Source: Agromyces protaetiae
GTDB lineage: Bacteria; Actinomycetota; Actinomycetes; Actinomycetales; Microbacteriaceae
Direction: 5' to 3'
NCBI RefSeq assembly: GCF_004135405.1
Contig: NZ_CP035491.1
Coordinates: 2,356,001 to 2,420,000, forward strand
DNA: 64,000 nucleotides
Part shown: piece by piece, positions 1-64,000 of the stretch
Numbering within the stretch: the first letter of the stretch is position 1
Layout of the letters: each line of letters starts with the position of its first letter
Translations under genes and position numbers: made by a program
The notes under the pieces: generated by a model
Seen by the model: only the letters and a program-made list of their open reading frames with translations
Told to the model about the DNA's origin: nothing
Databases searched by the model: none

Positions 1-117
1 TTCGTCGCCACCGTGACGGTCGGCGATCTCGCCGTCGCGACCGGTGAGGGCTCGAGTAAGAAGCAGGCCGAGATGGCCGCCGCGCTCGAAGCCTGGACGA
101 CGCTCGACGCGCGCTGA
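1..117 (+). CDS. rnc: Ribonuclease III, C-terminal fragment
   Basis: The 5' part lies outside the window. The 38 visible codons read as the end of a double-stranded-RNA-binding domain: a beta strand (VTVGDLAVATGEG), then SSKKQAEMAAA, the typical basic start of the last dsRBD helix, ending in TGA. RNase III processes rRNA precursors and structured mRNAs. It sits directly upstream of mutM, the usual actinobacterial order (rpmF-rnc-mutM-smc), which supports a call that would be weak on so short a fragment. Confidence 0.8.
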   Translation, partial: FVATVTVGDLAVATGEGSSKKQAEMAAALEAWTTLDAR

Positions 118-146
118 CGCGTCGTCCGAGCGAGAACCCGAGCCGC

Positions 147-1142
147 ATGCCCGAGCTTCCCGAAGTCGAGGTCGTCAGAGCCGGTCTCGCGCCCGCAGTG
201 ACGGGCGCGCGCATCGCCGCCGTCGAGGTCTTCGACCGTCGTGCGCTCCGCCGCCACGACCAGCTCTCCGTCGATTTCGAATCCGGCCTCACCGGCGCGC
301 GCGTGCTCGCGGCGGTGCGCCGCGGCAAGTTCCTGTGGATGCCCCTCGCCGACGCCGACGCCCACGCCGATGCAAACGTGAACGCCGACGCCGAGGGCGA
401 GAGGAACGGCAGGGCGCTCGTCGCGCACCTCGGCATGAGCGGACAGGTGCTCCTGCGCACCCCGGGGCATCCCGGCCCCGGTGTTCCCGGCGAGCATCTG
501 CGCGTTCGCCTCCACGTCGAGCACCCCGACCACGGCGAACTCGTCGTCGACTTCGACGACCAGCGCACCTTCGGCGGGATGGCGATCGACCGCATGCTGC
601 CGACGCCCGACGGTGAGCGCGCGGGCTTCTCGGCGGGCGTCGACGGCGCGTGGGCGCGGAGCATCCCGAGCCAGGTGGCCCACATCGCGCGCGACCCGCT
701 CGATCCCGCCTTCGACGACGCGGCGTTCGCGAGGGCGCTCGCACGCAAGAAGTCCGAGATCAAACGCGTGCTCCTCGACCAGACGGTCGCGAGCGGCATC
801 GGCAACATCTACGCCGACGAGTCGCTGTGGCGCGTGCGCATGCACCCGCAGCAGCCCGCGTCGTCGCTCTCGCGGAAGCGCGTCGACGAACTGCTGACGG
901 CGGTGCGCGCCGTGCTCGAGCAGGCACTCGCCGAAGGGGGCACGAGCTTCGATGAGCAGTACGTCAACGTAAACGGCGCGTCGGGGTACTTCGCCCACTC
1001 GCTCAACGCCTACGGCCGCGACGGCGAGCCGTGCCCGCGCTGCGGCACGACGATGGTGCGCGAGTCGTTCATGAACCGGTCGAGCCACCGCTGCCCGCGC
1101 TGCCAGCGGATTCGGGCGGGCGTCAAGACTCGGGCGGCGTGA
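147..1142 (+). CDS. mutM: Formamidopyrimidine-DNA glycosylase (Fpg/MutM)
   Basis: Base-excision repair glycosylase/AP lyase that removes 8-oxoguanine and ring-opened purines. The protein begins MPELPEVEVV, with catalytic Pro2 and Glu3 exposed after Met removal. Lys61 lies in the RRGKF strand. The C-terminus has the four-cysteine zinc finger (C296, C299, C316, C319). At 331 residues it is longer than the usual 270-290. Part of the excess is an Ala-Asp-rich low-complexity insertion at about residues 66-88, which looks like a simple-sequence expansion of GACGCC units. The 3' end overlaps the convergent acetyltransferase gene by 20 bases. Confidence 0.96.
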   Translation: MPELPEVEVVRAGLAPAVTGARIAAVEVFDRRALRRHDQLSVDFESGLTGARVLAAVRRGKFLWMPLADADAHADANVNADAEGERNGRALVAHLGMSGQVLLRTPGHPGPGVPGEHLRVRLHVEHPDHGELVVDFDDQRTFGGMAIDRMLPTPDGERAGFSAGVDGAWARSIPSQVAHIARDPLDPAFDDAAFARALARKKSEIKRVLLDQTVASGIGNIYADESLWRVRMHPQQPASSLSRKRVDELLTAVRAVLEQALAEGGTSFDEQYVNVNGASGYFAHSLNAYGRDGEPCPRCGTTMVRESFMNRSSHRCPRCQRIRAGVKTRAA

Positions 1143-2274
1143 GCGGTTTCTGCCACTGCGACTCGAGCACGAACCCCTCGAACCCGAGCGCCTCGTTGAT
1201 CTGCAGCATGTGCCGATTCTCGTCGGCGTTCCACGTGTAGACGCGTTCGCGGGTCGGGTCGGTGCGGATGAGCAGCAGCAGGTTCGCGAGCTTGAGGCGT
1301 AGGCCGAGGCGGTGGCCTCGGTGCGCGGCGAGGACGATCGTGTCCCACTGCTCGACCGCGGTCGAAGCCGGCAGGAGCGAAAGCTGCGTGAAGCCCGCGA
1401 CCTCGCCGTCGGCCGTGACCGCCGCGGCGAAGAGGCCCGTGCGGCCGCGCTCGAGGCTGCGGTGCTCGTCGTCGCGCACGCGCGCGGCGTCCCACGGTTC
1501 GAGTTCGTACGCGATCTCGCCCGATGGCGCGTCGAGCGACATCTGCGTGTGGGCGCGCGCGAGCGAGTCGACGAGGTCGTCGGGGGCGCGGTCGGTCCAG
1601 GTGACGATGCGATAGCGCGCGGATGCCTCGGGCGAACGGCCGGATGTCTCGAGCTCGGCGAGTCGGGCCGCGAACTCGTCTGCTCGGCCCACCACCGACA
1701 CGACGCTCACGCGGTCGAGCTGCCCGAGTGTGTACCCGTGCCGTTCGGCGAACCGCACGGCGACGCTGCCGGCCCGGATGCTCGCCTCGCCCTGCGGGGC
1801 GCGCAGGCGCTCGCCGTGTCCGTCGTCGCGTGAGATCAGGTGGTCGGCCGAGAGCACGAGCGTGCGTCGGCCGGCTGCCGCCGCAGCGACTTCGGCGGCC
1901 GCGAGGAGCCGCGAGCCGATGCCGCGCCTGCGGTGGGTCGGCTCGACGCCGAGCATCGGCAGGTACGCGGTCGTGGCATCCTCGTCGAGCTCCCACTCGA
2001 GTTCGGCGAGGCCGACGAGCGCGCCGTCCTCGAAGGCGCCGAGCGCGACGTGGCGCGAGTACCGGCTCGGCGCGAGGTCGAGTGCGAGCTCGCGAGGCGA
2101 GCGCGCGAGTTCGCTCGTGCCGATCGTTTCGGCGTCGAGGCGGCGGATGAGGGCGACGTACGCGTCGAGCCCCGAGGCATCCGTCGCGCCTGGGACAACC
2201 ATCGCGCCCGGGACCTCCGGATCTTCATTGCCCGAAGGCGGCCTGATCCGCCGGATCTCGACCGGTGTCTCCAT
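1123..2274 (-). CDS. Tandem GNAT-domain acetyltransferase
   Basis: 383 residues with two GNAT folds. The N-terminal one carries an acetyl-CoA loop of the RRRGIGSRLL type (after LPMLGVEPTH). The C-terminal one has a related RGHRLGLRLK segment followed by NADENRHMLQINEALGFE, a pattern common at the end of GNAT domains. The ATG at 2274 was chosen because a GAGGGGG Shine-Dalgarno lies 7 bases upstream; the open frame continues further 5' but without a better start and into the smc coding region. Two-domain GNATs include MshD-like and antibiotic acetyltransferases; the substrate cannot be read from sequence. Divergent from smc. Confidence 0.85.
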   Translation of the reverse strand: METPVEIRRIRPPSGNEDPEVPGAMVVPGATDASGLDAYVALIRRLDAETIGTSELARSPRELALDLAPSRYSRHVALGAFEDGALVGLAELEWELDEDATTAYLPMLGVEPTHRRRGIGSRLLAAAEVAAAAAGRRTLVLSADHLISRDDGHGERLRAPQGEASIRAGSVAVRFAERHGYTLGQLDRVSVVSVVGRADEFAARLAELETSGRSPEASARYRIVTWTDRAPDDLVDSLARAHTQMSLDAPSGEIAYELEPWDAARVRDDEHRSLERGRTGLFAAAVTADGEVAGFTQLSLLPASTAVEQWDTIVLAAHRGHRLGLRLKLANLLLLIRTDPTRERVYTWNADENRHMLQINEALGFEGFVLESQWQKPLTPPES

Positions 2275-2440
2275 CGCGCGACCCCCTCGTCTGCCCCGTG
2301 CCGAGCATTTCAGGCTAACCGCGCGCGAACGCCGCGGGAACCCCGGGTGGCCGGAACGCGGCGAGGGCGACACGCCGTGGGGCAGCCGCTCGGGTACGCT
2401 CCTACGAGGCATCCGCACCATTCGAGCCGCACGGGGGGCC

Positions 2441-5400
2441 ATGTACCTGAAGAGCCTGACGCTGAAGGGATTCAAGTCCTTCGCGCAGCCGACGACGTTC
2501 GCGTTCGAGCCGGGCGTCACCTGCATCGTCGGTCCGAACGGTTCGGGTAAGTCCAACGTCGTCGACGCGCTCGCGTGGGTCATGGGGGAGCAGGGGGCGA
2601 AGAGCCTCCGCGGCGGCAAGATGGAGGACGTCATCTTCGCGGGCACCTCGACCCGCGGGCCGCTCGGCCGCGCCGAGGTGAGTCTCACGATCGACAACAC
2701 CGACGGCGCGCTGCCGATCGAGTACACCGAGGTGACGATCTCGCGCACGCTCTTCCGCAACGGGGCGAGCGAGTACGCCATCAACGGCGATCAGTGCCGT
2801 CTGCTCGACGTGCAAGAGCTCTTGAGCGACTCGGGCCTCGGGCGCGAGATGCACGTCATCGTCGGCCAGGGTCAGCTCGACGCCGTCTTGCGGGCGACGC
2901 CCGAGGAGCGCCGCGGCTTCATCGAAGAGGCCGCGGGCATCTTGAAGCACCGCCGCCGCAAAGAGAAGACGATCCGCAAGCTCGACGCGATGCAGACGAA
3001 CCTCACGCGGCTCTCCGACCTCGCGGGCGAGATCCGCCGCCAGCTGAAGCCGCTCGGCCGGCAGGCGGAGGTCGCGCGCGAGGCGGCGACGATCCAGGCC
3101 GTCGTGCGCGACGCCAAGGCTCGGCTCCTCGCCGACGAGGTCGTCGGGCTCACGCGCGCGCTCGAAGAGCACGGCAAGAGCGAGCACGAACGGCACGCAG
3201 AGCGCCTCGTCCTGCAAGACGAGCTCGAGCAGGCGCAAGCCAAGGTCGCACGGCTCGAGCAGGCGACGCTCGGCGACGGCGTCGACGACGCCCGCCAGAC
3301 CGCGCACGCCCTCGAGGCGGCCCAAGAGAAGCTGCGAGGGCTCGACCAGCTCGCCCGCCAGCGCATCGCGCTCCTCGGCGCCGACTCGGGCGATCAGGAG
3401 ACGCCGCGCACGGTCACGCGTCAGGGCATCGAGCAGGCGACGGCCGAACTCGCGGCACTCCGCGGCGCGATCGACGAGGCGCGCGTGCAGCTCGAGGCAT
3501 CCCTCGCGACGACCGCCGAAGCGCGCGTCGCGCTCGACCGCGTCGACCTCGAGATCGCAGCGCAGTCGGCGCGCGTGAGCGAGTACGACCTGCGGCTCTC
3601 GAAGCTCGCGGGGCAGGCGGATGCCGCGGGGTCGAAGCTCGCCGCAGTGCGCGGCGAGGTCCTCCGACAGCGGAACGCGCTCGAGGCATCCGCCGAACGT
3701 CGCGCCGCGACCGCCGCCGAACTCGCGCGCTGGGAGGCCGAGGCCGAAGCCTCGTCGGGCGACGACACCGACCTCGACGAGGCGTACGAGCTCGCGCAGG
3801 CGCGCGTCTTCGAGGCCGAGGCCGAGATCGAACGCATCCGCGAGGGCCTGCACGAGCGCGAGCGCGAGCGCGACTCGCTCGGCGCCCGCATCGGCGCGCT
3901 GTCGCTCGCCCTCGATCAGCGCGACGGCTCCGCGGCCGTCGCCGGCTCCGGCCTCTCGGGTGTGCGGGGCCTCCTCGCCGAGCACGTGCAGGTCGAGCCC
4001 GGATACGAGGCCGCGATCGCGGCGGCCCTCGGGTCGGTCGCCGACGCCGTGCTCGTCGACGACCCTGACGCGGCCTTCGCCGCCCTCGACCACGCCGTGC
4101 GCGGCGATCTCGGCCGCGTCGCCCTCGCGATCGCCGACCCGCGCACCGCCCCGGCCGCGCCGTTCGCCGTCGACGGGCTCGTTCCCGCCGCTCAGGTCGT
4201 GCACGCACCCGCAGGCGTCCTCGCGCTCCTCGCCGAAGTGCTCGTCGCCGACGACCTCGCGGCAGCCCGGGCCGCGGCTCCCGCCGTCGCTGTCCTCGAC
4301 CGGCCCGCGACCGTCATCACGCGCGACGGCTCGGTCATCGGCCGCTACGTCGTGCGCGGCGGAACGGGCCGCACGCAGAGCCGCATCGAACTCGTCGCCG
4401 AGCGCGACCGCGCCGCCGGCCGCCGCGACGAGGTCGTCGCCCTCCTCGAATGCGACCGGTTCGACCTCGCGGAGCAGCGCGAAGCGCACGAGCACGCGAA
4501 GGAGCAGTCGAAGCTCGCGCTCGCAGCACTCCGCGAAGAAGACGCCCAGCTCGCCCAGCGCACCGAGGGGTTGAATCGCGCCCGAGTGCAGGCCGAGGCC
4601 GCCGAATCCGAGGCCGAGCGCCTCGCCGCAGCGCTCGCGAACGCGGAAGAACGCGTCGCCGAGGCGTCGCTGGCCGCGGAGCAGGTGAAGGCCGACCTGC
4701 AGGCCGCGCGTGACGAGCCGCGTCCCGTGCTCGACGCGACCGCCCGCGACGGAGCGCTCGCGGCCCTCGAAGCCGCCCGCGAGGCAGAGGTCGAGCAGAA
4801 GTTCCACGTCGAGACCGCGAAAGAGCGCGTGCGCGCCGAAGAGGGTCGCATCGCCTCGATGGAGCGCCGGTTCCAGGCCGAGCAGCAGGCCGCCGCCGAC
4901 GCCGCCCGCCGAGCCGTCGTGCGCCGCGCTCAGCTCGAAGCCGCGACCCGCGTCGCCGACGCGCTGCCCGCGGCGCTCGCCTCGGTCGACCGCTCGGTCG
5001 CCGAAGCCCGCGTCGCGCTCGGCCGCGCCGAAGCGGAGCGGGCGACCCGCAACGAAGAACTCGTGCGGTACCGGCGCGAAGAGGCGACGATCCGCGAACG
5101 TCTGCATGCGGTCACCGAAGACGTCCACGGCCTCGAGCTGCGCATCTACGAGAAGAAGCTCCACCTCGGCCAGCTCCTCGAGCGTGCCGAGAGCGAGTTG
5201 GGCCTCGACGAGCGCGTGCTCGTCGCCGAGTACGGTCCGGATGTCCCGGTGCCGGTCGAGGTCGCAACCGGCGATGCCGGCGAGCCGGATGCCGATGCCG
5301 ACGCCGACCGCGCTCCCGGTGAGTCCGAGCACGACGCAGCCGACGAAGGGCGTGCGGCCGCGGCATCCGTGCCCTTCGATCGCGACGCCCAGCAGCGCCG

Positions 5401-6043
5401 CCTCGCCGCCGCCGAGCGAAAGCTCGCGCAGCTCGGCCGCGTGAACCCGCTCGCGCTCGAAGAGTTCGCGGCGCTCGAGCAACGGCACAGGTTCTTGACC
5501 GAGCAGCTCACCGACCTCACGAACACCCGCCGCGACCTGCTGACGATCATCGACGAGATCGACGGACGCATGGAGTCGATCTTCCGCTCGGCATTCGAAG
5601 ACACGCGCGAGGCGTTCGCCGAGGTGTTCCCCGTGCTGTTCCCGGGCGGCGAGGGCCGCATCTTCCTCACCGACCCCGACGACATGCTCACGACGGGCAT
5701 CGAGGTGAGCGTCAAGCCCGCCGGCAAGAAGATCGAACGGCTGTCGCTGCTCTCGGGCGGCGAGCGGTCGCTCGCGGCCGTCGCCCTGCTCATGGCGATC
5801 TTCAAGGCCCGCCCCAGCCCGTTCTACATCATGGACGAGGTCGAGGCCGCCCTCGACGACGCGAACCTCGGGCGTCTGCTCACGACGTTCGAAGACCTGC
5901 GCGAGTCCAGCCAGCTCATCGTCATCACGCACCAGAAGCGCACGATGGAGATCGCCGACGCGCTCTACGGCGTCTCGATGCGCCAGGACGGCGTCTCGGC
6001 GGTGGTCGGTCAGCGCGTGCGCGACGAGCGCGCGAGCGCGTGA
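2441..6043 (+). CDS. smc: Chromosome segregation ATPase SMC
   Basis: 1200-residue SMC protein. Walker A GPNGSGKSN lies at residues 31-39, long coiled coils flank a hinge at about 505-625, and the C-terminal head has the signature LSLLSGGERSL near 1105 and Walker B FYIMDEVEAALDD near 1130. With ScpA/ScpB it forms the bacterial condensin that aligns chromosome arms. An acidic, Asp-Ala-rich insertion (about residues 932-976) interrupts the coil before the C-terminal head and is probably disordered. The start is the conserved MYLKSLTLKGFKSF. A TACGCT hexamer at 2395-2400 is a candidate -10. ftsY follows 47 bases downstream. Confidence 0.97.
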   Translation: MYLKSLTLKGFKSFAQPTTFAFEPGVTCIVGPNGSGKSNVVDALAWVMGEQGAKSLRGGKMEDVIFAGTSTRGPLGRAEVSLTIDNTDGALPIEYTEVTISRTLFRNGASEYAINGDQCRLLDVQELLSDSGLGREMHVIVGQGQLDAVLRATPEERRGFIEEAAGILKHRRRKEKTIRKLDAMQTNLTRLSDLAGEIRRQLKPLGRQAEVAREAATIQAVVRDAKARLLADEVVGLTRALEEHGKSEHERHAERLVLQDELEQAQAKVARLEQATLGDGVDDARQTAHALEAAQEKLRGLDQLARQRIALLGADSGDQETPRTVTRQGIEQATAELAALRGAIDEARVQLEASLATTAEARVALDRVDLEIAAQSARVSEYDLRLSKLAGQADAAGSKLAAVRGEVLRQRNALEASAERRAATAAELARWEAEAEASSGDDTDLDEAYELAQARVFEAEAEIERIREGLHERERERDSLGARIGALSLALDQRDGSAAVAGSGLSGVRGLLAEHVQVEPGYEAAIAAALGSVADAVLVDDPDAAFAALDHAVRGDLGRVALAIADPRTAPAAPFAVDGLVPAAQVVHAPAGVLALLAEVLVADDLAAARAAAPAVAVLDRPATVITRDGSVIGRYVVRGGTGRTQSRIELVAERDRAAGRRDEVVALLECDRFDLAEQREAHEHAKEQSKLALAALREEDAQLAQRTEGLNRARVQAEAAESEAERLAAALANAEERVAEASLAAEQVKADLQAARDEPRPVLDATARDGALAALEAAREAEVEQKFHVETAKERVRAEEGRIASMERRFQAEQQAAADAARRAVVRRAQLEAATRVADALPAALASVDRSVAEARVALGRAEAERATRNEELVRYRREEATIRERLHAVTEDVHGLELRIYEKKLHLGQLLERAESELGLDERVLVAEYGPDVPVPVEVATGDAGEPDADADADRAPGESEHDAADEGRAAAASVPFDRDAQQRRLAAAERKLAQLGRVNPLALEEFAALEQRHRFLTEQLTDLTNTRRDLLTIIDEIDGRMESIFRSAFEDTREAFAEVFPVLFPGGEGRIFLTDPDDMLTTGIEVSVKPAGKKIERLSLLSGGERSLAAVALLMAIFKARPSPFYIMDEVEAALDDANLGRLLTTFEDLRESSQLIVITHQKRTMEIADALYGVSMRQDGVSAVVGQRVRDERASA

Positions 6044-6078
6044 CGGTCGCCGCCGCGCGAGCCCACAGTGTCGCACCT

Positions 6079-6084
6079 TAGGCT
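6079..6084 (+). promoter_or_regulatory. -10 element of leaderless ftsY
   Basis: TAGGCT followed by six bases and then the ftsY ATG. No Shine-Dalgarno is present, so transcription would begin at or next to the A of the start codon. Confidence 0.55.
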
Positions 6085-6090
6085 TGACGC

Positions 6091-6966
6091 ATGGCTGAAC
6101 GCGCTTCGTGGTCCCTCGGGTCGGCCCTCCGCGGCATCTTCTCGGCGAAGACGATCGACGACGACACGTGGGACGACCTCGAGGCCGCGCTCATCACGGC
6201 AGACTTCGGGCCCGCCGTGACCGAAGAGATCGTGGAGCAGATCCGCGCGCAGGTCGAGCGGTACAAGACGACCGACCCGAAGGACGTGCAGCGGATGCTC
6301 CGCGAGATCGTCGAGGAGCGGCTCGCGAAGTACGACCCCACGCTGAAGCTCACCGAGCGGCCCGCCGTCGTGCTCGTCGTCGGCGTCAACGGCGTCGGCA
6401 AGACGACGACGATCGGCAAGTTCGCGCGGTTCCTCCGGACGTACGACCGGTCGGTCGTGGTCGGCGCAGCCGACACCTTCCGCGCCGCCGCGGTCGACCA
6501 GCTCGCGACGTGGGCCGAGCGTGCCGGCGCGAGCATCGTGCGGCCCGAGCGCGAAGGCCAAGACCCGGCCTCGGTCGCGTTCCAGACCGTCGAGAAGGCC
6601 AAGCACGACGGCACCGAGATCGTCATCATCGACACCGCCGGGCGCCTCCACACCAAGGGCGGGCTCATGGACGAGCTCGGCAAGATCAAGCGCGTCGTCG
6701 AGAAGCAGGCCCCCATCAGCGAGGTCCTCCTCGTGCTCGACGCGACGACCGGCCAGAATGGCCTCGCGCAGGCCGAGGCGTTCATCGAGCACGGGGGAGT
6801 GACGGGTCTCGTGCTCACGAAGCTCGACGGCAGCGCAAAGGGCGGGTTCGTCCTCGCGGTGCAAGAGAAGACGGGCCTGCCGATCAAGCTCATCGGCCAG
6901 GGCGAGGGCATCAACGACCTCACGGGCTTCACGCCGCACGTCTTCGCGCAGAAGCTCGTCGGCTGA
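6091..6966 (+). CDS. ftsY: Signal recognition particle receptor FtsY
   Basis: 291-residue SRP GTPase that docks ribosome-nascent-chain complexes at the membrane. The N-terminal four-helix domain is followed by G1 GVNGVGKTT (98-106), an ADTFRAAA loop, DTAGR near 180 and TKLDG near 243. The acidic A domain of E. coli FtsY is missing and the N-terminus is short. The ATG at 6091 is supported by the -10 hexamer six bases upstream. Its stop codon overlaps a copy of the repeated word GAGACATCC (6965-6973). Confidence 0.97.
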   Translation: MAERASWSLGSALRGIFSAKTIDDDTWDDLEAALITADFGPAVTEEIVEQIRAQVERYKTTDPKDVQRMLREIVEERLAKYDPTLKLTERPAVVLVVGVNGVGKTTTIGKFARFLRTYDRSVVVGAADTFRAAAVDQLATWAERAGASIVRPEREGQDPASVAFQTVEKAKHDGTEIVIIDTAGRLHTKGGLMDELGKIKRVVEKQAPISEVLLVLDATTGQNGLAQAEAFIEHGGVTGLVLTKLDGSAKGGFVLAVQEKTGLPIKLIGQGEGINDLTGFTPHVFAQKLVG

Positions 6967-7007
6967 GACATCCGTCTGACGACCGAACGACACCTGGGAG
7001 ACACAGC

Positions 7008-7496
7008 ATGGCGATCGAACACGACTACTTCGGCCTCGTCGGCGACTACTGGTCGGAGCGCATCGAGTACGGCGACCAAGACGTGGAGGTCGTCCTCGAC
7101 TCCGACGGCGACGGCGTCTCGCTCGCAGCGCTCGATGTCGCTGCGACGATGGTCGGCGAGCTCGAACTCCTCGACGATCAGCTCCGCAACGACTTCGTCG
7201 GCCTGCTCGACTCGGCGTCGTCGCCCGTCGTGCAGTTCTTGAACGTCGTGCTCGACCCCGACCTCGAGCAGGCGGAAGAGATCGACGACGCCATCGGCCG
7301 CGAGTCGGGCGACCGCCAGATCGACGCGCTCCGCTCGCTGACCCTCGTCCGCGTCGACCTGCGCCCCGACGCCGACGAACCGGGCGATGCGTTCGCCGAG
7401 TTCGAGTACGCGCTCGCCCCCGACGACACCGACGAGCGACTCATCGCGTCGATCGACCTCGACCGCGAGATCGTCGACGTGCGGTTCGACGGCTGA
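7008..7496 (+). CDS. DUF2004-like acidic protein
   Basis: 162 residues, strongly acidic, no signal peptide or membrane segment. It begins MAIEHDYFGLVGDYWSE and ends in an alternating acidic strand (SIDLDREIVDVRFDG). It resembles the DUF2004-type proteins found in Microbacteriaceae between the two SRP GTPase genes; function unknown. The ATG is preceded by a GGGAG Shine-Dalgarno (cacctGGGAGacacagc). Lying between ftsY and ffh on the same strand, it may be co-transcribed with ftsY (41-base gap). Confidence 0.7.
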   Translation: MAIEHDYFGLVGDYWSERIEYGDQDVEVVLDSDGDGVSLAALDVAATMVGELELLDDQLRNDFVGLLDSASSPVVQFLNVVLDPDLEQAEEIDDAIGRESGDRQIDALRSLTLVRVDLRPDADEPGDAFAEFEYALAPDDTDERLIASIDLDREIVDVRFDG

Positions 7497-7568
7497 CGCG
7501 CGCCGAAGGTGCGCGTCTGGCGAACGCGCAGCCCGAGACATCCGCCCTCACCTAGAATCGAAGGCACC

Positions 7569-9152
7569 ATGGCTACGTTCGGCAACCTCTCAGACCGCCT
7601 CGCAGAGACCTTCAAGCACCTTCGCACGAAGGGCAAGCTCTCGGCGTCCGACGTCGACGGCACCGTCCGCGAGATCCGTCGGGCGCTGCTCGACGCCGAC
7701 GTCTCGCTCGACGTCGTCAAGCAGTTCACGTCGACGGTGCGCGAGCGCGCCCTCGGCGACGAGGTCAACAAGGCGCTGAACCCGGCGCAGCAGGTCGTGC
7801 AGATCGTCAACGAAGAGCTCGTCGCGATCCTCGGCGGTCAGCAGCGTCGCCTGCAGTTCGCGAAGACCGCGCCGACGGTCATCATGCTCGCGGGCCTCCA
7901 GGGCGCCGGCAAGACGACGCTTGCGGGCAAGCTCGCGAAGCACCTCGTGAAAGAGGGTCACACGCCGCTCCTCGTCGCGAGCGACCTCCAGCGTCCGAAC
8001 GCCGTCAACCAGCTCCAGGTCGTGGGCTCGCAGGCGGGCGTGCCCGTCTACGCGCCCGAGCCCGGCAACGGCGTCGGCGACCCCGTCAAGGTCGCGAAAG
8101 ACGGTGTCGAGCAGGCCCGTCGCGCCCAGCACGACGTCGTCATCATCGACACCGCGGGTCGTCTCGGCGTCGACGCCGAGATGATGAAGCAGGCCGCGAA
8201 CATCCGCAAGGCGACGAACCCCGACGAAGTGCTCTTCGTCATCGACGCCATGATCGGCCAAGACGCCGTCGCGACCGCGAAGGCCTTCCAAGAGGGCGTC
8301 GACTTCACGGGTGTCGTCCTGTCCAAGCTCGACGGCGATGCGCGCGGCGGCGCCGCGCTCTCGGTCGCGTCGGTCACGGGTCGCCCCATCATCTTCGCGT
8401 CGACCGGTGAAGGTCTCGACGATTTCGAGCCGTTCCACCCCGACCGGATGGCGAGTCGCATCCTCGACCTCGGCGACATCCTGACCCTCATCGAGCAGGC
8501 GCAGCAGGCGTTCGACGAAGAAGAGGCGCTGAAGGTCGCCGAGAAGCTCGCGAAGGAGCAGTTCACCCTCGACGACTTCCTGAAGCAGATGCAGCAGCTT
8601 CGCGGGGCGGGTTCGATCAAGAAGATGCTCGGGATGCTCCCCGGTGCGGGCGGTCTGCGTCAGCAGCTCGACCAGTTCGACGAGCGCGAGATCGTGCGGA
8701 CCGAGGCGATCATCCAGTCGATGACCCCGGCCGAACGTCAGAACACGAAGCTCCTGAACGGTTCGCGGCGCCTCCGCATCGCGAAGGGTTCGGGCATGAC
8801 CGTCACCGACGTCAACCAGCTCGTGCAGCGCTTCGAGCAGGCCGCGAAGATGATGAAGACCGTCGCGCGCGGCGGTGTGCCGCAGATCCCCGGCATGGGC
8901 CCGATCCCGGGTGCCGGCGGGTACGGCGGCGGTAAGCGCCAGGCGGCGAAGGGCAAGAAGGGCGGCTCGGGCTCGCGATCGGGCAACCCCGCCAAGCGTG
9001 CGGCCGAGAACGCGGCGATCGCGGCGGGCGGGCCCGTGCCAGGCCAGAGCACGCCGTCGGGCGCCGGGTTCGGACTCGGCGGCGGCAAGCCCGCGCAGCA
9101 GGGCCCGACCGAAGAAGAGCTCGCGTCGCTGCAGAAGTTCCTCGGGCGCTGA
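7569..9152 (+). CDS. ffh: Signal recognition particle protein Ffh
   Basis: 527-residue SRP54 GTPase. NG domain: G1 GLQGAGKTT at about 109-117, DTAGR at about 194-198 and KLDGDARGG. It is followed by the methionine-rich M domain (about 300-430), which binds signal peptides and 4.5S RNA (KKMLGMLPG, SMTPAER, GSGMTVTDVNQL). The C-terminus is a Gly/Lys-rich tail. A TAGAAT -10 (7553-7558) lies 10 bases before the ATG, implying a leader of only a few bases. The gene converges with the DUF305 gene 11 bases downstream. Confidence 0.97.
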   Translation: MATFGNLSDRLAETFKHLRTKGKLSASDVDGTVREIRRALLDADVSLDVVKQFTSTVRERALGDEVNKALNPAQQVVQIVNEELVAILGGQQRRLQFAKTAPTVIMLAGLQGAGKTTLAGKLAKHLVKEGHTPLLVASDLQRPNAVNQLQVVGSQAGVPVYAPEPGNGVGDPVKVAKDGVEQARRAQHDVVIIDTAGRLGVDAEMMKQAANIRKATNPDEVLFVIDAMIGQDAVATAKAFQEGVDFTGVVLSKLDGDARGGAALSVASVTGRPIIFASTGEGLDDFEPFHPDRMASRILDLGDILTLIEQAQQAFDEEEALKVAEKLAKEQFTLDDFLKQMQQLRGAGSIKKMLGMLPGAGGLRQQLDQFDEREIVRTEAIIQSMTPAERQNTKLLNGSRRLRIAKGSGMTVTDVNQLVQRFEQAAKMMKTVARGGVPQIPGMGPIPGAGGYGGGKRQAAKGKKGGSGSRSGNPAKRAAENAAIAAGGPVPGQSTPSGAGFGLGGGKPAQQGPTEEELASLQKFLGR

Positions 9153-9163
9153 GTCGGGGCGGT

Positions 9164-9778
9164 TCACCCGAGCCGGTCGTCGATCTCCCGCAGGCGGTCG
9201 ATCTCGACGCCCTGAGAGGCTGCGACGGTGCGTACCCAGCGCGTGATCGCGGGGTCTCCGGATGCCTCGAGCCGCGTCTCGCACATGTCGACGGCGCCTT
9301 CGTGGTGACGGATCATCGTCTCGACGAAGAGCCGGTCGAAGGCGCTTCCCGAGAGCGATTCGGCGCGTTCGAGGGTCGATGAGCTGATCTCGCCGGGCAT
9401 GCTCGCGCCGTCGTGCTCGTCGCCCTCGCGCCCGTCGCCCTCGTGTCCCGTGTCTTCGACGCCGCGTGCTGCGAGCCACGCACGAAGCGCCGTCGCCTCT
9501 GCGGCCTGCGCCGAAGCGATGCGCCCGGCCGACGCGATGACCTCGGGGTCGGCGGCGCGGCCGTCGGCGAGGGCGGCGAGGGCGACGGCCTGGTCGTGGT
9601 GCGCGGCCATCGCCGACGCCCACGCGGCGTCGGCGGCGCTCGTCGCCTCATCGACGGCTCCAGGCGGGGCGGATGACCCGGGGCCCGACCCGTCGAAGGT
9701 GCACGCGGCGAGCGAGAGGGCTGCGAGGCATCCGGCGGCTGCGACGAGTGCCCGGACACGCTGTCGCGTCCTGGTCAC
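9164..9778 (-). CDS. DUF305 family lipoprotein
   Basis: 204 residues. A lipoprotein signal (hydrophobic h-region, then LSLAAC lipobox with Cys near 26) anchors it outside the membrane. The rest is the DUF305 helical-bundle repeat with paired histidine motifs AAHHDQAV and IRHHEGAVDMCE. DUF305 belongs to the ferritin-like superfamily; metal binding is often proposed, not seen here directly. The GTG start overlaps the stop of the LVIVD gene upstream by 4 bases (GTGA), so the two are translationally coupled and probably work together at the cell surface. Confidence 0.9.
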   Translation of the reverse strand: MTRTRQRVRALVAAAGCLAALSLAACTFDGSGPGSSAPPGAVDEATSAADAAWASAMAAHHDQAVALAALADGRAADPEVIASAGRIASAQAAEATALRAWLAARGVEDTGHEGDGREGDEHDGASMPGEISSSTLERAESLSGSAFDRLFVETMIRHHEGAVDMCETRLEASGDPAITRWVRTVAASQGVEIDRLREIDDRLG

Positions 9779-11751
9779 GTCGACTCCGACGGCGGTTCTT
9801 CAGGCTCCTCGCGGGTCTCGGGCCCGTCCGCGGAGTCGGCGGCGGAGTCGGCTGCTGCTGCCCTCCCTCGCCGCACGGCGCGCGCCCGCAGGGCGACCGC
9901 TGCTGCCGCGAGCACGATCGCGACTCCCGCGACGACGAGGAGCGCCACGAGCCATCCGTTCACCCCGCCTTCCTCCTCGCCGGACGCAACCGGCGTCGGT
10001 TCAGGCGGCGGCGCCTCCGCCTCGAGCACGCCGAGCGCGAGCCGATCGGCCGTGCGGTCGCCGCGCGCGACGAGATCGTAGCCGCCCGCCGTGAGCGGCC
10101 CGGGCGGGGTCACCGTCGTCGCGGGCAGCGCGCCCGACGCGTCGGCGCGGGCCGTCGCGAGGACGGTGCGCGTCGGCATCCACCACACGTCCACGGTCTC
10201 GCCCGGCTCGAGCGATCCCGTTGGCAGCGACACCTCGACCGTCGGCGACGCACCCGCCGAAACCGTCGAGGGCGACAGGGCGAGCGGCGTGAGGGCGCTC
10301 CGCGCCGCGGCATCCGCCGGCACGACCGGCGCGTCGCGCCACACCCACGCATACGTCGGCTGGGACTGCGGGTTGAGCTCGCCCGGGTCGTACCTGGCGG
10401 CGTCGGCGAACATCGGGTCGGTGAGGCGCAGCACCTCGAGGCCCTCGTACATGTCGCTCGCGTAGAGGTAGCCGTCGTAGAAGTAGACCGCCCAGATGCC
10501 TGCCGTGTAGGGCATCGAGTAGCCGTACGTCGGCCGGTCGAAGAAGGTGAGCTCTGCGGGCGCCGCGGGGTCGGTGAAGTCGATGACCGACACCCCGCCC
10601 TCGAGCCACGCCTGCGCGATGACGAACCGGTCGGGCACGGGGATGAGCCCGCCCGAATGCGCCACGCACTTCTCGAGGTCGGAGTGGGTGCGCCCGATCT
10701 TGAAGTAGCTCTGGTGAACGAGCGAACCGGCCGAGTCGAACGACCACAGTGCGTCGGCGCCACGGTCGCCGCCGAACGCGGGGGAGCACGTGTTGATGAA
10801 CCCGTCGCCCAGTTCGTCTTGGAAGACGACGGCCGTCGCGTCGTTGTCGAAGATGCCCGAGTGCCAGAAGGCGACGTTCGCGTCGCGCATGCGCTGGAGC
10901 ACGACGGGATGCAGGGGATCGACGATCGACAGCAGCAGGCCGTCGCCGCGGCACGCCGCGACGGCGAGCTGCTTCGCCGGGTACGCGGTGATGTCGTGGC
11001 ATCCGGTCGTCGAGCGCGTGTCGGCGCCGCCCGGCACCCGGTCGCCCGGCCCGAACGCCGTCGCGTCGTCGAAGAGATCGAGTTCGCCCGCGATCGCCGC
11101 CTGCTCGGGAGCTGCGAGCGGGATGCGCACGATCTGCAGCGGGTTGCGACCCGTGCAGTTGAGGGATGCCCCGCGGCTGTACGCGCTCACGTACACGAGC
11201 ACGCTCCCCGGGTCGGCCGGGTCGGGCACGACCGTGTGCGTGTGCGAGCCGCAGCGGGTGCGCACCGACGCGACATACCGCGGGGCGGCGGGGTCGGCGA
11301 TGTCGAAGACCCGCAGGCCCTCCCAGTTCTGGCTCGTCTCGGGCACGCGCACGGCGTCGCACGCGTCCGACGACATCGTCTCGTCGATCGACACGATCAC
11401 GAGGTTGCCGACCGCGCTCACATCACCCTGTCCGCCGGCGCACTCGAACGCGCTCCGCAGCTCGGGGTTCGCGGGGTCGGCGATGTCCCACACCGAGAAG
11501 CCGTCGTAGTTGCCCTGGATCAGGTGGTCGCCCGAGAACGCGAGGTCCGAGTTGATGAAGTCGGGGTCGTCGCCCCGGCGGAACGGGTTGTCGCGGTGCG
11601 CGACCCATTCGAGCCCGGGCCCGATCGCGGGATCACGGCCGTCGGACGCGGTGGGCGACGCGGCGACAGGGGCGGCCGGAACCAGCAGCGCGAGCGCCGC
11701 GCCGAGCGCACCGATCGCGCCGAACGCGAACCGGGCCGCGACGCGCCGCAC
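9775..11751 (-). CDS. LVIVD-repeat secreted/membrane protein
   Basis: 658 residues: Sec signal peptide ending near AAPVAAS; repeated beta-propeller-like units marked by VWDIADPANPEL, VFDIADPAAPRY, VIDFTDPAAPAEL and LVIVS (LVIVD family); a proline-rich linker; then one C-terminal membrane helix (WLVALLVVAGVAIVLAAAAVAL) and a basic-then-acidic tail. This predicts a surface propeller anchored at its C-terminus. The GTG start lies three bases after the SpeE-like gene, so it is the middle gene of a three-gene operon (12561 to 9164). Specific role unknown. Confidence 0.88.
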   Translation of the reverse strand: MRRVAARFAFGAIGALGAALALLVPAAPVAASPTASDGRDPAIGPGLEWVAHRDNPFRRGDDPDFINSDLAFSGDHLIQGNYDGFSVWDIADPANPELRSAFECAGGQGDVSAVGNLVIVSIDETMSSDACDAVRVPETSQNWEGLRVFDIADPAAPRYVASVRTRCGSHTHTVVPDPADPGSVLVYVSAYSRGASLNCTGRNPLQIVRIPLAAPEQAAIAGELDLFDDATAFGPGDRVPGGADTRSTTGCHDITAYPAKQLAVAACRGDGLLLSIVDPLHPVVLQRMRDANVAFWHSGIFDNDATAVVFQDELGDGFINTCSPAFGGDRGADALWSFDSAGSLVHQSYFKIGRTHSDLEKCVAHSGGLIPVPDRFVIAQAWLEGGVSVIDFTDPAAPAELTFFDRPTYGYSMPYTAGIWAVYFYDGYLYASDMYEGLEVLRLTDPMFADAARYDPGELNPQSQPTYAWVWRDAPVVPADAAARSALTPLALSPSTVSAGASPTVEVSLPTGSLEPGETVDVWWMPTRTVLATARADASGALPATTVTPPGPLTAGGYDLVARGDRTADRLALGVLEAEAPPPEPTPVASGEEEGGVNGWLVALLVVAGVAIVLAAAAVALRARAVRRGRAAAADSAADSADGPETREEPEEPPSEST

Positions 11752-11754
11752 GGA

Positions 11755-12561
11755 TCAGCCCGAGTCCCCGTCACGCCGGGGCCCGGCGCCGTCGACGAAT
11801 CGGTCGAGCCGGTCGTCCTGCAGCACGAGGACGGGACGCGGCGCGGACGCCGTCCACCGCAGGATCTCGTCGAGCGGCGCGGATGTGCGCGATGCCGCGA
11901 GCACGACGTTGCCGGGGGCGCCTTCGAGCACGACCTCGGAGACGAGCGCGGTCACCTCCTCGAATTCCTCGGCGAGCGTCGCCGCCATCCGCCGGCTCAA
12001 CTGCAGCTCGCTCGTCGCGAGGGTGTTGACGAGGACGATGCCGGTGGGAGTGAGAAGGTCTGCCAACCCACGGAAGAACTCGATCGTGCCGACGTTGGGC
12101 GGCGCGACCGACCCCGAGAACACGTCGACGACCGCGAGGTCGTAACCGCCCCGGAATCTCGCCGAACGGTCGACGGCGGCCCGCGCGTCGTCGAACTCGG
12201 CAGTGAGCTCGACCTCGTCGCGGAGCGGCAACGCGTCGACGACGAACTCGAAGAGCTCGCGGTGCAGTTCGACGACGTGCTGTCGCGAGCCGGGCCGGGT
12301 CGCCGCGACGTAGCGGGGGATGCTCAGGGCGCCGCCGCCGAGGTGCAGCGCCGAGATCGGGGCGTCCGACGGATGCCACGCGTCGATGAGGTTCGTGACG
12401 TGTCGAACGTACTCGAGCTGGATGTCGAGCGGGTCGTCGGGGTTCACGTGCGACTGCGTCGTGCCGTCGATCACGAGGGAGAATCCGCCGTTCGTGCCCC
12501 GGTTCGGCACGAGCCGCGCGTGCACCTGTTCGCCGTCGAGTTCGAGGGTCGCCTCCGCCAT
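11755..12561 (-). CDS. Spermidine synthase-like SAM-dependent methyltransferase fold protein
   Basis: 268 residues. The SAM/dcSAM-binding Rossmann motif reads LHLGGGALSIPRY, followed by an acidic strand end (VVELHRELFEF) and YDLAVVDVFSG, the pattern of the SpeE superfamily. In actinobacteria such short cytosolic relatives are common and are not proven polyamine enzymes. The ATG at 12561 was chosen because a TAGGGT -10 ends seven bases before it with no Shine-Dalgarno (leaderless). First gene of the operon with the LVIVD and DUF305 genes. Confidence 0.82.
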   Translation of the reverse strand: MAEATLELDGEQVHARLVPNRGTNGGFSLVIDGTTQSHVNPDDPLDIQLEYVRHVTNLIDAWHPSDAPISALHLGGGALSIPRYVAATRPGSRQHVVELHRELFEFVVDALPLRDEVELTAEFDDARAAVDRSARFRGGYDLAVVDVFSGSVAPPNVGTIEFFRGLADLLTPTGIVLVNTLATSELQLSRRMAATLAEEFEEVTALVSEVVLEGAPGNVVLAASRTSAPLDEILRWTASAPRPVLVLQDDRLDRFVDGAGPRRDGDSG

Positions 12562-12568
12562 GCGCACC

Positions 12569-12574
12569 ACCCTA
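12569..12574 (-). promoter_or_regulatory. -10 element of leaderless SpeE-like operon
   Basis: On the minus strand TAGGGT is followed by seven bases and the ATG at 12561. No Shine-Dalgarno is visible. Confidence 0.5.
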
Positions 12575-12698
12575 GGTGCGGAAGCCGTCGGCTGCCAGCG
12601 GCGCGGTCTCGACGCGCCGGGGCATCCTGGGGTTATCCTTTCCGCGAAGCGACGCACGTGGGCGAAGGCCCGACCGCCACTCACATTGGGGGAACCTG

Positions 12699-13723
12699 GT
12701 GGACACGCCGCAACTCGAGTCGATCGGAACCGACTGGGACGATCGGGTGCTCCACGCGCACTCCTCGCCGCATTTCATGCAGAGTCGCACGTGGGCCGAG
12801 ATCCGCTCGGGGGCCCGTGGAGCGTGGCCTCCGTCGATCTGTCGACCGGTCGACCGCGGCCGCACCCGGCCCTGACGTACGAGCGCGAGGTCGCGGGAGT
12901 CGGCCGTCTTCGCCACCTTCCTCGCGTGAGCGGCATCGGAGCGGCGGATGTCCCGGGGCTCACCGCTTCGCTTCGCGAGCGCGGCGGTGCGTTCGCCACG
13001 AAGCTGGAGCTGTACCAGCCGAGGGACGCCGCGATCGAGGCGGAGTTCGCGGCGGAGGGATGGCTTCCGGCGAAGGCGTCGCAGTACCGCTTCGCCGTCA
13101 TCGTCGATCTCTCGCGGGGCTCGGAGGCGGCGTTCGCCGACATGAAGAAGCGCGCGCGTGCGGAGATCCGGGTAGGGGAGCGCAACGGTGTCGCGATCGA
13201 GCGGGGCGAGGTCGACGGGCCGGATGCCTCGGAGATGATCGAGCTCGTGAGGGCGACCGAGGAGCGATCGGGCGCGTTCTTCCGAGACGACGAGTACCTG
13301 CGGCGGGTGTGGTCGCGGTTCGCGGAGTCGGGGAACGGCCGACTGTACCTCGCCCGTCACGACGGGCAGGTCGTCGCGGGCGCATTCGTCGTGCGGTTCG
13401 GGCGCAACGCCTGGTACAAGGACGGCGGTTCGACGCGCGAGTTCCCGCACCTCATGGCCTCGCGGCTGCTGCAGTGGCGGATCATGCAGGAGCTCGCCGA
13501 GGAGGGCGTCGAGGCGTACGACCTCGGCCACGTGCCGCCGCCCGGCTACGATCACCCCGCCGGTCGAGGCATCCTGATCTTCAAGAGCGCGTTCGCGTCC
13601 GACATCGTCGAGTACCTGCCCGCCTATCTGCTGCCGCACGAGCCGGGCGCCGACGAATGGCGCCGCGGCGAGGGTGCGTTCCTCGCCGGCTACCGCGCGG
13701 AGACCGGGGACTACTGGTACTGA
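12699..13723 (+). pseudogene. FemX/FemAB-type peptidyl transferase, frameshifted
   Basis: Reads as a lipid II interpeptide-bridge aminoacyltransferase (FemABX). A GTG at 12699 behind a GGGGGAA Shine-Dalgarno gives VDTPQLESIG...HFMQSRTWAEIRS. The frame then breaks at the G5 run 12809-12813, and the other frame continues GGPWSVASVDLSTG to the stop at 13723. The downstream part has family landmarks: MKKRARAEIRVGERNGV, ATEERSGAFFRD, RNAWYKDGG and LLQWRIMQEL. Adding one G restores a single 341-residue protein of normal length. Either a sequencing error or a genuine inactivating indel; two Fem enzymes normally build the actinobacterial cross-bridge. Confidence 0.85.
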
Positions 13724-13746
13724 ATCGATCCCGACAGGTCGATTTA

Positions 13747-13762
13747 CTTACAGTGCAGTAAG
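13747..13762. promoter_or_regulatory. Palindromic operator upstream of beta-glucosidase gene
   Basis: Perfect inverted repeat CTTAC-AGTGCA-GTAAG (arms 13747-13751 and 13758-13762), extended imperfectly by TTA/CAA on either side. It lies about 70 bases before the GH1 start in an unusually AT-rich stretch. The arm sequence and 16-base length resemble TetR/AcrR-type operators; no regulator gene is adjacent, so the binding protein is unknown. Confidence 0.5.
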
Positions 13763-13829
13763 CAAATATCCGGCGGAACCGACTACAGTGATCCACGGCG
13801 TGCCCGCCACGACGAGATGGAGCAGCACC

Positions 13830-15263
13830 ATGACCACCGGTTCTCCCGACTACCGCGACTCGGGCCTCGAGTTCGGCGACGACTTCCTCTTCGGCTCGGC
13901 CACTGCGTCGTACCAGATCGAAGGCGCCTACGACGAAGACGGCCGCGGCCCGAGCATCTGGGACACCTTCAGCCACACGCCCGGCAAGGTCTGGAACGGC
14001 GACACGGGCGACGTCGCCGACGACCACTACCACCGCTGGGAGGCGGACCTCGACCTCATGGTCGAACTCGGCCTCGAGGCGTACCGGTTCTCGATCGCGT
14101 GGCCGCGGATCCAGCCGACGGGCCGCGGTCCCGCGAACGAGGTCGGCCTCGCGTTCTACGAGCGACTCGTCGACGGGCTCATCGCCAGAGGCATCCGCCC
14201 CATCGCGACCCTCTACCACTGGGACCTCCCGCAGGCCCTTGAAGACGAGGGCGGCTGGACCAACCGCGCGACCGCCGAGGCCTTCGCCGACTACGCGCGC
14301 CTCGTCGGCGAGCGGCTCGGCGACAAGATCTCGGTGTGGACGACGCTCAACGAGCCGTGGTGCTCCGCCTACCTCGGATACGGCTCGGGCGCACACGCGC
14401 CGGGCCTCATGGACGGCGCCAAGGCGCTCGCCGCCGTCCACCACCTGAACCTCGCCCACGGGCTCGCCGTCGCGGCGCTCCGGGAAGTCGTGCCGGGCGA
14501 CCCGCAGTTCTCGATCACGCTCAACCTCCACGTCATCCGCCCGTCGGGCGAGACGGGCCCCGAGGCCGCGCGTCGCATCGACGGGCTCGCCAACCGCGTG
14601 TTCCTCGGACCTCTGCTCGACGGCGAGTACCCCGCCGACGTCATCGCCGACACGGCCGGCATCACCGATTGGTCGTTCGTGAAGCCCGGCGACACCGACC
14701 TCATCAAGCAGCCGCTGCATCTGCTGGGCGTCAATTACTACTCGACCGTCACGGTGCGCATGTGGGACGGCGAGGGCGCGAAGGTCAACGCCGACGGTCA
14801 CAAGGACATGGGCGGCACGGCGTGGCCCGGCTCCGACGGCGTCGAGTTCCTCCAGCAGCCCGGCCCGTACACCGAGATGGGCTGGAACATCGACCCCTCG
14901 GGCCTCGAAGACCTCCTCGTCGCACTTCACGAGTCCTATCCCGGACTTCCGCTCATGATCACCGAGAACGGCGCGGCGTTCGACGACGTCGTCGTCGAAG
15001 GCGAGACGGGCCCCGCCGTCCACGACGTGGAGCGCACCGACTACCTCCGCCGGCACTTCACGGCCGCGCACCGCGCGATCGCGCGCGGCGTCGACCTGCG
15101 CGGGTACCAGGTGTGGTCGTTCCTCGACAACTTCGAGTGGGGCTACGGGTACTCCAAGCGCTTCGGCATCGTGCGCGTCGACTACGACACCCAGGAGCGG
15201 CTGCCGAAGGATTCGGCGCTCTGGTACGCGGAGCTCATCCGCACGCGCCGCATCCCCGCGTAA
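13830..15263 (+). CDS. Glycoside hydrolase family 1 beta-glucosidase
   Basis: 477-residue GH1 enzyme, retaining beta-glucosidase or beta-galactosidase type, hydrolysing short beta-linked glucosides in the cytoplasm (no signal peptide). Landmarks: [15 protein letters not shown] at the N-terminus, acid/base Glu in [15 protein letters not shown], nucleophile Glu in [12 protein letters not shown], and the substrate-binding C-terminus [20 protein letters not shown]. The ATG at 13830 gives the usual length and follows an operator-like palindrome, suggesting sugar-dependent control. It converges with the GCS2-type ligase 41 bases downstream. Confidence 0.94.
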
Positions 15264-15304
15264 GCGGTCGGCCTCGAGGCATCCGGCTTCGCGAGACCCC
15301 GGGT

Positions 15305-16462
15305 CTATGAGACGGATGCCTCGGCCGACGGCGTGCCGTCGCGAAGCTCGTGTGCGAGGTGCGCGACCACCGCGCGGAGGTCGCCGCCGGCCGCGTGCGC
15401 GACGCCGAGCTGCCGCTGGTAGCTCGCGCCCATCTCGAGCATGGTGCGGATGCCCTGCAGCTCGGGGCCGCAGCCGAGTCGTTCGGCGATCGGCGCGAGC
15501 GTCACGAGGAGGTCGAGCAGGTCGTCGCCGACGAGCCGCTCGGACCCCGCGACGTCCGTGATGATCTCGGCGTCCATGCCGTAGCGCGCCGCGCGCCACT
15601 TGTTCTCGCGCACGTACCAGGGCTGCAGCACCGACAGCGTCTCGCCGTGGTCGAGCCGCTCGCTCATCCACTCCACGAGGCACTGGATGAGCGCCGCGAT
15701 CGCGGCGATCTCGGCGGCCGTCGACACGCCGTCGCACACGCGCACCTCGATCGTGCCCCACTTGGGCGAGGGCCGGATGTCCCACCTGACCTCGCTGTAG
15801 TCCTCGATGACGCCCGTACGCACGAGGTCGTCGACGTACCGCTCGTAGGCGGCCCAATCGGCGAGCGGATAGGGGAGGCCCGCGGTCGGCAGCTGCTGGA
15901 ACATGAGAGCGCGGTTCGACGCGTAGCCCGTCTCGACGCCCGCCCAGAACGGACTCGACGCGCTGAGGGCCTGCAGGTGCGGGATGTACGCGAGCATGCC
16001 GTCGAGGATCGGCAGCGCCTTCGCACGGTCTTCGATGCCGACGTGGACGTGGATGCCCCAGATCATCATGTTGCGGCCCCACCACCGCGTGCGGTCGATG
16101 AGCTTGTGGTACCTCGGCTTGTCGGTGAGCTGCTGGTCGTACCACTGGCTGAACGGATGCGAGCCGCTGCAGATGAGGTCGTAGTCGCCGATGTCGTCGA
16201 GGACCGTCCGGACTTCCTCGAGCTGCCCGACGAGGTCGGCGACCGCCCCGTCGACGCGCTCGTGCACGCCGCTCACGAGCTCGACCGTGTTCGTCAGGAG
16301 CTCGTGCGTGATGTGCTCGTGCGGCGAGCCGTCGGGGCCGCGGAGGCCGTCGAGCACCCGGTCGGCGACCGACGCGAGTTCGCCCGTGACCCGATCGACG
16401 ATCGCGATCTCCCACTCGATCCCGACGGTCGAGCGCGGCGAGTCGGCGAAGCCGATCTGCAT
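15305..16462 (-). CDS. GCS2-type carboxylate-amine ligase (YbdK/glutamate-cysteine ligase-like)
   Basis: 385 residues. GCS2 family signatures: TVGIEWEIAIVD at the N-terminus (ATP/Mg binding Glu), THELLTNTVEL, SGSHPFSQW, WGIHVHVGIED and WDIRPSPKWGTIEVRVCD. Members ligate glutamate to cysteine or act on other amines; actinobacteria make mycothiol rather than glutathione, so the true substrate here is uncertain. The ATG at 16462 (MQIGFADS) is preceded by GGGGAAG and matches the family N-terminus; an upstream ATG at 16501 would add 13 residues. No partner gene on this strand. Confidence 0.88.
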   Translation of the reverse strand: MQIGFADSPRSTVGIEWEIAIVDRVTGELASVADRVLDGLRGPDGSPHEHITHELLTNTVELVSGVHERVDGAVADLVGQLEEVRTVLDDIGDYDLICSGSHPFSQWYDQQLTDKPRYHKLIDRTRWWGRNMMIWGIHVHVGIEDRAKALPILDGMLAYIPHLQALSASSPFWAGVETGYASNRALMFQQLPTAGLPYPLADWAAYERYVDDLVRTGVIEDYSEVRWDIRPSPKWGTIEVRVCDGVSTAAEIAAIAALIQCLVEWMSERLDHGETLSVLQPWYVRENKWRAARYGMDAEIITDVAGSERLVGDDLLDLLVTLAPIAERLGCGPELQGIRTMLEMGASYQRQLGVAHAAGGDLRAVVAHLAHELRDGTPSAEASVS

Positions 16463-16677
16463 ATCTTCCCCGTCCGGTCGAGCCGAAGTGTCGTGCGCCA
16501 ATCATGGCACGGGCGCGGGATTCGAGTCGCGGCCGGAAATCTGCAAGAATGGTCAGTCGAGTTCTGTGACGCCCGACCCTCTATCCGGCCCGCAGAGCCC
16601 CATTGAGCTTCCGCCGAGTGTGCACCCCACGCTCACGGCCGTCAGTTCGCCAACTCACCAGACATTTCAGGAGAATC

Positions 16678-17109
16678 ATGGCTGTCAAGATCCGCCTCAA
16701 GCGCCTCGGCAAGATCCGTGCGCCGTACTACCGCATCGTCGTCGCCGACTCGCGCACCAAGCGCGACGGTCGCGTCATCGAGGAGATCGGCAAGTACCAC
16801 CCCACCGAGGAGCCCTCGTTCATCGAGGTCGACTCCGAGCGTGCGCAGTACTGGCTCGGCGTCGGCGCACAGCCGACCGAGCAGGTCCTCGCCATCCTCA
16901 AGCTCACGGGCGACTGGGGCAAGTTCAAGGGCGACAAGAACGCCGTCTCGACCGTCCGCACCAAGGACGCGAAGGAAGTCTTCGCGGTCGACACCGCCAA
17001 GAAGTCGGTCGTGAAGCCCAAGGCCGAGAAGCCCGCCAAGGTCGAGGAGCCCGCAGAGGCCCCCGCCGAGGCCGAGGCCGAGGTCGCCGAGACCACGGAC
17101 GAGGCGTAA
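16678..17109 (+). CDS. rpsP: 30S ribosomal protein S16
   Basis: 143 residues. The core is a textbook S16 ([20 protein letters not shown] ... [14 protein letters not shown]), followed by a long Lys-Ala then Glu-Ala tail absent from E. coli S16 but common in actinobacteria. Shine-Dalgarno CAGGAGA is seven bases before the ATG. A candidate promoter upstream has AAGAAT at 16544-16549 within the context TCTGCAAGAATGGTC, resembling the rplS promoter. First gene of rpsP-khpA-rimM-trmD. Confidence 0.97.
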
Positions 17110-17112
17110 GCC

Positions 17113-17349
17113 TTGCTCCAGTCCGCGCTCGAACACCTCGTCAAGGGGATCGTCGATCACCCTGACGACGTGCGCGTCGTGTCCGCGTCGAGCGCACGCG
17201 GCGAGGTCCTCGAGGTTCACGTGAACCCCGAGGACCTCGGCCGCGTCATCGGGCGGGCCGGTCGCACGGCGAAGGCGCTGCGCACGCTCGTGACCGCGCT
17301 CGCCGACGGCCGGCGCGTCCGGGTCGACGTCGTCGACACCGACGACTGA
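17113..17349 (+). CDS. khpA: KH-domain RNA-binding protein KhpA
   Basis: 78 residues, a single KH domain with the GXXG loop as GRAG (DLGRVIGRAGRTAKALRTL). It starts at a rare TTG three bases after the rpsP stop. In Gram-positives KhpA pairs with KhpB/Jag in RNA binding and cell-division control. The position between rpsP and rimM is conserved in actinobacteria. Confidence 0.93.
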   Translation: MLQSALEHLVKGIVDHPDDVRVVSASSARGEVLEVHVNPEDLGRVIGRAGRTAKALRTLVTALADGRRVRVDVVDTDD

Positions 17350-17350
17350 C

Positions 17351-17980
17351 GTGGCCGCCGATCCCCGTCCCCAGCAGCTCCGCGTCGGCCGACTCACCAA
17401 GGCCCACGGGCTGAAGGGCGCCATCAAGCTCGAGCTCTACACCGACGACCCCGAGCGCCGGTTCACGCCGGGCGCCGAGTTCTCGCTGCAGGTGCCCGAC
17501 GACTCCCCGTGGCACGGCAAGAACCTGACGCTCCGCGAACTCCGCTGGTACAACGGGCACCCCGTCGGGTTCTTCGAGGGCATCGACGACCGGACGGCCG
17601 CCGAGGCGGTCATCAAGGCGATCCTCTGGGTCGACCAGTCCGACGACGAGGCGCCCGAACCCGACGCCTGGTACGACCACCAGCTCGTCGGCCTCGACGT
17701 CGTGCGCGACGGCGAGAAGATCGGCCGGGTCGTCTCGGTCGAGCACCTCCCCGCGCAAGACCTCCTCGTCGTCAAGACGGGCGGCAAGGGCGGCGCCGAG
17801 GTCATGGTGCCGTTCGTGCAGGCGATCGTGCCCGAGGTCGATCTCGAAGTCGGCACACTCACGGTCACGCCGCCCCAGGGGCTCTTCGAGGAGCTCCCCG
17901 AGGCAGACGAGTCTGTCGAAACCGAATCGGCGCCTCTGGTCGACGCGGCCGACGCGAACGAGCCCGCCGAGGGGCAGTAA
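17351..17980 (+). CDS. rimM: Ribosome maturation factor RimM
   Basis: 209 residues, needed for 30S head assembly through S19. N-terminal RimM domain [24 protein letters not shown]-terminal PRC-barrel with [23 protein letters not shown] and [14 protein letters not shown]. The C-terminal 30 residues are an acidic extension. The GTG start follows the khpA stop by one base, so translation is probably coupled. Confidence 0.96.
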
Positions 17981-17985
17981 GCCTC

Positions 17986-18672
17986 GTGCGGATCGACATC
18001 GTCACGATCTTCCCCGAGTTCTTCGGGGTGCTCGACATCTCGCTGCTCGGCAAGGCTCGTGCTGCCGGCCTCATCGAGGTCGGCGTGCACGACCTGCGCG
18101 AGCACACCCACGACCGGCACCGCACCGTCGACGACACGCCCTACGGCGGGGGAGCCGGCATGGTGATGAAGCCCGAGCCGTGGGGTGAGGCGCTCGACGG
18201 CATCGTGGGGAGCGAGGCATCCGACGCCCTTCTCGTCGTGCCGTCCCCCGCCGGCGAGCCGTTCACGCAGGCGATCGCCCGTGAACTCGCCGAAGAAGAC
18301 CACCTCGTCTTCGCGTGCGGACGCTACGAGGGCATCGACCAGCGCGTCGTCGACCACTACGCGACCCGCATGCGCGTGCGGCTCATCTCGCTCGGCGATT
18401 ACGTGCTGAACGGCGGCGAGGTCGCCGTGATGGCGATGATCGAGGCCGCCGGCCGTCTCGTGCCGGGCGTCGTCGGCAACCCCGAGAGCCTCGTCGAGGA
18501 GTCGCACGAAGACGGCCTCCTCGAATACCCGAGCTACACGAAGCCCGCCGAGTGGCGCGGCTTCGAGGTGCCGCCCGTGCTCCTCTCGGGCAACCACGGC
18601 GCGATCGCCGCCTGGCGCCGCGAGCAACAGCTCGAGCGCACGAAGCGCGTTCGGCCCGAGCTCCTGCCGTAG
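17986..18672 (+). CDS. trmD: tRNA (guanine-N1)-methyltransferase TrmD
   Basis: 228 residues. Methylates G37 of tRNAs, preventing +1 frameshifting. Begins [13 protein letters not shown] (GTG start five bases after rimM). SPOUT trefoil-knot landmarks: [42 protein letters not shown] and [14 protein letters not shown]. Last gene of the rpsP operon; a 12-base palindrome CGGAACGTTCCG at 18674-18685 follows the stop. Confidence 0.97.
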
Positions 18673-18722
18673 CCGGAACGTTCCGCGGCGCGGCGTCGAC
18701 GCATCCTCACGCCGTGCCAGTC

Positions 18723-18760
18723 TTCACGCGCCCGAAACACTCGGGTGCCGCCCGCGAAAC
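18723..18760 (+). promoter_or_regulatory. GlnR-type box upstream of the CbiX gene
   Basis: The arrangement is TTCAC-n6-GAAAC-n6-GTGCC-n6-GAAAC, i.e. the actinobacterial GlnR consensus (gTnAC-n6-GaAAC twice) with the two GAAAC half-sites at 18734-18738 and 18756-18760, exactly 22 bases apart. One of four half-sites deviates (GTGCC). A TAGCGT -10 follows at 18771-18776, placing the box over the -35 region, as for an activator. Confidence 0.6.
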
Positions 18761-18820
18761 ACGCCGTTCGTAGCGTCGAGACCGCGGGACAACGTGTTCG
18801 CCGCAGCAGGAGGCGAATTC

Positions 18821-19588
18821 GTGGCGATCGGGTCGGCAGGGTACCAGCGGGTCGGAGCATCGGCGGCGGAACGGCCGTTGCGGCTCGTGGCACTGACGCA
18901 CGGCGCCCCGTCGGCCGAGAACCGCGAGGCCGTCATGCGGCTCGTCGACGGCGTCTCGAGCGCACGCCCGAGCGGCGACATCTCGATCACGTTCGTCGAC
19001 GCCGCCCACACCGATGTCGCGACGGCGCTCGCCGAGAGCGTGCGCGACCCCGAGGCGGTCATCGTGCCGCTCGTGCTGAGCGCGGGCTTCCACGTGCGCA
19101 CGGGGCTCACGCGCGGCATCGATCGGCTCTCGGGCGCCGGTGCGACCCTCGCCGACCCGCTCGGGCCCGACGAGCGTCTCATCGACGTGCTCGAGGCGCG
19201 GCTCGAGCCGCACCTCGACGACAACGTCTCCATCGTGCTCGCCGCAGCCGGCTCGAACGATCCCCGGGCAGTGCGCGAGTGCTTCGAGACCGCGCGGATG
19301 CTCGCCGCGAGGCTCGGCCGACAGGTGACGGTGGGCTTCATCGCCGCCGCGATCCCGCGGCTGCCCGACGCGATCGAGATGGTGCGCGCGGTGCATCCCC
19401 GCTCGACGGTCGTCGTCTCGGCGTACCTCCTCGCTCCGGGCACGTTCTACGACGCCGTGCAGCAGGCGGGCGCCGATCGGGTGACGGCGCCGCTCCTGCT
19501 CCCTGGCCAGTCTGCACCCGCGCCCCTCGTCGACCTCGTGCTCGAGCGCTCGGAGTCGCGCGACGACGATTGGGAACTCGAGGACTGA
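18821..19588 (+). CDS. CbiX/SirB-type sirohydrochlorin chelatase
   Basis: 255 residues with two chelatase half-domains: LVALTHGAPSAENREAV with VIVPLVLSAGFHVRTGL, and SIVLAAAGSNDP with VVVSAYLLAPGTFYDAV. The His residues in the first half are the usual metal-chelation ligands. It inserts Fe or Co into sirohydrochlorin; siroheme serves nitrite and sulfite reductases. The GTG at 18821 is chosen because a perfect AGGAGG lies seven bases upstream (18808-18813); the frame is open back to 18794. The GlnR-like box upstream links it to nitrogen assimilation. No nitrite reductase genes lie beside it. Confidence 0.88.
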   Translation: MAIGSAGYQRVGASAAERPLRLVALTHGAPSAENREAVMRLVDGVSSARPSGDISITFVDAAHTDVATALAESVRDPEAVIVPLVLSAGFHVRTGLTRGIDRLSGAGATLADPLGPDERLIDVLEARLEPHLDDNVSIVLAAAGSNDPRAVRECFETARMLAARLGRQVTVGFIAAAIPRLPDAIEMVRAVHPRSTVVVSAYLLAPGTFYDAVQQAGADRVTAPLLLPGQSAPAPLVDLVLERSESRDDDWELED

Positions 19589-19601
19589 CGGGGCGGATGC
19601 C

Positions 19602-20369
19602 TCAGCCGCGCGCTGTGAGGACGATCGGGCCGTCTTCGGTGATCGCGACCGTGTGCTCGGAATGCGCGCCGCGTGAACCGTCGGCGCTGCGGAGCGTCCA
19701 GCCGTCGGGGTCGGTGAAGATGCGGTCGGTCGTGTGGAGGAACCACGGCTCGATCGCGATGACGAGGCCCGGCTTGAGCGGCAGTCCGCGACCGGGGCGG
19801 CCGGCATTCGGGATGTGCGGGTCGCCGTGCATGGTGCGGCCGACGCCGTGCCCGCCGAAGTCGGTGTTGACCGAGTAGCCGCCGGCCTTCGCGACATCCT
19901 GGATCGCACGGGAGATGTCGCCGATCTTGTTGCCGACGCGTGCCGCTTCGATGCCGGCGGCGAGGGCGCGCTCGGTCGTGTCGATGAGCTTCAGGTCTTC
20001 GCCGCGAGGCGTGCCGACGACGAGCGAGATCGCCGAGTCGGAGACCCAGCCGTTCACCGAGGCCGCGAAGTCGAGGCTCAGGAGGTCGCCGTCTTTCAGG
20101 CGGTAGTCGTGGGGGAGGCCGTGCAGCACGGCGTCGTTGACCGACGTGCAGATGACCTTTCCGAACGGGCTCGCGCCGAACGAGGGGTGGTAGTCGATGT
20201 AGCAGCTCTCGGCGCCGGCCTTGCGGATCATCTCGTGCGCGAGGGCATCGAGGTCGAGCAGGTTGACGCCGACTGCGGCGGCCTTGGAGGTCGCCTCGAG
20301 CACGCTCGCGACGAAGCGCCCTGCTGCGCGCATCTCTTCGATTTCGGCGGGGGTCCGGAGTTCGATCAC
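19602..20369 (-). CDS. map: Methionine aminopeptidase, type I
   Basis: 255 residues. Removes N-terminal Met from nascent proteins. Metal ligands of the pita-bread fold are visible: D in SLDFAASVNGW, D in VSDSAIS, H in GHGVGRTMHGDPHIPN, E in IAIEPWF and E in HSEHTVAI. The GTG at 20369 (VIELRTPAEIEEMR) matches family starts, and a CAGAAT hexamer ends six bases upstream; a GTG-started frame extends to 20411 without support. Converges with the CbiX gene. Confidence 0.95.
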   Translation of the reverse strand: MIELRTPAEIEEMRAAGRFVASVLEATSKAAAVGVNLLDLDALAHEMIRKAGAESCYIDYHPSFGASPFGKVICTSVNDAVLHGLPHDYRLKDGDLLSLDFAASVNGWVSDSAISLVVGTPRGEDLKLIDTTERALAAGIEAARVGNKIGDISRAIQDVAKAGGYSVNTDFGGHGVGRTMHGDPHIPNAGRPGRGLPLKPGLVIAIEPWFLHTTDRIFTDPDGWTLRSADGSRGAHSEHTVAITEDGPIVLTARG

Positions 20370-20375
20370 GGTTCC

Positions 20376-20381
20376 ATTCTG
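20376..20381 (-). promoter_or_regulatory. -10 element of leaderless map
   Basis: Minus-strand CAGAAT followed by six bases and the GTG at 20369. The same hexamer is used at the rplS promoter. Confidence 0.4.
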
Positions 20382-20430
20382 TCTGCTCAGCCCTGAGTGA
20401 ACACCATGCACGCGCCCACGATGTGCGCAT

Positions 20431-20436
20431 TACGCT
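20431..20436 (+). promoter_or_regulatory. -10 element of leaderless membrane-protein gene
   Basis: TACGCT, six bases, then the ATG at 20443; no Shine-Dalgarno. Confidence 0.5.
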
Positions 20437-20442
20437 TGGCGC

Positions 20443-20964
20443 ATGATCCTGCGGCGCGTGTTCTACCGGTGGCTGTTCATCGCCGTGGTGGTGCTGCCGC
20501 TCTGGCTCGCGATCGGCTGGGCGATCTTCGGCTCCGGCGGATGGGGCACGCTCGGGCTCCTCATCGTGCTTCCGGCATCGTTCCTGGCGCTCTTCGTCAT
20601 CGCGATCATCGTGCGCGCCAGGCCGACCGTGCGCGAGCAGAAGGCCGTGTCGTGGGGCGATGTCGGAGTGCTGGGCGCGTGGCACGCGTCGATCGTCGCG
20701 GCCGGGTTCTACGGCGATGCCGCGGTCGGCTTCGGGGTGCTCGCGATCGCCCTGTCGGTCGTCGCATTCTGGTGGGCGCTCGTGCAGTTGCTGCGCGACG
20801 GCGCGCGGCGTGTGCAGGCGACGATGGACGAGTTCGAGCGGGTCGCGGCGCAGCAGCGCGGCGAGGCCCCGACGAAGCTTCCGCCGGTCGACGCGGGCGA
20901 GGTCATCGTCGTCCGCGAGTCGCGGCCGTCGCCCGAGCAAGACGGCCCGGCACGGCCCGAGTAG
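20443..20964 (+). CDS. Small multispanning membrane protein, unknown function
   Basis: 173 residues. Four hydrophobic segments: about 9-28 (WLFIAVVVLPLWLAIGWAIF), 34-57, 73-91 and 96-112, followed by a cytoplasmic coiled-coil-like stretch (RRVQATMDEFERVAAQQ) and a Pro-rich tail. I do not recognise a named family; similar short proteins are sometimes labelled transporter permeases without evidence. It is divergent from map, and its start is supported by a leaderless -10. Confidence 0.7.
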   Translation: MILRRVFYRWLFIAVVVLPLWLAIGWAIFGSGGWGTLGLLIVLPASFLALFVIAIIVRARPTVREQKAVSWGDVGVLGAWHASIVAAGFYGDAAVGFGVLAIALSVVAFWWALVQLLRDGARRVQATMDEFERVAAQQRGEAPTKLPPVDAGEVIVVRESRPSPEQDGPARPE

Positions 20965-21027
20965 CGGGTGTGCGGGCGGTCCTCACGACCGCAGACGGTG
21001 GCCCCGGGGCATCCGCGCTCGCGTGCT

Positions 21028-21056
21028 TTTGCCCGAACAGGGCAGGATCTGGCAGA
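21028..21056 (+). promoter_or_regulatory. Promoter of rplS
   Basis: TTGCCC, an 18-base spacer, then CAGAAT in the context CTGGCAGAATAGTCG: a good housekeeping-sigma match by spacing. It would start an mRNA whose leader carries the structured region 21067-21131. Confidence 0.5.
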
Positions 21057-21066
21057 ATAGTCGATT

Positions 21067-21131
21067 GTGCCGCCGCAGGTCTCTGCCTCCGGGGAGCACG
21101 CAACGCACGGCCTCGCCCGTGCAGGCGGCAC
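21067..21131 (+). ncRNA. Structured 5' leader of rplS (possible L19 leader)
   Basis: An outer stem pairs GTGCCGCC (21067-21074) with GGCGGCAC (21124-21131). Inside are a GCACGG/CCGTGC hairpin (21105-21110 with 21117-21122) and a short CTCC/GGAG hairpin. The arms are perfect complements. Ribosomal-protein leaders that bind their own product are known for L19 in other phyla; the identity here is inference from position and folding only. Confidence 0.4.
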
Positions 21132-21189
21132 CAGACACTTTCCCATTGATCCGCGTTCGACCGGTTGCGGGCGCAGAGAGCGAACCATC

Positions 21190-21537
21190 ATGAACATCCT
21201 CGACCACGTCGACGCAGCGAGCCTGCGCTCGGACATCCCCGAGTTCCGCCCCGGCGACACCGTCAAGGTGCACGTGAACATCATCGAAGGCTCGCGCGCC
21301 CGCGTGCAGGTCTTCCAGGGCGTCGTCATCGGCCGTCAGGGCGAGGGCGTCCGCGAGACCTTCACGGTCCGCAAGATCAGTTTCCAGGTCGGCGTCGAGC
21401 GCAAGTTCCCGGTCCACTCGCCGATCATCGAGAAGATCGAGGTCGTCACGCGCGGTGACGTCCGTCGCGCGAAGCTGTACTACCTCCGCGAGCTCCGCGG
21501 CAAGAAGGCGAAGATCAAGGAGAAGCGCGACAACTGA
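21190..21537 (+). CDS. rplS: 50S ribosomal protein L19
   Basis: 115 residues, standard L19 length. [23 protein letters not shown], then [21 protein letters not shown] and [19 protein letters not shown]. Located at the 30S-50S interface. No strong Shine-Dalgarno directly precedes the ATG apart from GAGAG in gcaGAGAGcgaacc. The upstream leader is probably regulatory. Confidence 0.98.
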
Positions 21538-21583
21538 TCGCGTCTCCGTGTCGCGCGTCGGCGTGCACATGTGAATCGTCCGG

Positions 21584-21613
21584 ACTCCCCGCCCCTACAC
21601 TTGGGTGGGGAGT
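21584..21613 (+). terminator. Hairpin between rplS and lepB
   Basis: ACTCCCC (21584-21590) pairs perfectly with GGGGAGT (21607-21613), with GCCC/GGGT pairing extending the stem. Only a weak T-rich stretch (GTTTAAAC) follows, so termination may be partial. The loop contains TACACT, which could be the lepB -10. Confidence 0.5.
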
Positions 21614-21636
21614 TCGACGTTTAAACGAACAGGTCA

Positions 21637-22395
21637 ATGACAGAAGACACACGCACCATGCCAGACGGCGACGAGGTCGACGGGAAAGCAGCAGCGAAGC
21701 CGACCAGGGGCCGGAGTGCGCTGCTCTTCCTCCGCGACCTCCTCGTGATCTTCGTCGTCGCGGTCCTCGTCTCGTTCCTCATCAAGACGTTCCTCATCAG
21801 GTCGTTCTTCATCCCGTCGCAGTCGATGGAGCAGACGCTCGAGATCGACGACCGCATCATCGTCAACCAGCTCGTCCCCGACCTGGCGCCGCTCGAGCAC
21901 GGCGACGTCGTGGTCTTCAAAGATCCCGGCGGATGGCTCACACCGCGCCCCGAGCCCGAGCAACCGCCGCTCGTGGCGGCCGTCGACTGGTTCCTCGCGT
22001 TCGTGGGCCTCTCGGCGCCCGACTCCAACGACCACCTCGTGAAGCGCGTCATCGGGCTCCCGGGCGACCACGTCGTGTGCTGCAACGCGCTCGGCCAGAT
22101 GAGCGTCAACGGCATCCCGCTCGACGAGCCCTACGTGACGCTCCCGCCCGGTGAGAGCCGGGTGTCGCGCGACGACTTCGACCAGGTCGTGCCCGAGGGC
22201 ATGCTGTGGGTCATGGGCGACAACCGGTGGGATTCGAAAGACTCCCGCTACAACGCCGACACGCCCCTCAAGGGGTTCGTCCCGATCGACAACGTCGTCG
22301 GCAAGGCGTTCGTCGTGAGCTGGCCCGTCGAGCACTGGACGTGGCTCGGCAACTACCCCGAGGTGTTCGCCGGCGTCGACGAAGCGAAGGGCTGA
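21637..22395 (+). CDS. lepB: Signal peptidase I
   Basis: 252 residues, N-terminal membrane helix about 28-52. Catalytic Ser63 lies in PSQSMEQTL, just outside the helix, and catalytic Lys136 in HLVKRVIGLPGD; box E is GMLWVMGDNRWDSKDSR. Cleaves Sec and Tat signal peptides at the outer face. An internal ATG at codon 8 (MPDGDEVDG) is an alternative start. rnhB follows after one base. Confidence 0.96.
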   Translation: MTEDTRTMPDGDEVDGKAAAKPTRGRSALLFLRDLLVIFVVAVLVSFLIKTFLIRSFFIPSQSMEQTLEIDDRIIVNQLVPDLAPLEHGDVVVFKDPGGWLTPRPEPEQPPLVAAVDWFLAFVGLSAPDSNDHLVKRVIGLPGDHVVCCNALGQMSVNGIPLDEPYVTLPPGESRVSRDDFDQVVPEGMLWVMGDNRWDSKDSRYNADTPLKGFVPIDNVVGKAFVVSWPVEHWTWLGNYPEVFAGVDEAKG

Positions 22396-22396
22396 C

Positions 22397-23083
22397 GTGG
22401 CCGCGGGCCGGGCGCCGTCGCTCAAGCTCGAGCGGTCCCTTCTCGACGAGGGGGCGCCCGTCGTGCTCGCGTGCGACGAGGTCGGTCGCGGTGCGCTCGC
22501 CGGGCCCGTCACGGTCGGCATCGTCGTCATCGACCCGACGGTGAAGCGCATTCCGGCGGGTCTCCGCGACTCCAAGCTCCTGCCCGAGCCCAAGCGCGAG
22601 CTTCTCGCGCCGCGTGCGGCGGCGTGGGTGCGCGGATGGGCCGTGGGCGAGGCATCCGCCGCCGAGATCGACGAACTCGGCATCATGGCGTGCCTCGGGC
22701 TCGCAGGCGCCCGCGCCTACGCGACCCTCGGCGAGGCGATCGAACTGCCGAGCGGCGCGCCGCTCGTGCTCGACGGCAACTTCGACTGGATCGGCACGCC
22801 CATCGAACGGCGCGCCCGGGTCATCACGCGCATCAAGGCCGACCGGGACTGCGCGTCGGTGTCCGCGGCATCCGTCATCGCCAAGGTGCACCGCGACCGC
22901 GCGATGCGCCGCGCGCACGACGAGCTTCCGCTCTACGCGTGGGACGAGAACAAGGGGTACTCGACGCGCGCGCATTTCGCGGCACTCGACGAACATGGTC
23001 CGAGCGCCCTGCACCGGCACACGTGGCTGCACGATCGCACCGAGCCCGAGGCTCCGGCGCTCTTCGACCTCGGCGTAGGATGA
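22397..23083 (+). CDS. rnhB: Ribonuclease HII
   Basis: 228 residues, GTG start one base after lepB. Removes ribonucleotides from RNA-DNA hybrids. Active-site acids: D27 and E28 in ACDEVGRGALAGP, D126 in VLDGNFDW and D149 in IKADRD, followed by SVSAASVIAKVHRD. The order lepB-rnhB-DUF2469 is conserved in actinobacteria. Confidence 0.95.
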   Translation: MAAGRAPSLKLERSLLDEGAPVVLACDEVGRGALAGPVTVGIVVIDPTVKRIPAGLRDSKLLPEPKRELLAPRAAAWVRGWAVGEASAAEIDELGIMACLGLAGARAYATLGEAIELPSGAPLVLDGNFDWIGTPIERRARVITRIKADRDCASVSAASVIAKVHRDRAMRRAHDELPLYAWDENKGYSTRAHFAALDEHGPSALHRHTWLHDRTEPEAPALFDLGVG

Positions 23084-23088
23084 GTGCG

Positions 23089-23412
23089 ATGGACGAGGAA
23101 GAATTCGACGACTACGACCGTGAGGTCGAGCTGGCCCTGTACCGCGAGTATCGCGACATCGTGTCGCAGTTCCGGTACGTGGTCGAGACCGAGCGGCGCT
23201 TCTACCTCGCGAACGAGGTCGAGCTCGTCCGTCGCGACACCGAGCACGACTTCTACTTCGAGCTCACGATGAAAGACGTCTGGGTCTGGGACGTCTACCG
23301 CGCCGACCGCTTCGTCAAGAGCGTGCGCGTGCTGACCTTCAAAGACGTCAACGTCGAAGAGCTCGCGACGCGCGAGTTCGAGTTGCCGAAAGAGCTCGCG
23401 CTCGACGAGTGA
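23089..23412 (+). CDS. DUF2469 family protein
   Basis: 107 residues, acidic N-terminus MDEEEFDDYDRE, then the invariant family block YREYRDIVSQFRYVVETERR and DFYFELTMKDVWVWD. Function unknown; found almost only in actinobacteria next to rnhB and yraN. The ATG at 23089 is chosen because AGGA lies eight bases upstream (and TAGGAT at 23076-23081 could be a leaderless -10 inside rnhB); an ATG at 23080 overlapping the rnhB stop would add three residues. Confidence 0.92.
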   Translation: MDEEEFDDYDREVELALYREYRDIVSQFRYVVETERRFYLANEVELVRRDTEHDFYFELTMKDVWVWDVYRADRFVKSVRVLTFKDVNVEELATREFELPKELALDE

Positions 23413-23558
23413 CGCGCGTGCGCGCTTCGAACGGCGGCCGGATGTCTCCGCCGACGTCTCCTGCACAGTGCGGGCGCTCCGTGGGTTGTCCACCCCGCAC
23501 CTGATCGACGCCTGATCGGGCGCTCCGCGCCGCGACCCTGGTCGCGGAGGTGGTGCGA

Positions 23559-23915
23559 ATGGCCCACAACACGGAACTCGGCCGGCACGGCGAACAGATC
23601 GCCGCCGGTCATCTCGAAGCCCGCGGAATGCAGATCCTCGATCGCAATTGGCGCTGCCCGATCGGCGAGCTCGATCTCGTCGCGCGTGACGGGCGCGACA
23701 CGGTGTTCGTCGAGGTGAAGACTCGTACGACGGCGGCCTTCGGGCATCCGTTCGAGGCGATCACGGCGCTGAAGCTCGCGCGGTTGCGCCGACTCGCGCT
23801 CGCGTGGTGCGAGCAGTCCGAGGCGCCGGTGGGGCGTATCCGCATCGATGCGATCTCGGTACTGGCGCCGACCGACGCGCCCGCGTTCGTCGAGCACCTC
23901 GAGGGGATCGGCTGA
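23559..23915 (+). CDS. yraN: YraN/UPF0102 family nuclease-like protein
   Basis: 118 residues. Restriction-endonuclease-like fold: LGRHGEQIAAGHLEARG, then the PD-(D/E)xK-type core GELDLVARDG and VFVEVKTRT. Proposed to act in DNA processing with ComM and DprA, but unproven. The ATG at 23559 is preceded by GGAGG eight bases upstream. It overlaps comM by one base. The 146-base gap before it shows only a copy of GGATGTCTC (23440-23448) and a CTGATCG direct repeat. Confidence 0.92.
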   Translation: MAHNTELGRHGEQIAAGHLEARGMQILDRNWRCPIGELDLVARDGRDTVFVEVKTRTTAAFGHPFEAITALKLARLRRLALAWCEQSEAPVGRIRIDAISVLAPTDAPAFVEHLEGIG

Positions 23916-25477
23916 TGCCCGTCGGACGCACGCGCTCGGTCGCGATGCTCGGACTTTCGGGGTCGGTCGTCGACGTCGAGGCCGACCTCGCGGCGCAGTT
24001 GCCCTCGCTCGCCATCATCGGGCTGCCCGACGCCTCGCTCGCCGAGGCGCGCGACCGGGTGCGGTCGGCCGCGACGAATGCCGGATGCCCCCTGCCGCAG
24101 CGTCGGCTCACGGTGAACCTCTCACCGGCGTCGCTGCCGAAGAATGGATCGGGCTTCGATCTCAGCATCGCGCTCGCCTGCCTTGCGGCCGCAGGCGAGA
24201 TCGATGCGGCATCCGTCGACCGCGTCGTCCACCTCGGCGAGCTCGGACTCGACGGGCGCGTGCGTCCGATCGCCGGGGTGCTGCCCGCGGTGCTCGCGGC
24301 CGCCCGCGCCGGACACGACACCGTCATGGTCCCCGAGGCCAACGCGGCGGAGGCGCGTCTCGTGCCGGGCGTCGACGTCATCGCCGTGGGCTCGCTGCTC
24401 GAGGCCGCGATCCGTCATGGCGGGCGGTACGACCCCGCGGGCCTCGACGCGTTCGCGGCATTGCCCGCTCCACGGCTCGAGCCGACCGGAGCATCCGAAT
24501 CGCCGGCGCCGGTCGGGGATCTCGCCGAGGTGGCGGGCAACCGCGACGCGGTCGATGCCCTGCTCGTCGCCGCGGCCGGCGGTCACCATGTGTTCCTCGA
24601 AGGGCCGCCCGGCGCCGGAAAGACGATGCTCGCCTCGCGATTGCCGGGAATCCTGCCCGACCTCGACGCCGACCGCGCTCTCGAAGTGGCCTCGATCCGA
24701 TCGCTCGCCGGGGAGGCACCGCCGGGCGGGCTGAGTCTCCGGCCCCCGTTCGAAGCGCCCCACCACACGGCGTCGGCCGCCGCGATGATCGGCGGCGGCA
24801 GTCGGATGCTCCGCCCGGGCGCCGCGGCGCGCGCGACGCATGGCGTGCTCTTCCTCGACGAGGCGCCCGAGTTCGCCGCGTCCGTGCTCGACGTCTTGCG
24901 CCAGCCGCTCGAGTCCGGCAGTGTCTCGATCCACCGGGCGAGCGCGGTCGCGACCTTCCCCGCGCGTTTCCAACTCGTCCTCGCCGCGAACCCGTGCCCG
25001 TGCGGGCAGTACGGTCTGAAGGACGGCGAGTGCGTGTGCGCGCCCGTCGTGCGCAGACGCTACCTCGCGCGCATCTCGGGGCCGCTCCTCGACCGCGTCG
25101 ACATCCGCCTCCACGTACCGCGCATCACCGCTGCGAAGCTCCAGGCGGCCGTCGAAGAGCCGACCATGACGAGCGCCGAAGCGAGAGCGAAAGTCGTCGA
25201 GGCACGCCGGGTCGCGGCCGACCGACTGCGCGGAACGCCGTGGCGCACGAACGCCGAACTGCCCGGCCCGTGGATGCGGGGGAAGGGCCGCATGCACCCG
25301 GGAGGCAAAGCGACCGTGTCGCTCGACCGAGCCCTCGAACTGGGGGATGTCACGATGCGGGGGTACGACCGGGTGCTCAAGCTGGCCTGGACGATGGCAG
25401 ATCTCGACGGCGCAGCAGCGCCCGACAAGCATCACGTCGGCCACGCCTTGCTCCTCCGAAAGGGGATCGTGCGATGA
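23915..25477 (+). CDS. comM: Mg-chelatase-like AAA+ helicase ComM (YifB)
   Basis: 520 residues. N-terminal Lon-protease-like domain (MLGLSGSVVDVEADL, LPKNGSGFDLSIALA), then an AAA+ core with Walker A EGPPGAGKTM near 229-237 and Walker B GVLFLDEAPEF. A cysteine cluster NPCPCGQYG...CVC sits in the core, and the Mg-chelatase C-terminal helical domain follows. ComM promotes branch migration of incoming DNA in natural transformation. The start overlaps yraN and the end overlaps dprA (ATGA). Confidence 0.95.
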   Translation: MPVGRTRSVAMLGLSGSVVDVEADLAAQLPSLAIIGLPDASLAEARDRVRSAATNAGCPLPQRRLTVNLSPASLPKNGSGFDLSIALACLAAAGEIDAASVDRVVHLGELGLDGRVRPIAGVLPAVLAAARAGHDTVMVPEANAAEARLVPGVDVIAVGSLLEAAIRHGGRYDPAGLDAFAALPAPRLEPTGASESPAPVGDLAEVAGNRDAVDALLVAAAGGHHVFLEGPPGAGKTMLASRLPGILPDLDADRALEVASIRSLAGEAPPGGLSLRPPFEAPHHTASAAAMIGGGSRMLRPGAAARATHGVLFLDEAPEFAASVLDVLRQPLESGSVSIHRASAVATFPARFQLVLAANPCPCGQYGLKDGECVCAPVVRRRYLARISGPLLDRVDIRLHVPRITAAKLQAAVEEPTMTSAEARAKVVEARRVAADRLRGTPWRTNAELPGPWMRGKGRMHPGGKATVSLDRALELGDVTMRGYDRVLKLAWTMADLDGAAAPDKHHVGHALLLRKGIVR

Positions 25478-26706
25478 GCGCCGACGGCCTCCGCGCGGTC
25501 GACGGGCTCGCCCGCTCGCTCGCGCGCCCGCTTGCCGTGGTCGGACGCGAGCCGACCGACGAGACGATCGCACGTGTCTTCCTGGGCGCGATCGCCGAGC
25601 CCGGCGATGGAACGATGGGCAACGCGATCGAGGCGCTCGGCGCAGCACGCGTCGCGCGACTCGTGCACGAGCGCGCCTCGACCGGCGCGTTCGCCGAAGC
25701 GCTCGCGGAATCAGGCATCGTCGTCGAAGCCCGCGTACTCGCCGCCGCCGTCGAGCGATGGCTGCCCCGCATCGACGACGCCGCACTCGTGCGGTCGGTC
25801 GAGCAGGCCGGTCGCGTCGGCGCCCGTCTGCTGCTGCCGTCGGATGACTCGTGGCCCGTCGCGCTCGACGATCTCGGCGCGCACGCGCCGCTCGCGCTGT
25901 GGGTGCGGGGCGACGTCGGCCTGCTCGCCCGAGCCCGCCGGACGATCGCCCTCGTCGGCGCTCGCGCGGCGACGGGATACGGCGAGCATGTGGCTGTCGA
26001 ATCGGCCGCGGGGCTCTCAGACCGCGGATTCACGATCGTGTCGGGCGGGGCGTACGGCATCGACGGCGCGGCGCATCGGGCGACGCTCCGGGCGGGCGGC
26101 TCGACCGTGGCATTCCTCGCGGGCGGCGTCGATCGGTTCTATCCGGCCGGGCACGAGCAACTGCTCTCCCGGATCGTCGAGACCGGGGCCGTCGTATCGG
26201 AGCTGCCGTGCGGGCAGGCGCCGACGAAGTGGCGGTTCCTGAGTCGCAACCGGCTCATCGCGGCATCGACCGCCGCGACCGTCGTGCTCGAAGCCGGTTA
26301 CCGCTCGGGATCGCTCAACACCGCAGGGCATGCGTCGGAACTCGGGCGGCCGCTCGGCGCCGTGCCCGGACCGGTCACGAGCCCCGCCTCGGCGGGGTGC
26401 CATCGGCTGCTCCGCGAATTCGACGCGGTCTGCGTGACCGATGCCGGCCAGATGGCCGAGCTCGCACTCGGCACCTCGTTCGACGGCGACCTGCTCGACG
26501 GATTCGAGGCGTCGACGGCTGCGACGGCCGAGGGACTCCGCGTGCTCGACGCACTGAGTGCGCGTGCCACGAGACCGGTCGACGACGTCGCTCGACGGGC
26601 AGGCCTCGATCCGCGCACAGTGCGGAGCGTGCTGGGTTCGCTCGAAGCCGAGGGGCGCGCGAAGCGCGGATTCGACGGGTGGGTCTCGGTGCGGCGGGCC
26701 ACATAG
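25474..26706 (+). CDS. dprA: DNA processing protein DprA
   Basis: 410 residues. Rossmann core: IALVGARAATGYGEHVA, IVSGGAYGIDGAAHRATL (near 189), FLSRNRLIAASTAATVVLEAG and SGSLNTAGHASELGRPLGAVPGP. The C-terminal winged helix (PVDDVARRAGLDPRTV) is the DprA DML1-like domain. Loads RecA on transforming single-stranded DNA. Translationally coupled to comM. Presence of comM and dprA alone does not prove competence. Confidence 0.95.
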   Translation: MSADGLRAVDGLARSLARPLAVVGREPTDETIARVFLGAIAEPGDGTMGNAIEALGAARVARLVHERASTGAFAEALAESGIVVEARVLAAAVERWLPRIDDAALVRSVEQAGRVGARLLLPSDDSWPVALDDLGAHAPLALWVRGDVGLLARARRTIALVGARAATGYGEHVAVESAAGLSDRGFTIVSGGAYGIDGAAHRATLRAGGSTVAFLAGGVDRFYPAGHEQLLSRIVETGAVVSELPCGQAPTKWRFLSRNRLIAASTAATVVLEAGYRSGSLNTAGHASELGRPLGAVPGPVTSPASAGCHRLLREFDAVCVTDAGQMAELALGTSFDGDLLDGFEASTAATAEGLRVLDALSARATRPVDDVARRAGLDPRTVRSVLGSLEAEGRAKRGFDGWVSVRRAT

Positions 26707-26726
26707 CCGAGGTCGGCGGCGGGCCG

Positions 26727-26732
26727 TAGTCT
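26727..26732 (+). promoter_or_regulatory. -10 element of leaderless phosphodiesterase gene
   Basis: TAGTCT, six bases, then the GTG start at 26739. Confidence 0.5.
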
Positions 26733-26738
26733 GGCCGC

Positions 26739-27653
26739 GTGACAGGCGAACAGGCTTCGAGACTCGGTCGGTATCCGGCGGCGCGGCACGTCATCGTGCA
26801 CGTCTCCGACACGCACCTCCTCGACGGCGGCGCGCCGCTCGGAGGCAAGGCCGACACGGTCGGGTGGCTCGACCAGGCCGTGCGCCAGCTCGAGCGGCTC
26901 GGTACGTCGATCGACGCGATCGTCGTGACCGGCGACGTCGCCGACCTGGGCGAGCCCGACGCATACGACCGGGCGCGCGCCGCGCTCGAACCGGTCGCGG
27001 CCGAGGCGCGCGCCGACCTGGTGTGGGTCATGGGCAACCACGACGAACGCGGGCCGTTCCGCGAGCGTCTGCTCGGCGAGCCGTCGAGCGACACGCCCGT
27101 CCATGTCGTTCACGACGTGGCCGGGCTCCGCATCGTTGCCCTCGACGTCTCGGTGCCGGGGTTCCACCACGGCGCCGTCGACGAGGCGTCGGCGGCGTGG
27201 CTCCGGGCTGCGCTCGCCGAATCCGCCCCGCACGGCACCGTGCTGGCCCTCCATCACGCGCCGATCGCGACGCCGCTCGCACTCATGGACGTGCTCGAAC
27301 TCCAGGGTCAAGATCTCCTCGCAGACGCCCTCGCGGGCACCGACGTTCGGCTCATCCTCGGCGGGCACCTGCACTATCCGACGAACGGCGTCTTCGCAGG
27401 CATCCCCGTCGCGGTCGCGGGAGCGACGGCGTACACGATGGACCTCTCGGCGCCGCCGCGCGAACTCGTCGGCATCGACGGCGGGCGCTCGTTCTCGGTG
27501 GTCCATCTCTACGACCAGGGCGTCGTCACGGCCGTCGTCCCGCTCGGGCCGTTCGAGGTGGTGTCGAACTTCGGCGCGGAGTTCCTCGCCGAGATCGAGT
27601 CGCTCGACCCGAGCGGCCGGCTCGACCGGTTCTCGCGGAAGCGATCCGGATGA
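26739..27653 (+). CDS. Calcineurin-like phosphodiesterase (CpdA/GpdQ-like)
   Basis: 304 residues. All five metallophosphoesterase motifs are present: VSDTHL (D24, H26), VVTGDVADLG, VMGNHDERG near 100, LALHHAPI and LGGHLHYPTNG near 208. Homologues hydrolyse cAMP or glycerophosphodiesters; the substrate is not determined by sequence. The stop overlaps xerC (ATGA), so the two are co-translated even though their roles differ. Confidence 0.9.
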   Translation: MTGEQASRLGRYPAARHVIVHVSDTHLLDGGAPLGGKADTVGWLDQAVRQLERLGTSIDAIVVTGDVADLGEPDAYDRARAALEPVAAEARADLVWVMGNHDERGPFRERLLGEPSSDTPVHVVHDVAGLRIVALDVSVPGFHHGAVDEASAAWLRAALAESAPHGTVLALHHAPIATPLALMDVLELQGQDLLADALAGTDVRLILGGHLHYPTNGVFAGIPVAVAGATAYTMDLSAPPRELVGIDGGRSFSVVHLYDQGVVTAVVPLGPFEVVSNFGAEFLAEIESLDPSGRLDRFSRKRSG

Positions 27654-28642
27654 GCGCGATCCACCCCCACCCGACACTCTTCGACGCCGCGATCGACGAG
27701 TACCTCGTGCATCTGCGGGCCGAGCGCGGCGTCGCCGTGAACACGCTCACGGCGTATCGCGGTGATCTCGCAGCGCTCGTGAGGTTCGTCGAGGCGCAGG
27801 ATGTCACGGCGCTCGCCGATGTGTCGTTGGGTGTCCTCCGCGATTGGCTGTGGGACGCGACCGAGCGGGGTCTTGCCCGCTCGACGATCGCGCGCCGGGC
27901 GGCCGCCGCCCGCGGCTTCTTCGCGTGGGCGGCCAGGCGCGGCGCGATTCCAGCCGACCCTGCGGCGCGTCTCAGGGCGCCGAAGGCGCTGCGCACTCTG
28001 CCGAGGGTGCTCACGCAGGGTGCGATCGAGGGCATTCTCACGAGGCTCGACGAGCGGGCGAGCGCGGGCGATCCGGCCGCAGCCCGCGACTCGGCGATCG
28101 TCGAATTGCTGTACGCGGCAGGGCTGCGCGTGTCCGAACTCACTGGGCTCGACGTCGGGTCGATCGATCGGTCGCGGCGCACCGTCCGGGTCCTCGGGAA
28201 GGGCTCGAAGGAGCGTGTCGTGCCCTACGGCTCGCCCGCTGCCCGATCTCTCGACCGCTACCTGGAAGTCGCCCGGCCCGCGCTCCTCGAAGCAGCCGCC
28301 GGGCACGGGCGCGCGGGCGAGGAACAGCGCGGCACCGCGACCGGCACGAACGGTGCGGCCCCGACATCCGCCGTCTTCGTCGGCGCCCGCGGAGGGCGAC
28401 TCGGAACCCGGGCCGTGCACCGACTCATCGCGGGTCTCCTCGCCGATGTGCCCGGATCTGGGCCGGCGGGGCCGCACGCGCTGCGCCACACGGCCGCGAC
28501 CCACCTGCTCGACGGCGGCGCCGACCTGCGTGCCGTGCAGGAATTCCTCGGGCACGCGAGCCTCGGCACGACGCAGATCTACACGCATGTGTCGGCTGAA
28601 CGGCTGAAGCAGACGTATCTGACCGCGCACCCGCGCGCGTGA
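27650..28642 (+). CDS. xerC: Tyrosine recombinase XerC
   Basis: 330 residues. N-terminal SAM-like core-binding domain (FDAAIDEYLVHLRAERG). Catalytic set: Arg in AAGLRVSEL (about 160), Lys in GKGSKERVVP (about 184), His-x-x-Arg in HALRHTAATH (about 276-279), His in GHASLGTTQ and the nucleophile Tyr in IYTHVS (about 311). With XerD it resolves chromosome dimers at dif. The location between dprA and rpsB is conserved, so this is a housekeeping gene, not a phage integrase. Confidence 0.94.
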   Translation: MSAIHPHPTLFDAAIDEYLVHLRAERGVAVNTLTAYRGDLAALVRFVEAQDVTALADVSLGVLRDWLWDATERGLARSTIARRAAAARGFFAWAARRGAIPADPAARLRAPKALRTLPRVLTQGAIEGILTRLDERASAGDPAAARDSAIVELLYAAGLRVSELTGLDVGSIDRSRRTVRVLGKGSKERVVPYGSPAARSLDRYLEVARPALLEAAAGHGRAGEEQRGTATGTNGAAPTSAVFVGARGGRLGTRAVHRLIAGLLADVPGSGPAGPHALRHTAATHLLDGGADLRAVQEFLGHASLGTTQIYTHVSAERLKQTYLTAHPRA

Positions 28643-28673
28643 GTCCGCGCGCGCCGGGCGCGAGACATCCGGG

Positions 28674-29231
28674 TCAGGAAAGGGGCAGCAGCACGGCGCG
28701 CGGGACGCCGCCGAGGAACAGGAACGGCGAGACGTAGTCGCCGTCGACCCGGACGCCGAAGTGCACGCAGCCTGCGTCGCAGTGGCCTCCCGTCGCGACG
28801 ACGCCGATCGGATCCCCAGCACGCACGAGATCGCCGACGGAGACGGACGCCTCGACGGGCTCGATCGCGCTCACCACGCCGTCGCCGTGGTCGATCGAGA
28901 CCACCGGTCTGCCCGCGACCAGGCCTGCGAACGAGATGCGGCCGGCTGAAGCGGCGGCGACGGCCGCGCCGGGGACCGCGGCGAGATCGACGCCCCGATG
29001 GCCGGGGGAGTAGCGGGTCGCGGGGGCCCGGTATGGGTCGACGACGCGATGGGGCGTCGGTGTCGGCCAGTCCCAGCGCTCGTCGGCGCCGGCGGTTCCG
29101 GACGCTGGCGACGCCGCGGACGGGTGCGCCGCGGCCACGGACGACGGCGACGCGAAGAGCGCCGGGGCGAGGGCGAAGACGGTCGTGAGCGCGACGACGC
29201 TCGCGGCTCGGGACATCCGTCTCATGTGCAT
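28674..29231 (-). CDS. Secreted M23 (LytM) family peptidase
   Basis: 185 residues. Sec signal (SRAASVVALTTVFALAPALFASP) and a compact LytM domain: GHRGVDLAAVPG with the first zinc ligands, then VHFGVRVDG, the equivalent of HxH with only one His visible in that motif. Cell-wall hydrolase or a regulatory, degenerate LytM. The ATG at 29231 has GAGG eight bases upstream; 29225 is an alternative. Between xerC and rpsB, on the opposite strand to both. Confidence 0.88.
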   Translation of the reverse strand: MHMRRMSRAASVVALTTVFALAPALFASPSSVAAAHPSAASPASGTAGADERWDWPTPTPHRVVDPYRAPATRYSPGHRGVDLAAVPGAAVAAASAGRISFAGLVAGRPVVSIDHGDGVVSAIEPVEASVSVGDLVRAGDPIGVVATGGHCDAGCVHFGVRVDGDYVSPFLFLGGVPRAVLLPLS

Positions 29232-29329
29232 GTCGGAAGCCTCGCGCGTGGCGCGCGCCGTCGGTCGACGAGCCCTCGCAACGGGGACGGCGACCCCGAG
29301 CGCGGCCCTGGGGAGGAGCCGTCGCGTGA

Positions 29330-29335
29330 TAACAT
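29330..29335 (+). promoter_or_regulatory. -10 element of rpsB
   Basis: TAACAT about 155 bases before the rpsB ATG, giving a long leader. No convincing -35 is visible. Confidence 0.4.
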
Positions 29336-29415
29336 GAACGTTGCATCCCGCGCTGCGGGGTGACTCCGCGTGCCCATTCGGCCACCGTCTCCATCAGTCC
29401 CGCTCGAGTATCGAG

Positions 29416-29455
29416 CCGGCGGAGCGTGCCGGGCACCAGGGCTTCCGGCCGCCGG
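29416..29455 (+). ncRNA. Structured 5' leader of rpsB (possible S2 leader)
   Basis: CCGGCGG (29416-29422) pairs perfectly with CCGCCGG (29449-29455), enclosing a GTGC/GCAC mini-hairpin. It lies between the candidate rpsB -10 and its Shine-Dalgarno. Autoregulatory S2 leaders are known in other bacteria; identity here is inferred from position and pairing. Confidence 0.35.
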
Positions 29456-29490
29456 TCGGGGCATCAACTGAGAACAGAAGGAGAACGGCC

Positions 29491-30423
29491 ATGGCCGTCG
29501 TCACCATTCGCCAGCTGCTCGACAGCGGCGTGCACTTCGGGCACCAGACCCGCCGTTGGAACCCGAAGATGAAGCGCTTCATCTTCACCGAGCGTTCCGG
29601 CATCTACATCATCGACCTCCAGCAGTCGCTCTCCTTCATCGACAAGGCCTACGACTTCGTCAAGGAGACCGTCGCGCACGGCGGCACCATCCTCTTCGTC
29701 GGCACCAAGAAGCAGGCGCAGGAGTCGATCGCCGAGCAGGCGACGCGCGTCGGCCAGCCCTACGTCAACCAGCGTTGGCTCGGCGGCCTCCTCACCAACT
29801 TCACGACGGTGTCGAAGCGCCTCGCCCGCATGAAGGAGCTCGAGGAGCTCGACTTCGAGGGCACCACCTCGGGCTTCACCAAGAAGGAGCTCCTCCTCAA
29901 GAAGCGCGAGCTCGACAAGCTCCACAAGTCGCTCGGCGGCATCCGCAACCTCTCGAAGACGCCGTCGGCGCTCTGGGTCGTGGACACCAAGAAGGAGCAC
30001 CTCGCGATCGACGAGGCCAAGAAGCTCGGTATCCCCGTCATCGGCATCCTCGACACGAACTGCGACCCCGACGAGGTCCAGTACCCCATCCCGGGCAACG
30101 ACGACGCGATCCGTTCGGTGAGCCTGCTCACCCGCATCATCGCCGACGCGGCCGCCGAGGGCCTCATCCAACGCCACCAGAAGCCCGAAGAGGGCGAAGA
30201 GGCCGAGCCGCTCGCCGAGTGGGAGCAGGAGCTCCTCCAGGCCGGCAGCGAGACCACCCCCGAGCAGGCGTCGGCCGAGACCGAGAAGGTCGCGGAGACC
30301 GAAGCCTCGGCCAAGGCTGAAGCGGCCGAGGTCGTCGACGAGGCCGCCGAGGAGATCGCGGCGACCGAGTCGGCCGCCGACGAGGCGGGCGAGGCTGCTG
30401 CCGACGCCGCCGAGTCCAAGTAA
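29491..30423 (+). CDS. rpsB: 30S ribosomal protein S2
   Basis: 310 residues. Core S2: [53 protein letters not shown] and [17 protein letters not shown]. The C-terminal 70 residues are an Ala-Glu-rich acidic extension ([17 protein letters not shown] onward), common in actinobacterial S2. Strong Shine-Dalgarno AGAAGGAGAA. tsf follows after 42 bases, the universal rpsB-tsf pair. Confidence 0.98.
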
Positions 30424-30465
30424 TCCACTAGTCCAGACCACGAGTCCAGGAGACTGTTTCCGAAC

Positions 30466-31296
30466 ATGGCCAACTTCACTCTCGAAGACGTCAAGACCCT
30501 GCGCGAGCGCCTCGGCACCGGCATGGTCGACACGAAGAACGCCCTCGTGGAAGCCGACGGCGACCTCGAGAAGGCGGTCGAAATCCTCCGCCTGAAGGGC
30601 GCGAAGGGCAACGCGAAGCGTGCCGACCGCTCGACCGCCGAGGGCCTCGTCGCCGCCGTCGACAACGGCGACGGCACCGCGACCCTCATCGAGCTCGCCT
30701 GCGAGACCGACTTCGTCGCCAAGGGCGACAAGTTCGTCGGCCTCGCCGACCGCGTGCTCGCGGCCGTCGCCGCGGCTCGCGCCGAGACCGTCGAGGCCGC
30801 ACTGGCCGCGCCGGCCGAGGGCAAGACCGTCGCCGACGTCATCTCCGAAGAGGCGGCGATCCTCGGCGAGAAGGTCGAGCTCCGTCGCATCCGCCTCGTC
30901 AAGGGCGAGCAGTTCTCGATCTACCTGCACAAGACCTCGAAGGACCTGCCCCCGCAGGTCGGCGTGGTCCTCGGCTTCGCCGGTGCCGATGTCGAGACCG
31001 CCCGTTCGATCGCGCAGCACATCTCGTTCGCCGCGCCCGAGTACCTCACTCGCGACGAGGTGCCGACCGAGGCCGTCGAGAAGGAGCGCCAGATCGTCGA
31101 GCAGATCACGCGCGAGGAGGGCAAGCCCGAGGCCGCCCTCCCGAAGATCGTCGAGGGTCGCCTCGGCGCCTACTTCAAGCAGGTCGCACTGCTCGAGCAG
31201 GACTACGCGAAGGACAACAAGCTCACGATCGCCAAGGTGCTGGCGGACGCGGGCCTGACCGTGAGCGACTTCGCTCGCTTCAAGGTCGGCGCGTAA
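30466..31296 (+). CDS. tsf: Elongation factor Ts
   Basis: 276 residues; recharges EF-Tu with GTP. N-terminal UBA-like domain TLEDVKTLRERLGTGMVDTKNAL, core TDFVAKGDKFVGLADRV, and C-terminal ADAGLTVSDFARFKVG. Length is normal. A strong terminator follows 11 bases after the stop. Confidence 0.98.
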   Translation: MANFTLEDVKTLRERLGTGMVDTKNALVEADGDLEKAVEILRLKGAKGNAKRADRSTAEGLVAAVDNGDGTATLIELACETDFVAKGDKFVGLADRVLAAVAAARAETVEAALAAPAEGKTVADVISEEAAILGEKVELRRIRLVKGEQFSIYLHKTSKDLPPQVGVVLGFAGADVETARSIAQHISFAAPEYLTRDEVPTEAVEKERQIVEQITREEGKPEAALPKIVEGRLGAYFKQVALLEQDYAKDNKLTIAKVLADAGLTVSDFARFKVGA

Positions 31297-32208
<912 letters not shown>

Positions 32209-32251
32209 ACTGTCCGAAGAGCTGTTCCTGCAGCGAAGAGAAGGAGCCCCC

Positions 32252-32806
32252 GTGATCGCGGATGTACTGTCCGATGCCACCGCACGCATGCAGAAGGCCG
32301 TCGAGGTCGCCAAAGACGACTTCGCGACCGTGCGAACCGGGCGCGCGAACCCGCAGCTCTTCCAGAAGATCCTGGTGAGCTACTACGGCACGCCGACGCC
32401 GCTCTCGCAGCTCGCCTCGCTGCAGAATCCCGAGGCCCGCACGCTCGTCGTCACGCCCTACGACAAGGGTGCACTGCGCGACATCGAGCAGGCGATCCGC
32501 GACACTCCGAACCTCGGGGCCAACCCGACGAACGACGGCAACATCATCCGTGTCACGCTCCCCGAACTCACCGAGGAGCGCCGCAAAGAGTTCGTGAAGC
32601 TCGTGCGCTCGAAGGCCGAAGACGCCCGTGTGTCGGTGCGAAACATCCGCCGCAAGGCGAAGGACGACCTCGACGCGCTCAAGGGCGAACTCGGCGACGA
32701 CGAGGTGGCGCGCGGCGAGAAGGAGCTCGAGCAGGTCACGAAGGCGCACGTCGACCAGATCGACGACGCGCTGAAGCGCAAGGAAACCGAACTCCTCGAG
32801 GTCTGA
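32252..32806 (+). CDS. frr: Ribosome recycling factor
   Basis: 184 residues, GTG start behind AAGGAG. Releases ribosomes after termination with EF-G. Landmarks: [26 protein letters not shown] and [12 protein letters not shown] near the C-terminal hairpin helix. A TAGACT overlapping the pyrH stop (from 32206) could provide a separate promoter. Confidence 0.98.
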
Positions 32807-32808
32807 GC

Positions 32809-33789
32809 GTGACCAGGTCGGGCGGTCCGGGGGAGGACGGGGTCGACGGGTCCGATCACGATCGCAGCCCCCGCGACGAGATCCTGGCGCAAGTGCATTC
32901 GGCGCGCGTCGAGTTCGAGCGACAGTTCGAGGCGGGCAAGGCGCAGTTCGAGGAGACGCAGGAGAAGATCAAGGCGCGCACCGGAAGGAACCTCCTCGGT
33001 GCGATCCTGATCGGCTTGGGTGTCGGAGCCGCGCTCCTGCTCAGCCTCCTGGTGGTCAAAGAGCTCTTCATGCTGTTCGCGGTCGTCATGGTCGGTTTCG
33101 GCACGGTCGAACTCGTGCAGGCGTTCCGGAAGCGCGATCTGCTCGTTCCGATCGTGCCGAGCGTCGCGGTCGCCGTGCTCACCGTGCCCGCCGCGTACTA
33201 CTACGGCGCTGCCGGGCAGTTCATCTCGGTCATCGCGGGCATCCTCCTCATCTCGATCTGGCGGATCGTGGCGGCGTTCGCGCGCGGCACGCGTGCGAAC
33301 CTGCTCCGCGACCTCGGCGCCGGGGCGTTCGTTCAGGGGTACGTGACGTTCCTCGCGACGTTCGCGGTCGTGCTCACAGCAGCCGAAGGCGGGCAGTGGT
33401 GGACGCTCGCGTTCATCATCACGGTCGTGTGCGTGGACACCGGCGCATACGCGTTCGGACTCTCGTTCGGCAAGCACCCGATGGCCCCCGTCATCAGCCC
33501 GAAGAAGACCTGGGAGGGCTTCGCAGGAGCCGCCGTCACGAGCACCGTCGCGGGCGTGCTGCTCGCGATCTTCATGCTCGACGAGCCGTGGTGGTTCGGT
33601 ATCGGCTTCGGCCTCGCACTGCTCTTGACGGCGACGCTCGGCGACCTCGCCGAATCTCTCATCAAACGCGATCTCGGCATCAAGGACATGTCGTCGTGGC
33701 TGCCCGGGCACGGCGGATTCCTCGACCGCCTCGACTCGATCCTGCCTTCCGCAGCAGTCGCATACGCGGCGTTCGCGTTCTTCGGGTGA
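32809..33789 (+). CDS. cdsA: Phosphatidate cytidylyltransferase CdsA
   Basis: 326 residues; makes CDP-diacylglycerol for phospholipid synthesis. A charged cytoplasmic N-terminus of about 60 residues with a short coiled coil (FERQFEAGKAQFEETQEKIK) precedes seven to eight membrane helices. The C-terminal CDP-alcohol signature is complete: SLIKRDLGIKDMSSWLPGHG followed by GFLDRLDSI. GTG start two bases after frr. Confidence 0.95.
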   Translation: MTRSGGPGEDGVDGSDHDRSPRDEILAQVHSARVEFERQFEAGKAQFEETQEKIKARTGRNLLGAILIGLGVGAALLLSLLVVKELFMLFAVVMVGFGTVELVQAFRKRDLLVPIVPSVAVAVLTVPAAYYYGAAGQFISVIAGILLISIWRIVAAFARGTRANLLRDLGAGAFVQGYVTFLATFAVVLTAAEGGQWWTLAFIITVVCVDTGAYAFGLSFGKHPMAPVISPKKTWEGFAGAAVTSTVAGVLLAIFMLDEPWWFGIGFGLALLLTATLGDLAESLIKRDLGIKDMSSWLPGHGGFLDRLDSILPSAAVAYAAFAFFG

Positions 33790-33810
33790 CCTGTGGGGGA
33801 TACTGGATCG

Positions 33811-34365
33811 GTGGCCCCCACGTTTCCTCGCGCGCGCAGACCCCAGCTCGGCTATGACGTCGACCAGGTCGACGAGTTCCTCGTCGTCGCCCGACGCGCC
33901 TACGACGGCACCATGCGTCCCGGCGATCCGAAGGTGACGGCCGAGAACATCAGGCTCACGGCCTTCGGCATGCAGAAGGGCGGCTACTCGACCGCCCACG
34001 TCGATGCAGCCCTCGAACGGCTCGAAGACGCGTTCGCGGCGCGCGAGCGTCAGATCGCGGCCCGACTCCACGGTGACGAAGCCTGGCTCACCGAGGCGCG
34101 CACGACGGCGCAGGTCGTCGCGAACCGTCTCGCCCGCCCCGACCGTGAACGTTTCGACCGGGTGAATCCGCTCGTCCTCGGCTATAGCGTCAAAGAGGTC
34201 GATCGCTTCGCCGAACGACTCGGTCGCTACTTCACCGACGGGTGGCCGATCGGCATCGACGACGTCCGCACGGTGACGTTCACGGCGCAGCGGGGCGGGT
34301 ACCGCGAGGCGCAGGTCGACCTCGTGCTCGACGCCGTCGTCGACGTCATGCTCGCGGTCCGCTGA
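33811..34365 (+). CDS. DivIVA-domain protein with two repeats
   Basis: 184 residues. Two copies of a DivIVA-like unit: GYDVDQVDEFLVVARRAY...ENIRLTAFGMQKGGYSTAHVD and GYSVKEVDRFAERLGRYF...DDVRTVTFTAQRGGYREAQVD. The family recruits growth or division proteins to curved membranes; this short, coil-poor type is of unknown role. The GTG at 33811 is preferred (GGGGGA ten bases upstream, matching family N-termini); GTG at 33793 is an alternative. Confidence 0.82.
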   Translation: MAPTFPRARRPQLGYDVDQVDEFLVVARRAYDGTMRPGDPKVTAENIRLTAFGMQKGGYSTAHVDAALERLEDAFAARERQIAARLHGDEAWLTEARTTAQVVANRLARPDRERFDRVNPLVLGYSVKEVDRFAERLGRYFTDGWPIGIDDVRTVTFTAQRGGYREAQVDLVLDAVVDVMLAVR

Positions 34366-34378
34366 CCGCTAGGATCGG

Positions 34379-35173
34379 GTGATCGTGGGCAGGCATTCCG
34401 ATGGTGGCGCGCGCGACGCGCACCCTGCAGCGACCGGTCGAGGGGCGAATTCCGGTCTCCCGTCGGTCTCGAGGGCGACGTTCGCGTCGGTCGAGCCGAC
34501 ACCGGCTGCCCAGGCAAGGGCTGCACAGACGGCGGCTGCGCGGGCACCGGGCGCGCGAGCGGCCGGGCCGACTCCGAGCAGCGCGCGCGTCACGAGCAAG
34601 GCGAAGCAGGCGACATCCGTGCTGTTCGCCTTCACCGCTGCTGCGAGCTTCTTCCTCGTCAACATCGTCGACCCGTACTCGGGCGCGACGGCCTCGGCCG
34701 AGCACACCAGCCCGGCCCGATTCGGCGGTGCCGTGCCGCAGTCGGTCGAGGTCGAGGGGGAGTACGCGCTCTCGGTCGGCCAGGAGAGCTACCACGTCGA
34801 GAAGAAGCCCGACGAGCCCGCGGCGAAGCCCGCGTCGGCAGGGTGGGCTCCGCCCGCGGTCACTCCCGACCCCGGGTCGGCTCAGGCATACGCGGCAGGA
34901 GCCGTCGCAGCCCGCGGCTGGCCCTCGACCGAGTTCGACTGCCTCGTCGCCCTGTGGGCGAAGGAGTCGGGCTGGCGGGTGAACGCGTACAACGCCGGCA
35001 GCGGCGCATACGGCATCCCACAGGCGCTCCCAGGGTCGAAGATGGCGAGCGCCGGCGCCGACTGGGAGACGAGCGCCGCCACCCAGATCGAGTGGGGTCT
35101 CGGCTACGTGCAGGGCCGGTACGGCTCGCCGTGCGGAGCCTGGGCGCACTCGCAGGACAGCGGCTGGTACTGA
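34379..35173 (+). CDS. Membrane-anchored lytic transglycosylase-like protein
   Basis: 264 residues. A Pro/Ala/Arg-rich cytoplasmic N-terminus of about 75 residues, one membrane helix (SVLFAFTAAASFFLVNIV), then an extracellular SLT-like domain: FDCLVALWAKESGWRVNAYN (catalytic Glu in KESGW), GAYGIPQALPGSKM and the C-terminal IEWGLGYVQGRYGSPCGAW. This is the small actinobacterial SLT/resuscitation-associated type. GTG start 34379; a second GTG at 34385 is possible; a TAGGAT precedes them. Confidence 0.83.
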   Translation: MIVGRHSDGGARDAHPAATGRGANSGLPSVSRATFASVEPTPAAQARAAQTAAARAPGARAAGPTPSSARVTSKAKQATSVLFAFTAAASFFLVNIVDPYSGATASAEHTSPARFGGAVPQSVEVEGEYALSVGQESYHVEKKPDEPAAKPASAGWAPPAVTPDPGSAQAYAAGAVAARGWPSTEFDCLVALWAKESGWRVNAYNAGSGAYGIPQALPGSKMASAGADWETSAATQIEWGLGYVQGRYGSPCGAWAHSQDSGWY

Positions 35174-35217
35174 CCCGCTGCGCGTGCGCCGGGAGCCTTC
35201 GGCACGCGTGCCCGACC

Positions 35218-35223
35218 TAGACT
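35218..35223 (+). promoter_or_regulatory. -10 element of leaderless zinc-ribbon gene
   Basis: TAGACT, six bases, then the ATG at 35230. Confidence 0.5.
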
Positions 35224-35229
35224 GGAACG

Positions 35230-35538
35230 ATGGCACCGTCGAATCGAGCGCGCGGCCGGGCCGCGAAGGCCCGCGCCGGACATCCCGAACTCGACGTCGA
35301 ACGACTCACCGCGGGCTGGAAGCGCACCGAGATCCGCGGCGGACGCGAATGGTACGTCCAGCCGATCTCGGAGCAGCAGGCCTCGAAGCCGTACACCTGC
35401 CCCGGCTGCGGCCAAGAGGTCGCACCGGGCACCGCACACCTCGTCGCCTGGCGGGCCGACGGCGTCCTCGGCGACGCAGCCGACCTCGCCGCGCGGCGCC
35501 ATTGGCACACCCACTGCTGGAGGATCGGCGCCCCGTGA
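35230..35538 (+). CDS. Small zinc-ribbon-like protein
   Basis: 102 residues, basic N-terminus. A probable metal site is YTCPGCGQEV plus HLVAWRADG and the terminal HWHTHCW. Close relatives in actinobacteria are often labelled ATP/GTP-binding protein, for which I see no P-loop. Overlaps the hydrolase gene by four bases (GTGA), suggesting coupling. Confidence 0.72.
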   Translation: MAPSNRARGRAAKARAGHPELDVERLTAGWKRTEIRGGREWYVQPISEQQASKPYTCPGCGQEVAPGTAHLVAWRADGVLGDAADLAARRHWHTHCWRIGAP

Positions 35539-36266
35539 ACGAACCCGCACCCGTCGAGATCCGGGCGGGCGTCGAATTGCCCGCGAATCGCGAAGAGATC
35601 GAGCTGCACACCGCCGACGGGCTGACGCTCGTCGGCGAGCTCGCGACGCCGATCGACCGCGCGCCGGCGGCGACACTGCTCACCCTGCACCCGCTCCCGA
35701 CGGCCGGCGGCTTCATGGACTCCCACGTCCTCCGCAAGGCTGCTGCGCGGCTCCCTGCCCTCGCGGGCGTGGCGGTGCTGCGCTTCAACACGCGCGGCAC
35801 GAGTTCGCCGCGCGGCACGAGCGAGGGTGCGTTCGGCGACGGGGTCGACGAGCGGGCGGATGTCGCGGCAGCGGTCGCGTTCGTCCGTGAACGCGGACTC
35901 CCGACGCCGTGGCTCGTCGGCTGGTCGTTCGGCACCGAGCTCGCACTGAAGCACGGCCTCGAGCACGACATCGCCGGAGTCATCCTGCTCTCGCCGCCGC
36001 TCCGGCGGACGACCGCCGAAGAGCTCGCGCGCTGGCGCGACGCGAGAGTGCCCGTCGTGGCGCTCGTGCCCGAGCACGACGACTTCCTCCAGCCCGACGA
36101 GGCGTTCGAACGGTTCGGCACGGTGCCGAACATCGAGGTCGTGCCGATCGAGGGCGGCAAGCACCTGTGGGTCGGCGAGACGCTCACGCGGCGGGCGCTC
36201 GACGAGATCGTCGCACGCGTCGCGCCCGAGGCCTCGCCGCTGCCGACGACCTGGCGCCCGGTGTAG
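35535..36266 (+). CDS. Alpha/beta hydrolase
   Basis: 243 residues. Nucleophile elbow GWSFGTE, preceded by an oxyanion strand TLLTLHPLPTAGGFMDS and VLRFNTRGTSSPRGTSEG. Catalytic Asp probably lies in PEHDDFLQP and His in GGKHLWVGE. It resembles the small dienelactone-hydrolase/serine-hydrolase group (YpfH or KANL3/Tex30-like); substrate unknown. Cytosolic. Confidence 0.85.
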   Translation: MNEPAPVEIRAGVELPANREEIELHTADGLTLVGELATPIDRAPAATLLTLHPLPTAGGFMDSHVLRKAAARLPALAGVAVLRFNTRGTSSPRGTSEGAFGDGVDERADVAAAVAFVRERGLPTPWLVGWSFGTELALKHGLEHDIAGVILLSPPLRRTTAEELARWRDARVPVVALVPEHDDFLQPDEAFERFGTVPNIEVVPIEGGKHLWVGETLTRRALDEIVARVAPEASPLPTTWRPV

Positions 36267-36315
36267 CGCGGCTCGCCTTCGACCGGAGACGACGCGCCGA
36301 ATCATCCGGAGACGA

Positions 36316-36347
36316 CGAAGGGGGCGGCCGATCGGCCGCCCCCTTCG
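36316..36347. terminator. Bidirectional terminator
   Basis: A perfect 32-base palindrome CGAAGGGGGCGGCCGA/TCGGCCGCCCCCTTCG between the converging hydrolase and coiled-coil genes. It lies 17 bases before the minus-strand stop codon and has no long T-run. Confidence 0.8.
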
Positions 36348-36363
36348 CGCGTTCGCGCCGAGG

Positions 36364-37974
36364 TCAGTTCTGCGAAGCGACCTGCTCGGCCTGCGTGAGC
36401 ACGCCGCGGAGGCTCTCGAAGTACCCTGCGACGGCGTCGCGCTCGATGCGGATCTGCGCGAGTCGGTCTTCCGCGTCGGCGACGAGGGCACGGGTGCGCT
36501 CGTCGGCGTCGGCGATGAGCTTGCGCGCCTGCGAGTGCGCCTCGGCGACGCGCTCGCGCGCCTCTTCGTCGGCACGGTCGCGGATGGCGGCGATCTCGGC
36601 GCGGGCGGCCGTCTCGAGGCGCTCGAGCTCGGTGCGCGCGTCGGCCGTGCGGGAGACCGCTTCGGCGAGTTCGGCGTTGGCCTCGTCGAGGAAGCCCTGC
36701 GTCTCGGCGACGGCCTCCTGGTGACGGACGAGGAGCTCCTGCTCGGCCTCGTCGCGCTTGGTCGCGAGCTCGCCGTCGAGGTCGATGCGAGCCTGCTCGA
36801 TCTCGCGCTTGCTGCGGTTGACCTCGTGCGCCGTCTTCTTGCGCATGGCCGTGAGCTGGTTGTCGAGGTCGATGCGGGCCTGCTCGGCCTCGGCCTCGAA
36901 GTCGGCGCGGGCCTGCTCCTGCTCGAGGGCGAGGTCGGCGCGGAGCTGGTCGAGGTCGGCCTCGTGCTTGGCGCGGACGCGGTCGAGTTCGTTCTTCAGC
37001 TTGAGACGCGCGGTCTCGGACTCGCGCTCGAGGTCGACCTTGGTCTGCTCGCGGTCTTCGTCGAGCTTGGCGCGGACCGTGGCGAGCTCGCGCTCGAGGT
37101 CGGTGCGGGCCTGGGCGAGCTCGTGCTCGAGTTCGGTGCGGCGCTCGGTGATCTCGGCCTCGATCGAGGCGCGCGACTCCTGCGTCTCGCGGGCGAGGTC
37201 GATGCGGGCCTGCTCGGTCTCCTTCGCAAGGTCGATGCGGGCCTGCTCGGTCTCCTTCGCGAGCTCGGCACGCGCGAGGTCGAGCTCGGCGGCCACCTCG
37301 GCGCGGGTCTGCTCGGTCTCCTGTGCGAGGCCGGCGGCCGTCGCGCGGGCGGCACTCGCCGACTTGTTGGCGTCGGCGACGAGGTCGGCGGCCTTGCGCT
37401 CGGCTTCGGCGAGGAGCGCGGATGTCTCGCGTTTGGCCGTCGCTCGGAGCTCGGCGACCTCGGTCGCAGCGGCGCTGCGAATGGCCGCAGCGTCCTGGGC
37501 GGCGTCCTGTCGGAGCTGCTCGCTCGACTCGTGGGCGCGCGCGACCATGTCGTCGGCCTCGGAGCGGGCATTCTCGAGGATCCGGTTCGCCTGGGCGCGC
37601 GACTCGCTGAGCGTGCGGTCGGCGAGTTCCTGCGCGTCGGACTTGAGGAGGTGCACCTCGTCTTCGGCGGCGCGGCGGAGCTTCTCGGCGTCGATGTCGG
37701 CCTGCGCGATGAGACGCGTCGACTGCTCTTCGGCGACGCGGAGCGTGTTCTCGAGCTTCGTGCCGAGGCCCGAGAAGGTCGGGCTGCCGACCTCCTCGAG
37801 CTCGGCCGAGAGCTCTTCGATGCGGGCGCCGAGGCGCTTGTTCTCTTTGTTGACGTCGGCGATCTGGGTGTTCGCGGTGATGACGTCGCGGCGGAGGCCG
37901 TTGATGGCCTTGTCCACTTCGTCTTTGTCGTATCCGCGGAACACCTGGGTGAACTCGGTCTCTTCGACGGCCAT
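36364..37974 (-). CDS. DivIVA-like long coiled-coil protein
   Basis: 536 residues. A short DivIVA-like N-terminus (FTQVFRGYDKDEVDKAINGL) is followed by nearly 480 residues of continuous coiled coil. Part of the coil has 11-residue repeats of the form LAKETEQARID, encoded by a tandem 33-base DNA repeat (37196-37260). The architecture recalls the Streptomyces polarity proteins Scy and FilP and suggests a cytoskeletal role at cell poles. ATG at 37974 with GGAGG just upstream. A TACAAT -10 lies on the minus strand at 38040-38045. Confidence 0.82.
   Translation of the reverse strand: MAVEETEFTQVFRGYDKDEVDKAINGLRRDVITANTQIADVNKENKRLGARIEELSAELEEVGSPTFSGLGTKLENTLRVAEEQSTRLIAQADIDAEKLRRAAEDEVHLLKSDAQELADRTLSESRAQANRILENARSEADDMVARAHESSEQLRQDAAQDAAAIRSAAATEVAELRATAKRETSALLAEAERKAADLVADANKSASAARATAAGLAQETEQTRAEVAAELDLARAELAKETEQARIDLAKETEQARIDLARETQESRASIEAEITERRTELEHELAQARTDLERELATVRAKLDEDREQTKVDLERESETARLKLKNELDRVRAKHEADLDQLRADLALEQEQARADFEAEAEQARIDLDNQLTAMRKKTAHEVNRSKREIEQARIDLDGELATKRDEAEQELLVRHQEAVAETQGFLDEANAELAEAVSRTADARTELERLETAARAEIAAIRDRADEEARERVAEAHSQARKLIADADERTRALVADAEDRLAQIRIERDAVAGYFESLRGVLTQAEQVASQN
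37196..37260 (-). repeat. Tandem 33-base repeat in the coiled-coil gene
   Basis: Two adjacent copies (37196-37228 and 37229-37260) are identical over 32 bases and encode the 11-residue unit with EQARID. Identity at the DNA level implies recent duplication. Confidence 0.85.
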
Positions 37975-38227
37975 GCTTCCTCCGGTTGGGGGTCCGCGCC
38001 TCGGATGGGGGGAGGGTGGGCGCGGCAAACTCGCCTCTGATTGTACGGCGCGGATGTATCGGCCCGCCGACCGGTTTTCGAAGCGGTGGCACCTCTCCGT
38101 GACGCCGCGAGCCGCGATCGCGCGCGGGCGAACTACGGTTCAGCGGACATTCGGTTCGCTTTCAGACGGATGCCGATAGTGTGGGTTGTCTTTGTCGATG
38201 CCGCGATGGCGGCACTGGAGGTTGTTC

Positions 38228-40126
38228 GTGCGCTTCGTCTTCGCCATCGTGGCGTTCATCGCCGCGGCTGTGATGATCGGGCTCGGCATCGCGCAACGCA
38301 CGGTCTTCCTCGAGTCGGATCGCGTCTCGCTCGACATCGCGGTCGACTCCTCGGACGCCGACTACCTCGTGATCTCGCCGGAGGCCCTCGCGGCCTACCC
38401 CGGCAAGCAGGCGATCACGGTCGCGGGCAAGGGGTCGACCTACCTCGCGTACGGGCGCACGGGAGACGTGCTCGGCTGGGTCGGCGACGACACGTTCATC
38501 TCGGTCGGATTCGACGCCGAGACGGGCGAACTCACGAGCACCGTCGTCGACCCGACCGAGGCGGACGACGACACCGCCGCCGATGACACCGCCGCCGACG
38601 ACGTGACGACGACAGAGCCGGCGCCGACCACCCCGCCCGCCGACGCCGCGACCGAGGCCGACGCCGACGCCGAGCCCGTCATCGTGTCGCCCGCCGGATC
38701 CGACCTCTGGCTCGACGAGCTGAGCGAGGAGCAGAGCCGGCTCACGATGACGATCGACGTCCCGAGCGAGGTGTCGGTCCTCGTGGCATCCGGCTCCCAA
38801 GATCCCGTGCCCGACCGCATCGGCATCGCCTGGCCGCTCGACAACTCCACTCCCTGGGTCGGGCCGCTCCTCACGGGCGGAACGGTCGTCTTCCTCGTCG
38901 GGGTGTGGCTCGTGATCTCGGGAATCCTGCATCACCGGCGTTCGCGCGGCCCCCGCCGCAATCTGCCGAAGGGCGGCTCCAAGATGAAGCCCCTGCTCTC
39001 GCCCAAGCCCGGCAAGGCGCAGCTCACGAGCGGACGCCGTTCGGCCGGTCGCCGCACCGCGGTCGCCGCCCTCGTGCTCGTGCCCGTCTTCGGTCTCACG
39101 GCGTGTGCGCCCGAGTACTGGCCGAGCCTCGAAGGAGCGCCCGCGACGGCGGAGCCGACGGCGACGCCGACGGCGACGCCCGGTGCTGAAGAAGCCGAAG
39201 AAGTCGAGCCGGTCGAGCCGGCCGTCACGGTGCCGCAGATGGAACGCATCATGGGCAAGATCGCGGCGACGACCGCGACGGCCGACGGCGCACTCGACCC
39301 TGTGGCGGCAGAGCAGCGGTTCGTCGGCCCCGCGCTCGACGCCCGGAAGGCGAACTACGTCATCCGTGCCGCGCTGCCCGATCAGCCGGGCCCCGTCGCC
39401 GTACCCGCCTCGACGCCCGACCAGGTGGTCCTCCCGCAGCAGACGAAGGCGGGGGTTTGGCCGCGGACGGTCCTCACGATCGCTGAGAGCGACGACCCCA
39501 CGATCGCGCCGTCGGCCCTCGTGCTCGTGCAAGAAACGCCGCGCGACAACTTCCGGATCCTCTACGCGTCGCAACTCGTTCCCGATGCCGACGTCCCCCA
39601 GCTCGCCCCGGCTTCGATCGGCGCGCCGAGCGTGACCGTCGACAGCAAGCTGCTCGTCATGCCCCCGTCGCAGGTCGGCGCGGCGTTCGCCGACATCCTC
39701 ATGACGGGGGAGGTGAGCACGTACGCATCGAGTTTCGATCTCGAAGGCATGGATCTCGACGACACGCTCAACGCCGCCGCTCGCAAGGCCGCAGTCGAAT
39801 CAGCCCAGCCGACGATAACCCTCGAGGTCTCGACCGTCGCTGGAGACGCGCCGATCGTGTCCCTCGGCACGAACGACGCGGGCGCCCTGGTGTCGACGAC
39901 GGTCACCCGCACCGAGATCAGTCGACCGAACGACGGCGGCCTGATCAGCTTCCCCGCGGGCCAGCCCGCGTCGGTGCTGTCGGGTTTCACAGCGCAGAGC
40001 GCGAAGGGCGTGCAGGCCACGCGCGAACTCCAGCTGCTCTTCTACGTGCCGAAGGTCGGCTCGGATGAACCCATCCGTCTCCTCGGATGGTCGGAGAACC
40101 TCGTCTCGGCTTCGGAGGCACCGTGA
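38228..40126 (+). CDS. Membrane protein with internal lipobox, unknown function
   Basis: 632 residues. N-terminal helix (VFAIVAFIAAAVMIGLGIA), an extracytoplasmic domain with an Asp-Ala-Thr-rich spacer, a second helix near 211-235 (after NSTPWVGP), a very basic cytoplasmic loop (RRSRGPRRN..GRRSAGRR), then a third hydrophobic stretch ending in a lipobox-like FGLTAC with Cys293, and a secreted-type domain of about 340 residues. It looks like a membrane protein fused to a lipoprotein. The GTG at 38228 was chosen because GGAGG lies six to eight bases upstream; the frame is open further 5'. Coupled to the next gene (GTGA). Confidence 0.75.
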   Translation: MRFVFAIVAFIAAAVMIGLGIAQRTVFLESDRVSLDIAVDSSDADYLVISPEALAAYPGKQAITVAGKGSTYLAYGRTGDVLGWVGDDTFISVGFDAETGELTSTVVDPTEADDDTAADDTAADDVTTTEPAPTTPPADAATEADADAEPVIVSPAGSDLWLDELSEEQSRLTMTIDVPSEVSVLVASGSQDPVPDRIGIAWPLDNSTPWVGPLLTGGTVVFLVGVWLVISGILHHRRSRGPRRNLPKGGSKMKPLLSPKPGKAQLTSGRRSAGRRTAVAALVLVPVFGLTACAPEYWPSLEGAPATAEPTATPTATPGAEEAEEVEPVEPAVTVPQMERIMGKIAATTATADGALDPVAAEQRFVGPALDARKANYVIRAALPDQPGPVAVPASTPDQVVLPQQTKAGVWPRTVLTIAESDDPTIAPSALVLVQETPRDNFRILYASQLVPDADVPQLAPASIGAPSVTVDSKLLVMPPSQVGAAFADILMTGEVSTYASSFDLEGMDLDDTLNAAARKAAVESAQPTITLEVSTVAGDAPIVSLGTNDAGALVSTTVTRTEISRPNDGGLISFPAGQPASVLSGFTAQSAKGVQATRELQLLFYVPKVGSDEPIRLLGWSENLVSASEAP

Positions 40127-41064
40127 GCAACCCCATCGAACCCAACGGCGCGCAGCTTCGCGGCGCCGTCGACCTCTCATCGCTCGCGAATCGCGCGCAG
40201 ACTCCTCCGCCCGGCGCGGTCGCCGGTGCGGCGAACGATCCGCTCGTCGTGCAGACGGATGACGCGGGGTTCGCCCCCGTCCTCGAACTCTCCCGCACCG
40301 TGCCCGTCGTCGTCGCCCTGTGGGCGTCGTGGAGCGACCAGTCGAAGGCGCTCGTCGACTCGCTCGCGGGCCTCGTCCGCGCCCGTGCCGGTGCGCTCGT
40401 CCTCGCAGCGGTCGAGGCCGACCGCGCTCCGCAGCTCGTCCAGGCGCTCCAGGTGCAGTCGGTGCCGACGGTCGTCGCGCTCGTGGCAGGTCAGCCGGTG
40501 CCGCTCTTCCAGGGCGTGCAGCCCGACGACGTCATCGACCAGGTCTTCGACCAGTTGCTGACGCTCGCCGCCGAGAACGGCGTGACGGGGCGGATCGACG
40601 AAACGGGCGACGGCACGGGCGCAGAGCCTGCCGAGCCCGTCGAAGAGCCGTTGCCGCCGCTCCACCAGGAAGCGTTCGACGCGATCTCGCGAGGCGACTT
40701 CGAGGCCGCCTCGGCCGCCTACAAGACGGCGATCGCGCAAGATCCGCGCGATACCCTCGCGGTCGCGGGGCTTGCACAGGCCAATCTGCTCGGCCGACTC
40801 AAGGGCAAGACGCTCGACGCGATCCGGAACGCCGCCGCACAGGCCCCCGACGACCTCGACGCGCAACTCGACGTCGCCGACCTCGACCTGTCGGGCGGAC
40901 ACGTCGACGACGCGTTCGACCGGCTCCTCAGCCTCTTCCCGACCCTCGACGCCGACGGCAAGGGCCGCGTGCGCGAGCGCATCCTCGAATTGTTCGAGGT
41001 CGTCGGCACCGACGATCCGCGAGTCGCCGCCGCGCGGCGACGACTCGCGAACCTGCTGTACTAG
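40123..41064 (+). CDS. Thioredoxin-TPR protein (YbbN/CnoX-like)
   Basis: 313 residues. A thioredoxin-fold domain (VPVVVALWASWSDQSKALVDSL, VQSVPTVVALVAGQPV) is followed by TPR-like helices (FEAASAAYKTAIAQDPRD). The redox-active CxxC is replaced by SDQS, so it cannot act as a disulfide reductase; CnoX-type proteins act as holdases that cooperate with chaperones. GTG start with GGAGG upstream, overlapping the previous stop. Converges with glgB. Confidence 0.87.
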   Translation: MSNPIEPNGAQLRGAVDLSSLANRAQTPPPGAVAGAANDPLVVQTDDAGFAPVLELSRTVPVVVALWASWSDQSKALVDSLAGLVRARAGALVLAAVEADRAPQLVQALQVQSVPTVVALVAGQPVPLFQGVQPDDVIDQVFDQLLTLAAENGVTGRIDETGDGTGAEPAEPVEEPLPPLHQEAFDAISRGDFEAASAAYKTAIAQDPRDTLAVAGLAQANLLGRLKGKTLDAIRNAAAQAPDDLDAQLDVADLDLSGGHVDDAFDRLLSLFPTLDADGKGRVRERILELFEVVGTDDPRVAAARRRLANLLY

Positions 41065-41071
41065 GGCTCGA

Positions 41072-43277
<2,206 letters not shown>

Positions 43278-43285
<8 letters not shown>

Positions 43286-45338
43286 TGGCTCCTCGTTTCC
43301 TGCTCGCACGCACCGGCTTCTCGGACTCGCGGACGACGCGCAGGACGTGCGCGGGCCGCGTGAACGCGTCGAGCCGGACGTAGTTCGACGTACTCCACTC
43401 CCAGCGTTCGCCGTCGACCAGGTCTTCGACGGTGAACGGTTCGCCGGGAGTCAGACCGAGCGCCTCGAGGTCGAGGTGCACGGTGGTCTCGCGCACGGAG
43501 TGCGGGTCGACGTTCGCGACGACGATGATCGTGTCGTCGGCGCCGGTGCCGGTGAACGCCTTCTCGAGGTGCTTGGAGTACGCGATGACGGAGTCGTCGT
43601 CGGTGTGGTGGACGTGCAGGTTGCGGAGCTGGCCGAGCGCAGGGTGGTCGCGTCGGATGCCGTTGAGGATGCCGAGGTAGAGCGCGAGGGAGCGGCCCTC
43701 GCGCTCGGCGGCGGCGAAGTCGCGCGGCTTGTACTCGTACTTCTCGTTGTCGATGGCCTCTTCGGCGCCGGGGCGCGCGACCGACTCGAAGAGCTCGAAG
43801 CCCGCATACACGCCCCAGGTCGGAGCCGCGGTCGCGGCGATCGTGGCTCGCACGGTGAACGCCGCAGGCCCGCCGAACTGGAGGTACTCGGTGAGGATGT
43901 CGGGGGTGTTCACGAAGAGGTTCGGACGCAGGTAGTCGGCCGTCTCGTCGGCGAGCGACGTGAGGAACTCCTCGAGCTCGCCCTTCGTGTTCCGCCACGT
44001 GAAGTACGTGTACGACTGCTGGAACCCTGCAGCCGCGAGTGATCGCAGCATCGCGGGGCGCGTGAAGGCCTCGGCGAGGAAGACCACGTCGGGCGCCTCG
44101 TCGTTGACCTCGCGGATGATCCTCTCCCAGAACGCGAGCGGCTTCGTGTGCGGGTTGTCGACGCGGAAGATGCGCACGCCCTGCTTCATCCAGTGCCGGA
44201 TGATGCGGAGCACTTCAGAGAAGATGCCCTCGGGGTCGTCGTCGAAGTTCACCGGATAGATGTCCTGATACTTCTTCGGCGGGTTCTCCGCGTAGCGGAT
44301 GGTGCCGTCGGGCAGGACCGTGAACCACTCGGGGTGGTCGATCACCCACGGGTGGTCGGGCGAGGCTTGGAGGGCGAGGTCGAGGGCGACCTCGAGACCG
44401 AGGGATGTCGCCCGCCGGACGAAGGCGCGGAAGTCGGCGAGGGTGCCGAGGTCGGGGTGGACGGCGTCGTGGCCGCCCGGCGTGCCGTCGGCGAGCGGGC
44501 CGCCGATCGCCCACGGCGAGCCGGGGTCGCTCGGGCCCGGGGCCAGCGTGTTGTTCGGGCCTTTGCGGTTCGTGACGCCGATCGGGTGGATCGGGGGGAG
44601 GTAGACGACGTCGAAGCCCATCGCGGCGACGCCGTCGAGCCGCTTCGCGGCCGTGCGGAACGTGCCCGACTTCCACGTGCCGTCCTTCTGGCGCTTCGCG
44701 CCCTCCGACCGCGGGAAGAACTCGTACCACGCGCCGACGCCGGCTCGCCGCCGCTCGACGAGGAGTTCGCGCTCGTCGGAGTCGGTCGTGAGCCGCGCGA
44801 GCGGGCGGGCGGCGAACTCGTCGAGCACGGCGTCGTCGACGAGCGCCCGACGGGCCTCGGGCGAGGCATCCGCGTCTCTCAGTCGTGCGGCGATCTCGGC
44901 GAGTCGCTTGCGAATCGGCGCCGGACGCGACTTCTCGGCGACCGCGCGGTCGAGCAGGAGCGCGCCGATCTCGTACATGAGCTCGACGTCGACGCCCGCG
45001 TCGATCTTCAGGGCCGCGTCATGCCGCCACGTCGCGATCTCGTCGCCGAAGCCCGTGATGCGGAACCGCCACAGCCCGACGACGTCGAGGCGCACGCGCG
45101 CCTCCCAGCGATCGGTGCCGGGAGCCAGGGGCCGCATGCGGTGCCGCGTCTCCTCGCCCGTGGGCGAGGTGAGCACGAGCATCGCGCCGACGGCGTCATG
45201 CCCTTCGCGGAACACGGTCGCGCGGAACGGCACGACCTCGCCCTCGAACGCCTTCGGACGCCACCGCGGCTCGGGGGCGGCGGGCGTGACATGCGTGACC
45301 GGGATGCGGAGAGGCAGAGACTCGTGGCTCACGCTCAC
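43278..45338 (-). CDS. glgE: Maltosyltransferase GlgE
   Basis: 686 residues. Transfers maltose from maltose-1-phosphate to glucan chains, the key step of the actinobacterial GlgE pathway. GH13_3 landmarks: [20 protein letters not shown], nucleophile Asp in [16 protein letters not shown], acid Glu in [11 protein letters not shown] and [18 protein letters not shown] start at 45338; a TACGGT (45340-45345) lies seven bases before an in-frame GTG at 45332, which may be the true leaderless start. Divergent from glgP across an operator-like palindrome. Confidence 0.95.
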
Positions 45339-45408
45339 GACCGTAGCGTGTCCGAGCCGCCTCCGAGACCCGCCGCCGACGTGCGGCGGCTCGGAACATC
45401 CTGTTCAC

Positions 45409-45423
45409 ACACGTGACACGTGT
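45409..45423. promoter_or_regulatory. 15-base palindrome between glgE and glgP
   Basis: ACACGTG-A-CACGTGT, perfect arms around one base, 6 bases upstream of the glgP -10 and within the shared 103-base divergent region. It therefore overlaps the glgP -35 zone. Probable operator; no regulator gene adjacent. Confidence 0.6.
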
Positions 45424-45429
45424 CGCACA

Positions 45430-45435
45430 TAGTGT
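45430..45435 (+). promoter_or_regulatory. -10 element of leaderless glgP
   Basis: TAGTGT, six bases, then the GTG at 45442. Confidence 0.5.
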
Positions 45436-45441
45436 TGCCCT

Positions 45442-48000
45442 GTGAAGCCGATTCGCAAGTTCACGGTCCGTGCGGTCGTCCCTGCGCCGCTTTCTGCACT
45501 CGAAGAGCTCGCCGGCAACCTGCGCTGGTCCTGGCACGAGCCGACTCGCCGCCTCTTCGAGCACATCGATCCCGAGACATGGGCGACGAGCGGCCGCGAC
45601 CCCGTCGCATTCCTCGGCGAGGTCGATCCCGCGAAGCTCGAGGAGTTCGCCGCCGACGAGCAGTACGTCGCATGGGCCGAACGCGAGCGCGCCGCGCTCC
45701 GCGAATACCTCACCGAACCGCGCTGGTACCAGTCGCTCGGCGACGATGCGCCGCGCGTCATCGCGTACTTCTCGCCCGAGTTCGGCATCACGGAAGCGCT
45801 CCCGCAGTACTCGGGCGGCCTCGGCATCCTCGCGGGCGACCACCTCAAGGCCGCGAGCGACCTCGGCGTGCCGATCGTCGCCGTCGGCCTCTTCTACAAG
45901 GCCGGCTACTTCTCGCAGTCGATCTCGCCCGACGGCTGGCAGCAGGAGCGCTACCCCGTCCAAGACCCCGACGGGCTGCCGCTCTCGCTCGTCCGCGGCC
46001 CAGACGGCTCCGCCGTCCAGATCACCCTCGGCCTGCCCGCGGGCGGTGCGCTCGCGGCGCGCGTCTGGCGCGCCCGCGTCGGCCGCGTCGACCTGCTGCT
46101 CCTCGACACCGACGTGCCCGCCAACTCCGACGACCTCCGCTCGGTGACCGACCGCCTCTACGGCGGCGGCGGCGAGCACCGGCTCCTGCAAGAACTGCTC
46201 CTCGGCGTCGGCGGCGTGCGCGCACTCCGCGCATGGGCCGAGATCACCGGCACGAGCTTCCCGGGCGTCTTCCACATGAACGAGGGCCACGCCGGCTTCC
46301 TCGGACTCGAACGCATCTCGGCGTTCATCGGCGAAGGGCTCTCGTTCGTCGAAGCGCTCCAGGTCGTCCGCGCCTCGACGGTGTTCACGACGCACACGCC
46401 CGTGCCCGCCGGCATCGACCGCTTCGACCGCGCGCTCGTCGAGCGGTACCTCACCGAGACGCTCCTGCCCGCCATCAAACCCGCCGACGCGCTCGCCCTC
46501 GGCGTCGAACCCGGCGCCGACCCCGCCACGAGCGCGTTCAATATGGCCGTCATGGGACTCCGCCTCGCGCAGCACGCCAACGGCGTCTCGAAGCTCCACG
46601 GCGACGTCAGCCGGCGCATGTTCGGATCGCTCTGGCCCGGATTCGACGCCGACGAAGTGCCGATCACCTCGGTCACGAACGGCGTCCACGCGCCCACCTG
46701 GACCGACCCGGCGGTCCTCGCGCTCGCCGAGGAGACCCTCGGCACGGCCGACCCCGAGCACGCCGACTGGCTGAGCCCCGCCCTCGAGAACGCGTCGCTG
46801 TGGGCCGTCAAGCGGCGCATGCGCGTGCAACTCGTCGAAGACGCGCGGCGCCGGCTCGAAGCATCCTGGACGTCCCAGCACTCGGGGGCCGCGGCGCCCG
46901 AGTGGCTCGGCCGGGTGCTCGACCCCGACGCCCTCACGATCGGATTCGCGCGCCGCGTGCCGACCTACAAGCGCCTGACGCTCATGCTGCAGGACCCCGA
47001 GCGGCTGAAGGCCATCCTCACCGACCCCGAGCGGCCCGTGCAGTTCGTCATCGCGGGCAAGTCGCACCCCGCCGACGACGAGGGCAAGCGGCTGATCCAA
47101 CGGCTCGTGCAGTTCGCCCAGCAGCCCGAGCTGCGCGAGCGGATCGTGTTCCTGCCCGACTACGACATGGGCATGGCCGCGACGCTCTACCCGGGCTGCG
47201 ACGTGTGGCTCAACAACCCGCTGCGCCCGCTCGAGGCGTGCGGCACGTCGGGCATGAAGGCCGCGCTCAACGGCGCGCTCAACCTGTCGATCCTCGACGG
47301 CTGGTGGGCCGAGTTCGCCGAGGAGGATTACGGCTGGGTCATCCCGTCGGCCGACCGGGCCGGGGACGCCGCCGAGCGCGACGCGCTCGAAGCGGCCGCG
47401 CTGTACGACCTCATCGAGCACCGGATCATGCCGAAGTTCTTCGATCGCGACAGCGACGACGTGCCCGCCGACTGGGTCGGCATGCTCCGCTCAACCCTCG
47501 CGAACCTCGCCCCCGAGCTCGGCGCCGACCGCATGGTGCGCGAGTACGTCGACCGCCTCTACCGCCACGCGTGGCGGCACACCGTCGAGGTGACGGCCGA
47601 CCTCGCGCGCGGAGCGCGGGAGCTCGCCGCGTTCACCGCCCGCGTCCGCGCGGCGTGGCCCGGGGTGTCGGTCGTGCACGTCGAGTCGGGTGGCATCGAC
47701 ACGCCCCACGTGGGCGACGAACTGCGCTTGCGCGCCCTCGTCGAACTCGGCTCGCTCTCGCCCGACGATGTGCAGGTCGAGGTCGTCTCGGGGCGGTCGA
47801 CCGCCGACGAGGTCATCGTCGACCCCCAGCGCGAAGCGCTCGAACTCGTCAACGCGAAGGATGCCACGGGGCCGCGCGCGTACGAGGGCGCCGTGACGCT
47901 CGACCGCGCCGGGGGCTTCGGCTACACCGTGCGCGTCGTGCCGAAGCATCCGCTGCTCCAGAGCGCGGCCGAGCTCGGGCTCGTGACGGTCGCGCAGTAG
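45442..48000 (+). CDS. glgP: Alpha-glucan (glycogen/maltodextrin) phosphorylase
   Basis: 852 residues, the shorter bacterial/archaeal GT35 type. Releases glucose-1-phosphate from glycogen. Landmarks: ALPQYSGGLGILAGDHLKAA, HMNEGHAGFLGLERI, GFARRVPTYKRLTL and the PLP region with NPLRPLEACGTSGMKAALNG. The C-terminal 90 residues form a beta-rich extension (VEVVSGRSTADEVIVD). GTG start supported by a leaderless -10. Confidence 0.95.
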   Translation: MKPIRKFTVRAVVPAPLSALEELAGNLRWSWHEPTRRLFEHIDPETWATSGRDPVAFLGEVDPAKLEEFAADEQYVAWAERERAALREYLTEPRWYQSLGDDAPRVIAYFSPEFGITEALPQYSGGLGILAGDHLKAASDLGVPIVAVGLFYKAGYFSQSISPDGWQQERYPVQDPDGLPLSLVRGPDGSAVQITLGLPAGGALAARVWRARVGRVDLLLLDTDVPANSDDLRSVTDRLYGGGGEHRLLQELLLGVGGVRALRAWAEITGTSFPGVFHMNEGHAGFLGLERISAFIGEGLSFVEALQVVRASTVFTTHTPVPAGIDRFDRALVERYLTETLLPAIKPADALALGVEPGADPATSAFNMAVMGLRLAQHANGVSKLHGDVSRRMFGSLWPGFDADEVPITSVTNGVHAPTWTDPAVLALAEETLGTADPEHADWLSPALENASLWAVKRRMRVQLVEDARRRLEASWTSQHSGAAAPEWLGRVLDPDALTIGFARRVPTYKRLTLMLQDPERLKAILTDPERPVQFVIAGKSHPADDEGKRLIQRLVQFAQQPELRERIVFLPDYDMGMAATLYPGCDVWLNNPLRPLEACGTSGMKAALNGALNLSILDGWWAEFAEEDYGWVIPSADRAGDAAERDALEAAALYDLIEHRIMPKFFDRDSDDVPADWVGMLRSTLANLAPELGADRMVREYVDRLYRHAWRHTVEVTADLARGARELAAFTARVRAAWPGVSVVHVESGGIDTPHVGDELRLRALVELGSLSPDDVQVEVVSGRSTADEVIVDPQREALELVNAKDATGPRAYEGAVTLDRAGGFGYTVRVVPKHPLLQSAAELGLVTVAQ

Positions 48001-48003
48001 CGG

Positions 48004-48024
48004 GGGAGCCCGGTCGGCGCTCCC
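48004..48024. terminator. Hairpin between converging glgP and ybaK
   Basis: GGGAGC pairs with GCTCCC within the 33-base convergent gap; adjoining GC bases may extend the stem. No T-run. Confidence 0.45.
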
Positions 48025-48033
48025 GCGCGGGAC

Positions 48034-48530
48034 TCAGCGCACGCGAGCGATCGCCGCGTACCGGCCGCCCGTCACGGCGAGGAGGTCGTCGGGCGCGAGC
48101 TCGAGGTCGAGTCCGCGGCGCCCGCCCGACACGAGGATCGTCTCGTGGAGGATCGCCGACTCGTCGAGGACGGTCGGCGAGGGCGTCTTCTGCCCGATGG
48201 GACTGATGCCGCCGACGACGTAGCCGGTCTTGCGCTCCGCGACGGCGGGGTCTGCCATCTCGGCGCGCTTGCCGCCGACGGCGGTCGCGAGCGCCTTCAG
48301 GTCGAGGTGCATCGCGACCGGCACGATGCCGACGGCGAGCACGCCGTCCACCGTCGCGAGGAGCGTCTTGAACACGCGCTCGGGGTCGGCGCCGAGCTTC
48401 TCGGCCGCTTCGAGCCCGAACGCCGCGGCGCGCGGGTCGTGGTCGTAGGCGCGCACGGTGAAGGGGATGCCCGCGGCGGCGAGGGCCACGGTGGCCGGCG
48501 TGCCGGCCGAGACATCCGTCTTCTTGGCCA

Positions 48531-48531
<1 letters not shown>
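48034..48531 (-). CDS. ybaK: YbaK/Cys-tRNA(Pro) deacylase
   Basis: 165 residues. Hydrolyses Cys-tRNA(Pro) made in error by prolyl-tRNA synthetase. Landmarks: FTVRAYDHDPRA, VFKTLLATVDG, the catalytic-lysine strand as KALATAVGGKRAEMADP, and GYVVGGISPIGQKT. The ATG at 48531 shares its A with the glgX stop codon, so the gene is coupled to a glycogen enzyme with no obvious functional link. Confidence 0.93.
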
Positions 48532-50609
<2,078 letters not shown>

Positions 50610-50615
50610 GCGATC

Positions 50616-50622
50616 TACAGTA
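50616..50622. promoter_or_regulatory. Shared palindromic -10 for glgX and cysteine desulfurase
   Basis: On the plus strand TACAGT (50616-50621) is followed by six bases and the ATG at 50628. On the minus strand TACTGT (50622-50617) is followed by seven bases and the ATG at 50609. The hexamers overlap by five bases, so both genes would be leaderless and their promoters mutually exclusive. Confidence 0.55.
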
Positions 50623-50627
50623 GTTCC

Positions 50628-51848
50628 ATGGCGTACCTCGACCACGCCGCCACGACCCCGATGCGCCCCGAGGCGATCGATGCGTTCACCGCGGCCCTCG
50701 CGATCACGGGCAACCCCGCGTCGATCCACAGCGCCGGCCAGGCCGCGAAACGGCTGCTCGAGGAGTCGCGCGAACAGGTCGCCGCGACGCTCGGCGCCGA
50801 CGCCATCGAGGTCGTCTTCACGGGCAGCGGCACCGAGTCGGTGAACCTCGCGATCAAGGGGCTGTACTGGCAGCGGCAGGCGGATGTCCCGCGCCCGCGC
50901 ATCCTCTATCCGGGCGGCGAGCACCACGCGACGATCGACACCGTCGAGTGGCTCGCGCAGCGCGAGGGCGCCGAACTCGTCGAGCTTCCGGTCGACGCGG
51001 TCGGCAGGGTGCGCCTCGACGCCCTCGCGGCCGAATTGGCCGAGCACGCGGCATCCGTCGCCCTCGTCACGATGCTGTGGGCCTCGAACGAAGTGGGCAC
51101 GATCCAGCCCGTCCGCGAGGTCGCGGCGCTCGCGGCGCGCGCGGGCGTGCCGCTCCACGTCGACGCGATCGCCGCCTACGGGCAGGTGCCGATCGATGTA
51201 CGTGCGATCCGGCGCGAGACCGACGCCCCGGCCGGTGCCGGCCTCGTCGCGCTGAGCGTGTCGGCGCACAAGCTCGGCGGGCCCGCGGGCATCGGCGCGC
51301 TCGTCCTCGATCGCACGGCGAAGATCGAGCCGCTGCTGCACGGCGGCGGCCAGCAGCGACGCATCCGTTCGGGCACGCAAGACGTGGCGGCCGCGGCGGC
51401 ATTCGCGGCTGCCGCGACGTCGGTCTCGGCACGCCTCGACGACGATGCGCTTCGGATGTCTCGCTTGCGCGACCGCATCATCGCAGGCGTCGCCGAGCTC
51501 GTGCCCGACGCGCGGCTCTCGGGAGACCCGTCGCCCGATGGGCGTCTGCCCGCGAACGTGCACTTCTCGTTCCCCGGCTGCGAGGGCGACTCGCTGCTCT
51601 TCCTCTTGGATGCCTCGGGCGTCAACGTCTCCACGGGGTCGGCGTGCCAGGCGGGCGTTCCCGAGCCCTCGCACGTGCTCATGGCCATGGGCCGGAGCGA
51701 AGCCGACGCGCGCGGCGCCCTCCGCCTCACCCTGGGGCATGTCTCGACCGATGCCGACGTCGACGCGTTCCTCGCAGCGCTGCCCGAGGCGTACGCGCGC
51801 GCGTCGCGTGCCGGCCTCGCCGCCCGATCGACCTCCTTCGACCGCTGA
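50628..51848 (+). CDS. Cysteine desulfurase (IscS/NifS type)
   Basis: 406 residues. PLP enzyme that supplies sulfane sulfur. YLDHAATTPMRPEAI, GTESVNLAIKGL, GEHHATIDT, catalytic Lys in SVSAHKLGGPAGIGAL and active-site Cys in STGSACQAGVPEPS (class I long loop). mnmA follows 66 bases later, so the likely main acceptor is the tRNA 2-thiouridylase. Nothing in the gene indicates an Fe-S scaffold partner nearby. Confidence 0.93.
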   Translation: MAYLDHAATTPMRPEAIDAFTAALAITGNPASIHSAGQAAKRLLEESREQVAATLGADAIEVVFTGSGTESVNLAIKGLYWQRQADVPRPRILYPGGEHHATIDTVEWLAQREGAELVELPVDAVGRVRLDALAAELAEHAASVALVTMLWASNEVGTIQPVREVAALAARAGVPLHVDAIAAYGQVPIDVRAIRRETDAPAGAGLVALSVSAHKLGGPAGIGALVLDRTAKIEPLLHGGGQQRRIRSGTQDVAAAAAFAAAATSVSARLDDDALRMSRLRDRIIAGVAELVPDARLSGDPSPDGRLPANVHFSFPGCEGDSLLFLLDASGVNVSTGSACQAGVPEPSHVLMAMGRSEADARGALRLTLGHVSTDADVDAFLAALPEAYARASRAGLAARSTSFDR

Positions 51849-51884
51849 GGCATACTCGGGGCATCCTGGGGCTTCGGGGCATCC
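51847..51884 (+). repeat. Cluster of three CATCC-word copies
   Basis: GAGGCAT at 51847-51853, GGGGCATCC at 51858-51866 and GGGGCATCC at 51876-51884 fill most of the gap between the desulfurase and mnmA; the last two are 18 bases apart. Confidence 0.7.
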
Positions 51885-51901
51885 GCTCAGCGCGCGTTTC
51901 G

Positions 51902-51907
51902 TAGACT
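51902..51907 (+). promoter_or_regulatory. -10 element of leaderless mnmA
   Basis: TAGACT, seven bases, then the ATG at 51915. Confidence 0.5.
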
Positions 51908-51914
51908 GGAATCC

Positions 51915-53057
51915 ATGCGAGTGCTTGCGGCGATGTCAGGCGGCGTCGACAGCGCCGTCGCGGCGGCGCGCGCCGTCGAGGCGGGCCATGACGTCGTGGG
52001 GGTCCACCTGGCCCTCAGCCGGATGCCCGGCACCCTCCGGACCGGCAGCCGCGGCTGCTGCACGATCGAGGACTCGATGGACGCGCAGCGCGCCGCGAAC
52101 GTGCTCGGCATCCCGTACTACGTGTGGGACTTCTCCGAGCGCTTCAAGGCCGACGTCGTCGACGACTTCATCGCCGAGTACGCGGCCGGCCGCACGCCGA
52201 ACCCCTGCATGCGCTGCAACGAGCGCGTCAAGTTCGCCGCCCTCCTCGAGAAGGCGCTCGCGCTGGGCTTCGACGCCGTCGCCACCGGTCACTACGCGAA
52301 GGTGCTTCCGGATGCCTCGGGGCGGCTCGAACTCCATCGTGCATCGGCCGAGGCGAAGGACCAGAGCTACGTGCTCGGCGTCCTGACCGCAGAGCAGCTC
52401 GCGCACGCCTACTTCCCGCTCGGCGACACGCCCTCGAAAGAACTCGTGCGCCAGGAGGCCGAGCGTCGCGGGCTCTCGGTCGCGCGCAAGCCCGACTCGT
52501 ACGACATCTGCTTCATCCCCGACGGCGACACCAAGGGCTGGCTCGCCGACAAGGTCGGCGAGATGCCCGGCGACATCGTCGACCGGTCGGGCGCCGTCGT
52601 CGGCAGCCACCAGGGTGCGCACGCCTACACGGTCGGCCAGCGCCGCGGCCTGCACCTCGGCGTCCCCGCCGCCGACGGCAAGCCCAGGTTCGTGCTCGAG
52701 GTGCGGCCCAAGCAGAACACCGTCGTCGTCGGCCCCAAAGAGGCGCTCGCCGTCGGGCTCATCGCCGGCTCGCGGTTCTCGTGGGCCGGGGCCGACCCCG
52801 AGGCATCCGGTCTCATCGCCTCGCCCGGCGATGAGTTCGCGTGCGAGGTGCAGATTCGCGCTCACGCCGACCCCGTGCCCGCCGTCGCGCACATCGGTGC
52901 GCACGACGAGACGGGCGAGCCCGAGTTGGTCGTCGTGCCTGACGCGCCCCTTGACGGCGTCGCCCCCGGACAGACCGCCGTCGTCTACGTCGGCACGCGC
53001 GTGCTGGGCCAGTGCACGATCGACCGCACGGTGTCAGCGGTTCCCGTCGGGGTCTGA
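51915..53057 (+). CDS. mnmA: tRNA-specific 2-thiouridylase MnmA
   Basis: 380 residues. Thiolates U34 of Lys, Glu and Gln tRNAs. PP-loop [11 protein letters not shown]; catalytic cysteines in [12 protein letters not shown] and [15 protein letters not shown] and GQRRGLHLG. The sulfur donor is the product of the gene upstream. Confidence 0.97.
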
Positions 53058-53108
53058 TCTCAGGTCGGGCTCGAGGTCCGGCGCCGTGCCCGTGTCGGCG
53101 GCCTTCCC

Positions 53109-55481
<2,373 letters not shown>

Positions 55482-55521
55482 CGCGGGGCAGCGGATCGGG
55501 GCGGGGACCGAGAGGAGGCGC

Positions 55522-57312
55522 ATGGCGGAGGAGGAGTCGGGTGAAGAGGGCGTCGAACCGGTGGATGGCGTGCAGCGCGCGAAGGTTCCGCCGAGCCGCC
55601 GCGATTTCCTTCGGTATGGGGGCGTCGCCGCAGCGGGAGCAGTCGCCGGTGGAGCCGCGGGCGCGGCCATCGGCCTGAGCGTCGGCCCGCCCGCGGCCTC
55701 GCCGGGCGAGCCGACGGGGCTCCCGACGCTCGGGCCGACGCCGCCCGCCGACGGCTCGCCCGGCTTCGCGCACCTCGTCGTGCTCATGGGCGAGAACCGC
55801 TCGTTCGACAACCTGCTCGGCTGGCTCTACACGCCCGACGACCCGCCGCCGTCGGGCGGCGCCTTCGAAGGTCTCGCGTACGCGCCCCACCGCAACTCCC
55901 TGCCCGACGGCCGCTCCTTCGAGGCGCATGTCTACACGGGTGCGACCGACCGGGTCATGCAGAGCCCCGACCCCGACCCGGGCGAAGAGTTCCCGCACGT
56001 CAACACGCAACTGTTCGGCACGATCGAGCCGCCGGCCAACGAAGGCGTCGGAGTGGGCGAGATGGCGTCCCCCTACAACGCGCCGGGCCCAGGGGCATCC
56101 GCCTCGATGTCGGGGTTCGCGCGCGACTACGCCGCCCATCTCGCGCAGACGCACAAACGGGAGCCGACCGACGACGAGATCGCGGTCATCATGGGCGGGT
56201 TCTCGCCGCAGATGCTGCCCGTGCTGTCGTCGCTCGCGCGCGGCTTCGCCGTCTACGACCACTGGTTCTGCGCCGTGCCGTCGCAGACGTTCTGCAACCG
56301 CTCGTTCTTCCACGCGTCGATGTCGCACGGGTTCGTCACGAACCGCTACAACGGCGACTTCAAGAAGTGGCTCGACGTGAAGCCCGCATCCACGATCTTC
56401 GACCGGCTCGAGGCGGCAGGGCTCGACTGGCGCATCTACTTCGACGACCTGCAACTCATTTCGCTCACAGGGCTCATCCACGCGCCCGCACTCGAGAAGT
56501 ACTGGAAGACCCCGCATTTCGCGCCCATGTCGCAGTTCTTCCAGGATGTCGCGGCAGGCGCCCTGCCGGCGTACACGTTCATCGAGCCGCGCATGATCTA
56601 CGACCACAACGACTTCCACCCGCCCTTCGGGCGGCTCGAGGGGAGCGACATCGAGGGGCAGATGGTCTACGACGACGCCATCTCCGACGTGCGGGCGGGC
56701 GAGGCGCTCGTGTCGAGCGTGTACGAGGCGATTCGCGCGAGCGCGACCGAGGGCGGCTCGAATGCGTTCAACACGATGCTGCTCATCACGTTCGACGAGC
56801 ACGGCGGTACCTACGACCACGTGCCGCCGCCTGCGGCGACCCCGCCGCATCCCGACGCGAAGCCCGGGGAGATGGGCTTCTCGTTCGACCGGCTCGGCTG
56901 TCGGGTGCCCGCGATCGCGATCTCGGCATACACGGGGGCGGGCACGGTGATCCAAGACGAGATGCACCATGCCGCGGTCGTGTCGACGCTCACGAACCTG
57001 CACGCGCTCGAGCCGCTCACGGCGCGCGACGACGGCGCGCGAGACCTCGGCGGGGCGGTCAACCTGACCGCTCCGAGACATCCGTCGACCTGGCCGTCGC
57101 CGACGCCGCAGTACGTGCCGCCGAACCCCGAGGCCGGACGCCCTCACCCGGCCGACGCGCACGGCGACCGGCCGCTGAGCCCGCCCGCGAAGGGACTCCT
57201 CGGCATCCTGATCGCGAAGTACGGTGACGGCGGCGATCCTGAACCCGAGACGTACGCCGACGCGTACGAGGCGTTGCAGAAGTACGGGCAGGGCTTGTTC
57301 GGGGTCGGTTGA
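55522..57312 (+). CDS. Tat-exported phosphoesterase (phospholipase C/acid phosphatase family)
   Basis: 596 residues. Twin-arginine signal with RR at 26-27 (SRRDFLRYGG), followed by a Gly-Ala-rich hydrophobic region. Alkaline-phosphatase-superfamily domain: HLVVLMGENRSFDNLLGWLY, FCAVPSQTFCNRSFFHASMS, FIEPRMIYDHNDFHPPFG and LITFDEHGGTYDHVPPP. Close to non-haemolytic phospholipase C and AcpA. Probably scavenges phosphate outside the cell. SD AGAGGAGG; not obviously linked to its neighbours. Confidence 0.9.
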   Translation: MAEEESGEEGVEPVDGVQRAKVPPSRRDFLRYGGVAAAGAVAGGAAGAAIGLSVGPPAASPGEPTGLPTLGPTPPADGSPGFAHLVVLMGENRSFDNLLGWLYTPDDPPPSGGAFEGLAYAPHRNSLPDGRSFEAHVYTGATDRVMQSPDPDPGEEFPHVNTQLFGTIEPPANEGVGVGEMASPYNAPGPGASASMSGFARDYAAHLAQTHKREPTDDEIAVIMGGFSPQMLPVLSSLARGFAVYDHWFCAVPSQTFCNRSFFHASMSHGFVTNRYNGDFKKWLDVKPASTIFDRLEAAGLDWRIYFDDLQLISLTGLIHAPALEKYWKTPHFAPMSQFFQDVAAGALPAYTFIEPRMIYDHNDFHPPFGRLEGSDIEGQMVYDDAISDVRAGEALVSSVYEAIRASATEGGSNAFNTMLLITFDEHGGTYDHVPPPAATPPHPDAKPGEMGFSFDRLGCRVPAIAISAYTGAGTVIQDEMHHAAVVSTLTNLHALEPLTARDDGARDLGGAVNLTAPRHPSTWPSPTPQYVPPNPEAGRPHPADAHGDRPLSPPAKGLLGILIAKYGDGGDPEPETYADAYEALQKYGQGLFGVG

Positions 57313-57382
57313 CCCCGCCTGCTCGTCGCCCGCGCGCCCCGATAGAATCGACGGGATCCCCACTACGAGACGACGGAGCAGC

Positions 57383-57685
57383 ATGTCCGAAATCAATGCG
57401 GAGCAGGTCGCGCATCTCGCGAACCTCGCACGCATCGCGCTCACCGACGAAGAGATCGAGCACTTGACGGCCGAACTCGGCCAGATCATGCAGGCGGTCG
57501 AGCAGGTGAGCCGCGTCGCCACGCCCGATGTGTCGCCGACGAGCCACCCGATCCCGTTGCAGAACGTGTTCCGCGACGATGTCGTGGGTGACAACGTGCT
57601 GACGGCCGACGAGGCGCTTTCGGGCGCCCCCGAGCGCGACGGCGACCGCTTCGTCGTCTCGGCGATCCTGGGAGAAGAGCAGTGA
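57383..57685 (+). CDS. gatC: Asp/Glu-tRNA amidotransferase subunit C
   Basis: 100 residues. Stabilises GatA-Gat[26 protein letters not shown] and [11 protein letters not shown] are family-typical. Upstream TAGAAT in gaTAGAATcgacg (just after 57340) is a candidate -10 and ACGGAG the Shine-Dalgarno, so unlike many neighbours this operon has a leader. Confidence 0.95.
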
Positions 57686-59217
57686 GCGACGAGATCATCC
57701 GCCTGAGCGCGTCCGATCTGGCCGCGAAGCTGTCGGCGGGCGAGGTCACCTCCGTCGAGGCGACCCGCGCCCACCTCGACCGCATCGCGGCCGTCGACGG
57801 CGCCGTGCACGCGTTCCTCCACGTCGCGGGCGAGCGCGCTCTCGCCGACGCCGCCGAGATCGACCGCCGCCGTGCCGCGGGCGAGCCGCTCGGCGAGCTC
57901 GCGGGCGTCCCGATCGCGATCAAAGACGTGCTCGTGACCGAGGGCATGCCCTCGACGTCGGGTTCGCGCATCCTCGAGGGCTGGATCCCCCCCTACGACG
58001 CGACGCCCGTGCGCAAAGTGCGCGAGGCGGGACTCATCCCGCTCGGCAAGACCAACATGGACGAGTTCGCGATGGGCTCGTCGACCGAGCACTCGGCCTA
58101 CGGCCCGACCCACAACCCGTGGGACCTCGACCGCATCCCCGGCGGCTCGGGCGGCGGCTCGGCCGCTGCGGTCGCCGCGTTCGAGGCGCCTCTCGCGCTC
58201 GGCAGCGACACGGGCGGCTCGATCCGCCAGCCCGCGCACGTCACCGGCACGGTCGGTGTGAAGCCGACCTACGGCGCCGTGAGCCGCTACGGCTCGATCG
58301 CGCTCGCGTCGAGCCTCGACCAGATCGGTCCCGTCACGCGCACGGTGCTCGACTCGGCCCTGCTGCAAGACATCATCTCGGGCCACGACCCGCACGACTC
58401 GACGTCGATCGCCGACCCGTGGCCGTCGATGGCCGCCGCGGTGCGCAACGCCGACGTCAAGGGCCTGCGCATCGGCGTCGTGAAGGAGCTCGACGGCGAC
58501 GGCTTCCAGGCCGGTGTCCGCCAGCGCTTCCACGAGGCGCTCGACCTGCTCGAGAAGGCGGGCGCCGAGATCGTCGAGGTCTCGACTCCGAACTTCGAGC
58601 ACTCGATCGCCGCGTACTACCTGATCATGCCGTCCGAGGCGTCGTCGAACCTCGCGAAGTTCGACTCGGTGCGCTTCGGCCTGCGGGTGACGCCCGAGGG
58701 CGGCGGCACGGTCGAGCAGGTCATGGCCGCGACCCGCGAGGCGGGCTTCGGCCCCGAGGTCAAGCGCCGGATCATCCTCGGCACCTATGCCCTGTCAGCG
58801 GGCTACTACGACGCCTACTACGGCTCGGCGCAGAAGGTGCGCACGCTCGTGCAGCGCGACTTCGACGCCGCGTTCGCGAAGGTCGACGTGCTCGCGACGC
58901 CCACGGCGCCGACGACGGCGTTCAAGCTCGGCGAGAAGCTCGACGACCCGCTCGCGATGTACCTCAACGACGTCGCGACGATCCCCGCCAACCTCGCGGG
59001 CGTGCCCGGCATCTCGCTGCCCGCGGGCCTCGCGCCCGAAGACGGCCTGCCGGTCGGCATCCAGTTCCTCGCGCCCGCGCGCGAGGACGCCCGCCTCTAC
59101 AACGTCGGCGGCGCGCTCGAACAGCTGCTCCTCGCCGAGTGGGGCGGCCCCCTGCTGGGCCGCGCACCCGATCTCTCTTCCCATGAACTGCTCGCGACCG
59201 AGGAGGGCGCAGTCTGA
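57682..59217 (+). CDS. gatA: Asp/Glu-tRNA amidotransferase subunit A
   Basis: 511 residues. Amidase-signature enzyme that frees ammonia from glutamine. Ser-cisSer-Lys triad: Lys in [10 protein letters not shown], Ser in [14 protein letters not shown] and Ser in [15 protein letters not shown] start overlapping gatC (GTGA) and a TGATG overlap with gatB keep the three subunits coupled. Confidence 0.97.
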
Positions 59218-60746
59218 TGGCCAAGACCGACCTGATGGACTACGACAAGGCCCTCGAGCTCTTCGAGCCGGTCATCGGCCTCGAGGTGCACGTCGAGCTC
59301 AACACCGTGACGAAGATGTTCTCGGCGGCGCCGAACCCCGCGAACTCGGCGTACCACGACGCCGCGCCGAACACGCTCGTGACGCCCGTGTGCCTCGGCC
59401 TTCCGGGTTCGCTGCCCGTCGTGAACGGCGAGGCCGTGCGCAAGTCGATCTCGCTGGGTCTCGCGCTCGGCTGCTCGATCGCCGAGTCGAGCCGCTTCGC
59501 GCGCAAGAACTACTTCTACCCCGACCTCGCGAAGAACTACCAGATCTCGCAGTACGACGAGCCCATCGCGCACGACGGCGAAGTCGAGGTCGAACTCGAC
59601 AACGGCCGGGTGTTCCACGTGCCGATCGAGCGCGCCCACATGGAGGAAGACGCGGGCAAGCTCACTCACGTCGGCGGCGCCACGGGCCGCATCCAGGGTG
59701 CCGAGTACTCGCTCGTCGACTACAACCGCGCCGGCGTGCCGCTCGTCGAGATCGTCACGAAGCCGATCTTCGGCGCCGAGGCCGACGCGCCCGCCCTCGC
59801 GGCGGCCTACGTGTCGACGATCCGCGACATCGCGCTCTCGCTCGGCATCTCCGAGGCGCGCATGGAGCGAGGTAACCTGCGCTGCGACGCGAACGTTTCG
59901 CTGCGCCCCCGGGTCGCAGACGGCGAGCCGGCCCCGAAGCTCGGCATCCGCACCGAGACGAAGAACGTGAACTCGTTCCGTTCGATCGAACGTGCCGTGC
60001 GCTTCGAGATCCAGCGCCAGGCGGCGATCCTCGCCGCGGGCGGTTCGATCACGCAGGAGACGCGCCACTGGCACGAAGACACGGGCGAGACGAGCGCGGG
60101 GCGGCCGAAGTCGGATGCCGACGACTACCGGTACTTCCCCGAGCCCGACCTGCTTCCCGTCGTGCCGTCGGCCGAACTCGTCGAAGAGCTGCGTGCCGCG
60201 CTTCCCGAGTCGCCGGTCGTCCGTCGCCGCCGTCGGAAGGCCGAGTGGGGCTTCACCGACCTCGAGTTCCAAGGTGTCGTGAACGCGGGCCTCACGAACG
60301 AGGTCGCCGCGACCGTCGCCGCCGGCGCGTCGCCTGCTGCCGCGCGCAAGTGGTGGACGGGCGAGATCCTTCGCATCGCGAACGCCGAAGCCAAGGAGCC
60401 CTCGGCGCTCGTCGAGCCCGCCGCCGTCGCCGAACTGCAGCAGCTCGTCGACGCAGGCACGCTCACCGACAAGCTCGCGCGCCAGGTGCTCGAGGGCATG
60501 ATCGCGGGCGAGGGCTCGCCCCAGCAGATCGTCGACGCGCGCGGCCTTGCGGTCGTCTCCGACGACGGCGCGCTCATCGCGGCGATCGACGAGGCGCTCG
60601 CGGCCCAGCCCGACGTGCTCGAGAAGATCCGCGACGGCAAGGTGCAGGCGGCGGGCGCCGTCATCGGCGCGGTCATGAAGGCCATGCAGGGCAAGGCTGA
60701 CGCGGCGCGTGTGCGCGAGCTCGTGCTCGAGCGCGCGAGCGCGTAG
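59217..60746 (+). CDS. gatB: Asp/Glu-tRNA amidotransferase subunit B
   Basis: 509 residues. Kinase-like subunit that activates Glu/Asp-t[55 protein letters not shown] and [14 protein letters not shown], with a C-terminal YqeY-like tRNA-binding domain. A hairpin follows the stop. Confidence 0.97.
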
Positions 60747-60759
60747 CGTTTCGCGTTTC

Positions 60760-60792
60760 AACGGCGGTCGGGTGAGTCATCCGGCCGCCGTT
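60760..60792 (+). terminator. Terminator-like hairpin after gatCAB
   Basis: AACGGCGG (60760-60767) pairs with CCGCCGTT (60785-60792); four more pairs, one a G-T, extend the stem to 12. No T-run follows. Confidence 0.6.
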
Positions 60793-60862
60793 CGCGTTCT
60801 CAGCCGGTTCGAGGCTGACGCCGGTACATTCACCTTCCCCTTCGAGGATTGACGAGGACACC

Positions 60863-61519
60863 ATGGGATTTCTCGACCGCATCTTCGGCGCGCCCGACCC
60901 CGAGCCCGCGCGACCGCCCACCCCTTCGCAGCGGCGCCTGACCGACGACGAGCTCGCCGTCGAACGCTACCGGTACCTGCTGCGCACGGCGCCGCCCGAG
61001 TCGATCGAGCAGGTGCACGCCGAGGCGTTCGCGCGCCTCACGCCTCCGCAGCGGGCGCTCGTGTTCCAGGCGCTCTCCGATCAGGCGCCTGCAGGGGAGC
61101 GGCTCGTGTCCGACGAGCCGAGCGCGCTCGCTCGCGCCGCGACCCGCCAGGAGATGCGGCAGCCGGGCAGCGTCGAGCGCGCGTTCGCGTCGGCGGATGT
61201 CTCGGCCGGGCGCCCGTCGGCGGGCGGCGTCGGGTACGGCGGGCCGTCGATCGGCGGCATGTTCGGCTCGTCGCTCCTCGGAACGATCGCGGGCGTCGTC
61301 GTGGGTACGGCGATCGCGCAGGCGTTCCTGCCCGATCATGCGTTCTTCGAGCAGGGCGCCGAGGATTCCGGGGAGGGCGTCGGGGACGGCGGGGCGGATG
61401 CCTCGGCGGCGCCCGAGTCGTACGGCTACGATGACTCCGACCACCGCTGGGGCGATGGCGGCAACCCTGACGACGGATTCTTCGGCGGGGGATTCGACGG
61501 CGGCGGGTTCGACATCTGA
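60863..61519 (+). CDS. Conserved hypothetical protein, Gly-rich C-terminus
   Basis: 218 residues. A charged helical N-terminal half (LTDDELAVERYRYLLRTAPPESIEQVHAEAFARLTP), one possible membrane or amphipathic segment (SSLLGTIAGVVVGTAIAQAFL), then an acidic and Gly-rich tail ending DDGFFGGGFDGGGFDI. I do not recognise the family; similar actinobacterial proteins have been called cation-transporting ATPase without a visible ATPase motif. GAGGA Shine-Dalgarno; TACATT is a candidate -10. Confidence 0.65.
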   Translation: MGFLDRIFGAPDPEPARPPTPSQRRLTDDELAVERYRYLLRTAPPESIEQVHAEAFARLTPPQRALVFQALSDQAPAGERLVSDEPSALARAATRQEMRQPGSVERAFASADVSAGRPSAGGVGYGGPSIGGMFGSSLLGTIAGVVVGTAIAQAFLPDHAFFEQGAEDSGEGVGDGGADASAAPESYGYDDSDHRWGDGGNPDDGFFGGGFDGGGFDI

Positions 61520-61563
61520 CGTCCGCCCCGATGCATCCGGTCGGTCGTGTCGGCGGTCGCGGG

Positions 61564-61569
61564 TAAGGT
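61564..61569 (+). promoter_or_regulatory. -10 element of leaderless dinB
   Basis: TAAGGT, six bases, then the ATG at 61576. No LexA-type palindrome is visible beside it. Confidence 0.45.
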
Positions 61570-61575
61570 CACAGC

Positions 61576-62835
61576 ATGAGCAAGCAGGACGGCTCGTCGC
61601 GCCAAGTGACGACGGGGCCGGTCGACGACTCTGCGACGCCGATCCTGCACGTCGACATGGATGCGTTCTTCGTCTCGGTCGAGCTGCTCTCCCGGCCAGA
61701 GCTCCGGGGCAAGCCCGTGCTCGTGGGCGGCGCCGCGGGCCGCGGCGTCGTGTCGGCGGCGAGCTACGAGGCGCGCAAGTACGGCGTGAACTCGGCGATG
61801 CCGATGTCGGTCGCCCTCCAGCGCTGCCCCAACGCGATCGTGCTGCCCGGCGACTACCGCAAGTACCGCGAGTACTCCGACCGCGTGATGGAGCTCTTCG
61901 GCGAGATGACGCCGCTCGTCGAGCCGTTGTCGATCGACGAAGCGTTCCTCGACGTCGGCGGTGCGCGGCGCCTGCACGGCAGCCCGGCGCAGATCGGCTG
62001 GACCATCCGCGAGCGGGTGCGCATCGAGACGGGCCTCACGTGCTCGATCGGCGTCGCCGCGACGAAGTACGTCGCGAAGGTCGCATCGAGCCGTGCGAAG
62101 CCCGACGGCCTGCTCGTCGTGCCCGCGGCCGACACGATCGCCTTCCTGCATCCGCTGCCCGTCTCGGCACTGTGGGGTGTCGGCAAGGTCACCGAAGAGC
62201 GGCTCGCCCGTCTCGGCCTCCGCACAGTGGCCGACGTCGCGGCGATGCCGCACGAGGCGCTCGTGCGCGCAGTGGGGCGCGCGCTCGCCGACCGACTGAC
62301 GCACCTCGCGAACGGCGACGACCCGCGTGAGGTGTCGGTGCACCGTGTCGAGAAGAGCATCGGCCACGAGACGACGTTCTCGCACGACCTCACCGACCCC
62401 GAGGCGATCAAGCGGGCGCTCCTCGACCTCTCGAACGACGTCGCCGTGCGGGTTCGGCGCGCCGGCGTCGTGGCCCGCACGGTCTCGCTCAAGCTCCGGT
62501 ACGGCGACTTCCGCACGGTCACGCGCTCGCGGACGCTCGCCGAACCGACCGACGTCGCCAAGCGCATCTACGAAGAGGCCGCGGCCGCACTCGAGGGGCT
62601 CGTCGGCGACGGCGCCCGCATCCGACTGATCGGCGTGCGCGCGGAGCAGCTCCGCGAGACGGGCGGCGCGGCGCCGCTGTGGGATCCCGACGAGGAGTGG
62701 CGCGAGGCCGAGCGCACGATCGACGAGGTCGCGGCGAAGTTCGGTCGGCACACGGTGCGGCCGGCGTCGCTCCTCGGGCGCGGACGACGCGCGGTCGACC
62801 TCAGCCGCCGCGACAGCGACCCCGACGAGGCGTAG
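61576..62835 (+). CDS. dinB: DNA polymerase IV (Y family)
   Basis: 419 residues. Translesion polymerase. Catalytic acids in HVDMDAFFVSVE and SIDEAFLDVGG; VLVGGAAGRGVVSAASYEAR; HhH region SALWGVGKVTEERL; little-finger domain thereafter. I do not see a canonical beta-clamp-binding peptide at the C-terminus. With no SOS box visible, constitutive expression is possible. Confidence 0.95.
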   Translation: MSKQDGSSRQVTTGPVDDSATPILHVDMDAFFVSVELLSRPELRGKPVLVGGAAGRGVVSAASYEARKYGVNSAMPMSVALQRCPNAIVLPGDYRKYREYSDRVMELFGEMTPLVEPLSIDEAFLDVGGARRLHGSPAQIGWTIRERVRIETGLTCSIGVAATKYVAKVASSRAKPDGLLVVPAADTIAFLHPLPVSALWGVGKVTEERLARLGLRTVADVAAMPHEALVRAVGRALADRLTHLANGDDPREVSVHRVEKSIGHETTFSHDLTDPEAIKRALLDLSNDVAVRVRRAGVVARTVSLKLRYGDFRTVTRSRTLAEPTDVAKRIYEEAAAALEGLVGDGARIRLIGVRAEQLRETGGAAPLWDPDEEWREAERTIDEVAAKFGRHTVRPASLLGRGRRAVDLSRRDSDPDEA

Positions 62836-62871
62836 CGTTTCGCGAGGGTGGCCGCGCGAGACATCCGTCGG

Positions 62872-62877
62872 TAGCCT
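62872..62877 (+). promoter_or_regulatory. -10 element of leaderless GerW-like gene
   Basis: TAGCCT, seven bases, then the ATG at 62885. Confidence 0.45.
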
Positions 62878-62884
62878 TGCCCGC

Positions 62885-63232
62885 ATGACTGAACTCGTCT
62901 TGGACCTGGCCGACAAGGTCGCCGGAGTCGGCGTGCGCGCCTCTTACGGCGAGAAGGTCGAGGTCGGTGATTCGACCGTGCTGCCGGTCGCGCTCGGCTG
63001 GTACGGCTTCGGCGGCGGCACCGGGACGGGCACCGACCAGAAGGGGGACACGGGCGAGGGGACCGGCGGCGGTGGCGGCGGCGTTTCCATTCCGCTCGGC
63101 GCATACGTCGGTCGCCCGGGTGGCGAGGTCCGCTTCGAACCGAACCTCATCGGGTTGCTCCTCGTCGCGACGCCGCTGGTGTGGGTGCTCGGCAAGTCCC
63201 TGCGCTGGATCATCCGCGCGCTCAAGCACTGA
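62885..63232 (+). CDS. GerW (YtfJ)-family protein
   Basis: 115 residues. ASYGEKVEVGDSTVLPVALGWYG, then the diagnostic glycine-rich FGGGTGTGTD...GTGGGGGG and a C-terminal hydrophobic helix (LIGLLLVATPLVWVLGKSL). In Bacillus YtfJ/GerW is a spore-coat germination protein; in non-sporulating actinobacteria its role is unknown. Rather short for the family. Confidence 0.75.
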   Translation: MTELVLDLADKVAGVGVRASYGEKVEVGDSTVLPVALGWYGFGGGTGTGTDQKGDTGEGTGGGGGGVSIPLGAYVGRPGGEVRFEPNLIGLLLVATPLVWVLGKSLRWIIRALKH

Positions 63233-63301
63233 ACGCACCCGCTGAAGCGACCCGTCGCGCGTCATGCGCTGGTGTTCGCCGACGCGTGTCTGCCTGCGGG
63301 C

Positions 63302-63307
63302 GTATAC
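63302..63307 (+). promoter_or_regulatory. -10 element ahead of the TPP riboswitch
   Basis: TATACT, the closest match to the TATAAT consensus in this region, 12 bases before the riboswitch. No clear -35. Confidence 0.5.
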
Positions 63308-63318
63308 TCGTGCTCTGA

Positions 63319-63408
63319 ACACGGGAGTCCGGTGAGCCGGGCTGAGAGGAAGGTTCTCCAACCTTCGACCGTCGAACCTGATCTGGGTCATGCCAGCGCA
63401 GGGAGGGC
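63319..63408 (+). ncRNA. TPP riboswitch (THI element)
   Basis: Carries the conserved cores GGGCTGAGAGG and CGAACCTGATCTGGGTCATGCCAGCG-GGGA, in the right order and spacing. It binds thiamine pyrophosphate and lowers expression of the gene downstream, here a probable thiamine-precursor transporter. Distance from its end to the start codon is about 50 bases. Confidence 0.93.
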
Positions 63409-63459
63409 ATCCATTCTCGAATCCCGTGCCGCTTTCCATCTCACGAAAGGGCACGATCA

Positions 63460-64000
63460 GTGCACACCGAACAAGCACCTGAAATCACCGACACCGTCGC
63501 GCCGCGACGGCTCTTCGACGCCAAGTGGCGGGTTGTCGACATCGTCGTCGCCGCCGTGATCGGCGTCGCCACGGGCCTCCTGTTCCTCTTCTGGAACAAC
63601 GTCGGCTACGCGTGGTTCTCCGCGGCCGACGCCGTCACCCCGGGACTCGGCGGCATCGCCGTCGGCATCTGGTTGATCGGCGGCGTCCTGGGCGGGCTCA
63701 TCATCCGGAAACCCGGCGCCGCGCTCTTCGTCGAGCTCCTCGCGGCGATCGTGTCGGCCCTCGTCGGAAACCAGTGGGGCATCGAGACGCTCTACTCGGG
63801 CCTCGCACAGGGACTCGGCGCCGAACTCGTCTTCGCGCTCTTCCTCTATCGTCGGTTCGGCATCGTGCCCGCGGTGCTTGCCGGCGCTGCAGCGGGCCTC
63901 GGCGCGTGGACGCTCGAACTCTTCACGTCGGGCAACCTGCAGAAGTCTCCCGAATTCCTCGGCCTCTACCTCGGCACCATCCTGATCTCGGGCGCCGTGC
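63460..64000 (+). CDS. ECF transporter S component (YkoE-like), 5' part
   Basis: 180 codons visible, continuing past the window. GTG at 63460 with AAAGGG eight bases upstream. Short charged N-terminus (RRLFDAKWRVVD) then several hydrophobic helices (VVAAVIGVATGLLFLFW, AVGIWLIGGVLGGLII, ALFVELLAAIVSALVG), a YkoE-type pattern. With the TPP riboswitch it is probably the thiamine or hydroxymethylpyrimidine-binding subunit of an ECF importer; the ATPase and T subunits are expected downstream. Confidence 0.88.
   Translation, partial: MHTEQAPEITDTVAPRRLFDAKWRVVDIVVAAVIGVATGLLFLFWNNVGYAWFSAADAVTPGLGGIAVGIWLIGGVLGGLIIRKPGAALFVELLAAIVSALVGNQWGIETLYSGLAQGLGAELVFALFLYRRFGIVPAVLAGAAAGLGAWTLELFTSGNLQKSPEFLGLYLGTILISGAV

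Follow-up and report, generated by a model that had tools for sequence, protein, structure and literature searches.

A highly abundant word in the genome of Agromyces protaetiae as a probable DNA uptake sequence

Results

The word in the 64 kb window

The window, the whole 64 kb stretch of Agromyces protaetiae DNA analysed here, carries a comM-like gene, dprA, and 51 copies of the word GRGRCATCC, 28 in this orientation and 23 as GGATGYCYC, spanning 337 to 62866. All 24 positions named in the initial annotation carry the word, although the first copy is at 337 and not at 2174, where that annotation began.

337..345, -, word copy
464..472, +, word copy
1621..1629, -, word copy
1642..1650, -, word copy
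2174..2182, +, word copy
2406..2414, +, word copy
3494..3502, +, word copy
3683..3691, +, word copy
5239..5247, -, word copy
6965..6973, +, word copy, overlaps stop codon of called gene 6091-6966
7535..7543, +, word copy
9260..9268, -, word copy
9725..9733, +, word copy
11164..11172, -, word copy
12619..12627, +, word copy
12946..12954, -, word copy
13222..13230, -, word copy
13566..13574, +, word copy
14188..14196, +, word copy, dialect of site differs among species
15276..15284, +, word copy
15314..15322, -, word copy
15775..15783, -, word copy, GGGACATCC retained in 6/7 aligned relatives
16051..16059, -, word copy
18214..18222, +, word copy, dialect of site differs among species
19595..19603, -, word copy
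21006..21014, +, word copy
22649..22657, +, word copy
23440..23448, -, word copy
23915..25477, +, comM-like gene, Mg-chelatase family (gene call and domain)
24083..24091, -, word copy within comM-like gene
25474..26706, +, dprA, DNA_processg_A and winged helix (gene call and domains)
28662..28670, +, word copy
29210..29218, +, word copy
31384..31392, -, word copy downstream of called gene 30466-31296, left arm of inverted pair (possible terminator hairpin)
31396..31404, +, word copy, right arm of 31384-31404 inverted pair
37420..37428, -, word copy
42538..42546, +, word copy
44863..44871, +, word copy
48509..48517, +, word copy, same site is CCGCGGCATCCG in genomes G079 and G142
50427..50435, -, word copy
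50882..50890, -, word copy
51454..51462, -, word copy
51608..51616, -, word copy
51858..51866, +, word copy, first of direct pair at 18 bp spacing
51876..51884, +, word copy, second of direct pair at 18 bp spacing
52310..52318, -, word copy
52800..52808, +, word copy
55193..55201, +, word copy
56092..56100, +, word copy
57075..57083, +, word copy, same site is GCGGCATCC in G142 (dialect switch)
61195..61203, -, word copy, same site is GCGGCATCC in G142 (dialect switch)
61396..61404, -, word copy
62858..62866, +, word copy

Abundance and sequence of the word

Genome-wide, there are 3,456 copies in 3.68 Mb, with both strands equally used (1,739 and 1,717). In an 864 kb sample, taken as stretches and representing 23.5 % of the genome, 836 copies were observed against 44.4 expected from a third-order Markov model, an enrichment of approximately 19-fold; scaled to 64 kb, the same model predicts about 3.3 copies in the window. 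The reported over-representation is confirmed and is larger than could be seen from the window. Expectations for the sample at the other orders were 36.0 (order 2), 78.6 (order 4), 210.7 (order 5), and 402.1 (order 6). The last two models, which had been named as a possible refutation, do not refute the excess: both fall short of the observed number, and both understate the excess because fragments of the word are part of what they learn from. The reversed pattern, in which the rare CTA occurs, was for that reason not used as a null.

The 9-mer GAGGCATCC ranks first in the sample. Within the CATCC core, most single substitutions reduce the counts to or below background, with a few cells, of one or two copies each, at 3–10 fold. 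Outside the eleven consensus positions there is less than 0.2 bit of information per base; the flanks are not strongly conserved and an extended motif like that of the uptake signal sequence (USS) was rejected. Copies show a preference for 18 bp spacing, and part of them sit in tandem 18 bp or 36 bp repeats.

Placement in coding and non-coding DNA

The word is present in both coding and non-coding DNA, at 0.77 and 2.0 per kb, respectively, in A. protaetiae; non-coding density is below coding density in four of ten word-positive genomes, as judged with a gene caller trained on A. protaetiae. On the sense strand of the gene there are 284 out of 557 coding copies. When synonymous codons were shuffled, 54 coding copies (30 + 24) remained, compared with 558 (285 + 273) observed, thus nine tenths vanish. 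This bears out the earlier statement that codon bias is not the cause and, with Markov orders 2–6, rules out codon bias and composition for the bulk of copies. The related statement that the word forces rare codons holds in part: GCA and GAT make up 6.7 % of Ala and 12 % of Asp codons, respectively, but TCC, at 16 % of Ser, is not rare.

Copies had also been described as lying next to stop codons, and this holds. Of 224 non-coding copies flanked by called genes to left and right, 93 (42 %) are no more than 60 bp from a stop codon that is their closest gene end, compared with 19 % of non-coding positions. There are 24 inverted pairs no more than 50 bp apart wholly in non-coding DNA (16 -+ and 8 +-), and some gene ends carry inverted pairs.

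Distribution along the chromosome

No dnaA signature was found in the first 20 kb, therefore orientation relative to the replichores was addressed by scanning axes every 50 kb. Both orientations occur and no strand polarity was found on these axes for the 836 copies in the 864 kb sample; the largest deviation, 31 out of 836, was matched by 24.6 % of 500 random draws. Counts per 20 kb stretch are 12–30, except for a single copy in the stretch that holds the low-GC island described below, and the variance to mean ratio per 5 kb is 1.13. The samples, 23.5 % of the genome, show neither an ori nor a ter domain; a small domain could lie between them. Three of 172 windows of 5 kb contain no word, where 1.4 are expected by chance; all three adjoin in one low-GC island, which contains a type I restriction R gene. 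Word density falls with falling GC (r 0.46), and the empty-window evidence amounts to this one island.

Dialects in related genomes

Abundance across the Microbacteriaceae, another of the checks suggested, was compared using per-genome stretches of 60–80 kb for each named relative, since pooled orthologous Ffh loci inflate shared words. In eight of ten named Microbacteriaceae the top 8-mer contains GCATCC, with differing flanks; there is none in the other two. Cryobacterium, Okibacterium, and two Microbacterium were represented by short contigs only, and three further families (f5, f10, and f16), likewise with short contigs, lay outside the sample. The word excess survives codon shuffling in ten out of ten word-positive genomes (3.3–6.8 fold) and does not in two word-negative genomes, with the words chosen from the same sequence on which they were tested.

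Orthologous sites show the dialect base changing from species to species. In G142, 4 of the 6 sites that retain the core have C as base 2, compared with 29 of 419 in other sequence; in A. sp. NDB4Y10 the figures are 3 of 5 and 9 of 147. Whole sister lineages are without the word. The Microbacteriaceae words thus form a set of dialects around a common GCATCC core, and GRGRCATCC is one of them. A second family of the order has CGGCATAC, of which 13 genomes out of 23 carry 1,142–3,277 copies and the remaining 10 carry 7–71. GGCAT is common to the words of both families.

Single sites turn over fast. Word sites were intact in 39 of 190 site-by-relative comparisons, compared with 17–22 % of local controls, so no conservation above the surroundings was found in these comparisons. 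Turnover equal to the surroundings fits drive and shows no function for any single site.

Competence and pilus genes

The A. protaetiae genome contains comEA/comEC, dprA, a comM-like gene, two tad-like loci, and a type IV pilus-like cluster. ComEC is present in 32 of 32 genomes (14 word-positive, 18 word-negative), in 23 of 23 from the second family (13 and 10), and in 18 of 18 chosen by high or low GRGRCATCC count; in the word-positive Microbacterium elymi its domain is split into two adjacent pieces. The pilus (T2SSE) ATPase is present in 23 of 23 genomes in each of two sets, and TadE in 30 of 34, being absent from 3 of 18 word-negative and 1 of 16 word-positive genomes. None of the three cleanly separates word-positive from word-negative genomes. 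No full-length PilB-type ATPase match was found in the word-positive G079, Humibacter, Subtercola, and Herbiconiux, and the type IV pilus was rejected as the common uptake machine on these four genomes.

The initial annotation had cited comM and dprA in favour of DNA uptake. Both genes are indeed present, but the argument is weak, as comEC is found equally in word-negative relatives. Because competence genes also occur in species without the word, the connection between word and uptake is one that we infer.

Discussion

It is probable, from the anatomy of the word and its comparative distribution, that GRGRCATCC is a DNA uptake sequence (DUS) of Agromyces. Selection for the word itself had been proposed, with chromosome organisation or segregation, methylation, and DNA uptake as possible roles. 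Selection, or drive, for the word is upheld, and uptake fits best of the three. The word would be a short double-stranded tag, at about one per kb, favoured by a receptor for DNA within the competence apparatus, through which free DNA of the same or related species would be taken up and recombined. Fragments bearing the word would be taken up and recombined more often, so that copies would accumulate by molecular drive, an idea from earlier published work. Candidates for the receptor are minor pilins and proteins associated with a pilus, perhaps one of the Flp/Tad type.

The DUS of the Neisseriaceae occur in both orientations at approximately one per kb. From the sections of PMC3630211 used here, they are, like the Agromyces word, short and present in thousands of copies per genome, in coding and intergenic DNA and in inverted pairs, which in Neisseriaceae are linked to terminators. 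Likewise, the same sections describe eight DUS dialects with a common core, comparable to the GCATCC dialects of Microbacteriaceae, and five Neisseriaceae genomes without obvious DUS, comparable to the word-negative Microbacteriaceae (PMC3630211). Atypical DUS distribution is reported to mark mobile elements (PMC7371117, in part). Unlike the DUS, the Agromyces word is of unrelated sequence, its hosts are high-GC Gram-positive actinobacteria, and several word-positive genomes are without a full-length PilB-type match. To our knowledge, there is no known ComP-type receptor for the actinobacterial word, nor a DUS counterpart of the 18 bp spacing preference.

The USS of the Pasteurellaceae is also a short enriched word. 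It has extended flanking motifs, unlike the Agromyces word with its eleven-base consensus. Uptake words are approximately 9–12 nt in both DUS and USS, and a pilin has been proposed as receptor (PMC12616744, in part). Among the actinobacteria, Micrococcus luteus resembles A. protaetiae in having competence with comEA/comEC and tad genes, and its Flp/Tad pilus serves transformation (PMC4322843 and PMC6370729, in part); the term 'uptake sequence' does not occur in PMC4322843. Two other members of the Microbacteriaceae, Rhodoluna and Aurantimicrobium, have been shown to undergo natural transformation (PMC11577799, in part). Rhodoluna was transformed with plasmid as well as linear DNA (PMC11577799), therefore the tag may not be needed there. 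No transformation or uptake data were found for A. protaetiae. Among the open-licence papers listed, no title dealt with such words in Actinobacteria or in the genera studied here, with reports elsewhere possible; PMC12236230 and PMC2843746 are silent on them in the portions used.

A Chi-like recombination or repair signal, at which an intracellular exonuclease-helicase would read the word and start recombination, with the copies protecting or repairing DNA, is unlikely. The genome-wide occurrence at about one per kb and the absence from the island would agree with such a signal. Known Chi sites, however, are strand-polar relative to replication, and the origin-to-terminus polarity typical of Chi and of FtsK KOPS is absent on the axes scanned. 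A 19-fold enrichment lost at most single core changes would also be unusual for the site of a core repair nuclease, as would frequent dialect change and absence from sister lineages.

The even spread in the sampled stretches and the 18 bp spaced pairs, which could suit a cooperative DNA-binding protein, might instead suggest that the word is bound by a protein that organises the chromosome, either nucleoid-associated or acting in segregation (KOPS, parS, MatS, SlmA, or Noc-like). This role is quite unlikely, as polarity is absent on the axes scanned, the sampled stretches show neither an ori nor a ter domain, single copies turn over as fast as their surroundings, and sister lineages live without the word.

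Very unlikely is a target of restriction-modification or of a solitary methyltransferase, the latter proposed in the initial annotation. There is a type I restriction R gene in the island, and GGATG is the FokI recognition core. Restriction targets are usually depleted in genomes, whereas this word is enriched against Markov orders 2–6; its flanking dialect bases vary by species while the core is constant, and we know of no case in which methylation alone drives a 19-fold enrichment. Hardly credible is an origin in ordinary codon usage, in composition, or in a repeat element spread by transposition, to which the tandem 18 bp or 36 bp copies might point. For the bulk of copies it is excluded by synonymous shuffling, by Markov orders 2–6, and by flanks that are not strongly conserved outside the eleven-base consensus.

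A DNA uptake sequence thus remains the preferred reading of the word. It is somewhat favoured, with more reserve, that sequence-specific DNA uptake exists in Actinobacteria, having evolved independently of the proteobacterial cases, with a receptor belonging to a Flp/Tad or ComEA system. It would be old in the Microbacteriaceae, with its GCATCC core, around half a dozen dialects, and repeated gain or loss, and would extend to the second family with CGGCATAC. The presence of GGCAT in the words of both families would point to a single ancestral receptor.

Descriptions of sequence-tagged DNA uptake are so far confined to two families of Gram-negative bacteria (PMC12616744, in part). If the present reading is true, this would be a third system, Gram-positive and with dialects, indicating that selective uptake evolves repeatedly. 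Whether tags spread by drive or benefit would become testable across many word-positive and word-negative species, and addition of the right word to donor DNA would provide a handle for transforming Agromyces and its relatives. Changes of dialect would set barriers to gene flow among these bacteria.

Abundance and anatomy of the word

The initial annotation had described GRGRCATCC (GGATGYCYC) as strongly over-represented in both orientations, and this is borne out by 28 and 23 copies on the two strands of the window (64 kb) and by 1,739 and 1,717 in the whole Agromyces protaetiae genome (single contig, 3.68 Mb), so the enrichment extends beyond the window. For closer study the window was combined with 40 stretches of 20 kb into a sample of 864 kb (23.5 % of the genome), in which 836 copies were present, against 44.4, 210.7, and 402.1 expected under Markov models of order 3, 5, and 6; the count is therefore not predicted at order 5 or 6, the alternative raised in that annotation. 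The top over-represented 9-mer in this sample is GAGGCATCC at orders 3 and 5, the two listed.

The consensus is C(.84)-G-A(.78)/G(.22)-G-G(.65)/A(.35)-C-A-T-C-C-G(.78), the remaining flank positions each carrying less than 0.2 bit. Most single substitutions in CATCC bring counts to or below expectation, the exceptions being a few low-count cells (one or two copies) at 3–10 fold, and substitutions are tolerated at bases 3, 5, and 11.

Copies are balanced with respect to gene orientation (284 of 557 coding copies sense), with a density of 0.77 per kb inside and 2.0 per kb outside genes called by a simple purpose-made caller. Synonymous codon shuffling reduces the coding copies from 558 to 54, which agrees with the earlier view that the word itself is selected, rather than being a product of codon bias. 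Orientation relative to the replichores had been proposed as a test, and no polarity along the chromosome appeared on any axis tried. Because of the orientation balance, the presence in coding and non-coding DNA, and the loss on codon shuffling, the pressure acts on double-stranded DNA; RNA, protein, and codon usage are not its target.

Inverted pairs lying wholly in non-coding DNA number 24 within 50 bp; divergent gaps contain no −+ pairs. These resemble the terminator-linked inverted DNA uptake sequence (DUS) pairs of the Neisseriaceae, as described in PMC3630211. An instance in the window is:

31384/31396, inverted word pair

Among direct pairs in the 864-kb sample two spacings are preferred, with 27 pairs at exactly 18 bp, such as that at window positions 51858/51876, and 11 at 36 bp, whereas no other spacing up to 120 bp exceeds three pairs; the spacers are similar in just some of these pairs, and the 18-bp preference was not found in relatives (2 pairs). 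Two other features were recorded, the first a dispersed non-coding element of approximately 75 bp composed of GTCCGACAAA copies in inverted pairs spaced 19 bp (20 exact copies of this 10-mer in six places of the sample):

Chromosome, near 16683, 284671, 658654, 1115109, 1297686, and 3596809, GTCCGACAAA element
Window 63311–63421, TPP riboswitch

Three of 172 5-kb windows lack the word, adjoining one another at 2949001–2964000 of the chromosome, where GC is 62–66 % and a type I restriction R gene is present. Since chance alone would leave 1.4 windows empty and there is a general drop of word density with GC (r 0.46), this low-GC island is a single supporting case only.

Dialects across the Microbacteriaceae

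Abundance across the family, a comparison proposed in the initial annotation, ranges widely among 199 genomes: 3,456 copies in A. protaetiae, 849–2,392 in three congeners, and above 500 in a few other genera (up to 1,319). Twelve named Agromyces have 233–2,473. The Ffh of A. protaetiae has its closest match within Agromyces, at 91 % to A. mediolanus over the best segment. In other families (274 of 297 genomes of the order searched) there are at most about 100 per Mb, a ceiling estimated from reading count rows, versus 938 per Mb in A. protaetiae. A low count can conceal a different dialect, and de novo word counts (60–220 kb per genome) gave the following.

Word dialects, as composites of overlapping top words
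GAGGCATCCG: A. soli, A. agglutinans, and congener G079
GCGGCATCCG: A. sp. NDB4Y10 and congener G142
GGCATCCGC: Humibacter
CGGCATCCGC: M. arabinogalactanolyticum
GCGGCATCCGTC: Leifsonia flava
CGGGCATCC: Subtercola
CCGCATCC: Herbiconiux, weaker

No comparable word was found in these counts for Leifsonia aquatica and Clavibacter, two of the ten named genomes. After codon shuffling, with words picked from the same sequence as tested, all ten positives (eight named genomes, G079, and G142) show an excess of 3.3–6.8 fold and both negatives stay negative. Using a gene caller trained on A. protaetiae, density is higher in non-coding than in coding DNA in six of the ten positives, the exceptions being Humibacter, Herbiconiux, Subtercola, and G142. 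Of 75 named loci sets (11–81 kb per genome), 17 have GCATCC as their top 6-mer overall.

On a quick-method tree of 76 genomes, with labels taken from the GCATCC ratio of the Ffh locus (of the whole window in A. protaetiae), 47 are positive, 23 negative, and six undecided; the ratio is coarse, A. soli being undecided by it and clear with more sequence. The labels require eight changes (shuffled mean 19.5, none of 500 as low), of which the starred branches impose at least four.

In six Clavibacter loci (L081, L109, L116, and L174–L176) the palindromic CGGATCCG occurs at five times expectation (148 versus 30). Its 7-mer CGGATCC is 6.3-fold over after codon shuffling. Being one base away from the GCATCCG core, CGGATCCG may represent a further dialect, or it may be a site of a different kind.

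Seven other families, sampled at 40 kb each, show no GCATCC enrichment (0.6–1.3). One of these, f18, has its own word, CGGCATAC, with 1,142–3,277 copies in 13 whole genomes (examples are G466, G342, and G316) and 7–71 in ten, a split that follows genus; four genomes outside f18 have 30–70. A 120-kb sample from five f18 genomes has most single mismatches at background (largest 4.7 fold, on seven copies), and codon shuffling reduces coding copies from 50 to 5, an anatomy similar to that of the Agromyces word. GGCAT is common to both words, through either descent or chance.

Competence and pilus genes

In A. protaetiae, comEA (SLBB and helix-hairpin-helix) adjoins comEC by eye, and the dprA and comM-like genes noted initially are indeed in the window. 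There are two loci with Tad-type ATPases (ATPases by Pfam, other genes by eye). A type IV pilus-like cluster at 1481001–1500000 of the chromosome includes a PilB-type ATPase of full length, for which no full-length match was found in five congeners (G079, G142, G487, G491, and G495). One tad locus adjoins, by eye, a topoisomerase-like gene also present in the fetched loci of nine relatives.

ComEC was found in 32 of 32 genomes and in 23 of 23 in f18, word-positive and word-negative alike, the ATPase in 23 of 23 in each of two sets, and TadE in 30 of 34 (lacking in three of 18 negative and one of 16 positive genomes). None of these tested genes splits positive from negative genomes, so that a role of the word in uptake is proposed on grounds of anatomy and by analogy. 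In the word-positive Microbacterium elymi the ComEC domain is in two adjacent pieces (C1:3470115–3470902), through either decay or sequencing error. Most known competent bacteria take up DNA without sequence preference, and word-negative species may be competent in this way. Within the family, Rhodoluna has been transformed with plasmid and with linear DNA, according to PMC11577799.

Turnover and interpretation

Alignment of the window to 11 relatives gave 190 site-by-relative comparisons, with the word intact in 39 and GNGRCATCC retained in 56; local control 9-mers are identical in 16.6 %, and in 22.3 % at seven fixed positions. Individual sites are therefore not specially conserved. In the species with the GCGGCATCC dialect, however, sites that retain the core show a change of base 2 to C in four of six and three of five cases, versus 7 % and 6 % for other sequence. 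Examples in the window are:

48509, dialect-switch site
57075, dialect-switch site
61195, dialect-switch site

The genome maintains the population of words rather than each copy, as would be expected for uptake words spread via biased transformation. Five of eight listed features of DUS and of their Pasteurellaceae counterpart, USS, are present; the other three are scarcity in acquired DNA, for which the low-GC island is the one case, and a putative uptake function and receptor. The best explanation, judged quite probable from this analysis, is that these words are DNA uptake sequences, with dialects, in the Actinobacteria.
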